Positions 1 through 64,000 of a stretch of DNA of 64,000 nucleotides are shown piece by piece (position 1 is the stretch's first letter; the number at the start of each line of letters is the position of its first letter). Below the pieces are notes generated by a model. It was not told the origin of the DNA. It did no database searches and saw only the letters and a list, made by a program, of their open reading frames with translations. Made by a program: the position numbers and the translations under genes. Location of the stretch: the NCBI RefSeq assembly GCF_016679925.1, contig NZ_JAEQBW010000001.1, positions 124,001-188,000 of the forward strand, written 5' to 3'. The stretch comes from Marivirga aurantiaca (lineage in GTDB: Bacteria; Bacteroidota; Bacteroidia; Cytophagales; Cyclobacteriaceae).

Positions 1-1
1 T

Positions 2-2353
2 GATGTGGCTCGTAAAGTGATTAATGGTATTTATGATGGTGTAAGCACTCAGGAATTAGATAACCTGGCGGCAGAAACTTCTGCTTCCATGACTGTGAAG
101 CACCCTGATTATGCTAAACTGGCAGCAAGGATTGCCATTTCCAATTTGCACAAAAACACCAGTAAGTCTTTTTCAAGCACTATGAAAAGACTTTACACTT
201 ATGTGGATGCCAAAACAGGACAAAATGCACCATTGCTTTCAACAGAAACTTATGGTATCATAAAAAAGCATGCTGCTCAACTGGATTCTGCCATTATTTA
301 TGACCGTGACTTTGGCTATGACTATTTCGGTTTTAAAACACTGGAAAGATCATACCTGATGAAAGTAGATGCCAAAATTGTGGAACGCCCTCAGCATATG
401 TTGATGCGTGTATCTATTGGTATCCATGGTGAGGATATTGATGCAGCCATCAAAACATACAATTTGATGTCTGAAAAATGGTTTACACATGCTACACCTA
501 CACTTTTCAATGCAGGTACGCCTAAACCACAACTGTCCTCTTGCTTCCTTTTAACCATTCAGGATGATAGTATCGATGGTATTTATGATACCTTGAAACA
601 AACTGCCAAGATTTCCCAGTCTGCAGGCGGTATCGGTCTAAGCATTCATGATGTAAGAGCTACAGGTTCATACATTAAAGGTACCGGTGGTGTTTCCAAT
701 GGTATTGTGCCAATGTTGAGAAACTTTGACATGACGGCCCGTTACGTGGATCAGGGTGGTGGAAAAAGAAAAGGTAGTTTCGCTATCTATCTTGAGCCAT
801 GGCATGCGGATATCTTTGCTTTCCTTGATTTGAAAAAGAACCATGGTAAGGAAGAAATGCGCGCAAGAGATTTATTCTACGCCTTGTGGATTTCTGATTT
901 ATTCATGAAAAGGGTAGAAGCTGATGCGGACTGGACATTGTTCTGCCCGAATGAAGCTCCCGGCCTGGCAGATTGCTATGGTGAGGAATTCGAGAAGCTT
1001 TACGAAAAATATGAGCGTGAAGGAAAAGGTAGAAAAACTGTTAAAGCACAGGATTTATGGTTTGAAGTACTGGAGTCGCAAATAGAGACAGGTACTCCGT
1101 ACATGTTGTACAAAGATGCAGCGAACAAGAAGTCTAACCAGAAGAATTTAGGCACGATCAAATCTTCCAATCTGTGTACTGAAATCATGGAGTATACTTC
1201 CAAAGATGAGGTAGCGGTTTGTAACCTGGCTTCTTTGGCTTTGCCTATGTTTGTTACTCAGGATGAAAAAGGTCATCCGGTTTTCGATCATGATAAATTA
1301 TATGACATCACTTACACAGCTACTAAAAACCTGAATAAAGTAATTGATGTTAATTATTACCCGGTAAAAGAAGCGGAAACTTCCAACATGCGACACAGAC
1401 CAATTGGTCTGGGAGTGCAAGGATTAGCAGATGCATTCATTTTAATGCGCTATCCTTTCGATTCCCCTGAAGCACGTAAGCTGAACAAGGATATTTTTGA
1501 AACCATGTATTTTGCGGCTATGACTGCTTCAAAAGATTTGGCAGCAGTGGATGGCCCTTACCAGACTTATAAGGGATCTCCTGTTTCCAAAGGAATCTTC
1601 CAGTTTGACATGTGGGGTGTATCTCCAAGTGACAGATGGGACTGGACTGCTTTAAAGCAGGAAGTGAAAAAACATGGTGTACGTAACTCCTTGTTGTTGG
1701 CACCAATGCCAACGGCTTCTACTTCTCAAATTCTTGGGAATAACGAATGCTTTGAACCTTATACTTCCAATATCTACACAAGAAGAACACTTTCAGGTGA
1801 GTTTGTGATAGTGAACAAGCATTTAATGCGTGACTTGATTGAACTAGGTATCTGGAATGACAATATGAAGAACAAATTGATCGGTGCAAATGGATCAGTT
1901 CAGAATATTGAGGGTATTCCTGCCCATATCAAAGAGCTTTACAAAACGGTTTGGGAGATTTCTCAAAAAGCAGTGATTGATATGGCAGCCGACAGAGGAG
2001 CATTCATCTGCCAGTCGCAGAGTATGAATGTATTCTTGCAGGATCCTAATTTTGCCAAGCTGACATCATTGCATTTCTATGCATGGAAAAAAGGTTTGAA
2101 AACAGGTATGTATTACCTAAGATCGAAAGCGGCCACAAGTGCTATTCAGTTTACGGTTGATAAATCCCAGTTAGGTGAGCCAAAGCCGGAAACAGAGGTA
2201 AAGCCGGAGCCAAGGAATACAACACCTGCACCCAAGCCCAATACTAACAGCAATATGGATTCCTCAGCGGATGATGATTTGAGAGCTTTGAAAGAAGCCC
2301 AAATGGCCTGTTCATTGGATGATCCTGATAACTGTGAGATGTGCGGGAGTTAA
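2..2353 (+). CDS. nrdA: Class I ribonucleoside-diphosphate reductase large subunit (5' truncated by window edge)
   Basis: Large subunit of aerobic ribonucleotide reductase, which reduces NDPs to dNDPs using a radical supplied by NrdB. The frame is open to the left edge, so roughly the first 35 residues (most of the ATP-cone) lie outside; the GTG at position 5 is probably an internal Val. Counting from there, Cys180 in SSCFLL and Cys406 in VAVCNL are the expected active-site redox pair. Asn389, Cys391 and Glu393 in NLCTEI form the catalytic triad. The tail ends in CEMCGS, the CxxC that relays electrons from thioredoxin. A low-complexity Pro/Asn/Thr linker precedes that tail. nrdB is not in the window and could lie upstream. 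Confidence 0.96.
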
Positions 2354-2389
2354 GAGGATAAATTTTAGATAGATATAAGAATTGAAATG

Positions 2390-2420
2390 AAAGCTACTTG
2401 GGAAACCGGGTAGCTTTTTT
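2390..2420 (+). terminator. Rho-independent terminator after nrdA
   Basis: An 8-bp perfect stem AAAGCTAC/GTAGCTTT with a 12-nt loop is followed by a T run, 37 bp after the nrdA stop codon. Confidence 0.85.
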
Positions 2421-2477
2421 GTTTAAAATATATTTACTCCATCAGATCCTTCAATAATGAAATTCCATTTCATTTGT

Positions 2478-2530
2478 CAGATTCCCACCTACTGATGCTT
2501 CGATCCGTACAGGTGCGTGGGAATGACGGT
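2478..2530. repeat. Imperfect intergenic palindrome, copy 1
   Basis: ATTCCCACCT and AGGTGCGTGGGAAT form an interrupted inverted repeat around a 20-nt loop. The reverse complement contains CGTCATTCCCACGCA, closely similar to the element at 2635-2660, so the two look like inverted copies of one short intergenic repeat. The stretch 2421-2861 has no convincing gene. Confidence 0.5.
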
Positions 2531-2634
2531 ATCTGCAGGCTTTGTAGGTAGTAGGGCTATCATTTGAGCTATTGATGTCTCTTTTTAAAATAATCGGTTT
2601 TTTGGTTTTTTTATCATTCCCAATTTTATTAGAA

Positions 2635-2660
2635 CTTCATTCCCATGCAGATGGGGATCT
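2635..2660. repeat. Imperfect intergenic palindrome, copy 2
   Basis: CTTCATTCCCATGCAGATGGGGATCT is a short hairpin (TTCCCAT/ATGGGGA with a G-T pair). It resembles the reverse complement of the element at 2478-2530. Confidence 0.45.
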
Positions 2661-2663
2661 ATT

Positions 2664-2686
2664 GATTTAAGCCGTTGGCTTAAATC
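2664..2686. repeat. Perfect 10-bp hairpin (GATTTAAGCC)
   Basis: GATTTAAGCC and GGCTTAAATC are perfect complements around a GTT loop. There is no T tail, so it reads as a REP-like palindrome rather than a terminator. Confidence 0.6.
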
Positions 2687-2861
2687 CCTTTTATAGATAA
2701 AATCCTCCTTTAATCTTATGATGATAAACCCTGTATTGAAAAACTTATGAAGAGAAAACTTATGATACAGGGGTGTAATATGTTTTCTCCATCCATAGTT
2801 ACAATTTTATCTGTGAATGAAAGTTTAATTATACAATTATCTAAACCTAACCAACTTTAGA

Positions 2862-3596
2862 ATGAAACTGATTTTACCATTAATTATCTTTTTAAGTATG
2901 GCATCTGTGGCCGTTAAGGCCCAATCAAAATTTTATGTAGCTGCAGAAGCTAATTTTATCCAGAATTTGTATCTCATTTCTGACGAAGGAGATGCCTTAG
3001 GACCTCCTGATTTTCGTACGATAGATGTTCCTGGTACAAGTTTGTTAGTAGGTTATCAACTGAGCCCCATTTTCAGTTTAGAGACAGGTGTGGCAACCAG
3101 ACCAGTAAAAAATGGCTATAGCCTTACTTTGAGTGGTAGCTATCAATCTGACTTGTTTTACCAGGTTCCTATACGCTCCAGAGCGAGGATCAACATATTA
3201 GGAGATTGGTTATATGTAACCGGAAACATGGGTATACAACTGGGGGTAACAGATCCTGGCAATGTAGGAGTAAGCATGGATTCGGGAGTAGGATTGGGAG
3301 GGAGTAGTAATAATGGACAGGTGATTTACTCAACAGAAACTCATTACAGCTCTGTTGGGAAATATTATACAGTGGCAGAAGGTGGAGCAGGTTTTGATTT
3401 TCAAATTAATGGCCGGTTTAAGATGTACACCAATGTTTCTTATGTAAGGGGCTTTTCCAAATTATGTCAGGTGGATGTTACTTACCAATACGCAAACGAG
3501 CCTGAGTATAAAGGCAGTGTTGTACACGAAGGCTCCTATCTCAGTTTTAGCTATGGTTTAAGATATCATTTTAAGTCAAGTAAAGAGCAGGGGTAA
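2862..3596 (+). CDS. Predicted outer-membrane beta-barrel protein
   Basis: A 244-residue protein with a clear Sec signal peptide (MKLILPLIIFLSMASVAVKA, cleaved before QSKFYV). The mature part has alternating hydrophobic and polar beta strands, many Gly/Tyr/Ser residues and a final strand ending RYHF, as in small Bacteroidota porin-like barrels. A Gly/Ser-rich stretch near residues 140-155 is probably a surface loop. There is no specific family match I can name and no operon partner: the next gene is convergent. Substrate or role is unknown. Confidence 0.75.
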   Translation: MKLILPLIIFLSMASVAVKAQSKFYVAAEANFIQNLYLISDEGDALGPPDFRTIDVPGTSLLVGYQLSPIFSLETGVATRPVKNGYSLTLSGSYQSDLFYQVPIRSRARINILGDWLYVTGNMGIQLGVTDPGNVGVSMDSGVGLGGSSNNGQVIYSTETHYSSVGKYYTVAEGGAGFDFQINGRFKMYTNVSYVRGFSKLCQVDVTYQYANEPEYKGSVVHEGSYLSFSYGLRYHFKSSKEQG

Positions 3597-3657
3597 CATT
3601 TACCTGATGGCTTTTCTGATGAATTTCCTCAGGTATTGGTGTAGCGTAAAATGTACA

Positions 3658-6600
3658 TCAATTTTTGAAATACACTTTAAAAGTTGAACCTTTACCTAAT
3701 TCGCTCTCTACTAAAATGTCGCCTTCAGCATTTGAAATGATTTTTTTCACTAAATACAATCCTACTCCTGTTCCTTCAATATGATTGTGCTTACGTTTAA
3801 AAATCGTAAATATTTCTTCAATTTTATAAGGTTCCATTCCAATGCCATTGTCTTCAACTAAAAGTACCACAAAGTTATTTTCCCTCACTGTACTAATTCT
3901 TATTTCAGGTACTCTTTCCGGTGATTTATACTTGACAGCATTACTTAAAAGATTTAATAGTATACTTCTTAAATTTTTCTTTGAAAATGATACCATTGGC
4001 TCCTTAAAATCGCAGGTTATTATAGCCTTTGATTTAGTCAATTCCTCTTGAATACTAAATCTGACTTCTTCAAACAGTTCTTTTAAGTTAACCGGTTCAC
4101 TTTTTTCAATTTCACTTTCAATTTTAGCAATATCAGATAACTCATCTATCGTTTCTGTAAGATTGGTAATTGAAATTTGAAGCATATTCAGCACTTCCTC
4201 AGGGCTGATATTTCCGGCTTTCCGGGGATCTGTTAAATAAGAGACCAGCCCTTTTACATTAGCTACCGGCCCTTTCAGATCGTGAGAAGCTGAGTAAATA
4301 AAATTATTATGATCTGCATTGATTCGAGCTAACCTATGCTGTACTTTTTTTAATTCAGTTATATCATTAAAAGTAACAATAACACCGTCATTGATGTTTT
4401 CTTGTTCTTTAAAGTAAGGTGTAATGACCATTTGATACCAACGACCATCAAGCGTTTGTATTTCTTTTTCTATTGAAATGGATGAGCGAAGGACCATATG
4501 TATGTTGTCAATAAGTGTTGGCAACTTAATTTTTGTAGAAATATCACTTAATGGTCTGCCAATATCACTATTCAGAAGATTTATTTGCTTGGTAGCAGGA
4601 GGTGTGAATTTGCGCAATATCAAACCCTTGTCAATATAAAGTTGCCCGTTAATTGTACCTTTAAAAAAGTTGGTTAAGTCATCATTAAGCTCTGCTAATT
4701 CTTTGATTTTTAACTGATATTCATTGTTTACTGTCTGCAACTCTTCATTGACAGATTGTAGCTCTTCATTGGTGCTTTGCAATTCCTCATTGCTCGATAT
4801 TAATTCCTCGTTGTAAGAGGTTATGTTGTCATTAGACTCATCCAAGGCTTTATAGGAATTTTTCAATTTTTCCTGGGCAGTGGCTAGCTCATGCTTTAAA
4901 TCATCGATGTGGTGAAGCGAATGTAAATCCAATTCGAAATATTCTTTATTCTCTTTGGCTTTTTTCGCTTGATGATGGTCGCTATATAATACCAGCATAA
5001 TAGCCTGTTTTTCATTTGCCTTTTTGATGGGTATAACTACTAAATCAATTACCTGCTTGCCTTGATCTTTTGTAAATACCACTTCATCCATACTGGTTTT
5101 CTTTTGATCCTTGATGGCTTTTTTGAGCGCAATAGAAGTGGCAATAGAAAGTTCTTCAGGTAACATTTCAAATAAATTGAAATTGAAAAGTTTAGGCAAT
5201 AGATACTTCTCGTAATTTCCAAAAGTTTGTAAAATCGAGTAATCCGAATTTACATATATACCTGCCTCAAATCCCAATTCTTCCAGAATGGAATGATTGT
5301 TTATTTCTGTAAGATTACTTTCGGGAATATTTTTTTTAGGGACAAAATTATTGGACTGCGCAACACTTGGTAAATTTAATCCGGGTGTACTGTAAGTAGT
5401 ATCTCTGTTATGGCGAGGAACTTCTATGCTTTTATAAATTTTCCATTTCTTATCTACAGTGGTGAAGGATTTATTTAAATCCCCTAAACTTTCACTTGAC
5501 CCTAAAAATAAGTATCCTTCCGGATTGAGGCAAAAATGCAAAGAGGAGAGAATTTTTTTCTGTAAAATGGGATTAATATAAATCAAAAGATTTCTACAAC
5601 TTATTAAGTCAATTTTACCATAAGGAGGTTGTTTTACAATATCATGATCAGCAAAAATGATCATTTTTCTAATATTGTCCCTTACTCTATACTTATTGTC
5701 TTCTCTAATAAAATACTTTCCCAATAATTTTTCAGAAACCTCATTTTTAATGTTAGCATTGTAAACACCTTTTGAAGCAATAGCGAGGGCTCCTTTATCA
5801 ATATCGCTGGCAAAAATTTTAACTTCCAGGTTTTTTTTCAACTTTGTAAGGTGCTCCATTATTAAAATTGCGATCGAGTAAGCTTCTTCACCGGTGGCAC
5901 ATCCTACTACCCATATTTTGAGGGTATCTACCATGAGTTTGTTTTTGATGATTTCAGGAATTACTTTTTCTTTTAAAACCTCAAAAGCTTCTTTGTCCCT
6001 GAAAAATTTTGTTACACTAATAAGGAAATCATTAGCCAAAATCTCGAGTTCCGCTGTGTTTTCTTGAATATAATCAATGTAGTCCTTAAGGCTACTGATT
6101 TTATTAATAGTCATCCTAATGACTATTCGTCTTATAATAGTAGGCCGCTTATAATTAGTGAAGTCTAAAGGTGTATGTTGCTTAATTAAATGAAGAATTT
6201 CGGAAAGTTGATCTTCATTGTCTTGAGAAATTTCATCCGAAAAATTAGATTTAAGTTCCTCTCGCTTTAAATAGGAAATTATTTCTTCGGGGATTAAATT
6301 AGGCGGTAGAATGGCATCGGCATTTCCTGATTCAATTGCGCTCAAAGGCATATCAGGAAACTTAGCACTAGATGGTTCCTGTACTATGACCATTCCTCCA
6401 TTTTGTTTAATAGCAGCTATTCCTCTGGTTCCATCATTGCCCATACCGGATAAGATTATAGCTATACTTTTATCTGTTTGATCTTCGGCCAGGGAGTTTA
6501 AAAAAATATCAATAGCCGTATTAGTTGGCCTGGCTTTGCTGTCTGTTAAGTACAAAGTTTTATTTCTAATGGTCATGTTTTTCCCTTTAGGCATCAGATA

Positions 6601-6837
6601 TACCTGATTAGGTTTTACATACATTTCGTTTTCTACCTCACATATTTTTAATTTACTGTGTTTTTCCAGTAATTCCGCCATAAAACTTTTATGGGTTGGG
6701 GAAAGATGCTGTATGATTATATAGGACACGCCATCGAGCGGGGTATTATCAAAAAGGGAATGGATGGCCTCCATTCCTCCGGAAGATGCTCCAATGGCAA
6801 TAATGTAACAGCTTTTATTTAAATCAGATTCATTCAT
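3658..6837 (-). CDS. CheB-CheR-PAS hybrid sensor histidine kinase
   Basis: A 1059-residue multidomain signalling protein. Residues 10-195 are a CheB methylesterase with catalytic Ser18 in GASSGG, His44 in IIQHLSP and the Asp of GMGNDG, but no receiver domain. Residues about 215-480 are a CheR methyltransferase (all-alpha N domain, then VVGCATGEEAYS for SAM and SCRNLLIYI). A PAS-like region follows, then a coiled coil built on repeated NEELQS units (about 655-715) and a second PAS. HisKA has SASHDLKGP as H-box, and HATPase has NLLSNAVKY, DNGIG and GTGVGLYLVKK. No Che operon or receptor is nearby, so the methylation substrate is unknown. There is no membrane segment, so it is probably cytoplasmic. 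Confidence 0.93.
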   Translation of the reverse strand: MNESDLNKSCYIIAIGASSGGMEAIHSLFDNTPLDGVSYIIIQHLSPTHKSFMAELLEKHSKLKICEVENEMYVKPNQVYLMPKGKNMTIRNKTLYLTDSKARPTNTAIDIFLNSLAEDQTDKSIAIILSGMGNDGTRGIAAIKQNGGMVIVQEPSSAKFPDMPLSAIESGNADAILPPNLIPEEIISYLKREELKSNFSDEISQDNEDQLSEILHLIKQHTPLDFTNYKRPTIIRRIVIRMTINKISSLKDYIDYIQENTAELEILANDFLISVTKFFRDKEAFEVLKEKVIPEIIKNKLMVDTLKIWVVGCATGEEAYSIAILIMEHLTKLKKNLEVKIFASDIDKGALAIASKGVYNANIKNEVSEKLLGKYFIREDNKYRVRDNIRKMIIFADHDIVKQPPYGKIDLISCRNLLIYINPILQKKILSSLHFCLNPEGYLFLGSSESLGDLNKSFTTVDKKWKIYKSIEVPRHNRDTTYSTPGLNLPSVAQSNNFVPKKNIPESNLTEINNHSILEELGFEAGIYVNSDYSILQTFGNYEKYLLPKLFNFNLFEMLPEELSIATSIALKKAIKDQKKTSMDEVVFTKDQGKQVIDLVVIPIKKANEKQAIMLVLYSDHHQAKKAKENKEYFELDLHSLHHIDDLKHELATAQEKLKNSYKALDESNDNITSYNEELISSNEELQSTNEELQSVNEELQTVNNEYQLKIKELAELNDDLTNFFKGTINGQLYIDKGLILRKFTPPATKQINLLNSDIGRPLSDISTKIKLPTLIDNIHMVLRSSISIEKEIQTLDGRWYQMVITPYFKEQENINDGVIVTFNDITELKKVQHRLARINADHNNFIYSASHDLKGPVANVKGLVSYLTDPRKAGNISPEEVLNMLQISITNLTETIDELSDIAKIESEIEKSEPVNLKELFEEVRFSIQEELTKSKAIITCDFKEPMVSFSKKNLRSILLNLLSNAVKYKSPERVPEIRISTVRENNFVVLLVEDNGIGMEPYKIEEIFTIFKRKHNHIEGTGVGLYLVKKIISNAEGDILVESELGKGSTFKVYFKN

Positions 6838-7292
6838 ATCTTTTGGATTGAATTATAAAACCCTGTTCTTTCTGAGTATATGATAAGCCGGGGCAGGGGA
6901 GAAGCTTACCAATAACATTCGTTGTATAGAAAACAGAAAAATGATATTTTTAGTGCAATGAAATAATTTCCCAAGAATAACCTTTCCATTTTTGGAGAAA
7001 TTTTATTTGGTGGGTTTACTGCTTTTAATTATTTCACATTTCTCGTTTTCAAATGTTATTTATGTAAGATAGGTAATAAGTTATATACATTGCTATATAA
7101 TTCTTTTATTTCCTGTATTTTATCCGATTAATGAGTGTGTTTGTACTATGGATTTAAATTATAGAAGTATTTGCATGCTTTTTTTGTTTCCTCATTCATT
7201 CTTTTGTGAGGTTTTTGTAGAATTTTATTGCTGAAATAGTGCTTTGATAAGCTATACAGAAATTCCGAGTCAATGACTCTCAATTATTGAAA

Positions 7293-7322
7293 ATCCGTAG
7301 AGCCCTGCGGAACTCTACGGAT
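7293..7322. repeat. Hairpin, 10-bp stem ATCCGTAGAG
   Basis: ATCCGTAGAG and CTCTACGGAT are perfect complements around a 10-nt loop. It is the first of three consecutive palindromes in the gene-free stretch 6838-7532, whose 5' half (6838-7290) is AT-rich and holds nothing else I can identify. Confidence 0.65.
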
Positions 7323-7340
7323 AGGTGAGTAGTTCTAATC

Positions 7341-7373
7341 AGGCGTCTGACGGTTCAAAACCGTCTGACGCCT
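7341..7373. repeat. GGCGTCTGACGG palindrome A
   Basis: AGGCGTCTGACGGTT faces AACCGTCTGACGCCT across a 3-nt loop, a 15-bp stem with a single central mismatch. The same motif recurs 13 bp downstream. Confidence 0.7.
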
Positions 7374-7385
7374 CCCGTAACATCT

Positions 7386-7417
7386 GGCGTCAGAAGGCTA
7401 TAAGCCGTCAGACGCCT
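7386..7417. repeat. GGCGTCTGACGG palindrome B
   Basis: GGCGTCAGAAGGCT and AGCCGTCAGACGCC form an imperfect hairpin with a 4-nt loop, using the same GGCGTC/GACGCC arms as palindrome A. Together they look like a doublet of one REP-like element downstream of the DUF4199 gene. Confidence 0.65.
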
Positions 7418-7532
7418 GATGGTTGACCCCAAGCTAGGATGGAAGCTAACTACCGCCTCGTTTTGTGTCCCCACAATCTTTTTTAATAGCATTGGCAAGA
7501 CATTTAGCGGGCTCCAAAATGTAGTGAATGAT

Positions 7533-8009
7533 CTACTTTTTTCTCAAAAATATAGAGACTATGGCAGAGGTGACTGCTCCATACAGCAGGGCCACAATGG
7601 CTCCTTGAAGTATGTAGTTTTGCAAAGAAAAGTAACTTTCAGCTTCTTCACGGGTCATTTGTTCAGAGACGACAGCATAATCACTTACTGTCTCAAAATA
7701 ATCAGGTGTAATGAACTGATGGGTGATAAGCGTAGTCAGGGGAGTGAAAATTGCAATGATCACACTAATAATTAACCCACTGATAAAACCTTGTTTCCAG
7801 GTCATTTTTCCGGATAAATCATTTTTACGTTTATCCCAAAGGGCAAATACATATACCAATGTGGCGGGAATGGCATATAAGTTGGTGTAGGTTGCATGTT
7901 GCTCGATATTCTCATCATGCCACCCCATTAATTTCTCAAAAAGCATCCATAAAAAGGTTACTAACATAAAAATGAAAGCCCACTTAATTTCTGTAGTATA
8001 TTTTTTCAT
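7533..8009 (-). CDS. DUF4199 membrane protein
   Basis: A 158-residue protein with four predicted membrane segments (about residues 8-26, 43-58, 72-92 and 133-153). A soluble segment with SDYAVVSEQMTREEAESYFS lies between the third and fourth. This layout and the WKQGF start of TM3 match the DUF4199 family of Bacteroidota, whose function is unknown. Its start codon overlaps the stop of the upstream DMT gene by ATGA, so the two are translationally coupled. Confidence 0.85.
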   Translation of the reverse strand: MKKYTTEIKWAFIFMLVTFLWMLFEKLMGWHDENIEQHATYTNLYAIPATLVYVFALWDKRKNDLSGKMTWKQGFISGLIISVIIAIFTPLTTLITHQFITPDYFETVSDYAVVSEQMTREEAESYFSLQNYILQGAIVALLYGAVTSAIVSIFLRKK

Positions 8010-8893
8010 CGTTCTTTAGGTTTTTGACTTACTAAATATACACCATAAAATATCATGAGTGCAAACAAAGCTTTTACCCATTGAAATTTTTCAAGACCAA
8101 GTGCCAAGGTGATAGCGGTAGCAAAAAGAGGTTGTAGATAAATATAATATCCAACAATGGTTGAACTCACATGTTTGAGTGCCATAGCATTTAACAAGTA
8201 AGCCAGAAATGTTGTCCCAATAACTACATATACCACACTCCACCAGATCCCGGAACTGAAACTCTCGAAACTTGTTGTTGCAAGCGGAACAATCCCAAAT
8301 GGAATAATCATAATAGTTCCAAATAAAAACACCCACTTCACTACTGTAATGGGTTCATATCTTTGCATCAATGGCCTTACCATCACCAAATAAATAGCGT
8401 AGAAGGTAGCATTCAGGAATATAAATACATCTCCCAGGAAAGAATCATTGTCGAGGCTTACCTCCTTATTAAGTATCAACAGAATTACTCCGACAGCTCC
8501 GAGAAGAATACCTATAATCTTTTTAGAGGTAATCTTATCCTTTAAGAACCATGCAGAAATCAGTAATACTATTACAGGATTGACTGTCATAATAATACTG
8601 GCGTTTACCGGGCTACCAAGGTTCAGTCCATTGAAGAAAATCAGTTGATTGGCCGTCACTCCAAATACGGCACATTGGGCAAATTTCCAGTAGTCTCTTT
8701 TACTCTGCACCTTTTCTTTGGAGGTGAAAAAATGGAATAGCCAGAATAGCAGGGTGGCAGAAGAAGCCCGGAATAAGATAAAGGCATTTGGGCTCATATA
8801 TTCCGGCATCACTCCCTTTGCAATGATATAATTGGCTCCATAAATAAGGCTGACCAATGCAAGGGCGCCATGGATTTGCCACGTTTTTCTCAT
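8006..8893 (-). CDS. EamA/DMT-family transporter
   Basis: A ten-helix drug/metabolite transporter with two EamA repeats (residues about 5-135 and 150-290), probably exporting metabolites across the inner membrane. Conserved features are IYGANYIIAKG in TM1, NPVIVLLISAWFLKDKI at the end of repeat 1, and YIYLQPLFATAITL in repeat 2. I chose the start at 8893 (MRKTWQIHGALA), which places TM1 normally; ATGs at 8920 and 8932 would add 9-13 residues. The gene is divergent from rarA, with only about 60 bp between the two start codons, and overlaps the DUF4199 gene by 4 bp. Confidence 0.88.
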   Translation of the reverse strand: MRKTWQIHGALALVSLIYGANYIIAKGVMPEYMSPNAFILFRASSATLLFWLFHFFTSKEKVQSKRDYWKFAQCAVFGVTANQLIFFNGLNLGSPVNASIIMTVNPVIVLLISAWFLKDKITSKKIIGILLGAVGVILLILNKEVSLDNDSFLGDVFIFLNATFYAIYLVMVRPLMQRYEPITVVKWVFLFGTIMIIPFGIVPLATTSFESFSSGIWWSVVYVVIGTTFLAYLLNAMALKHVSSTIVGYYIYLQPLFATAITLALGLEKFQWVKALFALMIFYGVYLVSQKPKER

Positions 8894-8952
8894 GTGGCAA
8901 AAGTAATAGATTATCCTCATATTGCATTTCAAATTGATACGTTAACTAGAAT

Positions 8953-10227
8953 ATGTTTGGAGAAGATCAACCACTGGCAGAAAGAATGCGCCCCACTTCC
9001 TTAAGTGAATTGGTAGGGCAGCAACATTTAATTGGTGAGAAAGGTGTTTTGCGATTAAGCATTGCGCAAGGCAAGGTTCCCTCTATGATATTTTGGGGAC
9101 CTCCGGGAGTTGGGAAAACCACCATTGCAAATATTATCGCCAATCAGGTGAAGGCTCCTTTTCAAACGCTAAGCGCCATCAGTGCCGGGGTAAAAGATGT
9201 TCGGGAAGTAATTCAACGAGCTTCCAGAACAGGCAGGATTATTTTGTTTATTGATGAGATCCATCGTTTTAATAAATCCCAGCAGGATGCTTTGTTGGGT
9301 GCTGTTGAAAAAGGGGTAATCACTTTAATAGGAGCCACCACAGAAAATCCTTCTTTTGAAGTGAATTCTGCCTTATTGTCCCGTTGCCAGGTATACACCT
9401 TAAAAGCATTGGAGATTGATGAACTCAAGGGCTTGCTGGAAGCGGCTATGCAGAAAGATGAAAAGCTAAAAAAACTATCTATTGAAATCAAGGAATACGA
9501 AGCTTTGCTCAACCTTTCAGGAGGTGATGCCAGAAAACTTCTCAATCTGTTTGAGTTGGTAACAGATGCCCATGATAAAAGTGATAAAATAAGTATTACC
9601 AATGACGAGGTGTGGGCAATTGCCCAGCAGAGGATGGCCATGTATGATAAAGGAGGGGAGCAGCATTATGATATCATCTCAGCTTTTATAAAATCCATCC
9701 GTGGCAGTGACCCGAATGCGGCAGTATACTGGTTGTCCCGAATGATTGCGGGGGGAGAAGATGTAAAGTTTATTGCACGAAGATTGTTGATTGCAGCTTC
9801 GGAAGATATAGGCAATGCCAACCCCACTGCTCTGGTCATTGCCACCAATACCTTTCAGGCAGTTACCATGATTGGCTATCCGGAATCGGAAATTGTACTC
9901 TCTCAATGTGCAGTGTATTTGGCCTGTTCCCCTAAAAGCAATGCTTCTTACAAAGCCATTAAGTCTGCTAACCAACTGGTTCGTGATACAGGTGATTTGT
10001 CTGTGCCTCTACATTTACGAAATGCACCTACTAAATTGATGAAGGATTCAGGATATAGCAAAGGATATAAATATGCACATGATTTTCCGGGAAATTTTGT
10101 ACAACAGGAATTTTTGCCTGATAAAATTTCAGGCCGTAAACTCTATGAGCCTCAAGGAAATGCACGGGAATTGGAATTCAAAAAAAGGCTTCAGGCGTTA
10201 TGGTCGAAAAAATATAACTATGAATAA
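8953..10227 (+). CDS. rarA: Replication-associated recombination protein A (AAA+ ATPase)
   Basis: RarA/MgsA, a clamp-loader-like AAA+ ATPase that acts at stalled replication forks. The 424 residues give the usual family length. Near residue 50 is Walker A GPPGVGKTT, followed by Walker B ILFIDEIHRF, sensor 1 GATTENPS and the SGGDARKLLNLFE sensor 2 region. The C-terminal MgsA tetramerisation part includes RGSDPNAAVYWLSRM and the conserved YKYAHDFPGNFV near the end. It is a single gene, followed after 73 bp by an unrelated NUMOD4 gene. Confidence 0.96.
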   Translation: MFGEDQPLAERMRPTSLSELVGQQHLIGEKGVLRLSIAQGKVPSMIFWGPPGVGKTTIANIIANQVKAPFQTLSAISAGVKDVREVIQRASRTGRIILFIDEIHRFNKSQQDALLGAVEKGVITLIGATTENPSFEVNSALLSRCQVYTLKALEIDELKGLLEAAMQKDEKLKKLSIEIKEYEALLNLSGGDARKLLNLFELVTDAHDKSDKISITNDEVWAIAQQRMAMYDKGGEQHYDIISAFIKSIRGSDPNAAVYWLSRMIAGGEDVKFIARRLLIAASEDIGNANPTALVIATNTFQAVTMIGYPESEIVLSQCAVYLACSPKSNASYKAIKSANQLVRDTGDLSVPLHLRNAPTKLMKDSGYSKGYKYAHDFPGNFVQQEFLPDKISGRKLYEPQGNARELEFKKRLQALWSKKYNYE

Positions 10228-10253
10228 TCTAAGAATCATGGTATTTTTTTTAT

Positions 10254-10261
10254 TATCTTTG
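10254..10261 (+). promoter_or_regulatory. Possible -7 element (TATCTTTG) for the NUMOD4 gene
   Basis: TATCTTTG matches the Bacteroidota TAnnTTTG -7 consensus 40 bp before the NUMOD4 start. No good -33 TTTG is present at 19-21 bp spacing, so the call is tentative. Confidence 0.4.
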
Positions 10262-10300
10262 TTTACCTTTAACCTTAATCACTAACTAAACAAGAATAAC

Positions 10301-10837
10301 ATGGATCCAAAATTGGAAAAGTGGAAGCAAATAGAATTTAATGTCGATTTACCTCATGCCAAATATGAGATTTCAAATTATGGCAGGGTAAAAAGCTATT
10401 CTACGCGCGAAACTGGAAAAATTATCAAAGGTTCTAACGTAAATGGCTACCAAGCTATTATGGTTAGATTTGATAAACGAATCACACAGAGTTACTATGT
10501 ACACAGATTGGTAGCCGAGGCTTACATCCCAAAGGAACATGATGGTCAACATTATGTTACTCACCTGGATTATGATAAAGCAAATAACCACATTAGTAAC
10601 CTTAAATGGGTTTCTGAAAGGGAATTGGCTGATCATAATAACAAAAATCCGAGGGTAATCAAGAAACGGATTACGGGTTATAAGTTAACGGAATCCGATG
10701 TAAGAGTCATCAAAAAGATGCTTAAAAATGAGAAAACCCGATACAGCCAGATAGCAAGGCAATTTGGGATTACTCATACTCAACTGAACAGAATTAGAAA
10801 AGGTCAGAACTGGAGTCAAGTGACTATTGATGATTAA
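10301..10837 (+). CDS. NUMOD4/HNH-type DNA-binding protein with C-terminal HTH
   Basis: A 178-residue protein. Residues 4-50 are a NUMOD4 motif (WKQI...YEISNYGRVKS). Residues 65-108 are an HNH-like region (VHRLVAEAYIP, then THLDYDKANNHISNLKWVS). Residues about 125-170 form a helix-turn-helix (YSQIARQFGITHTQLNRIRKG). The usual N-H of the nuclease core is T-H here, so catalytic competence is uncertain. Such proteins occur as homing endonucleases or as resident DNA-binding proteins; this one does not interrupt a gene. It has its own terminator downstream. Confidence 0.8.
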   Translation: MDPKLEKWKQIEFNVDLPHAKYEISNYGRVKSYSTRETGKIIKGSNVNGYQAIMVRFDKRITQSYYVHRLVAEAYIPKEHDGQHYVTHLDYDKANNHISNLKWVSERELADHNNKNPRVIKKRITGYKLTESDVRVIKKMLKNEKTRYSQIARQFGITHTQLNRIRKGQNWSQVTIDD

Positions 10838-10868
10838 TTTTTACTTTATCTAAATTTTGTTGAATTAC

Positions 10869-10911
10869 AAAAGCACAACAATTTTCAATCAGAAATCTGT
10901 TGTGCTTTTTT
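10869..10911 (+). terminator. Terminator after NUMOD4 gene
   Basis: A perfect 12-bp stem AAAAGCACAACA/TGTTGTGCTTTT with a 17-nt loop, then a T run. It could also work in the opposite direction. Confidence 0.85.
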
Positions 10912-11141
10912 CTCTAAAAGCGGCCCATCATTAAAATAATTTCGATATACCCTTAATAAACCTATAGTACATTTTTTTAAGTTCTGGCAATATGAAAATC
11001 TCGGAATTAAAGTTTTTGCATTAAATTGAGGTTAACTTTTGACTTGCCAAGTTTTATCCTTAATCTTCTTTCTACTATAACTAGCTCTATTGGTCACTTG
11101 CTTGAGCCTATGAAGCTGTCTTTCCAAGTGACACCCCTATA

Positions 11142-11158
11142 ATCCCCTCGAAGGGGAT
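11142..11158. repeat. Short hairpin ATCCCCT-CGA-AGGGGAT
   Basis: A perfect 7-bp stem in the 725-bp gene-free stretch between the NUMOD4 gene and the T9SS protein. It resembles the CCCC...GGGG palindrome at 47689-47703. Apart from this, the terminator and the element at 11436, I see nothing in the stretch. Confidence 0.5.
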
Positions 11159-11435
11159 AGTCTCACAGATTTAAATCAGTAGAAATAAGCACGATTTCCG
11201 AAGACATTAACCGAAGAGGAATATTCGGATTTGCGAATTCTCCCGAAGGGATCCTTTGAGGCATAAAGCTAAGACGGTACAAGTTGTGGCAATTAAGAAA
11301 CAAATAATTTACAAATGAAAATAATAAACTTTAACACTGCTTTCTCAATCTAAAGGCAAAAAAATTGAAGAAGGGGTAATCAATCAAATTACTAAATAAA
11401 AAGTTAAATCAAGGCGATTCCCATTGAGGGGGACT

Positions 11436-11524
11436 CAATGCTATTAAGTTAAGACAAGCTTCCTTCTCCCATCGGAGAAGGATAAAAGGTTGAGGTTTGA
11501 ATAAAGCTTAACTTAATAGCATTG
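11436..11524. mobile_element. 89-bp MITE-like palindromic element, copy 1
   Basis: The ends are perfect 18-bp inverted repeats, CAATGCTATTAAGTTAAG and CTTAACTTAATAGCATTG. The interior holds a second hairpin (CCTTCTCC/GGAGAAGG). Read in reverse it is collinear with the element at 39041-39129, and a solo arm identical over 23 bp lies at 50893-50915. It encodes no protein. Confidence 0.8.
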
Positions 11525-11563
11525 GAGGTAGGCTTAGGGGGATGTCCAAATTGCTTTACCCCA

Positions 11564-14500
11564 TTACCTCAACACATTTACCCCGCCTCTTCTTTCGTAC
11601 CTTCTTTCATCATTGGTTTCTGTACTTCTGAAATTGATAATGTATGCATAGAGACCTTGTGGCACAGGAGTTCCGCTAAGATCTGTTGCATCCCACTCAA
11701 AATCTTTGCTGCCTGATTGGTAAACAATAGTTCCCCATCTATTAAAAATAATAATCTGGAATTCTCCCACATATTCATTGGCAAACACGCTAAATGTTCT
11801 GTTAGCAGCTATGTTGCCATTAGGCCTGATGGCGTTTGGGGCAAATACTTTAGGTTTACAATCTTCCAGCACTCTGGTGGAAATATTATATTCACAACCT
11901 GCTCCGGTAAGTATTACCTCGTAAATGCCTGGTTGAGTGGCCAACACAGTCCTATTGGTGGAAGTACTTCCATCCGGCAATGTCCATCTGTATGAACCGA
12001 AAGAACCGGGATCCAATAATACAGATCTTTCACTTTCTAAACCTGTAGAGCAAATGAAGTAAGTATCTTCAATCGTAGGGGCAAAAGTTTCCTGTACATT
12101 AAGATCTCTGCTTATTATTACAGGATCACATCCCCCAGGCCCCTGATTGGTTACTGTGAGAGTGTAAGTGTCTGATTCTACAATGTTCCATTCCAGATTG
12201 GTTTGTGAGGCGTCCACTGTAGGAATATTAGTTCCTTCGCTATTTGTTAAACTAATGGAGTAATTTCCGCTGGCGCCACTGACTGAACCAATTAATAGAA
12301 TAGAGCCATCTTCACAATTAGTTTCCGAATTTAAACTGGCCTGCAGGGGTTCGAAAATTTCATTCACATCGATTGACAAGGAATCTGCACAACTGATATT
12401 TCCTATCGGGTAGGCAGTCACTCTGTAATTCCCTGCTTGATTGACTGTAATTGTTTGTCCTTGTGCCCCATTACTCCATGTAAAACTATAGTCAGCCGGA
12501 TTGCCTGAATCTAAAATGGCAGTTAGTTCATTCCCTCCATTACAATTGATGTTATTTTCAATGTCACTAAGTTCCGCAGCCTGGCTTAATTCTACTACTA
12601 TATCAGCATTGGAAGGACAAAAGCCGGCTTCGGTTGCTTCTACGGTATAAGTGCCTGCTGCAACAGCACTCCGATCAGCCGGGTTGGGAGTGATGGTAAA
12701 TGTAGCATTGGAATTTAAACTTTGAAGGTAAGCTTCCAGATCATAGCTAGTACCACAGCCCGCTACTTGATCATCAGGATTGAAGTTTGTTGAATCGGGT
12801 AATTCTATTTCAAAATCGTCTACTCCCAGGCAGCCCGCACCGTCAGAATCGATCACTTCAATGCTGTAGCTGCCTTCCTCCAAGCCCGGAACATCAAATG
12901 GCTGTGAAGGCGAATTGCCACTAGTTATGGAGGTGCCAGCCTGATCAAAAATCTCCCAGTCAAACCCGGCCGAAAATGTACCTGAATTATTGGCAAGTTC
13001 TACTCTTACAGCATTTAACCCACAGTCGAAAGGAGTAACCTGCGTGGCTGTAACTGTAAAGTCTTCATTCGAGAGTGCTATCGTTTCTGTACTTGTACAA
13101 TTGGTCAGGTTATCGGTAATAGTGATATTATAGCTGCCTGCCGATAAATTTGTGGCAGTAGTTTCATTATCTGCAACCGTGGTTGGACCGTTCCAGCTGA
13201 TCACATAGTCACCCGATCCACCATTGGCTTCAATTGTAATGCTTCCATCTGTATTTCCGCATGAGGCATTGGTTGTATTTAACACATTAATGGTAGGTGT
13301 TTCATTTATAGTAATTTCAACTTCATCTTCTGCAAAACAGTCAGGGTCTAATGGATCCGGAACTTCTACTCTCACCATAAAAACCCCCGGAGTGGCAGTG
13401 TTTACATCAAAATTTTGTCCTGTCGCACTTTGTTGTACATCATCCACGAACCATCGGTAGTTGTTGGCATTCACGCCTGCATCCAATCTTAAAGTTTCAT
13501 CCTGACATACAGTTTGATCACCTCCAATATTTATTTCATAAGGAGGACCCACAAATATTTCTGCATTGGCCGTACAGCCGGCAGTACTGGTTACAGTCAC
13601 AGAATAAATTCCTTCTTCCGTAACATCAATGGTTCTTGTAGTTTCTCCTGTACTCCATAAATAGGTATGGCCGGCCTCATCCACAATCTCTTCTCCTAAA
13701 GTGAGAGAAGACCCACAAAAGGTGCGTGGACTTATCACATTGCTTACATCAGGGCTTTCAAATAATTCAATATTTTCCACCAACAGTTCATCATAGCCAC
13801 ATTCATTGGTAATTCTAAGTGCCACTTCATATTGGCCGGGATCCAACTCTACATCTACCGTGTCATTTTGTTGGTTGGAGGTATAAACGCTTGAGGTACT
13901 TCCAACAGGAGTAATGGTCCAATTAAATACATCAAAATTGGTTTTGCCACTTCCTTCAAGAATAATTGGATCGGATGTACAATTGGCTATTACATTAATA
14001 GAAGGTTCTTGTGATGGAGTAGCCAAATTTTGTACGAAGTTGGGTAATCCTAATCTACTGTTTCTGCCAGCGAGGTTAAATGGCTGTAATGTACCTGCCA
14101 GATTATTACCATTGGCGGGTAAAAATCGTTGATCGGGGGAGCCGATGGTATACACATCGCCACTATTGTTGGCAGCGATATACAGCTGACCATTAGGAGC
14201 TGTTTGTATGGCCCCGGCCTCAAAATCCAAATCAGCTACTGTTACGCTGTCAGGGTTTTGGATATCCTCTATGCTATATTCATCATTGACCGGAATTTGA
14301 ATAAGCTGTGAACTGCTTCCATTTCTCAAGGTAGCATACAGTAGGTTGGTGCTGGGGGAAAATTCAATTCCGTAAACTTCCCCACCAAAGTTAATATCTA
14401 TCAAAGCTGCTTCCCAATCCTGATCTACACTATCGGACCTGAGGAAATCTATAAAAGCCCCACCTGAATTATACGCTTGTGCTACCTTTTCACCACCAGC

Positions 14501-16720
14501 AGCATATTTCAAATATCCTGTTGCGGATTCATTGGATAAATAGGTGCTGCCTTTTGATATAAATTCCGCGGCATTGATTCCTCTATCATTTACCGGGAAG
14601 GAACGATAGGTGTTGCTACCTAGTTCATGAGTAAGCACATTGGTATTCTGTACTCCCTGAGCACTTATTTTTTCAGTATTTTTGGTATAAATTCTTCTGT
14701 TTTTTAAGACAACATCTCCTAAGCCATTGTTCAGTTTCATATCCACCAGGGCATAGGAAAATGCACTGCTTCCACTGGATACATCTTCACTTACAAAAAT
14801 ATAGTACAAGGATGGGTCTGCTCCGTGGGCAACAGCTATTACGCCCTGAGAAGCCAATGGATCACCACCTAAGCCGGTGCCATTAGCCATTACATTATGC
14901 TCTGAATCCCAAATTACATCACCATTGGTATAGAATAATAACTCTCCATTATCATCAGATACTGTAGCACAACCCTCTTCGGCTTCTATATTCCCGTCAG
15001 TTACAGGCTGTGGCCCGGCATCACCATTGAAATCTATACCTGCACCATCACCAAAATACCAGAAGTTGGCCACTTGTTTTTCTTCTTCAAAAAGGGTTAA
15101 AACGAAAGTGGCAGTCACTGTACAGCCCCCAACAGTTACAGCTGCAGAATATGTGCCTGATTCCAGGAAAGTGGCTGTTCCATCTGCATTGACGGTAAAT
15201 TTTTCCGGATCAGGATTGATCCATGTTATATCATCCGGTTCCGAACCATCGCTAAGTGTGGGGCCATAATTTTCCAGGGGCAATTGACAAACAGTAGTAT
15301 CCTGCAATTGTACCTCTGCAGTAAAAGCCTGAATTTGAATTTGGGAAGAGTCTATAAAAATATTTCCTCCTGAATTAATAGTCATTATCACGTTGAATGT
15401 ACCTTCTTCTTCAAAAACCACATTTGGGCTTATGGCATCTGAAGTTTGGCCATTGCCAAAATCCCAGCTAATGGAAGTTATATCCTCCATATCATTATAA
15501 TCCGCAAAAAAGGAAACGGGATTGTTCTGACAAATTGGATTATTGAGACGCGTATCATACCAGTCAAAACTTACCACTCCATCGATAACTGCCGGAGGCG
15601 CTATGCTGGGAAAATTATTAGCTTGCCCGAAAGAGGCTCCATTAAATAGATCCCATTCTACTCGTAAAGAATCTGGTATTGAGTCAGCCCTGCTGATTCT
15701 GCTCAGGAAATCCTCTGCACCATTATTGTATAGAAAATAGAGAAAGCCGTCAGGACCATTTTGTAATGCATTGGCACTTGTAACTTCTCTATTCAATATA
15801 GAAGTTGTGGTTACACTGTCAGGATTATACTGGAAAATCCTGCCTGTATTATCAGTGGAATTATTTCTACTGTAATATAGGTTTTGACCTCCTACAGACC
15901 ATTCCAAATCAGTAATTTCCTGGTTGATGGCTCCTGAATTGGAAATGACTTGTTCGTTTTGAAAAATTGGATTTCCCGGATCTACTGTATTTAATTCCAG
16001 TAAAAGAATATTTTTTGGGCTACCTGCAATGTTTTCTGAGCTTAAAGCTAGCTGTAAAGTATCACTTGCAGTGTTCCTGATGGAGAGGTTTTTTGTAGCA
16101 AATGACTGAGAGAAAGTGTGATCAGCAACGGATGTTAAAGTGCCATCATTTTCCACTTGAACCAATTGTAATGAATTGGAAGTAGTGCTTTGAAAAAGCA
16201 GGAAATAATTTTCACCAGCTTTATAGCTCTTAACCATGGGTGAGAGGCTATTAAACCCAGTGCCAATAGCGGAGGAAGTAACTTCCCCAAATTCACCAAG
16301 TGACAAATCTACTGCTACATAGGAAAGGTTTCTTCCTGCCGTGATAAAATATACATAATATAAATCATCGTTGGTATTGTTAGAGGGCACTATGGCTACA
16401 GGATGCCTGAGCGAATTATCTCCTCCTATATTGCCTCCTCCGGGAATTACTGTATGATTTTTACCGTAAATGATGGAGCCATCTGTATAAAAGAGTAATT
16501 GTCCATCTACGGCATTGGCTGCTACTGCGGATCCGTTAGATCCAAATGGTGTTGCCTGATTATCAATGGATATTGCATTTCTATTGGCATTTCTGCTAAA
16601 CTGAATGGACTGGGAATTATTTCCAAAATACCAGAACGACTCGGAGTAATCCTGAGCTGCAACGTTCAGAGACAGGAAACAAAATAGTACAGCAAATATT
16701 TTATAAGTAAAATGGTTCAT
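11564..16720 (-). CDS. Giant secreted adhesin-like protein with T9SS type B sorting domain
   Basis: A 1718-residue protein with a signal peptide (cleaved near NVAAQ-DYSES). The N-terminal half holds two related propeller-like modules (about residues 22-375 and 545-905), each with a GQLLFYT-(D/N)G type motif, separated by a PKD domain (about 380-465, SWDFGNGQTSD). A long run of Ig/PKD-like and SprB-type repeats follows, for example NASCGNTDGSITIEANGGSG. The last ~95 residues (VFAPNAIRPNG, FNRWGTIVYQS, WDATDLSG, PQGLYAYIINF) are the gliding-motility-associated CHU_C domain that routes cargo through T9SS. It probably sits on the cell surface. Its natural partners, PorP/SprF and a PorE-like protein, are encoded divergently next door. 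Confidence 0.93.
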   Translation of the reverse strand: MNHFTYKIFAVLFCFLSLNVAAQDYSESFWYFGNNSQSIQFSRNANRNAISIDNQATPFGSNGSAVAANAVDGQLLFYTDGSIIYGKNHTVIPGGGNIGGDNSLRHPVAIVPSNNTNDDLYYVYFITAGRNLSYVAVDLSLGEFGEVTSSAIGTGFNSLSPMVKSYKAGENYFLLFQSTTSNSLQLVQVENDGTLTSVADHTFSQSFATKNLSIRNTASDTLQLALSSENIAGSPKNILLLELNTVDPGNPIFQNEQVISNSGAINQEITDLEWSVGGQNLYYSRNNSTDNTGRIFQYNPDSVTTTSILNREVTSANALQNGPDGFLYFLYNNGAEDFLSRISRADSIPDSLRVEWDLFNGASFGQANNFPSIAPPAVIDGVVSFDWYDTRLNNPICQNNPVSFFADYNDMEDITSISWDFGNGQTSDAISPNVVFEEEGTFNVIMTINSGGNIFIDSSQIQIQAFTAEVQLQDTTVCQLPLENYGPTLSDGSEPDDITWINPDPEKFTVNADGTATFLESGTYSAAVTVGGCTVTATFVLTLFEEEKQVANFWYFGDGAGIDFNGDAGPQPVTDGNIEAEEGCATVSDDNGELLFYTNGDVIWDSEHNVMANGTGLGGDPLASQGVIAVAHGADPSLYYIFVSEDVSSGSSAFSYALVDMKLNNGLGDVVLKNRRIYTKNTEKISAQGVQNTNVLTHELGSNTYRSFPVNDRGINAAEFISKGSTYLSNESATGYLKYAAGGEKVAQAYNSGGAFIDFLRSDSVDQDWEAALIDINFGGEVYGIEFSPSTNLLYATLRNGSSSQLIQIPVNDEYSIEDIQNPDSVTVADLDFEAGAIQTAPNGQLYIAANNSGDVYTIGSPDQRFLPANGNNLAGTLQPFNLAGRNSRLGLPNFVQNLATPSQEPSINVIANCTSDPIILEGSGKTNFDVFNWTITPVGSTSSVYTSNQQNDTVDVELDPGQYEVALRITNECGYDELLVENIELFESPDVSNVISPRTFCGSSLTLGEEIVDEAGHTYLWSTGETTRTIDVTEEGIYSVTVTSTAGCTANAEIFVGPPYEINIGGDQTVCQDETLRLDAGVNANNYRWFVDDVQQSATGQNFDVNTATPGVFMVRVEVPDPLDPDCFAEDEVEITINETPTINVLNTTNASCGNTDGSITIEANGGSGDYVISWNGPTTVADNETTATNLSAGSYNITITDNLTNCTSTETIALSNEDFTVTATQVTPFDCGLNAVRVELANNSGTFSAGFDWEIFDQAGTSITSGNSPSQPFDVPGLEEGSYSIEVIDSDGAGCLGVDDFEIELPDSTNFNPDDQVAGCGTSYDLEAYLQSLNSNATFTITPNPADRSAVAAGTYTVEATEAGFCPSNADIVVELSQAAELSDIENNINCNGGNELTAILDSGNPADYSFTWSNGAQGQTITVNQAGNYRVTAYPIGNISCADSLSIDVNEIFEPLQASLNSETNCEDGSILLIGSVSGASGNYSISLTNSEGTNIPTVDASQTNLEWNIVESDTYTLTVTNQGPGGCDPVIISRDLNVQETFAPTIEDTYFICSTGLESERSVLLDPGSFGSYRWTLPDGSTSTNRTVLATQPGIYEVILTGAGCEYNISTRVLEDCKPKVFAPNAIRPNGNIAANRTFSVFANEYVGEFQIIIFNRWGTIVYQSGSKDFEWDATDLSGTPVPQGLYAYIINFRSTETNDERRYERRGGVNVLR

Positions 16721-16966
16721 ACAGTGCGCAATTGGATTAGATAAAGATTAAACGATTTAAGTCCGTGTTTAATTTTTTAATCGAACAAAAATATATTATT
16801 CTGGTTTTTAAATCGTTTATTCGCAGTATCGAAATTAATAAATAAAAATGTAAACTTTCCAGAAACCTGATTTCATTTCTAAATTTTCATGTTTTAGATT
16901 GATTTATCATTATGCTTTCTGAGTTATTTTATATCTTTCGGGAATTATCAGGATAATAGGTGTAAC

Positions 16967-18019
16967 GTGCGTCAAATTTTAAAAAAGAAATTTCTTATCG
17001 TATTTAAAGTAAGCGTTGTGTGCTTTGGTATGTTGGTTCATACAGAATTAAATGCCCAGGATCCGCAATTTTCGCAGTTTTATGCTGCGCCACTTTATTT
17101 AAATCCGGCTTTTGCAGGCAATACCCAAATGAGCCGGTTTGGTATCAATTACAGAAATCAATGGCCTAGTATTGATGCTAATTTTACCACTTATTCAGCT
17201 TATTTTGATCATTTCTTTGACAGAATCAGCAGTGGAGTAGGGATGATCATTACCCGTGACCAGGAAGGCCTTGTGGGTTTACGTTCTACTTCAGTTGGCT
17301 TACAATACGCTTATCAGTTACGTTTAACAGATAAGCTTACCTTCAGACCTGGTACCCAGGTGGCAGTATATAACAGAAATTTAAACTTTGACCGACTGAC
17401 TTTCGGTGATCAGTGGGATCCGGAGACTCAGAGTTTTCAGAATCCTACTGGCGAAGGTGCCACAGGGGAAAGCAAGAATTTTATAGATCTCTCCTTCGGT
17501 GGGGTGCTTTATTCCAGTAATTTTTGGGTTGGTTATTCTGTTTTTCACCTTAACCAACCCAACCAGTCTATTTTAGGCGATGAAAGTCGTTTGCCTATGA
17601 AACACTCTTTCCATGCCGGCTATAAATTACCTTTGAGTACCGGCTATGGCAGAAAAGGCTATACCAAAGATGGCGATGAAAGAAGTATTACCCCAACAGC
17701 CCAATATAAAATGCAAGGCGGTTTTGATCAATTGGATTTAGGGGTTTATACCACCTTGGAACCCATGGTGGTAGGTTTATGGTACAGAGGTATTCCTTTT
17801 AATGCACCGAATGGCTTTTCCGGTTCTGAATCAATTGTGCTTTTAGTTGGCTATGCTTACGAGAAGCTTTCAGTAGGTTACAGCTTTGATTATACTATTT
17901 CCGATCTGGGCATCAGGAGTGGCGGAGCCCATGAAATTTCTATTTCTTATGTACTTTCCTTAACTGACCCACGTAGGCCACCTGCCGACAAACTTCGAAT
18001 ACCCTGTCCTAAATTCTAG
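16967..18019 (+). CDS. PorP/SprF-family T9SS outer-membrane protein
   Basis: A 350-residue outer-membrane barrel of the PorP/SprF family, whose members attach type B T9SS cargo to the surface. The family hallmark QDPQFSQFYAAPLYLNPAFAG follows the signal peptide directly, and the protein contains repeated barrel strands such as HSFHAGYKLPL and GAHEISISYVL. Translation seems to begin at GTG (16967), since no in-frame ATG precedes the signal peptide. It is divergent from the giant type B protein, and an M48 protease gene starts 5 bp after its stop. Its partner is likely the divergent cargo protein (inference). Confidence 0.92.
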   Translation: MRQILKKKFLIVFKVSVVCFGMLVHTELNAQDPQFSQFYAAPLYLNPAFAGNTQMSRFGINYRNQWPSIDANFTTYSAYFDHFFDRISSGVGMIITRDQEGLVGLRSTSVGLQYAYQLRLTDKLTFRPGTQVAVYNRNLNFDRLTFGDQWDPETQSFQNPTGEGATGESKNFIDLSFGGVLYSSNFWVGYSVFHLNQPNQSILGDESRLPMKHSFHAGYKLPLSTGYGRKGYTKDGDERSITPTAQYKMQGGFDQLDLGVYTTLEPMVVGLWYRGIPFNAPNGFSGSESIVLLVGYAYEKLSVGYSFDYTISDLGIRSGGAHEISISYVLSLTDPRRPPADKLRIPCPKF

Positions 18020-18024
18020 CATTT

Positions 18025-19269
18025 ATGCAATTAACTTCGGATCAATTTTTTACAATCATTTTATCGATTGTAATTATTGAATATGTATTAACTACTATAG
18101 TTGATTATCTTAATCTCAGAAAGAAAAGTGGGGAACTGCCGGATGATCTTAAGGATGTTTATGATGAGCAACAGTATGTGAAAGCTTTGAACTATCAAAA
18201 AGATAACACCTATTTTGGACTCATTAGCGGTGCCTTTAGTTTCCTTGTCATTATTGTGATCATTGTTTTTGGTTTGTTTGGTATACTTGATGAATTTGTG
18301 CGATTGCATTTCGATACACTGGTAGGTCAAACTTTGGCATTTTTCGGGATTATATTTTTAGCCAATGACCTGATCAACATTCCCTTTCAATGGTATGCCA
18401 ATTTTAAAATTGAAGAAAAATATGGTTTCAATAAATCCACACCTGCTACTTTTTGGAAAGATAAGTTGAAAGGGTACCTATTGACTGCTTTGATTGGAGG
18501 GATTTTATTAAGTATACTCGTTTTTCTGATCAGCTACTTAGGCCAATCCTATTGGTGGATTTTTTGGCTGGTAATTGCAGTATTTATGGTGGGAGCCAAT
18601 TTCTTTTACACCAGCTTGATACTGCCCATATTCAATAAATTGACCCCTTTGGAAGAAGGAGAATTGCGAGATGATATTATGGATTATGGTGCAAAAGTAG
18701 ATTTTCCTATTGATAATATTTATGTAATTGATGGTTCCAAAAGATCAACCAAAGCCAATGCTTTTTTCTCAGGTTTTGGCAAGCGGAAGAAAATTGTGCT
18801 TTATGATACTTTAATTGAGAAACAAACTAATGAAGAACTAGTGGCTATTTTGGCTCATGAAGTGGGGCATTATAAAAAGAAGCACACGATTTCAGGAATG
18901 ATTAGTGGAGTGGCTCAAATGGGGCTTATGCTTTGGATCATGTCCTTCATGATTTTCAGCCCGGAATTGAGTAAAGCTTTAGGAGCTAATCATTTAAGTT
19001 TTGCTGTTAATTTCATTGCTTTTGGGATCATTTATACCCCTATTAGTTTAGCCATAGGTGTGTTTTCAAATTATATTAGTCGAAAACATGAATATCAGGC
19101 AGATCAATTTGCTACAAATACTTACAAGGGAGAAGCGCTTCAATCAGCTTTAAAAAAGCTTTCTGCGGATAGTTTGAGCAATTTAAAACCTCATAAATTG
19201 TATGTATTTATTCATTACTCACATCCCCCATTATTAAAAAGACTCAAGGCTATCGAAAGAAGCAAATGA
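18025..19269 (+). CDS. M48 family zinc metalloprotease (Ste24/CAAX protease 1-like)
   Basis: A 414-residue membrane protease. The zinc motif HEVGH lies in LAHEVGHYKKKH (about residue 280), and the third ligand is in RKHEYQADQFA (about 355). About seven membrane helices surround it, and the C terminus has the conserved YSHPPLLKRLKAIE. Ste24 homologues clip prenylated or membrane proteins; in bacteria they serve membrane protein quality control. It starts 5 bp after the PorP/SprF stop, so both probably share a transcript, but a role in T9SS is not established. Confidence 0.92.
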   Translation: MQLTSDQFFTIILSIVIIEYVLTTIVDYLNLRKKSGELPDDLKDVYDEQQYVKALNYQKDNTYFGLISGAFSFLVIIVIIVFGLFGILDEFVRLHFDTLVGQTLAFFGIIFLANDLINIPFQWYANFKIEEKYGFNKSTPATFWKDKLKGYLLTALIGGILLSILVFLISYLGQSYWWIFWLVIAVFMVGANFFYTSLILPIFNKLTPLEEGELRDDIMDYGAKVDFPIDNIYVIDGSKRSTKANAFFSGFGKRKKIVLYDTLIEKQTNEELVAILAHEVGHYKKKHTISGMISGVAQMGLMLWIMSFMIFSPELSKALGANHLSFAVNFIAFGIIYTPISLAIGVFSNYISRKHEYQADQFATNTYKGEALQSALKKLSADSLSNLKPHKLYVFIHYSHPPLLKRLKAIERSK

Positions 19270-19466
19270 TATTTCCTTTTTTTTAAAGAAATGCCATATA
19301 TTTAAGACTTATTTTATTGCTAATGCTACTGTGAAACAGTATATTTTATTTATATTGATTTCATATGTATAACTTTATTTTTCGACAGTTACAGGCTCAT
19401 TTTCATATGTTCTTTGTAAAAGGTGGGAAATACAGCTATTTAATCTTTGTTAAATTTTAAAAAATT

Positions 19467-21779
19467 ATGAGAAATACATTTCTTGTTTCAATTCTTTTAT
19501 TGGTTTCCACATTGTCATTTGCCCAAACTGCAAATGTGGATGACCTGCTTTATAGAGGTGAGAACCTTTATAATATTAAGAATTATAAAGGGGCAATTGA
19601 ATCCCTGAACCAGGCCGTTGCTTTAGGTGCGTCAGATCCTCAAATTCATTATATGCTGGGGGTAAGTTATATGCAACAACCAGATGCTTCAGAACAAATG
19701 AAATCTCTTAAAAGCTTTGAAGAAATAGAGAAAGCCAAGTTTCCGGATAACTTACCAAAGGATGTGTATTATTTCGCAGCACAAGCTTTTCATAAAAACC
19801 TGGAGCTTGAAAAAGCATTAAAATATTATGATAAATACCTGGGCACTTTGAGTAAATCGGATACTAAGTCCATAGCAGAAGCGAGCTTTCAAAAGCAGAA
19901 AGCTGAAAATGCTTTCCAACTGATAAGGAATAAAAAAGAAATTGATATCGTTAAAATGGCACCTCCTATTAATTCGGAATTTACAGAATACAATCCTGTG
20001 GTTTCTGCTGATCAGGGTGTTATGGCTTTTACCTCATTACGACCAAACAGTAGAACAGGAAAGGCAATAGAAGAAATATATATTACTTACAGGAAAGATG
20101 GCACTTGGGGAAGCCCTTCGAAAATCGAATTGAATACAAGTGATAACGTGGGTACTGCCGGTATTTCTCCTGATGGCCAGCAAATGTTAGTTTTCATTGG
20201 CTCAGGCAATAAAGGAAGTATTTACCTGATGATTAAAGAAGGGGATAAGTGGGGATCACCTGCACCTATTAAAGGACTCAATTCCAACAATCTTGAGAGC
20301 ACGGCCTCCATTACACCAGATGGAAAGAAAATATATTTTGCCAGCAACAGGCCTGGAGGCTATGGTGGCATGGATATATATGTCACAGAAAAATTACCAA
20401 ACGGTGATTGGGGAAATATTGAAAACATAGGGCCTGAAGTCAATACAAAATATGATGAGGATGCTCCTTTTATTCATCCTGATATGAAAACCCTGTATTA
20501 TACCTCCAATGGTATTAGCTCAATGGGCGGCAGGGATATATTCAGGGCTGTGAGGAAAGCGGGTAAATGGGAAAGCCCGGAAAATATGGGGTATCCTATC
20601 AATACACCTTTTGATGATAATTACTTCACTATTACGGCAGATGGAAGCAAAGGCTTCTTTTCATCCGACAGGCAAGGTGGTTATGGTGGGCAGGATATTT
20701 ATACTTTTGACATGCCGGAACAGTATGCCAATATTCCTCTTACCATGTTGAAAGGAAAAATAACTGCAGGTCCTGACAAACAGCCGGTTTCTACTAAAAT
20801 AAAATTAGTGGACAATGATAATAATACCAAAGTGGATTATGTGTACGACCCTGATCCTAATACAGGTAATTACCTGATTATTTTACCTCCAGGTAAAAAT
20901 TATGACCTCATTATTGAATCAGAAGGGTATTTGCCTTATACTTTGAATATAAACATTCCCAATCAAACTTACTTTTATGAACTGTATCAGAAAATCAATT
21001 TAAATCTCATTAAGCAATTTGATGTAGTTGTGGGACAGGAAGTGTCGGTGAACAATGCTTTCTTCGATACAGGCCAGGGAGGCCAGTATTCACCAAGACA
21101 AACAAACGAGGCGATGTTGATTGAAAATGATAGCATTGATGTGTATGATATGCTGGATGCTATGATAGCAACTGAAGACACCACGGCTTTTAACTACCTG
21201 ATGGAACTCATGTATTCAGTCAATCCAATTGATGATGTGGATTTTTCTGAAAATACTGATGATATGGAAATTGCCAGTCGCACGTATTATTATGATGAAA
21301 GTGATACAACAACCTTAAAAAGCAGGGTGGTTGAGGGAGAAACAATTTATTCTTTGCCTACTATGTATGTGACGGAAGAAGCCAGGAGGCAAAAGGAAGA
21401 GAAAGAAAAGCAAGTGATTGCCAATTATGATAAATCTTTATTAGAGCCTGTCTATAAAATTTATTTTGATGTAGGAAAGGCGAAATATAATGATAAATAT
21501 ACTCAGGTGCTTCAGGAGATCAATGACCATCTGAAAGCAAATGATCAATTGGGTATACAAATTTCAGGTTATGCTTCGGCAGAAGGAGATCCTGATTTCA
21601 ATAGAAAACTATCTAACGAAAGAGCCATTGAGGTAGTGAACTTCTTTAATTTTAAAGGAATAGTGAGAAGGCGGATCATTGCCAAAGGCTTTGGTGCCAC
21701 CCAATCAGATTCCAAGAACCCTGAAGAAAACAGAAGGGTAGAAGTGCAAATTGTTGATTTAAATAAGGTGGAAAAATAA
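19467..21779 (+). CDS. PorE-like TPR/PD40/CRD/OmpA protein
   Basis: A 770-residue periplasmic protein with a signal peptide (MRNTFLVSILLLVSTLSFAQ). Domains run in the order of PorE: TPR repeats (about 22-150), a PD40/WD40-like propeller (about 160-425, with KIYFASNRPGGYGGMDIY and GFFSSDRQGGYGGQDIY), a carboxypeptidase-regulatory-like domain (about 428-500), and an OmpA peptidoglycan-binding domain (about 655-768, FDVGKAKYND...ENRRVEVQIVD). An acidic linker of about 120 residues separates the last two. PorE-type proteins anchor PorP/SprF-linked T9SS components to peptidoglycan. It lies downstream of PorP/SprF and the Ste24 protease after a 197-bp gap. Confidence 0.9.
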   Translation: MRNTFLVSILLLVSTLSFAQTANVDDLLYRGENLYNIKNYKGAIESLNQAVALGASDPQIHYMLGVSYMQQPDASEQMKSLKSFEEIEKAKFPDNLPKDVYYFAAQAFHKNLELEKALKYYDKYLGTLSKSDTKSIAEASFQKQKAENAFQLIRNKKEIDIVKMAPPINSEFTEYNPVVSADQGVMAFTSLRPNSRTGKAIEEIYITYRKDGTWGSPSKIELNTSDNVGTAGISPDGQQMLVFIGSGNKGSIYLMIKEGDKWGSPAPIKGLNSNNLESTASITPDGKKIYFASNRPGGYGGMDIYVTEKLPNGDWGNIENIGPEVNTKYDEDAPFIHPDMKTLYYTSNGISSMGGRDIFRAVRKAGKWESPENMGYPINTPFDDNYFTITADGSKGFFSSDRQGGYGGQDIYTFDMPEQYANIPLTMLKGKITAGPDKQPVSTKIKLVDNDNNTKVDYVYDPDPNTGNYLIILPPGKNYDLIIESEGYLPYTLNINIPNQTYFYELYQKINLNLIKQFDVVVGQEVSVNNAFFDTGQGGQYSPRQTNEAMLIENDSIDVYDMLDAMIATEDTTAFNYLMELMYSVNPIDDVDFSENTDDMEIASRTYYYDESDTTTLKSRVVEGETIYSLPTMYVTEEARRQKEEKEKQVIANYDKSLLEPVYKIYFDVGKAKYNDKYTQVLQEINDHLKANDQLGIQISGYASAEGDPDFNRKLSNERAIEVVNFFNFKGIVRRRIIAKGFGATQSDSKNPEENRRVEVQIVDLNKVEK

Positions 21780-21802
21780 GAGATAAAAACTCTAAAAAGA
21801 GG

Positions 21803-21838
21803 AAAGCCGATAACTAATAAGAGTTATCGGCTTTTTTT
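21803..21838 (+). terminator. Terminator after the PorE-like gene
   Basis: A perfect 13-bp stem AAAGCCGATAACT/AGTTATCGGCTTT with a 6-nt loop and a seven-T tail. Confidence 0.92.
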
Positions 21839-21995
21839 ATGAACTTTTGTATATTCTTTCATCGCCACCTATTCTATTTTCGTATAAATAAACATGCGTT
21901 TTATTCATCTCTGATTTACTCTGATTGAACTTTAATTAAATAGAGCCTATTGGACAATTGCACGAGAATCATTTGTAACTACTTTAAAATAAGCC

Positions 21996-22013
21996 CCCCG
22001 ATAGCTATCGGGG
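21996..22013. repeat. 18-bp perfect palindrome CCCCGATAGCTATCGGGG
   Basis: A self-complementary 18-mer 64 bp upstream of the FAD-Rieske gene. It could be an operator or a dispersed genomic palindrome; one copy cannot decide. Confidence 0.6.
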
Positions 22014-22077
22014 AAATGACGAACAAGTGTGATTTATTTTTAGAATCCATATAAAAAATCAACGAAAATCAATTGAT

Positions 22078-23613
22078 ATGGCAACCAAACATTTTTCTTC
22101 ACAAGCTGTATGGAGTCCCCATGCTGATAGTTTATACTTTCCTCAATTATCTGAGGATATTCAGGCAGATGTAGCAATAGTGGGGGCTGGAATAACAGGT
22201 ATCACCACTGCCTACCATCTGGCGAAAGAAGGACAAAGAGTGGTTGTAATAGAATCAATGAAAGTGGGCATGGGGACTACCGGCTCATCAACAGGTAATT
22301 TATATGCCCCTATTGATGAGCAACTTTTTACTATAGCCTCCAAACATGATGAAAGTACTTTGAAAGAAGTGGTTAGCTCAAGGCAGTCTGCCATTGATTT
22401 TATAGAAAGACGTGTACACGAATTCAATATTGATTGTGAATTTGAAAGAGTTCCCTTTTATCTTTTTACCACGCCCGGCACCCAATCCGAAAGCTCCAAA
22501 ATAAAAAATGAACAGGAAGCTGCTAAGATTGCAGGTTTGAAAATAAGTACTGATGCACCGGAAAATTTCCCTTTTAAGTTAGATGAAATAATTGAAATAG
22601 CAGATCAGGCACAGTTTAACCCTTTGCAATATGTGCGAAAATTTGCATCGGCCATTAAAAGTGATAATTGTCAAATTTTCGAGGATACAAAAGTGACCAA
22701 TGTGAAGGATGGAAGGCCATGTATTGTAAAAACTGAATACGCTACTGTAAAGGCAAATAAGGTAATTATGGCTACACATTCTCCCAAAGGTATATATGCA
22801 GTTCATACAGCTATGGAGCCTATGCGGGAACATGCACTGGCCGTGAAATTAAATAGTAAATTACCGGCTCCCGGAATCTATTGGCATATGTTCAAGGATC
22901 AACATTATTCTATACGTCCTTACAAGCGTGGTAAAGAGGAATTTTTGCTTGTTTTAGGAGAGCCATACAAGGTGGGGCATGAAAACAATACTGAGGATAG
23001 TTTCATGAAAGTTGAAGAATATCTGAGAGACAATTTTGATGTAGCTAAGATAGAATATAGTTGGGCTGCACAAAATTATAAACCGGCAGATGCCCTGCCT
23101 TATATAGGCAGAAGTCCTATGGAGGAAAATATTTTTATTGCTACAGGTTTTGCAGCCGATGGATTGATTTATGGTACCATGGCGGGCAAAATTTTCAGCG
23201 ATGCCATCTTGGGAATGAAAAACCAATGGTCAAAACTCTACAGCCCTACTCGTTTCACCCCTGTTGCCTCGGCCGCTAAATTTATGAAAGCCAATGCAGA
23301 TGTGAGTTTTCAGCTGATGAAGGATTATTTGTTTTATGGAGATGCAGATGAGCTTAAGGAAGTTCGGGCAGGAGAGGGGAAAACTATTAAGCTCAACAAT
23401 GAAAGATTGGCCGTATACCGTGATACAGAGGAAAAGCTACATATTGTTTCAGGCATTTGTCCGCATATGGGTTGTGTGGTGCATTGGAACAATGGAGAAA
23501 AAAGCTGGGATTGCCCATGCCACGGAAGCAGGTTTTCTACGGATGGAGAAGTGTTGGAGGGACCAGCTTATCGTGGATTGGCAAAACCGGAAAAATTACC
23601 TGAGACAAAGTGA
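22078..23613 (+). CDS. FAD-dependent oxidoreductase with C-terminal Rieske domain
   Basis: A 511-residue fusion. Residues 28-400 are a DAO-type FAD enzyme with the Rossmann motif VAIVGAGITGITTAYHLA and the STGNLYAP flavin region. Residues about 420-505 are a Rieske [2Fe-2S] domain with ligands in CPHMGC and CPCHGS. Members of this fusion family are often annotated as amino-acid dehydrogenase-like, but the substrate is unknown. There is no signal peptide, so it should be cytoplasmic. It is a single gene, convergent with the next. Confidence 0.92.
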   Translation: MATKHFSSQAVWSPHADSLYFPQLSEDIQADVAIVGAGITGITTAYHLAKEGQRVVVIESMKVGMGTTGSSTGNLYAPIDEQLFTIASKHDESTLKEVVSSRQSAIDFIERRVHEFNIDCEFERVPFYLFTTPGTQSESSKIKNEQEAAKIAGLKISTDAPENFPFKLDEIIEIADQAQFNPLQYVRKFASAIKSDNCQIFEDTKVTNVKDGRPCIVKTEYATVKANKVIMATHSPKGIYAVHTAMEPMREHALAVKLNSKLPAPGIYWHMFKDQHYSIRPYKRGKEEFLLVLGEPYKVGHENNTEDSFMKVEEYLRDNFDVAKIEYSWAAQNYKPADALPYIGRSPMEENIFIATGFAADGLIYGTMAGKIFSDAILGMKNQWSKLYSPTRFTPVASAAKFMKANADVSFQLMKDYLFYGDADELKEVRAGEGKTIKLNNERLAVYRDTEEKLHIVSGICPHMGCVVHWNNGEKSWDCPCHGSRFSTDGEVLEGPAYRGLAKPEKLPETK

Positions 23614-23632
23614 TGAGGCTTTATCATTCCCT

Positions 23633-24127
23633 TTACAGGAAAACGTGTGCTTGATGGGTAGATGTTGATTTATCTGGTTTCAACAGATGCTTTGGTAATG
23701 TAACTCTTTCAATTAATTCATTTTCCAACAAATCTGCCCAGGCCAACATATAACTAACAACATCTTCCTTTTTGTTATGCGATAAATTTTGTCCCTTAAG
23801 GCCCATGAAACGCCTGACTTCTTTGTTCTTCAACCTTTCCAACTCTACCATATCCTTACGCTCCAGCCCTGCTTCCATCATTGAAGAAATGATTAAATCC
23901 ATTGGCATTTCACTGCTACTGCAATAAGCCTGGACCTGATCAGTCCAGTCGCCAGACTTTCTCATGGCATATTCATGAATTTCCCTTTTGGAAAAAGTGG
24001 TGAGTTCCTGTGCCAGATGACCACAGTTACAGCTTCCCATATGGCCCCACTGGTATTCAGTACCGTTTTTAATTGTTTCTGCTGATTTTCTAATTGCGCG
24101 GATTAACTTAAAACTTGCTTTTGCCAT
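23633..24127 (-). CDS. Conserved hypothetical protein
   Basis: A 164-residue protein I cannot assign. The N terminus is basic (MAKASFKLIRAIRKSAETIK), followed by WGHMGSCNCGHLAQELT, whose GSCNCG pair could bind a metal or form a disulfide. The rest is predicted helical. There is no signal peptide or membrane segment. It converges on the FAD-Rieske gene with 19 bp between the stops. Confidence 0.75.
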   Translation of the reverse strand: MAKASFKLIRAIRKSAETIKNGTEYQWGHMGSCNCGHLAQELTTFSKREIHEYAMRKSGDWTDQVQAYCSSSEMPMDLIISSMMEAGLERKDMVELERLKNKEVRRFMGLKGQNLSHNKKEDVVSYMLAWADLLENELIERVTLPKHLLKPDKSTSTHQAHVFL

Positions 24128-24308
24128 CTTTGAAATATTTTTATTATAACCTTTTTGAACTAAAGAAAGTTTTTCATTAAATAGACTCTTTCAAATATCA
24201 TTGAAAGCAAATTGACATAAGGTAGGCGAAATTGCATAAACCTTCTTATTTTTGTGATAACTTTTCAATTAAGACTTAGTTAATTACATCAACAATAGAA
24301 TAAAAATT

Positions 24309-25421
24309 ATGGCATTTAATTTTTTTAAAAAGAAAGATAAATCAACAGAACCTACCCAGAAAAAGGATCGGTACAAGCAGTTAACTGTACGTGAAGTAAT
24401 TCGTGAAGCAAAAGACGCTATAGTGATTGTGTTTGAGCAGCCGGATTGGGATTTTAAATATACGGCTGGCCAGTTCCTTACGCTTATTACCGATATTGAA
24501 GGTGAGAGTGTAAGACGTGCCTACTCTTTATGTACCTCTCCTTTAGTGGATAAATATCCTGCTGTGGCGGTAAAAAGAGTAGAAAATGGTAGAATGTCCA
24601 ATCACCTGAATGATCATTTAAAAGCGGGTGATACTATGAAAGTGCTGGAACCGATGGGTAATTTCACTACTGAAGTGGATGCTAAAAAGAAAAGGCATTT
24701 GATTATGTTTGCCGGTGGGAGTGGGATTACTCCAATGATGGGGATTTCCAAAAGTATCCTGCATGCTGAACCGGAAAGTATTATCTCTCTCATTTATGCC
24801 AATAGAAACCTGGAATCTATAATTTTCAAGAAATCTTTTGATGAGCTGGAAGATAAATATGAGGGGAGAATGCATGTGATCCATATTTTGGATGATGCTC
24901 CTTTGAACTGGCAAGGGGAATCAGGTTTGTTGAATGAGGAGATGTTGCGAAAAATACTTGATAGAATTCCTAATTGGGGAATTGATAGCACGCAATATTT
25001 AATGTGTGGGCCTGAGGGAATGATGAAGAACGTGGAAAGCTATCTTGATACTTTCGGTATTGATAAAGCCAATATTTTCAAAGAAAGTTTTGTACAGGGT
25101 ACAATTGATAAGGCGGAAAAAGGAACTGCCGGAAAAGAACAGGGACAGGATTATGAAGTAACTGTTTTGTTTGATGGTGAAGAGTATAAATTTGAAGTGC
25201 CAAAAGATAAAACCATATTAGAAACTGCACTGGATTTAGACATTGATTTACCATTTTCTTGTCAGAGCGGACTATGCACTGCTTGTAGAGGGAAATTACT
25301 TTCCGGAAGTGTACATATGGACGAAGATGAAGGGCTTTCTGATGCTGAAAAAGAAGAAGGTTATATTTTAAACTGTGTAGGACATCCTACATCCCCCGAT
25401 GTGAAAATTAAAATCGGATAA
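24309..25421 (+). CDS. PaaE-like ferredoxin-NAD(P)H reductase with C-terminal 2Fe-2S domain
   Basis: A 370-residue electron-transfer protein. The FAD domain (about 20-130) carries RAYSLCTSP. The NAD(P) domain (about 135-255) carries GGSGITPMM and YLMCGPEGM. A plant-type ferredoxin domain (about 280-370) carries CQSGLCTACRGK plus the distal Cys in LNCVGHP. This order matches phenylacetyl-CoA epoxidase reductase PaaE and related ring-hydroxylase reductases. No paa genes are nearby, so its partner oxygenase or desaturase is unknown. Confidence 0.92.
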   Translation: MAFNFFKKKDKSTEPTQKKDRYKQLTVREVIREAKDAIVIVFEQPDWDFKYTAGQFLTLITDIEGESVRRAYSLCTSPLVDKYPAVAVKRVENGRMSNHLNDHLKAGDTMKVLEPMGNFTTEVDAKKKRHLIMFAGGSGITPMMGISKSILHAEPESIISLIYANRNLESIIFKKSFDELEDKYEGRMHVIHILDDAPLNWQGESGLLNEEMLRKILDRIPNWGIDSTQYLMCGPEGMMKNVESYLDTFGIDKANIFKESFVQGTIDKAEKGTAGKEQGQDYEVTVLFDGEEYKFEVPKDKTILETALDLDIDLPFSCQSGLCTACRGKLLSGSVHMDEDEGLSDAEKEEGYILNCVGHPTSPDVKIKIG

Positions 25422-25445
25422 CTTTAATGAAAGAATTGTGTAAGA

Positions 25446-25471
25446 AAGAAGGGGCATTCGCCTCTTTTTTT
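25446..25471 (+). terminator. Terminator after the PaaE-like gene
   Basis: Stem AAGAAGGGGC/GCCTCTTTTT with G-T pairs and an ATTC loop, running into a T tract. Confidence 0.8.
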
Positions 25472-25505
25472 ATGATACTGAAAATATAATAACTACTAAA
25501 TATTA

Positions 25506-27215
25506 ATGGAATTAACAGCAAAGCAAAGAACTTTCCTTCCTGAGGATTTTAAAGTAGAGGATTGGGAGAGCCTGAAACCATATTTCGAAAAATTATTAAA
25601 TACTGAAATCAGCTCGGAGGAAGAACTCAGGAAATGGTTTCACCAAATGAGCGAATTGGAATCAGTAGTTTCCGAGGACATGGCTTGGCGCTATATTAAA
25701 ATGACCTGTGATACCACTGATCAAACGCTATCGGATGCTTTTGAATATTTTGTGAGGGAAATTCAACCACATATTGCTCCGTTTTCCGACAAGTTGAACA
25801 AAAAGGCATTAGCTTCTCCATATATAGATGCTTTAAGAAAGCAGGAAGGATTTGATATTATGATCCGCGAAATGGAAAAAGATGTCAAAATATTCAGGGA
25901 GGAAAACATTCCACTGGATACTGAAATACAAAGCTTATCCCAAAAGTTTGGTGCAATATCGGGCACCATGTCTGTGGAGCATGAGGGACAGGAACTTACT
26001 CTGCAACAAGCGGCAGTAAAGTTACAATCTACCGATAGGAAATTAAGAGAGCAAATCTACCATAAAATTGCTTCCAGAAGGTTGGAGGATAAAGATAAAC
26101 TGGATGAATTATTTAATCAGCTGATCAAATTACGCACAGAGGTAGCGCAAAATGCCGGCTTTAAGAATTTCAGGGATTATATGTTCACAGCCATGGGAAG
26201 ATTTGATTACGATCCTACTGATTGTTTTGAATTTCACCATTCTGTCAAGTCAGAAGTAGTACCATTGCTTAATGATATAGCAAAGGAAAGAAAGGAAAAG
26301 CTTCAATTGGAAGCACTCAGGCCATGGGATAAAGCAGTGGATATTTCCGGCTTGGAAGCATTAACCCCTTTTGAGGGCGCTAAAGATTTAACAGATAAGA
26401 CAATTGAATGCTTCTCAAAATTAGATCCGTTTTTGGGTGATTGCCTTAAGAAAATGGATGAAATAGGGCATTTGGATTTGGAATCCCGCAGGGGAAAGTC
26501 ACCGGGTGGGTATAATTACCCGCTGTCGGAAACAGGTGTTCCTTTCATATTTATGAATGCCACATCTACTTTAAGGGATATGGTTACCTTACTGCACGAA
26601 GGTGGTCATGCTGTGCATTCCTTTCTTATGAATGATCTGGAACTTAATGACTTTAGAAATACGCCTTCTGAAGTAGCTGAGTTAGCTTCCATGAGCATGG
26701 AACTAATTACTATGGACCATTGGAATATCTTTTTTGAGAATGAAGCTGACCTGAAACGTGCTAAGAAGGAGCATTTGGAGCAAATAATTGAGACTTTGCC
26801 CTGGGTAGCAACTATAGATAAATTCCAACACTGGATTTACGAAAATCCTGAACATACGGTAGAGGAAAGAACGGAAAACTGGAACAAGATATTCGATGAC
26901 TTTTCTGATACTATTACTGATTGGAGTGGACTTGAATTGAATAAAAGTAAAATGTGGCAGAAACAACTGCACCTTTATGAAGTGCCTTTTTATTATATAG
27001 AATATGGAATGGCACAATTAGGAGCCATTGCGGTGTGGAGAAACTTTAAGCAAGACCCTAAGTCAGGTCTGCAATCATATATGAATGCCTTGAAATTGGG
27101 TTACACTCATTCAATTCCTGAGATATATGAAGCAGCTAACATTAAGTTTGATTTCAGTATTGATAACATCAGGACTTTGATGCAGTTTGTAAAAGGGGAG
27201 TTGGAAAAGATTTAA
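25506..27215 (+). CDS. M3 family oligoendopeptidase
   Basis: A 569-residue zinc oligopeptidase of the PepF/thimet group that cleaves short peptides in the cytoplasm. The active site is HEGGH in TLLHEGGHAVHSF (about residues 363-375), and the third ligand Glu is in NTPSEVAELASMSMEL. The N-terminal helical part is typical of bacterial oligoendopeptidase F. No signal peptide is present. It stands alone between two terminators. Confidence 0.94.
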   Translation: MELTAKQRTFLPEDFKVEDWESLKPYFEKLLNTEISSEEELRKWFHQMSELESVVSEDMAWRYIKMTCDTTDQTLSDAFEYFVREIQPHIAPFSDKLNKKALASPYIDALRKQEGFDIMIREMEKDVKIFREENIPLDTEIQSLSQKFGAISGTMSVEHEGQELTLQQAAVKLQSTDRKLREQIYHKIASRRLEDKDKLDELFNQLIKLRTEVAQNAGFKNFRDYMFTAMGRFDYDPTDCFEFHHSVKSEVVPLLNDIAKERKEKLQLEALRPWDKAVDISGLEALTPFEGAKDLTDKTIECFSKLDPFLGDCLKKMDEIGHLDLESRRGKSPGGYNYPLSETGVPFIFMNATSTLRDMVTLLHEGGHAVHSFLMNDLELNDFRNTPSEVAELASMSMELITMDHWNIFFENEADLKRAKKEHLEQIIETLPWVATIDKFQHWIYENPEHTVEERTENWNKIFDDFSDTITDWSGLELNKSKMWQKQLHLYEVPFYYIEYGMAQLGAIAVWRNFKQDPKSGLQSYMNALKLGYTHSIPEIYEAANIKFDFSIDNIRTLMQFVKGELEKI

Positions 27216-27222
27216 CTTACAG

Positions 27223-27260
27223 CAAGGAACCTATCCGCTTTCATTTCGGTAGGTTCCTTG
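27223..27260 (+). terminator. Strong hairpin after the M3 peptidase gene
   Basis: Perfect 11-bp stem CAAGGAACCTA/TAGGTTCCTTG, with an inner CCG/CGG, starting 7 bp after the stop codon. The T tail is poor (ATTATT), but the position fits a terminator. Confidence 0.7.
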
Positions 27261-27359
27261 ATTATTCCGGGAACTCTTGATAAATACTATCATATCAGAA
27301 AATCAAATAAAATCCCGACTTACCGGGACAAGTTTTGCTCGGAGAGAGCGGGAGGGGAG

Positions 27360-27446
27360 GACAAAACAGCGGGCCAGCGTTGGGATAAGCGTAGAAGCAT
27401 TGTTTTGTCTTGAATTTTTGTTTCTTTTTGTTCAAGCAAAAAGAAA
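27360..27446. repeat. Compound inverted-repeat element
   Basis: An outer repeat GACAAAACA/TGTTTTGTC (9 bp, 32-bp spacer) is followed directly by a perfect 10-bp hairpin TTTCTTTTTG/CAAAAAGAAA with a 6-nt loop. It lies in the 450-bp gene-free stretch before the TPR kinase. The rest of that stretch has a CCCGACTTACCGGGA hairpin and nothing else I recognise. Confidence 0.6.
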
Positions 27447-27666
27447 GTGAAATAAAATTTGGAAATGAAATGTTAGAAACTCATTGTAACGCCCCGCTTT
27501 TTGATGAAAAGCCTAATTTTTGAAGTTTTAACTATTAAAATGCTTTTATAAAGGGCTTTATAAAGTCCATAGAGATGAATTTTATTTCAACATCAATTTT
27601 CATGAGAGGCCTAGGTAAAATTTACTTTTCATGAGGATTCTATTCCATTCAGGAGTTGTTGAAAAT

Positions 27667-29685
27667 TTAAGCAGCAAGGTCAAACTTCACGAAAAAGCTT
27701 GCTCCGTTTCCTGCTTCACTTTCACACCAGATTTGCCCTTTCATAGCTTCTACAAATTTCTTCACTATTGATAATCCGAGCCCTGTTGAGGTTTCATCAG
27801 CTGTAGGGGAAGCACTTAATTTTTGGTATTTCCGGAACAGTTTCTTCTTATCGTCTTCACTTAAGCCAGGCCCTTCATCTCTTATTTCACAAAGAGCACT
27901 CGTTTCATTGAGATGGATATTAATGAAAATATTTTTTCCAGGAGGGGAAAATTTGATAGCATTGGAAAGCAGGTTTTCAATTACCTGATCAATATAACTT
28001 TTATCAACATTCACCATTGCATTGTCAGCGATGGAGGAATGTAATGTAATTTGTTTTCGCTGGGATTCAATCTCAAACCGACTTACTACATTTTGCACCA
28101 CTTCAGAAAAATTCATCTTCTCTAGCTCCATGTTAAGTTTACGGGATTCAATTGCCTCTATATCCAGAATTTTGTCAATCATATCCGTAAGACGAGTGGT
28201 GCTGAGCTTAATCATTTCAATATACTCTGTGGCTTTTTCCTCCTGGGAAATTGATGAAACAATACTTATCAATCCTTTGATGTTGTTGAGTGGACTCTTA
28301 AGGTCGTGAGCTACAATACTGATCAGATTGTTTTTTTCAATGTTTAAAATGTTCAATTCTTTATTTTTGCGAACAATTTCATCCTTTTGATTACTAATTT
28401 TTAAATTTTTTATAGTCAAATTCCTTCCCAATCGCTTCTGCATTCTATAGTACCAGTAAAGAACTAAGGCAATGACAAGGATAAGAATGGCAATGGCTAC
28501 AAAAAAATTGGCCTGAAGTGACTTACGCTGAAGTTGTATGTCTTTGATGGCTAATTGTTTTAAATTTTCTTCTTCCTTGAGCTTCAAATGAATTCCTGCA
28601 ATACTTCTGATTGAGTTCTCATCAAACTGTTTTTCTCGCAAGCCTGTATATAAGGACTGAAAGTATAAGGCACTGTCATACTGGTTTTGTTGTATGTAAA
28701 GGTTTTTATACAGTTTGAAATTCTCAATCAGACGTTCTTGTGATTGTACTTTCTTCGCCATACTCTGGCTAATGTTAATGTAATAAAAAGCAGAATCGAG
28801 CTGAGAGTTAGCAGCGTGCATTTTACTTAAGTAGTAATAGACTTCAGAAACACCTCTTAAGTCGCCTATTTTATTACGAATGGAAAGCGCTGAAGCAAAT
28901 TGTTTTCTTGAAAGATCTGTTAGTCCCTGGTTGTAATATGATTGACCGAGGCCACTATAAGCCGTAGCCTGCCAATTCTTATTGTCAAAGGTTCTGGATA
29001 TTTCTATCGACTTTTTAAAATGTTTCTCAGCTTCTGAAAAATCACCCTGCTGTAGATACGTTTGTCCTAAATTGTTAATAGAATATATTCTTATATTATT
29101 GTCTTTGATATCTTCAGAAAGAACCAATGCTTCGCTAAAATATTTTTTGGCAGTGGTAAAGTCTTTTAAATTTAAGTAAACTAATCCAATATTGTTGAGT
29201 GTATTGCCCAATGCGTAATCTTGTTGTAGAGTACGCTTTATTTGTATAGCCCTGAGGAAATTTTCAAGCGCTTCTGAATAACTCCCTAGATTATAATAAG
29301 CATAGCCAATATTATTTAAAGTTTTTGCAATGAGCTGTACGTCATTAATTTTAGTGGCCAGTTTAAGTGCCTCCTTACTGTATAATATACTTAAATCGTA
29401 TTCGCCCAGATAAACTTCAACACCTCCCATTAAACGTAATGATATAGATTGAAGACGAGGGTCTTTCAATGAAGCAGAAAGACTCATCGCTTTTTTAGCA
29501 TATTGCTTGGCTTCATTAGGGGAATTCAGCCAAAGGTCAAGAATAAGTGCATGAAGTATTTCAACCCTTTCCGCATCCTTTGAATTGGGAAGTAAAGACT
29601 GAAGACTGTCAACTTTTGAATTCTGGCAGAAGCCCGGGCTGACACCCCATAAAAACAATAACATGAAGTATATCAATCTTTCCAT
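27667..29685 (-). CDS. TPR-containing sensor histidine kinase
   Basis: A 672-residue membrane kinase. A signal peptide (MERLIYFMLLFLWGVSPGFC) leads into about seven tetratricopeptide repeats (30-350) in the periplasm. One membrane helix follows (about 392-415, FFVAIAILILVIALVLYWYY), then HisKA with SIVAHDLKSPLNNIKG and HATPase with NLLSNAIKF, DEGPG and GLGLSIVKKF. There is no adjacent response regulator; the LytTR regulator at 33.6 kb is too far away to pair by position. The signal sensed is unknown. Confidence 0.93.
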   Translation of the reverse strand: MERLIYFMLLFLWGVSPGFCQNSKVDSLQSLLPNSKDAERVEILHALILDLWLNSPNEAKQYAKKAMSLSASLKDPRLQSISLRLMGGVEVYLGEYDLSILYSKEALKLATKINDVQLIAKTLNNIGYAYYNLGSYSEALENFLRAIQIKRTLQQDYALGNTLNNIGLVYLNLKDFTTAKKYFSEALVLSEDIKDNNIRIYSINNLGQTYLQQGDFSEAEKHFKKSIEISRTFDNKNWQATAYSGLGQSYYNQGLTDLSRKQFASALSIRNKIGDLRGVSEVYYYLSKMHAANSQLDSAFYYINISQSMAKKVQSQERLIENFKLYKNLYIQQNQYDSALYFQSLYTGLREKQFDENSIRSIAGIHLKLKEEENLKQLAIKDIQLQRKSLQANFFVAIAILILVIALVLYWYYRMQKRLGRNLTIKNLKISNQKDEIVRKNKELNILNIEKNNLISIVAHDLKSPLNNIKGLISIVSSISQEEKATEYIEMIKLSTTRLTDMIDKILDIEAIESRKLNMELEKMNFSEVVQNVVSRFEIESQRKQITLHSSIADNAMVNVDKSYIDQVIENLLSNAIKFSPPGKNIFINIHLNETSALCEIRDEGPGLSEDDKKKLFRKYQKLSASPTADETSTGLGLSIVKKFVEAMKGQIWCESEAGNGASFFVKFDLAA

Positions 29686-29920
29686 TTGTTTAACCCAGCT
29701 TTAATTCTCTTAATGTAACTAAAAAAATAACTCCCATAAGGATAAAATCGAGCAGGAAGGTACATTGGAAGCTGTATAGCTAATTAAGCCGGATTAAACT
29801 TATTAGTTCAAGCCTGCATAAAGGACTAAAAACGTAGTTAACCCTTTTTTCTAATCTACAATAGTCTGGAATGATCCTGAAATGTTAGGGAGGTAATGCG
29901 AATGGTCTGTCTATCAGGTA

Positions 29921-29951
29921 AAGTAAAGGGAAGAGCTACCTCCCTTTACTT
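29921..29951 (-). terminator. Inverted repeat downstream of the E1 gene
   Basis: Perfect 11-bp stem AAGTAAAGGGA/TCCCTTTACTT with a 9-nt loop, 14 bp after the stop of the minus-strand E1 gene. The T tail is weak. Confidence 0.6.
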
Positions 29952-29964
29952 AATGATCGTTGCT

Positions 29965-32052
29965 TTAGTAATTCAAAAGTTTTCCAATTTCATTTCCTAC
30001 TTTTTCCGCATTCGGTAACATGGCTTTTTCCCAAAGTACATTTAAACCGATTGCCGGTAAATTGAGTGCTCCATAGGCAGTTACCGGAGCATCTAGTTTT
30101 TGAAAACAATGTTGGTTTAGCCTGCCGGCAAGGGATTCGGCAAAAGAATTCAATAAAGGTTCTTCAGTAAGCACTAATGCCTTACCATGTTTTTCTACTC
30201 GCTCTTTCACGGTTTCCCAATCCAATGGGTTCAGGGTGCGAAGATCAACAACTTCAACCTGTCCCTTGTATTGTTTGGAAGCTTCTTTTGCCCAATAAAC
30301 TCCCATTCCATAGGTGATAATTACCATGGATTCACCGGAATCTATTTTGGCAATTTCTGCCTCCTGAGTAATCAATGCTTTTCCTAAAGGAATAATGTAT
30401 TCTGAATCGGGTTCCCAGGTTTTGGCTTCATCCGTTCCCGGCACTTTAGACCAATACAAACCTTTGTGCTCCAGGAATACCACAGGGTTAGGATCCAGAA
30501 AAGCTGCTTTCATTAAACCTTTCATATCAGCTGCATTGGAAGGGTAAACCACTTTGATCCCTCTAATTGTCAGTAAGGTTGATTCTATACTTCCGGAGTG
30601 ATAGGGGCCACCGCCACCATAAGCACCTATTGGCACACGAATTAATGATTGTATAGGAAATTGTCCATTGGATAGGTAGCAAGATTTTGATAATTCTTCT
30701 ACTAACTGATTCATTCCGGGCCAGATATAATCTGCAAATTGAATTTCCACAATTGGTTTGGCACCTACAGCAGACATACCGGCTGTACTGCCTACAATAT
30801 AAGCTTCCTGGATAGGTGTGTTAAATACACGGCCATCCCCATATTTTTTAGCAAGATTGGCTGCTTCCCTAAAAACACCACCAAGCGTACCGCCCACATC
30901 TTGTCCGTAGAACAAAGCTTCAGGGTATTCCTGCATAATATCATCTACAGCATGCAGTGCAGCATCCACCATCACTACTTTTTCGGCTCCTTTTGGCTTT
31001 CTTTCCCCTTTTTCTTCTGTAACAGTTGTGGGGGCAAATTCATGTTTTTCAACATCAGCAGGATCAGGATCTTCAGCCTGCAAAGCTTTTTCGTAGGCAT
31101 TGTTGGCAATTTCCACTGCTTCTTTTTCCAAACCGGTCAAAGCAGATTCTTCTATCCCGATGTCTAATAAATATTGATGAAATTTAGGTATAGGATCACC
31201 AATTGCATGCAATTCCAGGTCATCCTCTGTCCTGTACCATTCTTTCCTTACTCCGGAAGTATGATGTCCCAGGAGTGGGCAATTGGCATGAAGCAGCACA
31301 GGTCCTTTTCTGTTTCGTACATGAGTGATTGCCTGTTCTACTTTTTGGTAGGAGTCAACGAAATCAGTGCCATTGGCTCTGATCCTTTTGAGTCCTTTAA
31401 AGCCCCCGGCAAACTCATAGGCATCCATGGCGCGCATTTCCTTTCCAGTGGCAGAAATTCCCCAGTCGTTATCCTGAATGAGGTAGATGATAGGTAGATT
31501 CTTTAAGACAGCCATTTGAAAGGCTTCAGATACTTCACCTTCTGTTACTGAGCCATCTCCTAATGAACAGATAACAACAGGTTTTTCTCCATCAGTACCC
31601 AAACCATGGGCTTCTTTGAATTTTAATCCATGAGCCATACCTGTGGCAGGAATAGCCTGCATACCAGTAGCAGAACTTTGATGTGGAATGATGGGAAAGC
31701 CCTCTCTTTTAAGTGAGGGATGGTTGTAATAGGTTCTGCCCCCGGAAAACGGATCATCTTTTTTGGCCATTAACTGAAGCATGAGTTCATACGGTTCCAG
31801 GCCTAGTCCCAATAAAAAAGATTCATCCCTGTAGTACAGGGCAGCATAATCAATAGGCTTTAATTGAAGGGCAGTGGCTAACTGAATAGCCTCATGCCCA
31901 CGAGATGTGCTGTGAACATATTTAGAGCAGATAGCTTTGTTTTCATCATAGATTTCAGCCATTCTTTTGGCTGTAAACATTAAACGATATGCCTTTAATA
32001 AAATCCTTTCTGCTATTTTTTCCTGACTTTTATTGCTGGTTTTCGTACTCAT
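29965..32052 (-). CDS. Fused alpha/beta 2-oxoacid dehydrogenase E1 (branched-chain type)
   Basis: A 695-residue thiamine-diphosphate enzyme that decarboxylates a 2-oxoacid and acylates the lipoyl E2 subunit. Residues 15-330 are the alpha part, with the ThDP/Mg motif GDGSVTEG ending near NDWGIS. Residues about 365-690 are the beta part (VVMVDAALHAVDDIMQEYP, FYGQDVGGTLGGVFR, C-terminal transketolase domain with LVLTEEP). This fused form is common in Bacteroidota and is usually called 2-oxoisovalerate dehydrogenase; the exact substrate is uncertain. E2 and E3 are not in the window. Confidence 0.92.
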   Translation of the reverse strand: MSTKTSNKSQEKIAERILLKAYRLMFTAKRMAEIYDENKAICSKYVHSTSRGHEAIQLATALQLKPIDYAALYYRDESFLLGLGLEPYELMLQLMAKKDDPFSGGRTYYNHPSLKREGFPIIPHQSSATGMQAIPATGMAHGLKFKEAHGLGTDGEKPVVICSLGDGSVTEGEVSEAFQMAVLKNLPIIYLIQDNDWGISATGKEMRAMDAYEFAGGFKGLKRIRANGTDFVDSYQKVEQAITHVRNRKGPVLLHANCPLLGHHTSGVRKEWYRTEDDLELHAIGDPIPKFHQYLLDIGIEESALTGLEKEAVEIANNAYEKALQAEDPDPADVEKHEFAPTTVTEEKGERKPKGAEKVVMVDAALHAVDDIMQEYPEALFYGQDVGGTLGGVFREAANLAKKYGDGRVFNTPIQEAYIVGSTAGMSAVGAKPIVEIQFADYIWPGMNQLVEELSKSCYLSNGQFPIQSLIRVPIGAYGGGGPYHSGSIESTLLTIRGIKVVYPSNAADMKGLMKAAFLDPNPVVFLEHKGLYWSKVPGTDEAKTWEPDSEYIIPLGKALITQEAEIAKIDSGESMVIITYGMGVYWAKEASKQYKGQVEVVDLRTLNPLDWETVKERVEKHGKALVLTEEPLLNSFAESLAGRLNQHCFQKLDAPVTAYGALNLPAIGLNVLWEKAMLPNAEKVGNEIGKLLNY

Positions 32053-32158
32053 TCTTTTTTTTATTTTCTACCTTCGTTGCACCCAAAAATAGTTATTTTT
32101 AGGCGAAGGATAAGGGAATAATTTACATATTTGATGAGCATAAAATTTCAAAGGATCA

Positions 32159-33073
32159 ATGGCGCTTACTAAAGAAACAATAAGTAAATGGTTTGAGTCA
32201 CTTCAGGCAAATATTTGTAAGGAGATAGAACTGGAGGATGAAAAAGGTAAGTTTACAATAGATGTTTGGAGCCATGCGTCCGGAGGAGGAGGCAGGTCCA
32301 ATGTGATGCTGAACGGTAAAGTATTAGAGAAGGCAGGTGTGAATTTTTCAGCGGTAGAAGGAGATGCTCCTGAAGCACTGCTAAAAACTCTTGAGGTTGA
32401 TAGATCTTCTGCTGATCCATTGAAGTTTTTTGCAACAGGGGTTTCTATTGTAATGCATCCCAAAAGTCCGATGGTGCCAATTATTCATATGAATGTTCGC
32501 TATTTTGAACTAAGCAATGGCACTTATTGGTTTGGGGGAGGAATTGACCTCACTCCACATATTATTGATAAAGAACAAGCGAGCTATTTTCATCAGCAAT
32601 TAAAAAGCGTATGTGATGCACATGATGCTTCCTACTATCCTAAATTTAAAGAATGGGCCGATAATTATTTCTTTTTACCTCACAGAAATGAAACCCGAGG
32701 TGTTGGAGGAATATTTTTTGACAGGCTGTCTGAAACTGATACCAGGAGTAAAGAAGATATTTTTGATTTTGTTAAAGCTGTGGGGGAGGTATTTGCTCCT
32801 ACCTATACTCATCTCATGCATATTAATAAAAATAAAGATTTTAAGGAACTACATACTAAATGGCAGCAACTCAGGAGAGGACGTTATGTAGAGTTTAATT
32901 TGGTTTGGGACAGAGGCACTAAGTTTGGACTGCAAACAGGGGGGAGAACGGAATCTATTTTAATGAGTATGCCGCCTTTAGCCCGTTGGGATTATGACTA
33001 TCAATTGACGGAATCTTTTGAAAAAGAAACCTCCGATTATTTAAAAAAAGGAATTAACTGGATAAAGCACTAG
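32159..33073 (+). CDS. hemF: Oxygen-dependent coproporphyrinogen III oxidase
   Basis: Aerobic haem synthesis enzyme that decarboxylates coproporphyrinogen III to protoporphyrinogen IX. Its 304 residues are the usual length. Hallmarks are SHASGGGGRSNVM, MHPKSPMVPIIHMNVRYFE, WFGGGIDLTP, RGVGGIFFDRL and the C-terminal RRGRYVEFNLVWDRGTKFGL. It is cytoplasmic. The PAP2 gene begins 5 bp after its stop codon, so both probably share a transcript. Confidence 0.96.
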   Translation: MALTKETISKWFESLQANICKEIELEDEKGKFTIDVWSHASGGGGRSNVMLNGKVLEKAGVNFSAVEGDAPEALLKTLEVDRSSADPLKFFATGVSIVMHPKSPMVPIIHMNVRYFELSNGTYWFGGGIDLTPHIIDKEQASYFHQQLKSVCDAHDASYYPKFKEWADNYFFLPHRNETRGVGGIFFDRLSETDTRSKEDIFDFVKAVGEVFAPTYTHLMHINKNKDFKELHTKWQQLRRGRYVEFNLVWDRGTKFGLQTGGRTESILMSMPPLARWDYDYQLTESFEKETSDYLKKGINWIKH

Positions 33074-33078
33074 GTAAT

Positions 33079-33654
33079 ATGTTAGATAAATTGATTGAAT
33101 GGGATCAGCAATTGTTTTTATGGTTGAATAGCCTGCATGTTGATTGGCTGGATCCTGTAATGCTGTCTATAACGGGCAGGAATATCTGGTTCCCATTATA
33201 TGCTTTAATAATATTTATTATAGTTCGGCAACTTAAATGGCGCAGCGTGTATTTATTACTTGGCTTTGCTTTGCTGATTACATTGGCAGATCAATCTGCT
33301 TCAGGCTTTTTTAAACCCTTTTTCGAAAGGTTAAGACCTTGCCACGAACCGGCTTTGCAGGATATGATCCACATGATAAAAGGATGTGGAGGCAAGTACG
33401 GTTTTGCCTCCAGTCATGCTTCCAATACCTTTGCCCTGGCTATATTCCTTTGGTTAGTGTATAGAAATATGTATGCGAAAATCATGATAGTGTGGGCCAT
33501 CGTAGTTTCCTATTCCAGAATATATGCCGGGGTTCATTATCCGGGCGATATAATTATGGGAGCTATTCTGGGATGGATCTCCGCACTAATTGTTTATCAT
33601 TTGTATAAGAGGTTCTTCCCTACTGATCTAGAGAAAATTCATCGTTTTGTATAA
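33079..33654 (+). CDS. PAP2-family membrane phosphatase
   Basis: A 191-residue integral membrane phosphatase with about five helices. The three-part PAP2 signature is present: KPFFERLRP, then GFASSHAS, then SRIYAGVHYPGD. Likely substrates are lipid phosphates such as undecaprenyl pyrophosphate or phosphatidylglycerophosphate, which the sequence cannot separate. Its 3' end overlaps the convergent LytTR gene by 27 bp. Confidence 0.92.
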   Translation: MLDKLIEWDQQLFLWLNSLHVDWLDPVMLSITGRNIWFPLYALIIFIIVRQLKWRSVYLLLGFALLITLADQSASGFFKPFFERLRPCHEPALQDMIHMIKGCGGKYGFASSHASNTFALAIFLWLVYRNMYAKIMIVWAIVVSYSRIYAGVHYPGDIIMGAILGWISALIVYHLYKRFFPTDLEKIHRFV

Positions 33655-34326
33655 CACATCTTTATAGGAAGCCCCAATTGGGATGGATTTCACTTTAATG
33701 TGAACACTCAAATCCTCAATGAAATCTATTTTCTCCAGGTTCACAATAAAAGAGCGGTGTACCCTGACAAATCTGTGATCAGGTAATTTCTTCTCAACGC
33801 CTTTCATGGTGTGATGCACAATGTATTTTTTGGCTTCTGTATTAATTACAACATAATCTGCCAAAGCCTCTACAAATAAAATATCTGTAAGTCTTAAATG
33901 GATGATCTTTCCATCACTCTTAATAAATATATGTTCTATGAGGTTTTTCTTCTTGCGGAAGGCCTCAATATTTATTCTGGCTTTGTTGATTGCCTGGCTA
34001 AACCTGTCATACTCGAATGGCTTTATCAAATAATCCGTTACTTTCTGATCGAAAGCATCAACGGCATAGCTATCATTGGCTGTTACTAAAATTACCTCGT
34101 AACCATTATTCAGCCTGGCCACCAATTCAATACCTGACATTTCGGGCATTTGAACGTCCAGAAAAATAATGTCAACTTCGTGTTCTTCTAACAGGTCTAT
34201 TGCTTTTGGAGCGCTATCTGCTTCAACCACAAGCTTTAAACCTGATGTCTCTTTTATCTGTTTGCTGATGTATTGTCTGAAAATCGGATCATCATCCACC
34301 ACCATGCAATTTAATTCTCCGGCCAT
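33628..34326 (-). CDS. LytTR-family response regulator
   Basis: A 232-residue regulator. The receiver domain (about 5-120) has the acidic patch VVDDD and the phosphoacceptor Asp in IIFLDVQMP. The LytTR DNA-binding domain (about 135-232) has FIKSDGKIIHLRLTDILFVEALADYV and FVRVHRSFIVNL. I start it at ATG 34326 (MAGELNC); a longer form would need a TTG start at 34338. It begins 15 bp after the ribE stop, so it is probably co-transcribed with ribE, and its 3' end overlaps the PAP2 gene. Its cognate kinase is not adjacent. Confidence 0.92.
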   Translation of the reverse strand: MAGELNCMVVDDDPIFRQYISKQIKETSGLKLVVEADSAPKAIDLLEEHEVDIIFLDVQMPEMSGIELVARLNNGYEVILVTANDSYAVDAFDQKVTDYLIKPFEYDRFSQAINKARINIEAFRKKKNLIEHIFIKSDGKIIHLRLTDILFVEALADYVVINTEAKKYIVHHTMKGVEKKLPDHRFVRVHRSFIVNLEKIDFIEDLSVHIKVKSIPIGASYKDVLYKTMNFL

Positions 34327-34341
34327 AATAAAGGTCAATTA

Positions 34342-34926
34342 TTAGTTTCTGCTGATAAGTTTATGTACATATTTCCCAATTATATCGAATTCTAAGTTCA
34401 CTTCATCATATTTTTCGATTTTTTTAAAGTTTGTATGCATAAATGTGTATGGAATGATGGCAACACTGAAACGATCATCCGTAACATTGAAGCAAGTAAG
34501 GCTTACCCCATTAATACAAATTGATCCTTTCTCTACCAAAACATTTTCCTTGCTGTCATATTCGAAATCGAATAACCAGCTGCCCCCGGTTTCTTCCACT
34601 TTCAGGCATTTGGCTTTCGCATCTACATGGCCCTGCACAATATGACCATCAAGACGGCCATTCATAATCATACAACGCTCCAGGTTTACATCATCTCCTT
34701 CCTTTAAACTTCCTAAGTTGGACTTCTGTAAAGTTTCATTGATGGCCACTACAGTATGCGCATCAGGATGTAATTCAGTCACGGTAAGGCAAACACCATT
34801 ATGGGAAATACTTTGGTCAATTTTTAATTCATTGGAAATATCACTTTTGATAGTGAAGATAATATTTCCCCTATCTTTCTGAATGGATTTTACTTTCCCT
34901 AATGTTTCAATAATGCCTGTAAACAT
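34342..34926 (-). CDS. ribE: Riboflavin synthase alpha chain
   Basis: Dismutates two 6,7-dimethyl-8-ribityllumazine molecules to riboflavin. The 194 residues contain two lumazine-binding repeats (about 1-95 and 96-190). Signatures are the N-terminal MFTGIIETLGKV, SHNGVCLTV in repeat 1, and GHIVQGHVD and INGVSLTCF in repeat 2. No other rib genes are adjacent and no FMN riboswitch is apparent upstream. Confidence 0.95.
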   Translation of the reverse strand: MFTGIIETLGKVKSIQKDRGNIIFTIKSDISNELKIDQSISHNGVCLTVTELHPDAHTVVAINETLQKSNLGSLKEGDDVNLERCMIMNGRLDGHIVQGHVDAKAKCLKVEETGGSWLFDFEYDSKENVLVEKGSICINGVSLTCFNVTDDRFSVAIIPYTFMHTNFKKIEKYDEVNLEFDIIGKYVHKLISRN

Positions 34927-35091
34927 TCCGTAATATTACGTAATTGATGATGAACTTAAAAACTGAAAGGCCGGGAAATAGTTATTATCTACAGAATAAA
35001 ATTTTACTCTTCGAAGAATTGAATTGTTCCGCCCACTTGATTTTAGGGGGTAAATTCTTGCCAAAAAAGGACTGAAGATGGGCAATGAAGC

Positions 35092-35898
35092 TTATATGAA
35101 TAATTCTTTGTATATAACGAAGGATCCCATTACCAATACAAACCAGCCAAAAGCTTTTTTTAAGCGTGCTCCATCTATAAGGGTTGAGAGAAAAGTTCCT
35201 ATGAAAATACCCATTCCAGCCACTGTTGAGAATATGAGCAGGAACTGCCAGTCTATCAATCCGCCAGCCTGGATATCGCCAATAAAACCCAGTAAAGATT
35301 TTGCAGCAATAATTAAGAGAGAAGTCCCTACGGCCATTTTCATTGGTAGTTTGGCAAATACTACCAGTGCAGGAATAATTAGGAAACCACCGCCTGCGCC
35401 CACCAGGCCTGTTAAAACACCCACAATTATACCTTCTACAAGAATAAGTGGATAATTAAAACGAGGTGAAACATTTGCTTTTTCTTCTACTTCTTTTAGT
35501 TTTTGCTTTCGTATCATTGAATAAGAAGCCAGAATCATTAAAATAGCGAAAATCAGCATAATACCAATTGATTTGGTAATTTCCAGGGTATTTATCTCGA
35601 ACCAAATCTCCGGCAAAGCAGGGATTAAAAGAAGTCTTGTTAAATAGACTGCTGTGAATGCCGGTATGGCAAAAACAATACCTGTTTTATAGCTTACCAA
35701 TCCTTTTCTAGCATAGCTGACGCCTCCTATCAGTGAGCTGAAGCCAACTATAAAGAGAGAATAGGCAGTAGCCATTACGGGGTCGATTCCTAAAATATAG
35801 ACAAGTACCGGAACAGTAAGAATAGAACCACCACCTCCAATGAGTCCTAAAGAGATTCCAATAATTGCTGCTCCTACAAATCCTAAAATTTCTGCCAT
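35092..35898 (-). CDS. TSUP-family sulfite/organosulfur permease (TauE/SafE-like)
   Basis: A 268-residue protein with about eight membrane helices and two repeats, each with the TSUP Gly-rich motif (GLIGGGGSILTVPVLVYILG and GLVGAGGGFLIIPALVVFA). TSUP proteins move sulfite, thiosulfate, sulfonates or similar anions across the inner membrane. It carries the same GTAAC-N4-GTTAC promoter box as the sulfur island 15-25 kb away, which supports a sulfur role. Predicted leader is about 20 nt. Confidence 0.9.
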   Translation of the reverse strand: MAEILGFVGAAIIGISLGLIGGGGSILTVPVLVYILGIDPVMATAYSLFIVGFSSLIGGVSYARKGLVSYKTGIVFAIPAFTAVYLTRLLLIPALPEIWFEINTLEITKSIGIMLIFAILMILASYSMIRKQKLKEVEEKANVSPRFNYPLILVEGIIVGVLTGLVGAGGGFLIIPALVVFAKLPMKMAVGTSLLIIAAKSLLGFIGDIQAGGLIDWQFLLIFSTVAGMGIFIGTFLSTLIDGARLKKAFGWFVLVMGSFVIYKELFI

Positions 35899-35922
35899 TG
35901 ACCTTTATAATTAAATTTTACA

Positions 35923-35966
35923 CAAAAGTAGGGAAAGGGATGGAATTGAAAAGTAACAATTGTTAC
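35923..35966 (-). promoter_or_regulatory. Crp/Fnr-like box plus -7 element for the TSUP gene
   Basis: GTAACAATTGTTAC (35953-35966) lies inside a perfect 16-bp palindrome. On the minus strand, exactly 22 bp separate it from TACTTTTG (35930-35923), a full TAnnTTTG match. With transcription starting 5 nt further on, the box centres at -41.5, the class II activator position. Confidence 0.75.
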
Positions 35967-35976
35967 TACTCTAACT

Positions 35977-36765
35977 TTAAAATTCCTTATGGCCTTTTAA
36001 GCTTCTAATGGATTCTTCAAGTTCATTAATACGGTTCCAGATGCTATGTTGTGTGCCGAAATCTGAACTCAAATACATTTTAGCATGCCAGAGTTCCAAG
36101 ATATCAGTTGTTGGGATGTTGATGTTTGGGTAATCCTGTTTGGTGGAGTTGTCTGATCTGGCAACTAGAATACCGGATTGTTCAATTTTATTAAAAATTC
36201 TTTTAATAATGATTCCGTAAGTTTTGGTAACAATCACATATACATGATCATTGGATACGTTCTCAAATTTTTCAACCCATTCAGCAAACACTGTATCTCC
36301 GTGGGTGAGGGTGGGTGCCATGCTATTGCCTTCTACTTCAAACGCCCGGAAAACACCATTTTTTAATTTGGCGATTTGAGAAATAGTTAATTTACTGATG
36401 TAATCTGGATTTCCATTGTTTCTAATATAATCCGTTCTAGCTTCAATGGGGACCATTGCAATGTTGCCAGCCTTACTGGATGCATACGTATCTGTAGGTT
36501 CGTTCATTTGACGAGACTCCGGAGGTGAGTCCGGGCTGTTGTAAGTGTTGCCCGTGATCAGCCATCTTAAATCTAAAATTTCAAACTTGTTTGAGATATC
36601 ATGAATGATGTCGAAACTTGGTTTGGCACTAGGGGATCTTTTGAGCCTATAAAGCTTTTCTGCACTACTGTAACCGAGGAATTCAGCAAATTCATTGATA
36701 TTTTTAAATCCCTGACTATCAGAGAATACCATTAATCTTTCAAAGAAGTTTGAATTTTCTTTCAT
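35977..36765 (-). CDS. S24 family (LexA/CI-like) transcriptional repressor
   Basis: A 262-residue protein. An N-terminal HTH (about 20-75, NINEFAEFLGYSSAEKLYRLKR) is followed by a linker and an S24 peptidase domain (about 110-230). The domain has catalytic Ser in EVEGNSMAPTL and a candidate Lys in YGIIIKRIFN, the dyad used for self-cleavage or surviving as a fold in related repressors. No canonical Ala-Gly cleavage site is certain. A perfect palindrome directly upstream (36781-36796) is the likely operator. It is divergent from a small gene at 36945 and no prophage is nearby. Confidence 0.88.
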   Translation of the reverse strand: MKENSNFFERLMVFSDSQGFKNINEFAEFLGYSSAEKLYRLKRSPSAKPSFDIIHDISNKFEILDLRWLITGNTYNSPDSPPESRQMNEPTDTYASSKAGNIAMVPIEARTDYIRNNGNPDYISKLTISQIAKLKNGVFRAFEVEGNSMAPTLTHGDTVFAEWVEKFENVSNDHVYVIVTKTYGIIIKRIFNKIEQSGILVARSDNSTKQDYPNINIPTTDILELWHAKMYLSSDFGTQHSIWNRINELEESIRSLKGHKEF

Positions 36766-36770
36766 ATTCT

Positions 36771-36802
36771 TTTGCTTGAATACAAACTAGTTTGTATATT
36801 TG
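36771..36802 (+). promoter_or_regulatory. Consensus promoter for the small gene at 36945
   Basis: TTTG (36771-36774), a 20-bp spacer and TATATTTG (36795-36802) match the Bacteroidota -33/-7 consensus. The repressor palindrome at 36781-36796 fills the spacer. Confidence 0.7.
36781..36796. promoter_or_regulatory. Palindromic operator TACAAACTAGTTTGTA
   Basis: A perfect 16-bp palindrome 16 bp upstream of the S24 repressor start and inside the divergent plus-strand promoter. A candidate minus-strand -7 element (TATCTTTG, 36833-36826) lies upstream. The site is positioned for autoregulation and for control of the small gene. Confidence 0.7.
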
Positions 36803-36944
36803 AGTTTATGGATTGAAATATTGAACAAAGATAAAATAAATTAAGCTTAATAGTGGAAAAACACTGAGTCTGTTGTGTAAAGGGGGCCTCTACGCTTAAT
36901 TGTTCAGCTACAGAATCCAATGATGAATAATTAGAAGAGTAATC

Positions 36945-37154
36945 ATGGGCCAAAAAAAGAACAAACATGTATGGGCAGAGAACTGGATTAATGGCATGCA
37001 TTTAGCTATTCAAAATAACGATAAGCACCTTATCCAATCTTTGCTTAAGGAAAATAAAAAAGAGGGAATCAATTGGACTGATGATGTATCACCAGCTTTA
37101 GCTAAGGAATATATTAGGATAAGAGAAATGGCCAACAGTATACTTCAAAGTTGA
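36945..37154 (+). CDS. Small protein divergent from the S24 repressor
   Basis: A 69-residue, basic, helical protein without signal peptide or membrane segment (MGQKKNKHVWAENWINGMHL at the start). I do not recognise the family. A consensus promoter lies about 140 bp upstream and contains the S24 operator, so it is probably the repressor's target. A purine-rich AGAAGAG precedes the ATG. Confidence 0.6.
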   Translation: MGQKKNKHVWAENWINGMHLAIQNNDKHLIQSLLKENKKEGINWTDDVSPALAKEYIRIREMANSILQS

Positions 37155-37233
37155 AATATAATTGCCGTCTTTTGAGGGTTTTCTGATTCACTAATTTTTG
37201 TAAGTAATGAAATGTCTTTAGGGGAATCTTTTA

Positions 37234-37779
37234 CTACCCCTGATCCAACTTATATAAATCTGCATTTTTGAAAGGTATTAAAGCCATGATTACTGCATGG
37301 GTATAATAGCTTGTTCTGTCGATGATGTTTCCGGTCAATATTCCTACAGCACCATTTTTCTGTTTGGAATTGGTATGCCCGAAAACTAGGTCATCCGCCT
37401 CTCCCAATTCTTTTCCTTCATTAATTAGTGCTACAACTGCTTGAGGGAGATATAAAGTGCCTGTCTTTGCCTTGCCGTACATTTCTTCGGATTGAATCAC
37501 AACCCAGGCAAAAGCTTCCATTTCGTTTTCAATTTTGTCTATGCCTCCTTCTATCCCCACCCAGAAGTGGGCATCATGAACTTGCTTTTTTGCATTAACC
37601 GATCTGTTAAAAGCACCTCTTTTGGTTTCCTGATTATCCCTTGGTTGATCACGTACTCCGGAAGGAACTGAGATGCCTACAAACTCAAAATGCTCTGAGG
37701 GAAACATTTTTTCAAAACCATTTTTAACAGCATTTATTTTAACCGGGTTTTTTGAGGCAATGATTACTTTTTTATTCAT
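37234..37779 (-). CDS. yjjX: Inosine/xanthosine triphosphatase (YjjX/DUF84)
   Basis: A 181-residue house-cleaning enzyme that hydrolyses ITP and XTP so they are not used in nucleic acids. The family signatures IIASKNPVKINAV, VPSGVRDQPR, GAFNRSVNA, FWVGIEGGID and HTNSKQKNGAVGILT are all present. It starts 11 bp downstream of the MmcQ/YjbR gene on the same strand, so the two probably form a transcription unit. Confidence 0.92.
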   Translation of the reverse strand: MNKKVIIASKNPVKINAVKNGFEKMFPSEHFEFVGISVPSGVRDQPRDNQETKRGAFNRSVNAKKQVHDAHFWVGIEGGIDKIENEMEAFAWVVIQSEEMYGKAKTGTLYLPQAVVALINEGKELGEADDLVFGHTNSKQKNGAVGILTGNIIDRTSYYTHAVIMALIPFKNADLYKLDQG

Positions 37780-37790
37780 GGGGAAACTGC

Positions 37791-38165
37791 TTAGCTTTTA
37801 ATTTCTTCACGATCTTTTTTGGGGAGTTTAGCTAACACTAAATTATATGAAAGGTCAATCCATTCATGAAGAATGTGGTCAGGAATTGAACCATCCATTA
37901 TAACTTTACACCAATGTTTTTTACTGAAATAGGAGGGGTCTTTCATAGCGGGGTATTGAGCCCTTAGTTCTTCAATAGTATTTGGGTCACATTTGAGACT
38001 AATACTGGCAAATGTATTGATATTGGTAGCGCTAAACATTTTATTTTTCACCTTAAATACCAAAGTATCCGGTAGTTTTGAAAAAGGAATAGATTCAGTT
38101 GTCCCCGGCTTGGCCAGGCAATAAGTTCTAAAATCTTCAATATTCATTTTTTGAGCATTTAGCAA
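37791..38165 (-). CDS. MmcQ/YjbR family protein
   Basis: A 124-residue protein of the YjbR fold (double-wing DNA-binding-like), of unknown biochemical role. Typical features are MNIEDFRTYCLAKPGTTESIPF, the central KMFSATNI, and KKHWCKVIMDGSIPDHILHEWIDLSYNLVLAKLPKK. The true start may be Met7 (MNIEDF). Confidence 0.88.
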   Translation of the reverse strand: MLNAQKMNIEDFRTYCLAKPGTTESIPFSKLPDTLVFKVKNKMFSATNINTFASISLKCDPNTIEELRAQYPAMKDPSYFSKKHWCKVIMDGSIPDHILHEWIDLSYNLVLAKLPKKDREEIKS

Positions 38166-38210
38166 TTTTAAGATTTCTTAAGTTGCTCTTATCACATACG
38201 GGTTTTACCT

Positions 38211-38606
38211 CTATTCTGCCTTAATTGGGGTACATATTTCAATCAGGAAGCCATTCATGTCCCTTACATAACCTACAGTTTGTCCCCAGGGTTTCTCTTT
38301 TAAACTTTCATATTCATGAGCGCCTGCATTTATAGCTTTTTGAAAATCGACCTCAATATTTTCAGTGGTGAATACCAATTCCACTCCAAATGGTTTTGAT
38401 GACTTACTGCTTTTTTCAAACCCATTCCGGAAATTAGATTCTCCTAATGCGGTGGAGGCAAAAGCAATAGTTGTTTCGCCCGAAATTAATTCTCCATAGT
38501 CTTTTTCAGGGATGATGAATTTTCGTTGGAAGCCAAAGGCTTTTTCGTAGAATTCGATGGTTTTGACAACATCTTCCACATATAATATAGTATAGGCAAA
38601 TTTCAT
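38211..38606 (-). CDS. VOC-family (glyoxalase/bleomycin resistance-like) protein
   Basis: A 131-residue single-module pair of beta-alpha-beta units. MKFAYTILYVEDVVKTIEFYEKAFGF is the N-terminal VOC signature, and GQTVGYVRDMNGFLIEICTP is the C-terminal one, with Glu as a potential metal ligand. I start at ATG 38606; an upstream in-frame start at 38633 would add nine residues without a VOC counterpart. The substrate is unknown. Confidence 0.88.
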   Translation of the reverse strand: MKFAYTILYVEDVVKTIEFYEKAFGFQRKFIIPEKDYGELISGETTIAFASTALGESNFRNGFEKSSKSSKPFGVELVFTTENIEVDFQKAINAGAHEYESLKEKPWGQTVGYVRDMNGFLIEICTPIKAE

Positions 38607-39040
38607 TTGTATAAGTTTATATTCAACGGTCACTCCAAATTAAGGGGAATATCTATGCTCTTTTCATGATCTTCTTTTTGCACTCAAAGGCCTTAAAAAC
38701 TACCAGTTTTGGAGGTTTGAATGTAATGATTTTAGCCAAGCTTCACAAATCCTCAGCGGTTCGGAAACTGTATTCTTACGGGGGAAATAAGACCACTACA
38801 ATTCAATTGAAAAGTATTTATGGTTTGGGGCAAATGGACAAGGAAATGCTTTAAAACCCTCAAGCCATATTCATAAAACGTTGTGCATGCTGTAGTCTCA
38901 TTACACTTACATTCAAATTTGCCGCAAACACCCCTAACAAATGTCGTTTGTACCCTCCGGCAGTATGCTGTTTTCTTATTAATTTTGAGCATCAAAATGA
39001 ATTTCATGGTCGCTAGACCTGCAATTCAACCAATATAGCT

Positions 39041-39129
39041 AATGTCGTTAAGTTAAGCTTTAAACTAAAACCTCAACCTTTTATCCTTCTCCAAAGGGAG
39101 AAGGAAGTTTGTCTTAACTTAACGACATT
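39041..39129. mobile_element. 89-bp MITE-like palindromic element, copy 2
   Basis: Perfect 17-bp terminal inverted repeats AATGTCGTTAAGTTAAG and CTTAACTTAACGACATT enclose the same interior as copy 1 (ACCTCAACCTTTTATCCTT, CTTCTCC/GGAGAAG hairpin). The terminal bases differ from copy 1, but the change is mirrored in both arms. It occupies part of the gene-free stretch 38607-39175, in which no other gene is convincing. Confidence 0.8.
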
Positions 39130-39175
39130 GCCAAATAGTATGGGTAATAAAAGGTATTAATGAAAGTTAAAAATT

Positions 39176-39562
39176 ATGAGGACTAAGAAAATATGGGCAA
39201 ACCTGGGTGTAGAGGATTTAGAACGCACTACTAAATTCTATACCGAATTAGGATTTAAATCTAACGGAGCATCTGAAGAACTAACAAGCTTCTTTGTTGG
39301 TGAGGATGAATTTGTGATTCATTTCTTTTTGAAAGAGATACTCCAATCCAGTATGAAAGGAGAAATAGCAGACCTGAAATATGGAAATGAAATTCTGTTC
39401 ACCCTTTCAGCTGGCAGTAAAGAGGAGGTTGACCAATTGGAGAATGAGGTGAAGAATGCAGGCGGAACAATTGTTTCCGAGGCAGAGGAATTTGGGAAAG
39501 GCTATTATGGTTTTGTTTTTGCCGACCCGGATGGTCATAAGTTCAATGTGTTTTATATGTAG
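39176..39562 (+). CDS. VOC-family protein
   Basis: A 128-residue VOC protein of the glyoxalase-like group (WANLGVEDLERTTKFYTELGF at the start, GYYGFVFADPDGHKFNVFYM at the end). It is acidic and cytoplasmic with unknown substrate. It is the first plus-strand gene of the accessory block and lies 46 bp after the MITE-like element. Confidence 0.88.
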   Translation: MRTKKIWANLGVEDLERTTKFYTELGFKSNGASEELTSFFVGEDEFVIHFFLKEILQSSMKGEIADLKYGNEILFTLSAGSKEEVDQLENEVKNAGGTIVSEAEEFGKGYYGFVFADPDGHKFNVFYM

Positions 39563-39627
39563 GTCTTATCTAAAGTGGACAAAAAAGAATTAATTTGTAA
39601 TAATTCATCACACAATAGTTAGCAATA

Positions 39628-39792
39628 ATGGCTTTTAACGACCCACATACCTCCAATAAGAAAGGCGAAAACACGCCAAAATCAGGTGATCCACGCACTA
39701 ATTTTGAGTATCATGGATATTACTTAAATATCTGGCTTGGTGCTTTGGTGAGGTATTTGATCAACTGTGGAACAAGGGACGCTCCGCAATAG
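39628..39792 (+). CDS. Possible small protein (54 residues)
   Basis: An ATG-initiated frame giving MAFNDPHTSNKKGENTPKSG at the start and a hydrophobic C-terminal half (YYLNIWLGALVRYLINCG), a possible membrane-associated helix. I do not recognise it. It sits in line with other plus-strand orphan genes. Length and lack of a known family make it uncertain. Confidence 0.4.
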   Translation: MAFNDPHTSNKKGENTPKSGDPRTNFEYHGYYLNIWLGALVRYLINCGTRDAPQ

Positions 39793-39962
39793 CATTTATG
39801 AATGCATAGGTTTCGAATTAATAACACTTCAAAAACCCACCACCTTTGTAAATTAAAATATATGTATCTTTGAATAGTTAGGAGAGGCAGTGGTTTCCTC
39901 TATTGGGATGCCTTTGGCATAGTCCCCTCATCATAGTCTAAGCGTTAGAAGGAAAAAGAATA

Positions 39963-40568
39963 ATGAAGAAATTTCAACTATTAATTCCAATAATTCTCTT
40001 TTTTACAATAGAAGGATTTTCACAAATTAAGCAGAGTCAAAATGGATTTGAAATATTAAAGGAAGACGAATGGCTTGAATATAGGGACATGATGAATATC
40101 CTGAAAAAACAGAATAGAATAAATAAATCAGATGCAGCTATTCTCAAACAAACGAGCAGTAACAGTTTTGTTGCCTTTGAACAAACCACGGATTCTGTTG
40201 TAAATGAACATGGGAAAATTAGTGAAGAAAATATTCAACTTGCCTTTAGAATTTCAGCTTTAGATAACCCTTATTTAATACTCATAACCTCATATTTAGG
40301 TTTTTGTCATTCATTCAAATATGACCTATCAGAAGCTACGCTTAGCAGAATATTAAACAAAAATAATGTTATTCTGTCGGCTGCAGAGGTGATAAAATTC
40401 GATAAATTTGAAGGTTCTTTTTTAAGGTTTTACACAGACTCTCCTTTTTATGAAAAAGGAGATTGGAGAAAGTATTTCATACTTGATTTAAAAAATCAAA
40501 CTTTTGCTCATAAAGAAAACTGTAGAATTATTAAGAACAAGCAGGATTGTAAGGTTTTTGGAGAGTAG
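39963..40568 (+). CDS. Secreted hypothetical protein
   Basis: A 201-residue protein with a Sec signal peptide (MKKFQLLIPIILFFTIEGFS, cleaved before QIKQS). The mature region is mixed alpha/beta and includes a Cys-poor core with two Cys near the C terminus (ENCRIIKNKQDCKVF) that could form a disulfide. No family is recognised. A TATCTTTG -7-like element lies at 39865-39872, with TTTG 16 bp before it. Confidence 0.75.
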   Translation: MKKFQLLIPIILFFTIEGFSQIKQSQNGFEILKEDEWLEYRDMMNILKKQNRINKSDAAILKQTSSNSFVAFEQTTDSVVNEHGKISEENIQLAFRISALDNPYLILITSYLGFCHSFKYDLSEATLSRILNKNNVILSAAEVIKFDKFEGSFLRFYTDSPFYEKGDWRKYFILDLKNQTFAHKENCRIIKNKQDCKVFGE

Positions 40569-40680
40569 GGAGAGTATTAAGAAGTATAATTAGGCAGCCC
40601 TAACACCAAAAAATCACAACGGCTGGTAAGCGTTGAAAAATATTCAAAACCTTGATCCACATTATATTAACAATTAAAAA

Positions 40681-41442
40681 ATGAAAATATTAACCACTAT
40701 AATATTAGTAGCAGCCAGCTTCAATCTTAGTGCACAAGAAATATTATCTCTTGAACCGACAAATATTTATGATTTGGATTTTGGCCCGCAGGCGCAAAAG
40801 GAATGGCAAATTAGAGATCAGGCATTAAAGGCAATCAGCAGTGGAGAATTGAAGTGGGATGATATGACTGAAGAACAAGAAAAATATGTCCTAAAATATG
40901 GAGAAATTTATAGAGACATGTGGGATATATTAGGTGATGGTTGCAGTTGGTACTGTGGTGGTGGTGTTAAAGATATTAAATCCTCTAGCTCTTTAGAACC
41001 ATCAGGAAATATCACTTATAAAGGACAAAATGCCCATGACTTTAGCTATGAAACTGCCTGGGTTGAAGGAGTCCCTGGACATGGGATTGGTGAGTATCTA
41101 GAGTATTCTTTTTCAGCGACATCACCAAGAATAACGGAAGTGATTATTATCAATGGTTATGTGAAAAGTAAGGCTGTATGGCAAGCTAATTCAAGAGTAA
41201 AAAAACTTCAACTATATTATAACAACAAGCCTTATGCTATTTTGAACCTGGAAGATAAAGTGGCTGAGCAAACTTTTAAGTTAGACCAGGCTTTTGGTTA
41301 TGCAAACCGAACTGATATGGAGGTTTTAAAATTGGAAAAAGACTGGAGTTTGAGATTTGAAATTCTTGAAGTATATGAAGGTGCTAAATATTCTGATACG
41401 GTTATTTCTGAAATTTACTTTAATGGGATTGATGTTCATTAA
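40681..41442 (+). CDS. Secreted protein with NADase-type glycan-binding (discoidin-like) domain
   Basis: A 253-residue exported protein (signal peptide MKILTTIILVAASFNLSAQ). After a helical N-terminal part with GDGCSWYCGGG comes a discoidin-like fold (about 110-250). Its pattern is HDFSYETAWVEGVPGHGIGE, then ITEVIIINGYVKSKAVWQANSRVKKLQLYYN, typical of the domain annotated as NADase-type glycan-binding. It likely binds a surface glycan. The enzymatic partner, if any, is not fused. Confidence 0.75.
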   Translation: MKILTTIILVAASFNLSAQEILSLEPTNIYDLDFGPQAQKEWQIRDQALKAISSGELKWDDMTEEQEKYVLKYGEIYRDMWDILGDGCSWYCGGGVKDIKSSSSLEPSGNITYKGQNAHDFSYETAWVEGVPGHGIGEYLEYSFSATSPRITEVIIINGYVKSKAVWQANSRVKKLQLYYNNKPYAILNLEDKVAEQTFKLDQAFGYANRTDMEVLKLEKDWSLRFEILEVYEGAKYSDTVISEIYFNGIDVH

Positions 41443-41594
41443 GGTGCGGTAAATTTGCAGAATACTTGAAGAGCTTTAAAAGTATTTGCTAGAACATGCT
41501 GAGGTGCAGATCGGTGAACCATTCCCATTAAAACTGACTGCTGAAATTTTGACTTTAGTAACTTAAAAATTACATTTGAATTGATAGGAAAGTC

Positions 41595-41885
41595 ATGAAC
41601 ACGAAAAGTTGGAAAGATATAAAGGATGATGTGTACGGGAAAAAAGGCACATCACGAAGGGATGAACTTGAAAGGGACTTTGGGTCATTCAAGATAGGGC
41701 TATTGCTGAAGAAGGCCAGGGAAGAGAAGCATTTGACCCAAGAGCAACTGGCTACGCTTGTTGATAAAAAGAGGACTTATATTTCACGGGTGGAGAATAA
41801 TGGAAGTAATTTAACATTAAAAACCCTATTTGACATTGTGGAAAAAGGGCTTGGGGGAAAGGTTACAATTTCGATTGATGTCTGA
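41595..41885 (+). CDS. HigA-like XRE-family antitoxin/regulator
   Basis: A 96-residue protein with a helix-turn-helix at about 32-86 (LLLKKAREEKHLTQEQLATL, then KRTYISRVENNGSNLTLKTL). The N-terminal extension (SWKDIKDDVYGKKGTSRRDELERDF) is typical of antitoxins paired with HigB/RelE toxins. No toxin gene precedes it: the upstream 152 bp holds only a short open fragment. It may be an orphan antitoxin. Confidence 0.85.
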   Translation: MNTKSWKDIKDDVYGKKGTSRRDELERDFGSFKIGLLLKKAREEKHLTQEQLATLVDKKRTYISRVENNGSNLTLKTLFDIVEKGLGGKVTISIDV

Positions 41886-41950
41886 AGAGAGATAGGCACC
41901 TCAACTATATCCATTATCCAAAGGAGTGGTGGTTGGTTAAAATTAAATAA

Positions 41951-42160
41951 ATGAAATCAGTAATTTTTATAATTCTTACCCTTATAAAAGCAGCAACCAT
42001 AATTTATTTTGTAGCTCGAATCTTGAGGAATCTATTTAAAAGGGACGATCCAACATTTAAGAGAACTGTTTTTGTTCAGTTTTTGAGCATGTTTGGTATA
42101 TTAATTGGCGTCACTATTCTCGAATTTGGAATCGCATTTTTAATTCCTTCAGATGACTAA
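41951..42160 (+). CDS. Small two-helix membrane protein
   Basis: A 69-residue protein with hydrophobic segments at about 4-22 and 44-65 separated by a basic loop (RNLFKRDDPTFKR). No family is recognised. It is 65 bp downstream of the HigA-like gene. Confidence 0.55.
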   Translation: MKSVIFIILTLIKAATIIYFVARILRNLFKRDDPTFKRTVFVQFLSMFGILIGVTILEFGIAFLIPSDD

Positions 42161-42367
42161 AACAAATGAAATTGTAGGAGTGGAGATTAAAAAATCACAT
42201 TAGGTTAGCCATTCACCTTTATTCAACCAAACTTATGCTTGAAAATTTTTGATAGAATAGTTCACGGAAGAGATACAAGCACGTTCGAATAGTTTTTAGC
42301 GAGTATAGGAAAAAAAGATAAGGGATAATAACAACATTATGTCACTTATAAAAATGTTGAAAGTAAT

Positions 42368-43141
42368 ATGAAAAAGCTAAATTTACCTGACCTCAACTTA
42401 GAGATCATCAGACAGGAAATGGAGAGAACTATCAGGAAACATATGAAAAATTTGGATAGCTATAACCAGTCAGACCATCAAAAGCAATTAGAAATATGTC
42501 AACTAGGTAAAATCCTTGTGACTTATTTCCCGAAATATTCAATTGAAGAAGTTAGAGAAAGACCTGATTTTATAATATCAGATGGGATAAAAAGAATTGG
42601 CATTGAGCACCAAACTGTTTTAGATGTGAAAACAAAAAAGAAACAAGGATTTTATGAAAATATATTTAACATTGCTGAAAGGGATTTACAAGGCGATAGC
42701 TTATTACCGAATTTTTTGGCAAATTGTTATTTGAAAAATAACCTTTCATTTAAAAGTTCTGATAAAACAGCATTGATTCAGCTTGTCAAAGAAATTGTTA
42801 CTGAATTTATACTAAGCGACAACTTTTTGGAAAACCCTTTAATTAGAAGAATAAGAAAAATGCCACATTCTCAGAAAAGTCTAAGCGTTAATTTTGGTGG
42901 ATATTGGGTAAAGAGTCTAGATTCGGAGACTCTCAGAGATTTCATTGTTAAGAAGGAAGGTAAAGTTGAATCTTATAGAAAAAACACTGGATTAGAACAA
43001 TGGCTACTTCTAGTTACTGGTGGAACAGCAGAATACTCGTTTGATATTAAAAAACCAGTCGGAAATTTAGATTTTAAGAGCAGCTTTGATAAAATATTCT
43101 TAATGGCTGACTTTGATAATGAATTATACGAATTAAAATAG
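42368..43141 (+). CDS. Hypothetical protein with PD-(D/E)XK nuclease-like features
   Basis: A 257-residue cytoplasmic protein. The segment RERPDFIISDGIKRIGIEHQ, followed by VLDVKTKKK, resembles the PD...(D/E)XK core of restriction-like nucleases. The C-terminal part (EQWLLLVTGGTAEYSFDI, then FDKIFLMADFDNELYEL) is also found in such orphan families. The central region is helical. The nuclease call rests on the motif only. It stands alone in the accessory block with 200-bp flanking spacers. Confidence 0.6.
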   Translation: MKKLNLPDLNLEIIRQEMERTIRKHMKNLDSYNQSDHQKQLEICQLGKILVTYFPKYSIEEVRERPDFIISDGIKRIGIEHQTVLDVKTKKKQGFYENIFNIAERDLQGDSLLPNFLANCYLKNNLSFKSSDKTALIQLVKEIVTEFILSDNFLENPLIRRIRKMPHSQKSLSVNFGGYWVKSLDSETLRDFIVKKEGKVESYRKNTGLEQWLLLVTGGTAEYSFDIKKPVGNLDFKSSFDKIFLMADFDNELYELK

Positions 43142-43325
43142 ATAATAATAGCAACATTGGCTACTATCAAGCGGTTTACTGAAAAGTGAAGTTGTCATAT
43201 TTCTGTTATAATGACCTTATTGGATGGTAGTGTGGGTGTTCATTGCCGTCTCACTGGTAGCTTGCCCATTGAAAAAGTTATATCATTATAAAACACTCAG
43301 AATAATTCATTTAGAAAAAACATAA

Positions 43326-44174
43326 ATGAAACTCAAACTCATCATAAGCCTTTTACTACTTCTCTCAGCTTACCAATCTATGGCTTGTTCTTGCGCTTTA
43401 GGTACATTGGAAGAAAGGATTAAACGTTCCCCCGAAATATTTGTAGGCAAAGTAATTCGCGTAGAGCCATGTTGGCAAAAAGAAAGTGATTATAACTTCT
43501 TATATCACCGCACAATTTTTCAGGTGGAAAAGATATATAAAGGTCAAGTGTTTCCAACGGAAATAGTAGTACACGATCCTGATAGCGGATCATGCGGAAT
43601 AAGTTTTGATCAGGATTCTGTTTACCTCATTTTTACAGAATATGCTCCTTGGTTAAATGAAACTTCACTAACAACAGGGGATTGTTCAGGAACCGCGAAT
43701 GTCAATTCAACATTTGGTAAAGAAGCTATTCGCAAACTTGATAAATTGGCAGGGGAAATTGAGCTGATTACTACAATGAGTGCTGATCGCTTATATAATG
43801 TTATTTGGAAAGGGGAATCATTCTTTTTTACTGAAGAAAGAGAAAAGCTGTTAATGGATTATCTTGAAATTTCTAAATTGAAGAAAGAATTACTATCAAA
43901 TTGTGTAACAAATTCAGATTATCCGAAATCTGATTCTGCAGGATTAAGCACCTGGAATTATGTGCCAGATAACGTTTATGCGAAATATGAAATTGATGAA
44001 AAAGGTCAACTTAGTGAAGTAGCAATAGAGCGTGAAATTGATAAAGATTGCCAAAAGAAAGCAGTTGATTTTGTGAAAAAATTACATCCCTGGAAACCTG
44101 CCACTATAAGAGGTATTGCTGTAAAATCATATGGATTCTATGATGTGCCATTTCCTGAAGTGAAAGAGCGTTAA
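43326..44174 (+). CDS. Secreted TIMP/netrin-like domain protein with TonB-like C terminus
   Basis: A 282-residue exported protein. The signal peptide (MKLKLIISLLLLLSAYQSMA) is followed at once by CSCALGTLEERIKRSPEIFVGKV, typical of bacterial TIMP/netrin-like domains. In true TIMPs the N-terminal Cys-x-Cys contacts the zinc of a metalloprotease. Residues about 215-278 (KYEIDEKGQLSEVAIEREID, then KKAVDFVKKLHPWKPA) resemble a TonB C-terminal domain, without a membrane anchor or Pro-rich stalk. Its function is unknown. The next gene is convergent, 64 bp away. Confidence 0.78.
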   Translation: MKLKLIISLLLLLSAYQSMACSCALGTLEERIKRSPEIFVGKVIRVEPCWQKESDYNFLYHRTIFQVEKIYKGQVFPTEIVVHDPDSGSCGISFDQDSVYLIFTEYAPWLNETSLTTGDCSGTANVNSTFGKEAIRKLDKLAGEIELITTMSADRLYNVIWKGESFFFTEEREKLLMDYLEISKLKKELLSNCVTNSDYPKSDSAGLSTWNYVPDNVYAKYEIDEKGQLSEVAIEREIDKDCQKKAVDFVKKLHPWKPATIRGIAVKSYGFYDVPFPEVKER

Positions 44175-44238
44175 TAATAGAGTTTAAAAAAATCTGTTTG
44201 ATGTGACACAATCTTATTTAAAATGCAAACCAATCTCC

Positions 44239-45726
44239 TCACTCCCCCTGCAACAGCTTCAAAGCCTTTTTCATTGTCTGCTCTTTTTGTCTGGCTTCAT
44301 AAACTGTGGCGGGGGCGGCTCTTTCAGCGCAATCGCGAAGGGAGCACAGCTCACAGGTTTCATTCACCAAACGGATAGGGATGGCAGGATCATTCCAGAA
44401 TTTTACCCGTCTTTTTAAGGCCGGGCTAATAAGCAAGCCAATGGAAACGCTGCTGCGATCAGTAGAGCTTTTGGAGGCAGGCTTGGCAAAAGTCATGATC
44501 AGGTACTCATTGTCGGAATCCACATACTTACTCCGCTGGGCTTTGCACAAAATCTGTCCCTCGCCTTTTTCCTGCATTTCTTTGATGTCATTCAAAATAT
44601 CAATGGATATCCAACGCCTGCAATAATGCTGGTCCTGGGCAGTACCATGCGGGTTATGAAGTCCCGATAAATGCATCTCCTTGGTCAGCTTATAATGGTT
44701 ATCAGCCACCGCATTAAAACGTAAAAAGAACAGCTCCCTGATGCCAAATTCCTTTGGTAATAAATTGGTCAGTCTGTGAAACAGGTTTTCCGGTGAACAC
44801 TTATATTCTTCCAGGAGATTTAACAGCAATTGAGCATCAAATTTCTCTTGTTTCAAAAATGTGGCTAAAGCTGGTGTAATCCGTTGCTTCGGTATAGCCA
44901 GTGCACAGGAAAAATAAGAAGCTTTGTAATTATTGAGCACCTCTTCAAAAGAATCGACATCCAGCCAGGCAGTAGTTTTAGGCCTTGGTTTTAGTTTTAA
45001 ATAAGAATAGGCTATCTCCTGACCCAGAACAAAAGCTTTTTGTCCTTTATTAAGATTTCCGTTCATCAATAGTTGCGGTTGTTTACCAGCTAGAAAAACA
45101 GAACGCAATTCACTTAACTCTTTTTGATGCTGGAGCACTTCATCAGTAATGCGGTAGTGAAATTGATCAGTTAATATCCTTTCCAGTGTTTCCAGCTCAT
45201 AGGGGAAGTCTGCTGACTCCAGAAACTCAGCCCGAAAAGCCTCAACGGATTTTTCCAGCTCCGGGAAGTAGTTGTCGTACATTTCCTGATAGGAGCGGAG
45301 CATATTGAAATAAAGGTTTTCTACCCGCATGCCATAGTTTCTGCTTATTTCAATGATGGTACTGAGAAATGCACCCAGTTTATCTGGTGCATTGGACAGT
45401 AATTCCAGCAAAGTAGCCGGTTCCAGGCCAAAAAGCTCTAAAGGTAGCTCGGTTAAGAGGTTAGATTTCAAGAGCTCACTTACAGGAGCCAGGTTTTTAC
45501 TCAACTGCAGGGAAATAAGCCAATCATATTGTACCTCCAAAGCTTCAGCCAGTATGCCTATTTTTTCCGCTTTGGGGTATTTCTTTCCTTTCTCAATTTC
45601 ATTCAGGTAGGAAGGGGAGAGGCCAGTGGCTTGCGCCAGCTGCGCAAAGGACATCTTTCTTTCCTGCCTTAATTGCCTCACTTTTAATCCAAAAATGAGC
45701 CTTACATTATCTTCTGATACAGACAT
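44239..45726 (-). CDS. XRE-family short-chain acyl-CoA-type regulator (DUF2083), glyoxylate-shunt control
   Basis: A 495-residue regulator of the RamB/MccR type. Residues about 10-70 are an HTH_XRE (RQERKMSFAQLAQATGLSPS, YLNEIEKGKKYPKAEKI). The middle has an IrrE/ImmA-like region (GQEIAYSYLKL) and the C terminus is DUF2083 with a Cys-rich CELCSLRDCAERAAP and CRRW. I start at MSVSEDN (45726); the open frame upstream runs through hairpin repeats. It is divergent from aceB and aceA, whose promoter has repeated ATTCGCT sites. It probably controls them in response to acyl-CoA or acetate. Confidence 0.88.
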   Translation of the reverse strand: MSVSEDNVRLIFGLKVRQLRQERKMSFAQLAQATGLSPSYLNEIEKGKKYPKAEKIGILAEALEVQYDWLISLQLSKNLAPVSELLKSNLLTELPLELFGLEPATLLELLSNAPDKLGAFLSTIIEISRNYGMRVENLYFNMLRSYQEMYDNYFPELEKSVEAFRAEFLESADFPYELETLERILTDQFHYRITDEVLQHQKELSELRSVFLAGKQPQLLMNGNLNKGQKAFVLGQEIAYSYLKLKPRPKTTAWLDVDSFEEVLNNYKASYFSCALAIPKQRITPALATFLKQEKFDAQLLLNLLEEYKCSPENLFHRLTNLLPKEFGIRELFFLRFNAVADNHYKLTKEMHLSGLHNPHGTAQDQHYCRRWISIDILNDIKEMQEKGEGQILCKAQRSKYVDSDNEYLIMTFAKPASKSSTDRSSVSIGLLISPALKRRVKFWNDPAIPIRLVNETCELCSLRDCAERAAPATVYEARQKEQTMKKALKLLQGE

Positions 45727-45770
45727 TTTTTTTTCTGTTTTATGTTTATTTATAACCAGTAGCACAATCA

Positions 45771-45789
45771 GGTTCGTGAGACACGAACC
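45771..45789. repeat. Hairpin with GTGAGACAC core
   Basis: GGTTCGTG-AGA-CACGAACC, a perfect 8-bp stem. Its core is the reverse complement of the GTGTCTCAC core of the hairpins at 45816 and 49279. Confidence 0.7.
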
Positions 45790-45815
45790 TTGGCTACAGG
45801 GTAACCCACTAGCCG

Positions 45816-45836
45816 TGGAGCGTGTCTCACGCTCCA
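45816..45836. repeat. Hairpin with GTGTCTCAC core
   Basis: TGGAGCGTG-TCT-CACGCTCCA, a perfect 9-bp stem with a TCT loop, 26 bp from the inverted relative at 45771. Confidence 0.7.
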
Positions 45837-45987
45837 CTAATGAGTTATTATTGAATTTGACATATTCAACTTACCCATCCTCTTTTTCGTCAAAATTTAT
45901 CAACCTCTCCCTTCATTCCAAAAGCGAAAAAAATAATTTCAATTTTTTTTCCAAAGCATTTCTTTCTCAGGTGCTTATTTAAACCAT

Positions 45988-46030
45988 TCGCTAATATAGC
46001 GAATAAATTTGTATAGCGAATATTCGCTTG
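45988..46030. promoter_or_regulatory. ATTCGCT operator cluster upstream of aceB
   Basis: ATTCGCT-N5-AGCGAAT (45988-46006) and a perfect 14-bp palindrome AGCGAATATTCGCT (46017-46030). A further TTCGCT is at 46043. These are the likely binding sites of the divergent DUF2083 regulator; the second overlaps the -33 region of the aceB promoter. Confidence 0.75.
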
Positions 46031-46060
46031 TTTTATATTTTTCGCTTTTCTACATTTGAA
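46030..46060 (+). promoter_or_regulatory. aceB promoter
   Basis: TTG (46030-46032), a 20-bp spacer and TACATTTG (46053-46060) fit the Bacteroidota consensus. The predicted leader is about 22 nt. Confidence 0.7.
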
Positions 46061-46087
46061 ATATCAATCAACTAAAAAATAAAGCAA

Positions 46088-47677
46088 ATGGAATCGAAAG
46101 CAACAATGAAAGAAAACGTGGAAATGATAAGCGAGCATCCTTTATTGACTGATGCGGCCAAAGCTTTCCTCTTTAAATTAGATGAACAATTCAATAGTCA
46201 AAGGGAAAAGCTTTTGGCTTTACGAAAAGAAAAATATGAAAGAATTGCAGCCGGGGAAAAATTGGATTTCCTGGAATCCACCAGGCGTGTCAGAGAATAT
46301 AAAGAATGGTCGGTGGCGCCAATCCCGCAGGATCTTCAGGATAGAAGAGTGGAAATTACAGGGCCGGTTGATAGGAAAATGATCATCAATGCCCTGAATT
46401 CCGATGCCAAAGTGTTCATGGCAGACTTTGAAGATGCCACAAGTCCCATCTGGCAAAACATCCTGGACGGTCAGCAAAATCTATACGATGCCATCAGGAA
46501 TCAAATTGATTTTACGGCACCCAATGGCAAATCCTATCAACTGAAAGAAGACAGAGCAGTATTAAAAGTGCGGCCGCGAGGTTGGCATTTGCCTGAGAAG
46601 CATTTCCTGGTGAATGATCGGCCAATATCCGCATCTTTATTTGATTTCGGCTTGTATTTCTATCACAATGCGCAGGAGCTTCTCCGAAATGGAAGCGGGC
46701 CTTATTTTTACCTGCCCAAGCTGGAAAGCCATGAAGAAGCCAGGCTTTGGAATGATGTATTCACTTTTGCACAGGAAGAGTTGGGAGTACCCCATGGTAC
46801 TATTAAAGCCACTGTTTTAATAGAAACCATTACAGCGGCTTTCGAAATGGAAGAAATCATTTATGAGCTGAAAGACCACATGGCGGGGCTAAATGCCGGC
46901 AGATGGGATTATATTTTCAGTGCCATTAAGGTTTTCAGAAATGATCCTGAATTCATTTTGCCCGATAGAAGTGCCATCACCATGTCGGTACCTTTTATGA
47001 AAGCCTATGCCAATTTGCTGGTAAAAACCTGTCATAAAAGAGGGGCACATGCCATAGGAGGGATGTCAGCTTTTATTCCTTCTAAAGATGAAATGGCCAA
47101 TCAAAAGGCTTTTGAGAAGGTGAAAAAAGATAAAACACTGGAAGCCGAAGCAGGCTATGATGGTACCTGGGTAGCGCATCCCGGCCTAATTCCTCCGGTA
47201 TTGGAAGTGTTTAATCCTTACCTGGAGGGGCGTTCAGATCAGAAACATATCCTTAGAGAAGATTTTACTGTAACAGCCGAAGAGCTGACTGATCCTGATA
47301 TTTTGTACGGATTGGTAACCGAAAAAGGAGTGAGGATGAATATCAATGTGGCACTTTTATACATAGAGTCCTGGCTTCAGGGAACAGGTGCAGCGGCCTT
47401 GTATAACCTGATGGAAGATGCCGCCACTGCGGAAATTAGCCGTGCACAATTATGGCAGTGGTACCACCATAATGTGGAATTTAAAAATGGCTGCATTCTG
47501 AATAAGGCACTCTTTTTAAGATTGCTGAATGAAGAATTAGCAGCTGTCAAAGAATACTTAGGTGAGAAAAGAGTGGATACTGCTAAAATTGATCTGGCAG
47601 CTATCCTTCTGGAAGATTTGGTAGTCAGTGAGGAGTTCGAAGACTTCCTGACACTAAAAGCTTATCCTTTTTTATAG
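46088..47677 (+). CDS. aceB: Malate synthase A
   Basis: Condenses glyoxylate and acetyl-CoA to malate in the glyoxylate shunt. The 529 residues match the A form. Signatures are VEITGPVDRKMIINALNSDA, FMADFEDATSP, RPRGWHLPEKH, KATVLIETITAAFEMEEI, GLNAGRWDYIFS and RGAHAIGGMSAFIPSKD. The isocitrate lyase gene follows on the same strand 134 bp on, with a palindromic element between them. Expression is probably controlled by the ATTCGCT operator upstream. Confidence 0.97.
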   Translation: MESKATMKENVEMISEHPLLTDAAKAFLFKLDEQFNSQREKLLALRKEKYERIAAGEKLDFLESTRRVREYKEWSVAPIPQDLQDRRVEITGPVDRKMIINALNSDAKVFMADFEDATSPIWQNILDGQQNLYDAIRNQIDFTAPNGKSYQLKEDRAVLKVRPRGWHLPEKHFLVNDRPISASLFDFGLYFYHNAQELLRNGSGPYFYLPKLESHEEARLWNDVFTFAQEELGVPHGTIKATVLIETITAAFEMEEIIYELKDHMAGLNAGRWDYIFSAIKVFRNDPEFILPDRSAITMSVPFMKAYANLLVKTCHKRGAHAIGGMSAFIPSKDEMANQKAFEKVKKDKTLEAEAGYDGTWVAHPGLIPPVLEVFNPYLEGRSDQKHILREDFTVTAEELTDPDILYGLVTEKGVRMNINVALLYIESWLQGTGAAALYNLMEDAATAEISRAQLWQWYHHNVEFKNGCILNKALFLRLLNEELAAVKEYLGEKRVDTAKIDLAAILLEDLVVSEEFEDFLTLKAYPFL

Positions 47678-47678
47678 A

Positions 47679-47779
47679 GCCCCTTATATCCCCCAAAGGG
47701 GGAATGGATGGCTAATCAATCTAAAATAAATAAAAACAATTGTTCCAGCGTCTCCATCCTTTGGGGGATTAAAGGGGGC
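47679..47779. repeat. 101-bp palindromic element between aceB and aceA
   Basis: The left arm GCCCCTTATATCCCCCAAAGG (47679-47699) is nearly complementary to the right arm CCTTTGGGGGATTAAAGGGGGC (47758-47779). TCCCCC-AAA-GGGGGA (47689-47703) forms a local hairpin. It begins 2 bp after the aceB stop. Confidence 0.7.
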
Positions 47780-47811
47780 TGGGGCTGGATTTAAACTTAA
47801 AATAAATTATC

Positions 47812-49086
47812 ATGAACAAGCAAGATAGAATAAACGAATTAATCACAGACTGGACAACCAACCCAAGATGGAATGATGTAGAAAGAGCCTATTCCGCTGA
47901 GGAGGTGGTGAAATTATCAGGTTCCGTAAAAATAGAATATAGTCTGGCAAGACAAGGAGCTGAAAGGCTTTGGGATTTATTACAAACCGAAGATTACGTA
48001 GCCGGACTAGGTGCCTTAACTGGTAACCAGGCCATTCAGGAAGTACAGGCCGGCCTGAAAGCTATTTATTTAAGCGGATGGCAGGTAGCTGCAGATGCCA
48101 ACCTTTCCGGACAAATGTACCCTGACCAAAGCTTATACCCGGCTGATAGTGTGCCAAGCGTGGTAAAAAGAATTAATAATGCACTTTTGCGTGCCGATCA
48201 AATCCAATCTGTAACAGGAGAAGGCGAGGTACATTGGATGGCTCCCATTGTAGCCGATGCCGAAGCAGGATTTGGCGGAAATTTAAATGCCTTTGAATTG
48301 ATGAAAGGAATGATCGAAGCTGGTGCTGCGGGCGTGCATTTTGAAGATCAACTATCATCAGCTAAAAAATGCGGACACCTTGGAGGTAAAGTGTTAGTAC
48401 CTACCCAGGAAGCTATTAATAAATTAGTGTCGGCCCGTCTGGCTACTGATGTAATGGGCGTACCCACTATTATCGTAGCAAGAACTGATGCCGATGCGGC
48501 CAACTTAATCACCAGTGATGTGGACGAAAGAGATCATCCATTCATTCAGGGCGGTCGTTCTTCTGAAGGTTTTTATTCAGTGAAGAATGGATTGGAGCAG
48601 GCCATTAGCAGAGGGTTGTCTTATGCGCCTTATGCCGATTTAGTATGGTGTGAAACTTCCCATCCGGATTTGGGAGAAGCAAGGGAATTTGCCCAGGCCA
48701 TCAAAGAAAAATATCCTAATAAGATGTTGGCCTACAACTGTTCACCGTCATTTAACTGGGCAGCTAAACTGACAGAAAATGAAATGTTGGAATACCGTGA
48801 AAGGTTGGCTGAAATGGGCTACAAATTCCAGTTCATTACTTTGGCCGGATTCCACGCATTAAATACTGCTATGTTCGAATTGGCTACTGCTTACAAAGAA
48901 AGAGGCATGGCCGGATATTCTGAATTGCAGCAAAGAGAATTTGCTTTACAGTCAAAAGGATTTAAAGCAGTGAAGCACCAGGCATTTGTGGGAACTGCTT
49001 ATTTTGATGCAGTGCAGAGCGCCTGTACGCAAGGGAAATCTTCTACTCAGGCCTTAAAAGGATCAACTGAAGAAGCACAGTTTTAA
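47812..49086 (+). CDS. aceA: Isocitrate lyase
   Basis: Cleaves isocitrate to succinate and glyoxylate. The 424 residues match the bacterial AceA length. The catalytic loop [14 protein letters not shown] holds the KKCGH signature (about residue 185). Other marks are [62 protein letters not shown] and the C-terminal [14 protein letters not shown]. It is transcribed with aceB or from a promoter inside the 134-bp gap. Confidence 0.97.
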
Positions 49087-49137
49087 TTTTAAACTTAATT
49101 CTATAAACCTTTTTATATTGTTCTATTTCAGTATAAT

Positions 49138-49170
49138 AAAAAAGGATGCTGAACGGGCATCCTTTTATTT
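49138..49170 (+). terminator. Terminator after aceA
   Basis: Perfect 10-bp stem AAAAGGATGC/GCATCCTTTT with a short loop, then a T-rich tail. Confidence 0.9.
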
Positions 49171-49278
49171 TTTTGGAGCAAATATCAACTCTTGAGATAA
49201 TCTAATAATGCCTTATCAAGCATTTGGATGGTTTAATGGCAAAGCTATCAGATTGCACTCATTAACACTTTCTACGCC

Positions 49279-49301
49279 AGCGTTTGTGTCTCACAAATGC
49301 T
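49279..49301. repeat. Hairpin with GTGTCTCAC core
   Basis: AGCGTTTGTG-TCT-CACAAATGCT has a 10-bp stem with one G-T pair. The core GTGTCTCAC is identical to the hairpin at 45816, but the outer stem is different and still paired. Confidence 0.7.
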
Positions 49302-49342
49302 CTCAGAGGAGTTTGAAATTCATCCCGTTTTGATACATATCC

Positions 49343-49394
49343 GCATATCCTATCCCGTGTGCTATGACGCACAGTACACAGGATAGGGATATGC
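49343..49394. repeat. 52-bp interrupted palindrome
   Basis: GCATATCC-TATCC-GTGT pairs with ACAC-GGATA-GGATATGC with single-base bulges, enclosing GTGC/GCAC. It starts 18 bp after the stop of the minus-strand CstB-like gene and may act as its terminator, though it has no T run. Confidence 0.6.
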
Positions 49395-49412
49395 TTAGCA
49401 GGTTTTAGGTTA

Positions 49413-50777
49413 TTACGAATTTGAAGAAGTGGTTGTCAATTGTTTAAATTCCTTAACAGCATCACTTAAATCATACACTTTGGCATTAGGTAATAAACTT
49501 TTTACTATGCTGAAACCTGCAGCAGACCTATAGCCACCGGCACAATGAACAACAACAGGTTTTTGTGTATTAATTTCCGAAGCCCTCTCTCTTAATTCAG
49601 GTAAAGGTATATTTTTGGCAGAATCAAAGAATTTGCCATCTGCTACCTCAGATTGATTCCTAATATCGATGATAGTATAAGCATCCGGATTATTTTTAAA
49701 ATCATCCAAATTTACCTGCGGATCTGTTACGGTTTCACCTTTTGGGTTAGTAACAGCGGCCACTAAATTGTTTTCATAGCCGATTTTTGCAGCACGATAA
49801 ATAGCGAAATTTAAAGCTTCATCATTATCAGCAATCAGGTAATACTTTTCATCCGGTGCGACTATGGAACCCAGCCAGGTCTCAAATTTGTCATCTTCCT
49901 TATTTTGAATGTTGATAGCACCTTTTAAATGACCTTTTTTAAAATCTTCTTTTGCTCTGGTATCAATAATAATTGATCCTTTCGGAATTTCCAGTCCATC
50001 TTTCTTTTCAGCATTTTTAACGGCCTCATCTAAAGCTTTAGCCCCCTTTCTATTGACTTCCACGCTATTGGGAAAGTATTTCGGAATAAACGATTGACCT
50101 TCCAAAAACGCATCCACAAATTTACCTTTATCCTTTATTTGGAATGCCCAGTTATTGGCTTTTTCATTGGCGATGGTGCTTGATAAATCACTGCTCATAT
50201 TTTTACCACAAAGTGAGCCGGCACCATGAGCAGGGTAAACAATGGTATCATCAGACAAATCTGCGAAAACATCATTTACAGTATCATACATCATGCCCGC
50301 CAGTTCTTTTCTGCTTACTTGTATGTTGCCAGCTCCTTCTCTTAAGTCCGGCCGGCCTACATCTCCAACAAATAAAGAATCACCGGTGAAAACTGCTTTT
50401 TGCTCTCTGTTTTCATCTAGTAAAAGATAAGAATTATGGTCAGGTGAATGGCCGGGAGTAAATAGTGCTTTAAAAGTTACCTGGCCGATTTTCACTTCGT
50501 CTCCATGCCCCATATGTGTATAGTCATAGCTTACTCCTACCTTCTCATTCACATAAATGGTGGCGCCAAATCTCTTTTGAATTTCCAGGTGGCTACTAAT
50601 AAAATCAGCATGAGGATGAGTTTCAAAAACTGCAACAATCTTTGCATTATGCTCTTCCGAAAACTTGACAAACGGTTCAATATCTCGATATGGATCTACT
50701 AAAGCCACTTTACCTTCACTTTCTATAGCAAAAGAGCCTTGTGCAAGGGCTTCATCATAAAAATGTTTAATATTCAT
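49413..50777 (-). CDS. CstB-like persulfide dioxygenase-rhodanese fusion
   Basis: A 454-residue cytoplasmic enzyme. The N-terminal metallo-beta-lactamase fold (1-245) is ETHE1-like: THPHADF, GHSPDHNSY, GDSLFVGDVGRPDL and PAHGAGSLCGKNMS supply the iron ligands. Two rhodanese domains follow. The first (about 255-350) has no catalytic Cys (LIADNDE at the loop). The second (about 360-450) has HCAGGYRS. This order, with a pseudo-rhodanese, is that of CstB, which oxidises persulfides and yields thiosulfate. A GTAAC-N4-GTTAC box lies 73 bp upstream. A second copy begins beyond the right edge. Confidence 0.9.
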   Translation of the reverse strand: MNIKHFYDEALAQGSFAIESEGKVALVDPYRDIEPFVKFSEEHNAKIVAVFETHPHADFISSHLEIQKRFGATIYVNEKVGVSYDYTHMGHGDEVKIGQVTFKALFTPGHSPDHNSYLLLDENREQKAVFTGDSLFVGDVGRPDLREGAGNIQVSRKELAGMMYDTVNDVFADLSDDTIVYPAHGAGSLCGKNMSSDLSSTIANEKANNWAFQIKDKGKFVDAFLEGQSFIPKYFPNSVEVNRKGAKALDEAVKNAEKKDGLEIPKGSIIIDTRAKEDFKKGHLKGAINIQNKEDDKFETWLGSIVAPDEKYYLIADNDEALNFAIYRAAKIGYENNLVAAVTNPKGETVTDPQVNLDDFKNNPDAYTIIDIRNQSEVADGKFFDSAKNIPLPELRERASEINTQKPVVVHCAGGYRSAAGFSIVKSLLPNAKVYDLSDAVKEFKQLTTTSSNS

Positions 50778-50849
50778 AGGTTGTTCATTTTATATTGAAA
50801 ATAAGATTTAATTGTTAAAACTATTAACGGGGATGTAAACCGATGGATA

Positions 50850-50863
50850 GTAACATTTGTTAC
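50850..50863 (-). promoter_or_regulatory. Crp/Fnr-like box upstream of the CstB-like gene
   Basis: GTAACATTTGTTAC, with perfect half-sites. At the 22-bp spacing seen elsewhere there is no good -7 element; the nearest candidate TAGTTTTA is 4 bp further downstream, so promoter strength or geometry differs. Confidence 0.6.
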
Positions 50864-50892
50864 AATTTGAAAGTGAAGGAAGGGATTTTAAT

Positions 50893-50915
50893 TAAAGCTT
50901 AACTTAATAGCATTG
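50893..50915. repeat. Solo terminal arm of the MITE-like element
   Basis: A 23-bp stretch TAAAGCTTAACTTAATAGC plus ATTG is identical to the right end of the element at 11436-11524. The other arm is absent, suggesting a decayed copy. Confidence 0.65.
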
Positions 50916-50971
50916 ACAGAAAAGGGGGCAGGGGGTGTATGCTAACTGAAATGGAGCAAATACAGAATTCA

Positions 50972-51004
50972 TAAAAAAAAGCCGGACTTTTCAGACCGGC
51001 TTTT
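50972..51004 (-). terminator. katG terminator
   Basis: On the minus strand AAAAGCCGG/CCGGCTTTT forms a 9-bp stem with a 10-nt loop and a T run, 25 bp after the katG stop. Confidence 0.92.
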
Positions 51005-51028
51005 AGTATTAATGAGTGAAGATTTAAT

Positions 51029-53302
<2,274 letters not shown>

Positions 53303-53328
53303 TCATTCATTTAAATATGTAACTCATA

Positions 53329-53336
53329 CAAAAATA
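53329..53336 (-). promoter_or_regulatory. katG -7 element
   Basis: TATTTTTG on the minus strand matches TAnnTTTG, predicting a leader of about 25 nt. Confidence 0.6.
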
Positions 53337-53372
53337 AGCTATTAATTAGAGGTTCTAACTATTGATATCAAT

Positions 53373-53405
53373 GATTTTATCTATGTTAATATAGATTTTA
53401 TCTAT
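53373..53405 (-). promoter_or_regulatory. OxyR-like direct repeat upstream of katG
   Basis: GATTTTATCTAT occurs twice (53373-53384 and 53394-53405), 21 bp apart. The second copy lies in ATAG-ATTTTAT-CTAT, which fits the OxyR half-site ATAGnTnnnAnCTAT exactly; the first fits it at the CTAT side. Position is about -50 to -80 relative to the predicted start. Confidence 0.6.
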
Positions 53406-53488
53406 CAATAAATAAGACATAAAACAGGACTTAATAACTTGAGTTCCACTGTAAATGATAACGTCTTCCTTTACGGGTGTAGGCTATG

Positions 53489-53534
53489 CCGCAAAATTAA
53501 GACTTACTTTATTAAAAAGTCTTAATTTATGCGG
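53489..53534. repeat. Long near-perfect hairpin
   Basis: CCGCAAAATTAAGACTT and AAGTCTTAATTTATGCGG pair over 17 bp with one bulge, around an 11-nt loop. It lies in the 350-bp gap between katG and the rhodanese operon. It may be a terminator for the minus-strand operon or a small mobile palindrome; there is no T run. Confidence 0.55.
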
Positions 53535-53650
53535 TATCTCAACCAATTATCAGAAAGTCAGAAGTTAAACAAAAACCAACTGTAGGTTTGCATTCTGCTA
53601 TGAGATCTCTACTTTTCTTCAACTTCTTTTTCGACTCCCTGCTCTTGGCA

Positions 53651-53863
53651 CTATTTTTTATTTCTTGGAACTTCGCAGTTTCCACTGGCGCAGTTTCCGC
53701 CTCCACAACCTTGATTGAACAAGGCTAAAAAGGTGAAAAGTGTGCCAATTCCTCCTGCTAACAAATCCGAATTCATTAAACCAATAAATACTAAATAAAA
53801 GCCTACGGCTAATCTGAGCCATCTCATAATGGTCCAGGGCGTATATAAAATAGTTTTAATCAT
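53651..53863 (-). CDS. DUF2892-like membrane protein with Cys-rich tail
   Basis: A 70-residue inner-membrane protein (about residues 12-48 hydrophobic) that ends in GCGGGNCASGNCEV, three Cys in a Gly-rich tail suited to binding metal or sulfane sulfur. It overlaps the upstream rhodanese gene by 4 bp. In E. coli YgaP a rhodanese and a DUF2892 membrane part are fused; here they are separate, coupled genes. Confidence 0.82.
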   Translation of the reverse strand: MIKTILYTPWTIMRWLRLAVGFYLVFIGLMNSDLLAGGIGTLFTFLALFNQGCGGGNCASGNCEVPRNKK

Positions 53864-54174
53864 ATTAACTTTCTATCGAGCGAAACCCAGGCCCCGCCAT
53901 TATAAACCTTTTCATAACCTTTTGCCTTTAATATGCTTTTAGCACGACCGCTTCTCATGCCTGAAGCACAACAGGTGATGATGGCTTGATCCTTATTCTT
54001 CAGTTTGGATAAATTAGAAACAAGACTTTCTACAGGAATATTCATGGCATTTTTAATGTGTCCACCTTGAAATTCTCCCTTGGTACGCACATCCAAAATA
54101 ATAGCTCCTTCCGCAGTTAATTGTTTAAAATCAGCAGCCGGGCCCAGTCCGAATAATTTTCTTAAAAAACTCAT
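53860..54174 (-). CDS. Rhodanese-like sulfurtransferase
   Basis: A 104-residue single rhodanese domain. ILDVRTKGEFQGGHIKNAMNIP is the family opening and the catalytic loop is CCASGMRSG, followed by YNGGAW. A short N-terminal hydrophobic segment (MSFLRKLFGLGPAAD) may associate with membrane. It moves sulfane sulfur between thiols. It overlaps genes on both sides by 4 bp. Confidence 0.93.
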   Translation of the reverse strand: MSFLRKLFGLGPAADFKQLTAEGAIILDVRTKGEFQGGHIKNAMNIPVESLVSNLSKLKNKDQAIITCCASGMRSGRAKSILKAKGYEKVYNGGAWVSLDRKLI

Positions 54175-54437
54175 AATGATAATGCATAATTTTCAGCCTC
54201 ATACCAGGAACCACCATTGTGACAAATAATGCCCTTTGCTTGTAAAATCTGCTGAGCCATTCCGCTTCTGTTTCCTGATGCACAGCATAAAATGATTTCT
54301 CCTTCCATTTTGCTGATTTCGTCAATTTTATCATCAATTTCGTGCAATGGAATGTTGATTGAATCTTGCGCATGTCCCGATTCAAATTCCCCGGCTGACC
54401 TTACGTCAATAATTGTTTTATTACTTGATTTTCTCAT
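54171..54437 (-). CDS. Short rhodanese-like sulfurtransferase
   Basis: An 88-residue rhodanese domain with IIDVRSAGEFESGHAQDSINIP and the catalytic loop CCASGNRSG. It is the first gene of a three-gene operon (rhodanese, rhodanese, DUF2892), all coupled by 4-bp overlaps. The operon has a Crp/Fnr-like box at the class II position and a predicted 21-nt leader. Confidence 0.93.
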   Translation of the reverse strand: MRKSSNKTIIDVRSAGEFESGHAQDSINIPLHEIDDKIDEISKMEGEIILCCASGNRSGMAQQILQAKGIICHNGGSWYEAENYALSL

Positions 54438-54462
54438 TTTATTTTTTGTTTAATGTTACTAA

Positions 54463-54506
54463 CAAAGTAACGGACTTTTGCTACATAGTTTGGTAACAGA
54501 TGTTAC
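54463..54506 (-). promoter_or_regulatory. Crp/Fnr-like box plus -7 element for the rhodanese operon
   Basis: GTAACAGATGTTAC (54493-54506) sits in 10-bp half-sites TTTGGTAACA/TGTTACCAAA. Exactly 22 bp downstream on the minus strand is TTACTTTG (54470-54463), one mismatch to TAnnTTTG. Confidence 0.75.
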
Positions 54507-54525
54507 CAAATAAGGCTAATAACCA

Positions 54526-54732
54526 TCAGGTATTTCTCCTCCGGGAGGAAATCCCGAATGGTAAATAAAGCGGACAGAAACTGATGAAACTTGTAACTAT
54601 AAAAACCAGTGCCAGAATGCCTAAAATTATTGCCAGGGTTCCGCTGATAACACCTAAGTAATACAATACTCCTATTGTAATGGCTAATAAAGTCCTTATG
54701 GTTTTATCAGCAGTTCCCATATTTGCTTTCAT
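54526..54732 (-). CDS. DUF2892 inner-membrane protein
   Basis: A 68-residue protein with two membrane helices (about 14-32 and 34-52) and the DUF2892 pattern MGTADKTIRTLLAITIGVLYYLG, then FCPLYLPFGIS. This matches the membrane part of YgaP-type sulfurtransferases. It has its own Crp/Fnr-like box and a predicted 19-nt leader. Confidence 0.88.
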   Translation of the reverse strand: MKANMGTADKTIRTLLAITIGVLYYLGVISGTLAIILGILALVFIVTSFISFCPLYLPFGISSRRRNT

Positions 54733-54755
54733 AATCTTTTTGAATTTGTTTAGGT

Positions 54756-54799
54756 GAAATATAGCTTATAATTTGGTATGGTATTGTAACATTTGTTAC
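54756..54799 (-). promoter_or_regulatory. Crp/Fnr-like box plus -7 element for the DUF2892 gene
   Basis: GTAACATTTGTTAC (54786-54799), then 22 bp, then TATATTTC (54763-54756) on the minus strand, one mismatch to TAnnTTTG. Confidence 0.75.
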
Positions 54800-54900
54800 T
54801 GATAAAACCATTTCGTTTAGTTTTCTCACGAGTCTGCTTTTTTCTGATAATCAATATTAAAAAAGCCAGTATCCTGCTCTTTTTGTTTACCACCTATCTG

Positions 54901-55488
54901 TCATTCAAGCTCTTTTAGATAAGCTTTAAAATCTGATGTGTTAAAATCTCCCATGCCTGAATGTGTGAGAGCCAGGTTTCCTTTTGCATCAATTACATAA
55001 GTAGTAGGAATACTTTGTGAGTAATACATAGAAGGAAGTCCTTTTGGAGCCTGATAAATTTCAAAATCAAAATTCTTTTTTTGGTGAAATTTCATAGCTC
55101 TCGTAAAATCATCGTCAACAGATAACATAATAAATGCTACTTTATCCTTATCTACATCCTTATAGAGCTTATTAATTCCCGGCATTTCAGCTAAACATGG
55201 CGGGCACCAGCTGGCCCAAATATTGAGAAAAATCACTTTGCCCCTTAATGATTCCATATCCAATTTTTCTCCATTGGAACTAATCAGTTTCATGGAAAAA
55301 TCAGCTTGTGGGTAGCTTTCATTCTCAGCGAATTCTTTTTCTGTATCCGGATCCATTAAGCCTGTTACCAATACCCCTCGTTGTACAAAACCTAGTACCT
55401 CCGTGTGTAAGCCAGTTATATACAAGGTTCCAATAATGCCAAATATGATACTATATTCGATTAAGTTTTTTTTCGTACTTTTCTTCAT
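54901..55488 (-). CDS. TlpA-like membrane-anchored thioredoxin
   Basis: A 195-residue protein with an uncleaved N-terminal anchor (about 9-27) and a periplasmic thioredoxin fold (about 62-190). The redox motif is WCPPC in LNIWASWCPPCLAEMPG, and the cis-Pro region is SIPTTYVID. It probably reduces disulfides or persulfides in the periplasm. A degenerate but correctly spaced Crp/Fnr-like box is 102-115 bp upstream. Confidence 0.92.
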   Translation of the reverse strand: MKKSTKKNLIEYSIIFGIIGTLYITGLHTEVLGFVQRGVLVTGLMDPDTEKEFAENESYPQADFSMKLISSNGEKLDMESLRGKVIFLNIWASWCPPCLAEMPGINKLYKDVDKDKVAFIMLSVDDDFTRAMKFHQKKNFDFEIYQAPKGLPSMYYSQSIPTTYVIDAKGNLALTHSGMGDFNTSDFKAYLKELE

Positions 55489-55559
55489 GTTTCTAATCTT
55501 CTAATCTTCTAATTCAATTTAGTGGCACATCTTGGTAATGATTTTTGTGTTCTTAGTTG

Positions 55560-55603
55560 CAAAATTAACTTACCCACTTAAATAAAGCTGTAACTTTTAT
55601 TAC
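55560..55603 (-). promoter_or_regulatory. Crp/Fnr-like box plus -7 element for tlpA
   Basis: GTAACTTTTATTAC (55590-55603, one half-site mismatch) within AAAGCTGTAAC/ATTACAGCTTT symmetry, then 22 bp, then TAATTTTG (55567-55560), a perfect TAnnTTTG. The symmetry may also serve as terminator of the upstream nucleotidase-like gene. Confidence 0.65.
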
Positions 55604-55718
55604 AGCTTTATTCTTTTAAAGAGGAAACAAAAATTTAACTATCAATGGCCCCTGTTTTTCTATAATCAAGAAATATCATTTTCTATTTTTCCTATTTCTG
55701 GAAATTAAACTGATTGTT

Positions 55719-57362
55719 TTACTCAAACACATAATTTGTTCCAGGAATGGTTGAAAATGAATATTTACCTAAATCATCACTGTAGGACCTTCCGTCAATA
55801 GTAGGTGAAATAGGGGAGTGCTTTCCAAGGTATTCTATTACTGCATCGTGAATTGTATAATCCTTTACAATAACATCCTGAAGATTTTCCATTCTGCATA
55901 AATTATCAAGTGGATCGCCAGGCCTTACACATGCAGAAATAGTGTAAAGGGTAGATTCTTCCATGGGATTTCCATTTACGGTTATTGATTGAACCCTTTC
56001 TCCTTTTTCTTTTTGAACATCAAACTCTACCCTCATTCCTGAAAACCTGACCATCCAACCTCCAAACCGCTCGTTAGCATTGGGAGAAAAAGCATTGTGA
56101 ATCTCTTTTTCCAGCCAGTCTTTTATTTGCCTGCCGGAGGCTTTTCCTGTTTTAATGTTTTCATTAATAGGCAGAATATCCCATAAATTAGCCTTAGTAA
56201 TGGGGGCATTTTCACCTTTTTCAGGTACAATCGGATTACCGAAGCGGAAACCATTAGAAATTGAAATATCAGCACCTGTTTTCCATTTCGCAGCATCTGT
56301 TATCATATTATCCATTGGGTTTTCCACTGTGAGGTATCTGTACAGAGGGGTTGTTGTATAACCAATTACAGTTTCTAAATTGTCCTTATATGGCTTTTTT
56401 GCTTCATCGATCATCTTTTGTAAGGGCTCATTTGCGGGGTAAGTGGCAGGATCCACATCTATAAGTTCATATTCATCTCCCACTCTTTTACCATCTAAAA
56501 AATGAAGCGTTAATTTCCCGACAAAGGAGCCGAAAGCTCCCGGCTCAGCAACTTTTGCATATTTGCCCACTATAAGGTCTCGAATTCTTTCGTGCGTATC
56601 GTTACCTAAAATGTAATCTACATTTTCAGCTATCTCATTACTGGCTAAATCGATTTGTTTGAATGCTCCAATATGGGTTATTAAAAACAATACATCTACC
56701 TTTTCTTCCTGCTTAACTTTATCTATCAATTCTTTAAGATGATGGTCAATCCCACTAAATGTGACTCCTTTGCTGAATATAGGATTTTGTCGGATAGGTA
56801 CAGCTGGATCATTTAACCCAATGAAACCAATTCTAATTCCCTCAATTTCTTTTATCCAATAAGGAGGGAATAAGTTTTCTTTGTCCAAATCATGTTGCAT
56901 ATTTTGGGCAATTACATGGGTTTCATACCCTTTCATCACCTTTAACATTATGTCCTTTCCATACACCACTTCCCAATTGCCCGGAATGATCACATCATAG
57001 CCCATTTGCTTTACAATTTCTGGAAAAATGGCACCTTCTGAAAGTGCAGCATAACCACTTCCCTGAATTAAATCTCCACCATCCAGTATAACTGTACGGT
57101 GAGGATTTTTTTCGCGCTCTTGTTCAAAAAGAGTTTTTATGTTAGCTAACCCACCTCTTTGCTTAAACTTAATTTCACCATTTTCCCAAAATAATTCAGG
57201 ATGGGAATCAAGCTGCCCGTGTATATCTGCTGTTTGAAGTATGGTAATACTAATTGTATCATTTGTTGTTTTATATGCAGTGTTATTCATTGTTGCAGGC
57301 TGATTACAAGAGCTTAATAATGTGATGCTTATTGTACTTAGCAATAAAAATATATATTTCAT
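55719..57362 (-). CDS. SoxB-like metallophosphoesterase/5'-nucleotidase lipoprotein
   Basis: A 547-residue exported lipoprotein (signal ending LLSSC). The metallophosphoesterase domain (about 38-290) has QTADIHGQL, ILDGGDLIQGS, PGNWEVVYG, ITHIGA and GNDTHERI. The GNHE motif of 5'-nucleotidases is changed to GNWEVVYG, resembling the GHWEFTYG of SoxB, which hydrolyses sulfate from SoxY. The 5'-nucleotidase C-terminal domain (about 330-510) has SGMRVEFDV. It follows an exported DsrE-like gene by 23 bp within a sulfur island. No soxAXYZ genes are present, so SoxB activity is inference; a nucleotidase is the alternative. Confidence 0.8.
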   Translation of the reverse strand: MKYIFLLLSTISITLLSSCNQPATMNNTAYKTTNDTISITILQTADIHGQLDSHPELFWENGEIKFKQRGGLANIKTLFEQEREKNPHRTVILDGGDLIQGSGYAALSEGAIFPEIVKQMGYDVIIPGNWEVVYGKDIMLKVMKGYETHVIAQNMQHDLDKENLFPPYWIKEIEGIRIGFIGLNDPAVPIRQNPIFSKGVTFSGIDHHLKELIDKVKQEEKVDVLFLITHIGAFKQIDLASNEIAENVDYILGNDTHERIRDLIVGKYAKVAEPGAFGSFVGKLTLHFLDGKRVGDEYELIDVDPATYPANEPLQKMIDEAKKPYKDNLETVIGYTTTPLYRYLTVENPMDNMITDAAKWKTGADISISNGFRFGNPIVPEKGENAPITKANLWDILPINENIKTGKASGRQIKDWLEKEIHNAFSPNANERFGGWMVRFSGMRVEFDVQKEKGERVQSITVNGNPMEESTLYTISACVRPGDPLDNLCRMENLQDVIVKDYTIHDAVIEYLGKHSPISPTIDGRSYSDDLGKYSFSTIPGTNYVFE

Positions 57363-57385
57363 TTTTCGTTTTTTTAAAGTGCTTA

Positions 57386-57802
57386 TTAGAGACTTAAACT
57401 AAAATATCCCTTCTTTTGAAGCTGAAAATCATATAATATGCCATTTTCAACAATTTCAATTTCTTCAGGCACTTTTGATTGATCAACATTAAATTTTGAT
57501 AGTGAAAAACCACAAGCAACAATTCTAACATTTGCTGTTTTTGCCATTTCAATAAAAGCATCGATTTTCTTTGGGTCTGTTATATCCCCAATTGCTTTTC
57601 CGCAAAAAATTACTACAAATTCTCCAAATTGGTTTTTATTTTCATTCTGAAGCTCAATGGCACTTAAAATAATTGGTTTTAATTGTTGCACCTTTTTTGT
57701 AAGTACTACATAATTATCAGTTGCCTCTTTGTTTTGCGCTTGCGTTTGAAAGCTTAAAAGCAAGAGAATAATTGTTAAAGAATTTATTATTAAAGTTTTC
57801 AT
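57386..57802 (-). CDS. Exported DsrE-family protein
   Basis: A 138-residue protein with a signal peptide (MKTLIINSLTIILLLLSFQT, cleaved near AQA-Q) and a DsrE/F-like fold. Two Cys lie at the ends of core strands: VVIFCGKAI (about 67) and RIVACGFSLSKF (about 98). The second matches the conserved sulfur-carrying Cys of DsrE-type proteins. Cytoplasmic DsrE/TusD proteins carry persulfide sulfur; this one should be periplasmic. It sits 23 bp upstream of the SoxB-like gene. Confidence 0.82.
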   Translation of the reverse strand: MKTLIINSLTIILLLLSFQTQAQNKEATDNYVVLTKKVQQLKPIILSAIELQNENKNQFGEFVVIFCGKAIGDITDPKKIDAFIEMAKTANVRIVACGFSLSKFNVDQSKVPEEIEIVENGILYDFQLQKKGYFSLSL

Positions 57803-57929
57803 GTGTATATAATTGATTTTTAGTTGTCACATGGAATAGCTCAGCCACCTGCAATCTCAATAACCGCCATTTTTACACCTAATATTCATGCTCGGTTAGT
57901 ATGCTTCGGTTTATGGCTATTTCATATAT

Positions 57930-58325
57930 TTATTTTTTTGTTTGAGTTGTGTCATTTAAAATAAAGAAAAGGAGTCCTCCCAAAATGGCTATGTTCTTAA
58001 ACAAAGGCCCCATAGTTTCTAATTGACCTACTTGTACAGTAAGAGTAATAGGGATAAGCACTGCAATAAGTATAATGGCAGCCCATCTGGTTTTAAGCCC
58101 TAAAAGAAAACTTATACCTGCTATTATCATTACAATCCCGGAAGAAATAATTAGCCATTTTGGATCAACCATGCCACTTATGATTTCAATAAAGTTGGCA
58201 TTAGCTAGCCTAGAAGCTATTTTTTCAATATTGAACAGATGATTAAAACCTGCTACTATGAAAATTCCACTCAGGAAGATCCTCAAAACCCTTACCGAAA
58301 ATCGGCTGATTAAGATATCGTTCAT
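57930..58325 (-). CDS. DoxX/DoxD-family membrane protein
   Basis: A 131-residue protein with four membrane helices and the DoxX-type start (RVLRIFLSGIFIVAGFNHLF, then GLKTRWAAIIL). DoxD/DoxX proteins include thiosulfate:quinone oxidoreductase subunits, and many homologues are of unknown role. The sulfur context favours a quinone-linked function. It lies 127 bp upstream of the DsrE-like gene on the same strand. GTAAC-N9-GTTAC upstream (58346-58364) has the wrong spacing for the island's box. Confidence 0.85.
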   Translation of the reverse strand: MNDILISRFSVRVLRIFLSGIFIVAGFNHLFNIEKIASRLANANFIEIISGMVDPKWLIISSGIVMIIAGISFLLGLKTRWAAIILIAVLIPITLTVQVGQLETMGPLFKNIAILGGLLFFILNDTTQTKK

Positions 58326-58479
58326 TGGAGAAAATTTTAAATGGAGTAACTATTAATAAGTTACTTTGAAAACGTTAGAAATGGTATATTCAATTGGCCG
58401 AGTGATTATCGGTACTGTAAAAAAGGTTAATCGAAATCCTACTTTTTTTACCCTATTGAATATATAATTTGAAAATGAA

Positions 58480-58833
58480 TTAAGCTTTGGGGGGTGGGGA
58501 GAGGCAGTTAAGATACCTGGAGCTTAGGCTAGTGAAAAAGAATCCTGTAAATTCTGAAGTGGTCAATATTTCTTTGCTTTCCCACTTAAATAAACTAATT
58601 TCTGTATTATTATTACAAAAATCATCAATAGCCAATAAATGGATTTCTTTAGCGGTTAATTGTGTTTGGGTGTTTTCTGAAATGGACGCAATTGTCTTTT
58701 TTTTACAATGTGGTTTTGTTAGAATTATTTTATCTGATATTGAAAGTTTTGTAAAACCACGAGCATCAATAGCTATCAATTTTGTCAAAAACAAAATGAT
58801 AAGTATAACAGATATGAGGTTCCTTGAGTACAT
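58480..58833 (-). CDS. Small exported hypothetical protein, predicted leaderless mRNA
   Basis: A 117-residue protein with an N-terminal signal or anchor (MYSRNLISVILIILFLTKLI) and a Cys in the mature part (TKPHCKKKT), plus another near residue 72 (DDFCNN). The family is unknown to me. A canonical Crp/Fnr-like box and perfect -7 element place the predicted transcription start on the A of its ATG. This, with the signal peptide, favours this frame over the opposite-strand open frame of similar size. Confidence 0.72.
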   Translation of the reverse strand: MYSRNLISVILIILFLTKLIAIDARGFTKLSISDKIILTKPHCKKKTIASISENTQTQLTAKEIHLLAIDDFCNNNTEISLFKWESKEILTTSEFTGFFFTSLSSRYLNCLSPPPKA

Positions 58834-58837
58834 TTTT

Positions 58838-58881
58838 CAAATGTAGATATTTAAGTGTTAACGAAATGTAACTTTTGTTAC
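58838..58881 (-). promoter_or_regulatory. Crp/Fnr-like box plus -7 element for the small exported protein
   Basis: GTAACTTTTGTTAC (58868-58881), then 22 bp, then TACATTTG (58845-58838), a perfect TAnnTTTG. The start codon begins 5 nt after the -7 element. Confidence 0.78.
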
Positions 58882-58916
58882 TCAGCTTTTTATTGATAGA
58901 GATTGTTTTCTGAAAA

Positions 58917-58942
58917 ATGCCCCTGCAAAAAGAAACAGGGGC
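58917..58942 (-). terminator. Terminator after the yeeE pair
   Basis: Perfect 7-bp stem GCCCCTG/CAGGGGC with a 10-nt loop and an ATTTTTC tail on the minus strand, 41 bp after the stop of the second YeeE gene. Confidence 0.8.
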
Positions 58943-58982
58943 TATTAACACCACTAACACAGTAACTTATTTCCGAATTGTT

Positions 58983-59396
58983 TTAATGAGGCAATTTATG
59001 TCTGAGTTTCCCATAAACATAAGTACCCAACATTGCCGAAGCAATAACCACTAAAATTACGCCTACGCCATTGCCCAAAAGAATGAACATTGGCCCGGGG
59101 CAAGCTCCGGTTAATGCCCAACCGAGGCCGAAAATTGTCCCGCCTATTAAATAGCGTGCCCAGCTAAACTTTTTTGGAACTATCATAATAGGTTCTCCAT
59201 CTATGGATTTTATTTTTTTCCTTTTAATCAGCTGAATCACTATTATGCCAATAAGAATTGCAGACCCTATTACGCCATACATATGAAAGGACTGAAACTT
59301 AAACATCTCATAAATTCTAAACCATGAAATAACTTCTGCTTTTGCTAATGTTATTCCGAAAATTGCACCAATAAATAAATATCTAAAAAATTTCAT
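58983..59396 (-). CDS. YeeE/YedE-family sulfur transporter, half 2
   Basis: A 137-residue membrane protein with about four helices. It carries the family motif GLGWALTGACPGPMFILLGNGVG, whose Cys is the conserved thiol that relays thiosulfate or sulfide in YeeE-type channels. It is 27 bp downstream of the 191-residue half. Together they equal one full-length YeeE/YedE. Confidence 0.9.
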   Translation of the reverse strand: MKFFRYLFIGAIFGITLAKAEVISWFRIYEMFKFQSFHMYGVIGSAILIGIIVIQLIKRKKIKSIDGEPIMIVPKKFSWARYLIGGTIFGLGWALTGACPGPMFILLGNGVGVILVVIASAMLGTYVYGKLRHKLPH

Positions 59397-59423
59397 GTTT
59401 CTAATTTTTTCTAATTTTTTTGA

Positions 59424-59999
59424 TTAAAGCGCCAGCAGGTAGGGTAGAACAAAATAAGTGACTGTAAGTCCTCCTATAAAAAAACCGATTACTGCCAATA
59501 GCGATGCAGGCTGTAAATCACTAAGGCCTGAAATAGCATGGCCTGAGGTACAGCCTCCGGCATAGCGCGTGCCAAAACCTACCAAAAAACCTCCTACTAC
59601 TATAAATATAATCCCTTTAAGAGTTAATAAGGATTCCCAGTTAAATATTTCTGTTGGTACAACTGTTTTACCAGGATCAGCAATACCATAAGCTTGTAAT
59701 TCTGTAATAGTTGTGGCAGAAATATGCGCGGCTCTATCATGTCCTAAATAGAGGTAAGCTATTAACCCTCCTAAAACCAACCCTCCTGCAAATACCAGGT
59801 TCCAGGCCTGCTCCCTCCAGCTAATAGCAAAAAAATCGCATGATTTTCCTGCGCCTAATAATGAGCACATTGTTCTTAAATTGGAAGAAATTCCAAAGAA
59901 TTTTCCGAAGAACAACATTGAAAACATCACCAGGGCAATTATTGGGCCTGCAACATACCAGGGCCATGGCTGGCTAATCCATTCTAATAATTGATTCAT
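59424..59999 (-). CDS. YeeE/YedE-family sulfur transporter, half 1
   Basis: A 191-residue membrane protein with about five helices. It has the conserved GFGTRYAGGCTSGHAISGLSDLQPAS, with the thiol Cys in GGCTSGH, and a second Cys in GAGKSCDF. Such split pairs import thiosulfate or related sulfur species. The Crp/Fnr-like box is 97-110 bp upstream, giving a leader of about 62 nt. Confidence 0.92.
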   Translation of the reverse strand: MNQLLEWISQPWPWYVAGPIIALVMFSMLFFGKFFGISSNLRTMCSLLGAGKSCDFFAISWREQAWNLVFAGGLVLGGLIAYLYLGHDRAAHISATTITELQAYGIADPGKTVVPTEIFNWESLLTLKGIIFIVVGGFLVGFGTRYAGGCTSGHAISGLSDLQPASLLAVIGFFIGGLTVTYFVLPYLLAL

Positions 60000-60065
60000 A
60001 ATTAATTGTTGAGTTTAAATTCTATATGGAATATAGATTCTACTTATTTGTTTTTATAAGTAGAC

Positions 60066-60109
60066 GCAATTTAGTGTAGCTACATTTATTGGGATGTAAC
60101 AAAGGTTAC
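60066..60109 (-). promoter_or_regulatory. Crp/Fnr-like box plus -7 element for the yeeE pair
   Basis: GTAACAAAGGTTAC (60096-60109), then 22 bp, then TAAATTGC (60073-60066), a partial match to TAnnTTTG. Confidence 0.68.
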
Positions 60110-60172
60110 TAATAAATGACTTTTGTCATATTATTTAAATAAAAAAAAGCCTTTGTTTTCAATATGATAGCA

Positions 60173-61375
60173 TCACTTTTTATTTTTCATCCTAATCATG
60201 ATGATAAATCCTGAAGTGAGTGTTAGTAAGCTGATGGTGAGTAACGAGATGTCTTCGCTAAAGTAATCAACTAAAATACCGGTAAGCAGAGCTCCAACGG
60301 CATATCCCATATCACGCCAAAGTCTGAAAACCCCAATGGCATTAGCTCTTTGAATCGGATTGGAATAATCGGCTATTGCCGCCATAAAAGTAGGGTAAAC
60401 AAGAGCGGTTCCTAAACCTAAAAGAAAAGAAAGACCGGCAAAAGCCCAAAATGTTTCAACATACAAAAAGGCTAAAATGCTTAGTCCTTGTAGGAACATC
60501 CCTGTATATAACATGGGCTTTTTGGGTAAAATATCTGAAAGTTTTCCGGTGAAAAGCTGTCCCAATCCCCATACTATAGGATATATGCCTACAATTTTAC
60601 CTACATCTGCTAGTTCAAAACCCTTGCCTAATAAAAATACGGGTAACAAGCCCCACATCATGCCATCATTCAGGTTGTTTATTAAGCCTGCCTGAGTAAC
60701 AGATCCAAGGTTTTTGTCTTTCCATGTGGTGTTCCAAAAAACACTACTGTTTTTAATCAAGGCTTCATTTTTTCCGGATTTGGCTTCTTTTACTACATGA
60801 TGATGAGTGTCTTTTACAAACACTATACTCAAGAGCAAACCAATAATGGCAAAAGCAATACCCATATAAAAAGGGTAGGGCCGTACCCCATAATCTCCGG
60901 CAATTTCAGCAGTGAAATAGGCTACTAAACCAACGGCTAAATAACCGGCCGATTCATTCAAGCCCATGGCCAATCCGCGATTTTTTTGGCCGGCAAGGTC
61001 TATTTTCATTACCACCGTGCTACTCCAGGCTAAGCCTTGGTTTATTCCTAATAATATATTGGCAAATATAATCCAGCTCCAGTCATTGGCATATATTAAA
61101 ATAAAGGGAAAAGGAAGAGCAAACAGCCAACCAATAATCAATAGATTTCTTCTCCCGATTTTATTTGCAAATGCCCCTGCAAAATAGTTAGTAAGTGCTT
61201 TTGTTATACCGAATACGATGATAAAGGAAAATATAGCCGTGTTTGCCTTAATTCCGAATTCACTTTCTGCCAATTCAGGAAGTATGGTTCTTTCAAGGCC
61301 TATCATTGCGCCTACAAAAGCATTTACAATAACAAGCAAGCTAAATTGGCGCCAATTTTTTTTGAGTTCTGTCAT
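60173..61375 (-). CDS. Major facilitator superfamily transporter
   Basis: A 400-residue transporter with twelve predicted helices. The loop 2-3 motif is FANKIGRRNLLIIGW and the equivalent in the second half is GKLSDILPKKPMLYTG. The long central loop has a His/Lys-rich stretch (KDTHHHVVKEAKSGKNE). No substrate can be assigned; the sulfur context suggests a sulfur anion or a metal, but this is only inference. It has no Crp/Fnr-like box directly upstream. Confidence 0.88.
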   Translation of the reverse strand: MTELKKNWRQFSLLVIVNAFVGAMIGLERTILPELAESEFGIKANTAIFSFIIVFGITKALTNYFAGAFANKIGRRNLLIIGWLFALPFPFILIYANDWSWIIFANILLGINQGLAWSSTVVMKIDLAGQKNRGLAMGLNESAGYLAVGLVAYFTAEIAGDYGVRPYPFYMGIAFAIIGLLLSIVFVKDTHHHVVKEAKSGKNEALIKNSSVFWNTTWKDKNLGSVTQAGLINNLNDGMMWGLLPVFLLGKGFELADVGKIVGIYPIVWGLGQLFTGKLSDILPKKPMLYTGMFLQGLSILAFLYVETFWAFAGLSFLLGLGTALVYPTFMAAIADYSNPIQRANAIGVFRLWRDMGYAVGALLTGILVDYFSEDISLLTISLLTLTSGFIIMIRMKNKK

Positions 61376-61599
61376 GGTTTCTGAAATATGTACTTCAGCA
61401 GTATTTAATTTACAAATTGTTTTTTTTTATTTAGAAAGCCCTTAGCATCATTCTCTCAATACAGAATTCAAATTTAGCTTGTTATATCTAGATTAGTGCA
61501 GAAAAAATTATGGACTCATGATATTTGTCAGCTATGGCTACTATTACTAATTCATAAATTTCCTGATTTTGAATGTATAGGATAATTATTTACAACTGC

Positions 61600-62973
61600 T
61601 TAAAAATTATAATTCACAATTAGCTGTGAATGAAAAATTTCTTCTTTTAGAAAGGGATTAATCACTTTTCCCTTAGCAATAAGGATAGTATTTAAAAACC
61701 TAAAACTAAGGTTTTCCCAATGCTTGGAAAAATGAGCTTGCATGTCCAGGCTAAGCTGGTTTAAATAACTGTCGGTGCTGTTATTTAATAAAACATCTAC
61801 CTCTTCATAAGCCGTTCTAATTCCATAAACGCCTAAATTAAAATCTTTCCAATTGTTGAAAGGCTGTAAATTGAGTTTAATAGAATGGCTATTTACTCCA
61901 TTCAATCCTTCAATTCTATGTCTGCTTATATAGGTGTAAAATGGGTCGTTCCCCCATTCTTTAGAAAAGATAAAGGGAGTATCAGATAAACCCTGCGTAA
62001 TATTATAAGAGATCTGCCACTTTGGGGCTATCCATTTTACTTGACCTGACATTATACTGGTGTTTTGCTTAGCTGGCATTTTTGAGAATAGTTGTCGTTT
62101 ATCCAGACCTTTCTGAAAAACATACTGAATACCAATTTGGATGGGTGATTTTCGCCATTCTAGCTGATTGAAGTTGACATAACTGAATTGGCTTATATAA
62201 TATTGCCAATTGTGGTAATTCATATTTGAATTAATTTTATAATGTGCTCCTAATATCCATAGATTGATATTTTCGTGAATTGGAGAAGAGGTATCTCCCT
62301 TTTGATATCTTTCATAGAGGCCAATGCTTTCGGAAATACCGATCCATTCGGTGGTGGATCTTGGTGAAACTTTATTAAAAATTCCTCCATTAAGTTCCAA
62401 TCGATGCCCCTCATTCCAATCGATCCATAGTCCTTGAAAGGCAGAAGGTTTCATGCGCGAATCCTGTGGGTTAACAAAAGGGGTTTCAACCAACATTTTT
62501 CCTAATTTAATATAAGAGTCTTTGTGTCTGTATTTTACAAACAACTCTTCCAGCCTGTCTAAATCGTGCTTATTTACAGGGTCTTGTAAATCAAATAATT
62601 GTCGCTCCCATTTAGGTGCAAACATATAATTATTAGACGCAAGGTTTGTTGAGGCGACATTATATGTAAATAATCCTCCTACACCTAATTTCAAGCCTTT
62701 CCAATAGGAGGTGTGATAATATAAACGCCCACCTAAAGCTAAAGCTCCGTTATAAGTTTCAGCTTTCGGACGGAGAGTATGCATCATATTAGCTCTTATT
62801 ATTCCGCTTGTATGTCCTTTCTGAAACCATTCCTTGAATGAATGCGCTTCATTCGGATTAAAAGATTCAAGATTTACGGAATCAATTGATTGTAACTGCT
62901 GATTATTATTTTGAGAGTTTCCAAAAATTGGGCATAAGAGTAGCAGACCCAAAAAAATGATGTGGGATTTCAT
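61600..62973 (-). CDS. Predicted outer-membrane porin (OprD-like barrel)
   Basis: A 457-residue protein with a signal peptide (cleaved near IFGNSQ-NNNQ) and strand-rich sequence ending in LIVNYNF, a typical barrel C terminus. Early motifs (HTSGIIRANMMHTL, GLWIDWNEGHRLELNGGIFNKVSPRST) resemble OprD-type porins. Its place between an MFS transporter and a CstB-like enzyme suggests uptake of a small sulfur compound or anion, which is inference. Confidence 0.72.
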   Translation of the reverse strand: MKSHIIFLGLLLLCPIFGNSQNNNQQLQSIDSVNLESFNPNEAHSFKEWFQKGHTSGIIRANMMHTLRPKAETYNGALALGGRLYYHTSYWKGLKLGVGGLFTYNVASTNLASNNYMFAPKWERQLFDLQDPVNKHDLDRLEELFVKYRHKDSYIKLGKMLVETPFVNPQDSRMKPSAFQGLWIDWNEGHRLELNGGIFNKVSPRSTTEWIGISESIGLYERYQKGDTSSPIHENINLWILGAHYKINSNMNYHNWQYYISQFSYVNFNQLEWRKSPIQIGIQYVFQKGLDKRQLFSKMPAKQNTSIMSGQVKWIAPKWQISYNITQGLSDTPFIFSKEWGNDPFYTYISRHRIEGLNGVNSHSIKLNLQPFNNWKDFNLGVYGIRTAYEEVDVLLNNSTDSYLNQLSLDMQAHFSKHWENLSFRFLNTILIAKGKVINPFLKEEIFHSQLIVNYNF

Positions 62974-62985
62974 GCTAGTAATTAA

Positions 62986-63014
62986 AAGTTAGGTAGAACT
63001 TTTCTACCTAACTT
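62986..63014 (-). terminator. Terminator after the second CstB-like gene
   Basis: Perfect 13-bp stem AAGTTAGGTAGAA/TTCTACCTAACTT with a 3-nt loop, followed on the minus strand by TTTTAATT, 13 bp after the stop codon. Confidence 0.85.
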
Positions 63015-63026
63015 AATGGTTTGAAT

Positions 63027-64000
63027 TTATTTTAAAGTTGAAGGGCACACATATTCAGTAGTAGGTAATCCTGTTGCTTTAATTCCCTTAATTCCCCCTT
63101 CAACATTTACTACCTCATGAAAACCTCTTGATTTATAAATGGAAGAAGCAATGACTGATCTGTATCCGCTCTGGCAATGAATATGGTAATTTTTGCCTTT
63201 TTGCAATTCCTTAAAATTCTCATTGATAAAATCCAATGGAAGGTTACCTGCCTTTTCCAGGTGTTCTGCTTCATATTCTGTAGGCTTCCGAACATCTAAA
63301 ACATTCAAATTAGCTTTCTTGTATTGGTTGGCGAAATCTTCGGGAGAAATAGAATTAACTTCATCAGTTTCCCTTCCTGAAGCTTTCCATGCCTCAATTC
63401 CACCTTTGAGGTAACCTAAAGTATTATCGTAGCCAACTCTTGAAAGGCGTGTCACTATTTCTTCTTCCCGGCCTTCATCAGCAATAAAAATGATGGGCTG
63501 CTGTAAGTCCGGAATTAATGCTCCAACCCATGGAGCAAAGCTGCCATCAATGCCAATAAATATGGAGTTGGGAATATGTGCTTTTACAAATTCATTTTGA
63601 TGGCGTGTATCCAATACCAACGCACCTTCATGATTGGCAATTGATTCAAATGTTTCTACATCAAGTGCGATATTTCCTTTTTTCAAAATGCTATCTAGTC
63701 CGCTGGTACTGGCGGATTTGTTCATGGCTACATTTTGAGCAAAGTATTGCGGAGGAGGAAGTAAACCATCTGTTACCTCTTTAATAAATTCTTCTTTGGT
63801 CATATCGGCACGCAAAGCATAATTGGTTCTCTTTTGATTGCCCAACAAATCAGTTGTTTCTTTACTCATGTTTTTACCACATGCAGAACCTGCGCCATGA
63901 GCAGGGTAAACGATTACGTCATCCGGCAATACCATGATTTTATTTCTCAGGCTGTCATACAACATGCCCGCCAGGTCTTCCTGAGTAATACTGCCAGCTT
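63027..64000 (-). CDS. Second CstB-like persulfide dioxygenase-rhodanese fusion (5' truncated by window edge)
   Basis: The frame stays open to position 64000, so the N-terminal part of the metallo-beta-lactamase domain lies outside. The visible 324 residues include PAHGAGSACGKNMS, a first rhodanese domain with Asp in place of the catalytic Cys (FIADEGRE), and a second with HCQSGYRS. The layout is the same as the gene at 49413 but the sequences are clearly diverged. This copy keeps a standard VLDTRHQNEFVKAHIPNSIF opening in the pseudo-rhodanese. Confidence 0.9.
   Translation of the reverse strand, partial: AGSITQEDLAGMLYDSLRNKIMVLPDDVIVYPAHGAGSACGKNMSKETTDLLGNQKRTNYALRADMTKEEFIKEVTDGLLPPPQYFAQNVAMNKSASTSGLDSILKKGNIALDVETFESIANHEGALVLDTRHQNEFVKAHIPNSIFIGIDGSFAPWVGALIPDLQQPIIFIADEGREEEIVTRLSRVGYDNTLGYLKGGIEAWKASGRETDEVNSISPEDFANQYKKANLNVLDVRKPTEYEAEHLEKAGNLPLDFINENFKELQKGKNYHIHCQSGYRSVIASSIYKSRGFHEVVNVEGGIKGIKATGLPTTEYVCPSTLK

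Follow-up and report, generated by a model that had tools for sequence, protein, structure and literature searches.

Bacteroidota abound in environments with sulfide and thiosulfate, yet our search of the open-licence literature turned up no regulator described for their handling of sulfide or persulfide. The window analysed here, a stretch of 64,000 nucleotides from Marivirga aurantiaca (positions 124,001 to 188,000 of contig NZ_JAEQBW010000001.1, here C11), raises the question of which protein, if any, reads the palindrome GTAACN4GTTAC that recurs in front of genes of sulfur type. An initial annotation had described six such boxes, each at an "invariant" 22 bp (N22) from a -7 element of the form TAnnTTTG, and had proposed a Crp/Fnr protein as their reader. 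The six boxes are indeed there, five of them exact and the one at 55590 with a single mismatch, and their -7 elements lie exactly 22 bp away; matches to the six defined positions of TAnnTTTG are given as fractions in the list.

35953..35966, minus strand: box GTAACAATTGTTAC, TSUP promoter, predicted centre -41.5
35923..35930, minus strand: -7 element TACTTTTG, N22 from box 35953, 6/6
50850..50863, minus strand: box GTAACAAATGTTAC, exact, absent from the initial annotation, no -7 element at N22
54493..54506, minus strand: box GTAACATCTGTTAC, preceding rhodanese genes
54463..54470, minus strand: -7 element TTACTTTG, N22 from box 54493, 5/6
54786..54799, minus strand: box GTAACAAATGTTAC, upstream of the YgaP-like DUF2892 gene
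54756..54763, minus strand: -7 element TATATTTC, N22 from box 54786, 5/6
55590..55603, minus strand: box GTAATAAAAGTTAC, one mismatch to GTAACN4GTTAC, TlpA promoter
55560..55567, minus strand: -7 element TAATTTTG, N22 from box 55590, 6/6
58868..58881, minus strand: box GTAACAAAAGTTAC, upstream of the small exported protein gene
58838..58845, minus strand: -7 element TACATTTG, N22 from box 58868, 6/6
60096..60109, minus strand: box GTAACCTTTGTTAC, YeeE/YedE-type promoter
60066..60073, minus strand: -7 element TAAATTGC, N22 from box 60096, 4/6

The last element, TAAATTGC, fits motif SM5 of F. psychrophilum, TAnnTTGY, at every defined position. The spacing holds for the six boxes first described but is not strictly invariant, because the exact box at 50850 has only a 2/6 match at N22, its best nearby -7 element being TAGTTTTA at N26. 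An eighth box of the island stands at window coordinate 64503 (C11:188503), 0.5 kb beyond the window end, with TATATTTG at N22, upstream of the MBL/rhodanese gene that the window end cuts short.

Exact boxes number six in the window; 100 dinucleotide shuffles averaged 0.01 and never reached six. Of the 11 exact boxes in the genome, 7 fall within one 28.6-kb island. When the -7 scores of the eight island boxes (the seven in the window and 64503) were summed, offset 22 gave 40 of 48 and the next best of offsets 14-31 gave 21; across offsets 0-59, a sum of 40 was reached in 0 of 2,000 shuffles. The initial annotation had proposed a genome scan for box and spacing as one way to refute it. Run with at most one mismatch to box, N22 and -7 element, the scan supported the annotation, returning eight promoters, every one upstream of a gene, of which seven are of sulfur type (TSUP, three of the rhodanese or MBL-rhodanese kind, the YgaP-like DUF2892, TlpA and a rhodanese-thioredoxin operon) and one encodes the small exported protein. 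The looser palindrome GTAAYN4RTTAC by itself shows no genome-wide enrichment (29 places, the reversed control having 84), and most of the 29 are without a -7 element; gene context covers 18 of them, and none of the other 11 comes within two mismatches of box, N22 and -7 element. At C11:271115, too, the box has no well-matched -7 element 22 bp away, and the one at C22:64897 has no evident target. The signal resides in the island and in the coupling of the box to the -7 element.

The same coupling is found in relatives. Among 196 genomes of the family, box plus N22 plus TAnnTTTG occurs 88 times, in 48 genomes, against 1 match to the reversed control, and the 88 at N22 compare with 36 for 30 other spacings summed. 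GTGAC-type boxes with N22 were found at 68 places in 56 of the 196 genomes (5 control matches). That the palindromes are chance occurrences picked out by eye might be argued from the box at 50850, which is off the spacing, and from the looser palindrome, which stays below its control; set against the window count, the shuffles and the ratio of 88 to 1, this reading has a negligible probability. In Flavobacterium the -7 box has been mapped at -12 to -5, so a box at N22 is centred at -41.5, as the initial annotation had it. With a single dominant spacing and this position, the promoters are predicted to be of the Crp/Fnr class II type, at which the bound protein would activate transcription.

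The genes of the island that these boxes precede, or that stand next to such genes, are as follows.

35092..35898, minus strand: TSUP/TauE-SafE permease, target of box 35953 (Pfam TauE, 2.5e-40)
49413..50777, minus strand: MBL-fold/rhodanese protein (Pfam Lactamase_B, with two stretches matching Rhodanese), box 50850 upstream
53651..53863, minus strand: small membrane protein, 70 aa, no match in Pfam or NCBIfam
53860..54174, minus strand: single-domain rhodanese (Pfam Rhodanese, 2e-17)
54171..54437, minus strand: single-domain rhodanese (Pfam Rhodanese, 6.6e-12)
54526..54732, minus strand: YgaP-like transmembrane protein, called DUF2892 in the initial annotation (Pfam PF11127, 1.3e-18)
54901..55488, minus strand: TlpA-like thioredoxin-fold protein (Pfam AhpC-TSA/Redoxin)
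58480..58833, minus strand: small exported protein, 117 aa, no match in Pfam or NCBIfam
58983..59396, minus strand: DUF6691/Sulf_transp partner half, next to the YeeE/YedE half
59424..59999, minus strand: YeeE/YedE-type transporter half (Pfam Sulf_transp, 3.7e-14)
63027..63965, minus strand: rhodanese part of the MBL-rhodanese gene cut by the window end, with its box beyond that end at 64503

The MBL-fold protein appears to be of the persulfide dioxygenase/sulfurtransferase type. The transporter half at 59424..59999 matches NCBIfam TsuA weakly, below the cut-off. Judging by co-orientation, the small exported protein gene is possibly the first of an operon that continues to 55719 with DoxX, DsrE-like and SoxB-like/5'-nucleotidase genes. 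Genes outside sulfur metabolism, namely a fatty-acid-hydroxylase-like (lipid-hydroxylase-like) gene and a TolC-type efflux gene, are also among the targets.

A look near the island for the regulator gene had been suggested, wrongly for this genome: the candidate, a Crp/Fnr-family protein of 208 aa, is encoded on contig C30 (G000:C30:380600-381226), unlinked to the island, and no exact box lies in the surrounding 19 kb of that contig. The proposal of a Crp/Fnr reader thus gains a specific candidate protein. It matches PF00027 (2e-12) and PF13545 (3.4e-12), both above cut-off, and is presumably dimeric, like others of the family; the M. sericea orthologue, modelled with AlphaFold2 (pLDDT 85), has CRP, NtcA and CprK as PDB neighbours. 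Relatives of the candidate carry CxxSxxCC where cyclic-nucleotide sensors bind their ligand, and their recognition helix resembles that of NtcA. The segment aligned to the CRP phosphate-binding cassette, which in CRP presents Arg-Ser to the cyclic nucleotide, reads ETCAMSITCCLEGQQSTFHVV; it contains Cys residues, lacks Arg and does not fit a cAMP-binding CRP. FNR, of the Fe-S type, has a cluster of N-terminal cysteines; the candidate has no Cys before residue 77. The first and last Cys of the motif are present in 80/80 named-locus proteins and the middle one in 79/80, counts that are biased because the scan used the pattern CAMSI[TS]CC; a protein search free of that pattern gave the CxxSxxCC string in 67 of 89 genomes.

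Relatives of the candidate adjoin boxes and sulfur genes in Marivirga, Fulvivirga, Marinoscillum, Balneola and the Flavobacteriaceae. A box lies within 8 kb of the regulator in 29 of the 48 box-bearing genomes, and a sulfur gene of the reference set within five ORFs of it in 64 of 80 named loci. Among 27 more distant loci (26 in genera of the Flavobacteriaceae and one in Labilibacter), 21 have a box with at most two mismatches in the interval that separates the regulator from its neighbouring gene, always with a -7 element of at least 5/6, at N22 in 13 and N21 in 8; in Balneola the N22 element is only 3/6 in three of five loci. Regulators scoring at least 195 bits co-occur with the box promoter (35/48 against 13/148; Fisher p 1.9e-17, the related genomes not being independent), with 13 of the 48 strong-match genomes lacking the promoter and 13 box genomes lacking a strong match. 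The association depends on the score cut, because a relative at E<=1e-30 is present in 168 of the 196 genomes and the exact promoter in only 48. The recognition helix also varies with the box: where the Glu181 position of the regulator is Val, GTAAC-box promoters are present in 34 of 47 genomes, and where it is Glu, in 5 of 42 (p 8e-9; regulators from 100 of the 168 matching genomes, 11 dropped as their helix pattern was unmatched). The expected mirror result failed: a pairing of the Glu-helix sister subfamily (CALSLTCC, TSREVISR) with GTGAC-type boxes was rejected, as these accompany the Glu form in 11/42 and the Val form in 13/47.

Read from sequence, the boxes, their spacing, target set and conservation, and the co-occurrence, adjacency and helix co-variation of regulator and box, point to the 208-aa protein as the probable box regulator; we put at about 0.8 the probability that it reads the boxes as a class II activator of sulfur-handling genes. 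The boxes would be operators for this one trans-acting protein, which would bind GTAACN4GTTAC directly, centred at -41.5, and recruit the housekeeping RNA polymerase in the class II manner. Its regulon would cover TSUP, YeeE-DUF6691, MBL-rhodanese, the rhodaneses, YgaP-like DUF2892, TlpA and thioredoxin, and its signal would be reactive (sulfane) sulfur, sensed through the conserved cysteines of CxxSxxCC. More tentative, at slightly worse than even odds, is the wider proposal of a Crp/Fnr activator class across Bacteroidia and Balneola that senses sulfane sulfur through CxxSxxCC in place of the cyclic-nucleotide pocket, as master switch of sulfide and thiosulfate handling; the open-licence papers searched yielded no persulfide-sensing mode for Crp/Fnr.

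The box alone cannot identify its reader, because hcp of other genomes of the class has the same motif and geometry. The consensus of HcpR2 in Bacteroides and others, GTAACnnnnGTTAC, is identical to the box (PMC1274295), and in the four of 198 class genomes where hcp exceeds its Pfam cut-off a box (at most one mismatch) lies upstream, with TAnnTTTG at N22 in three and N23 in one. A nitrosative-stress regulon read by an HcpR2-type protein would nevertheless sit oddly with sulfur genes as targets, and in the two Crp/Fnr proteins adjoining hcp the helix contains Pro (ARPSLAR, SRPSLAR). BLASTP matches neither of them to the candidate at 1e-3, and their best matches in the M. aurantiaca genome are only 22% and 25% identical. 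We reject HcpR2 as reader, leaving it a very small probability: none of the 196 family genomes, M. aurantiaca included, has hcp, and these two hcp-linked proteins are not orthologous to the candidate. Scarcely more probable is another reader, either a non-Crp protein or one of two Crp/Fnr-type genes 21 and 43 kb from the island (C11:209318-209968 and C11:116599). Their helices do not fit, R-V-x-x-S-R being confined to the candidate among the ten of 25 own-genome Crp/Fnr matches compared, and the nearer one shows no co-occurrence with the box (8/24 vs 40/172, p 0.31).

A further reading keeps the candidate as reader of the boxes but has it repress, or answer to another signal. A site at -41.5 overlaps the -33 region, which is compatible with repression, and the conserved cysteines would also suit disulfide redox sensing or a metal or cluster site; the targets, moreover, include the efflux and lipid-hydroxylase-like genes. 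Yet the fixed spacing, common to NtcA-activated promoters, fits activation, the targets are of sulfane-sulfur type, and the number of cysteines used by known persulfide sensors is two or three (PMC9774590), so that repression, or a response to oxygen, redox state or thiosulfate, is possible but rather unlikely. For sulfur handling in Bacteroidota there is now a candidate protein with its operator and the geometry of its promoters, together with a list of predicted targets and a cysteine motif.

Among known systems, the persulfide-responsive CstR, SqrR/BigR and FisR, the last an activator with three conserved Cys, resemble the candidate system in sulfur-detoxification targets and in cysteine-based sensing, which for the candidate is presumed, but belong to other protein families (CsoR, ArsR and Fis); the accessible part of that review (PMC9774590) lists no Crp/Fnr-type sensor among such regulators. 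The best PDB sequence match is 3dv8, a Crp/Fnr protein of Eubacterium rectale of solved structure (4.3e-20; 6.3e-29 with a profile), which shares the first and second of the three motif Cys, has Ile in place of the third, and is 27% identical in the fold match. NtcA, a nitrogen regulator of the Crp family in cyanobacteria, binds GTAN8TAC at about -41.5, with 22 nt to the -10 element in one cited case (PMC3898017), and its helix GSTRVTVTRLL shares with NTSRVVISRIL of the candidate the form R-V-x-V/I-T/S-R. It differs in answering to 2-oxoglutarate and serving nitrogen genes (PMC3898017), in lacking cysteines in the aligned segment and in matching the candidate at only 43.6 bits; the M. sericea orthologue scores 47.4 bits on the NtcA equivalog TIGR03697 (NCBIfam), against a cut-off of 244.95. 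HcpR2, the Crp/Fnr regulator of hcp, shares both consensus and geometry with the box system, and the motif itself was published in 2005 (Rodionov et al., PMC1274295), whereas its use at sulfur genes is probably the work of a different Crp/Fnr regulator, one that is neither orthologous to the hcp-linked proteins nor possessed of Pro at 181 or an hcp target. One operator, GTAACN4GTTAC, thus apparently serves two Crp/Fnr branches with different recognition helices, one for a sulfur regulon and the other for nitrosative stress.

The six GTAACN4GTTAC boxes of the sulfur-gene island (35953, 54493, 54786, 55590, 58868, and 60096, all on the reverse strand) lie, on re-reading of the sequence, at the positions and 22-bp distances (N22) from their -7 elements (TAnnTTTG) described in the initial annotation. 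The spacing called invariant there holds for these six but not for the first of two further boxes belonging to the same set:

50850, reverse strand, box with no -7 element at N22
64503 (window numbering, just outside the window), box with TATATTTG at N22

The window (C11:124001-188000) contains 6 exact boxes against 0.01 expected, and the genome (5.01 Mb, 36 contigs) contains 11, of which 7 fall within 28.6 kb (binomial chance 6e-14, for island limits defined by the boxes themselves). The looser palindrome GTAAYN4RTTAC by itself shows no genome-wide enrichment (29 places versus 84 in the reversed-pattern control). A genome scan for box, N22, and TAnnTTTG together, with at most one mismatch, returned eight places, and sulfur-type targets predominate among them, as had been anticipated:

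Place 1, TSUP
Place 2, small exported protein
Place 3, MBL-rhodanese beyond the window end
Place 4, rhodanese
Place 5, YgaP-like DUF2892
Place 6, TlpA
Place 7, rhodanese-thioredoxin operon on contig C2
Place 8, MBL-rhodanese on contig C22

Two mismatches add YeeE and one place on contig C30; three reach background (totals at up to three mismatches of 24 + 31 on the two strands versus 73 + 67 in the control).

The exact promoter pattern occurs 88 times in 48 of 196 family genomes, a draw that includes our own genome, and once in the reversed control. When the gap was varied from 7 to 37, 124 matches were obtained: spacing 22 accounted for 88, spacings 21 and 23 for 7 apiece, and the other 28 spacings together for 22. 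With the box relaxed slightly, a scan across 296 phylum genomes matched 44 (control 2), some of which may not carry sulfur boxes (the G427 match is an hcp box); all 44 belong to the same family, order, or class, and genomes marked as sharing only the phylum gave 0 matches. In Flavobacterium psychrophilum the -7 box occupies -12 to -5 (PMC9723704), and therefore an N22 box would span -48 to -35, so that the box centre of -41.5 proposed initially follows arithmetically. The seemingly poor YeeE -7 element, TAAATTGC (60066-60073), agrees with the SM5 motif (TAnnTTGY) described for F. psychrophilum (PMC9723704), and possibly reflects a different sigma factor.

The genome encodes 25 matching cNMP-domain stretches, 23 of them above cut-off. 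A Crp/Fnr gene adjoins the box in 4 of 30 family loci (1.5-kb flanks, single upstream ORF shown), and all four lead to one protein of our genome, L044 (208 amino acids, C30:380600-381226), at 44-60% identity, the next best being at most 26%. Among 18-19-kb neighbourhoods of seven relatives, four of which were chosen because the regulator gene adjoined a box, the other three also have an L044-type gene a few kilobases from a box. The suggestion that a Crp/Fnr protein reads the box thus gains one specific candidate from adjacency in relatives. A search for its gene close to the island had been proposed, but in this genome it does not lie there: the 19 kb around L044 on C30 contain no exact box and no reference-set sulfur gene, and the regulator would thus work in trans.

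Relatives of L044 at E<=1e-30 are present in 168 of 196 family genomes, and match strength was therefore used for co-occurrence. The exact promoter is found in 35 of 48 genomes with a regulator match of at least 195 bits versus 13 of 148 others (p 1.9e-17), with p <1e-10 at all four cut-offs tried; the Crp/Fnr gene nearest the island, taken as a control, shows no such co-occurrence (8/24 versus 40/172, p 0.31). A box lies within 8 kb of a regulator place in 29 of the 48 box genomes (within 1 kb in 17), accounting for 35 of the 88 boxes. GTAAC promoters also occur in 34 of 47 genomes with Val at the equivalent of CRP Glu181, a position tied to an operator base (PMC1274295), versus 5 of 42 with Glu (p 8e-9, ignoring kinship; from 100 of the 168 genomes, minus 11 dropped). 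In the mirror test GTGAC boxes showed no preference for Glu (13/47 with Val, 11/42 with Glu).

The 80 of 163 relatives retained in one contig scan (the named loci) come from Marivirga, Fulvivirga, Roseivirga, Marinoscillum, Ekhidna, Balneola, and many Flavobacteriaceae, together with other assemblies, and in 64 of these 80 a reference-set sulfur gene lies within five ORFs of the regulator. An exact box is found at 41 of the first 53 loci; at 37 of them a good -7 element lies at N21-23, 28 immediately preceding a sulfur gene. The remaining 27 comprise 26 loci of Flavobacteriaceae genera and one of Labilibacter. The regulator is followed by YeeE in 26 of these and the full order YeeE-DUF6691-TSUP-MBL-rhodanese is found in 22; the gap after the regulator holds a box with at most two mismatches in 21, each time N22 or N21 from a -7 element, and no such box in six. 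In Balneola the box comes after the regulator, and the N22 element matches at just 3/6 positions in three of five loci.

Other genes preceded by an exact box promoter are a sulfate-permease-family gene, a SoxA/TsdA-type cytochrome c gene, and, in several genomes (L095, L096, L109, L187, L188, L191, L235, L241), TolC-type efflux genes, the last of these suggesting export of a toxic sulfur compound or a wider stress role. In three relatives (L131, L168, L178) a conserved exact box, spaced N23 from TATCTTTA, precedes a fatty-acid-hydroxylase/OlsE-like gene in the vicinity of the regulator; at our own copy (box at C11:271115) the -7 element is degraded, at best 4/6 at N21. The island also includes a KatG catalase-peroxidase gene (window 51029-53299), with no exact box directly upstream, and a metallophosphatase/5'-nucleotidase gene (55719-57362) whose top NCBIfam match is the thiosulfohydrolase SoxB, below cut-off (250 versus 550 bits).

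The motif GTAACnnnnGTTAC dates from a 2005 publication, which assigned it to HcpR2, a Crp/Fnr regulator of hcp (PMC1274295). Among 198 class genomes, hcp exceeds the cut-off in four; in each of them hcp is preceded by a box that has no more than one mismatch and shares this promoter geometry, so the box motif and class II layout are of known kinds. At these loci (L272-L275) the GTAAC-type box stands N22-23 from TAnnTTTG, and an HcpR2-like Crp/Fnr gene adjoins hcp in two of the four; another Crp/Fnr branch apparently uses one and the same operator there. An hcp-linked Crp/Fnr protein was rejected as the reader here, since both such proteins seen differ from L044 and hcp is found in none of the 196 family genomes. 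For the sulfur regulon, its candidate regulator, and the Cys motif, our searches, confined to open-licence PMC papers, returned no description, which is weak evidence of absence.

L044 has a cNMP-type domain and a Crp HTH, and the cyanobacterial nitrogen regulator NtcA, among its nearest solved relatives, has a similar recognition helix; NtcA binds GTAN8TAC at about -41.5 (PMC3898017). The stretch of L044 that aligns with the ligand pocket is ETCAMSITCCLEG. A 15-row alignment shows no variation at any of its three Cys; a 31-row alignment shows none at the outer two and at least 90% conservation at the middle one. CxxSxxCC is found in 79 of the 80 named-locus proteins (CAMSLTSC in the other), a count biased by the scan pattern, CAMSI[TS]CC. 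Within our genome, CAMSITC occurs in L044 only of 24 cNMP proteins scanned, and CPLSREC in one other. When the M. sericea orthologue was modelled as a monomer with AlphaFold2 (pLDDT 85, pTM 0.61; placement of domains uncertain), the segment came out as a short helix (residues 79-87). A sister subfamily in relatives (L278, L279, L282-L284, L286) combines CALSLTCC or CAMSLTCC with the helix TSREVISR. Two of its members, L278 and L279, have a GTGAC...GTTAC box, N22 from TAATTTTA, at the start of their own listed ORF, which suggests autoregulation.

We infer DNA binding, activation, and the signal of L044 as follows. Most likely, Cys oxidation or persulfidation would bring the regulator dimer into its DNA-binding form; the bound dimer would touch polymerase from -41.5, switching on import, trans-sulfuration, and oxidation of sulfane sulfur. 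The persulfide-responsive regulators CstR, SqrR/BigR, and FisR, described in a review, do not belong to the Crp/Fnr family (PMC9774590). FisR, an activator with three conserved cysteines (PMC9774590), offers a functional parallel to L044.
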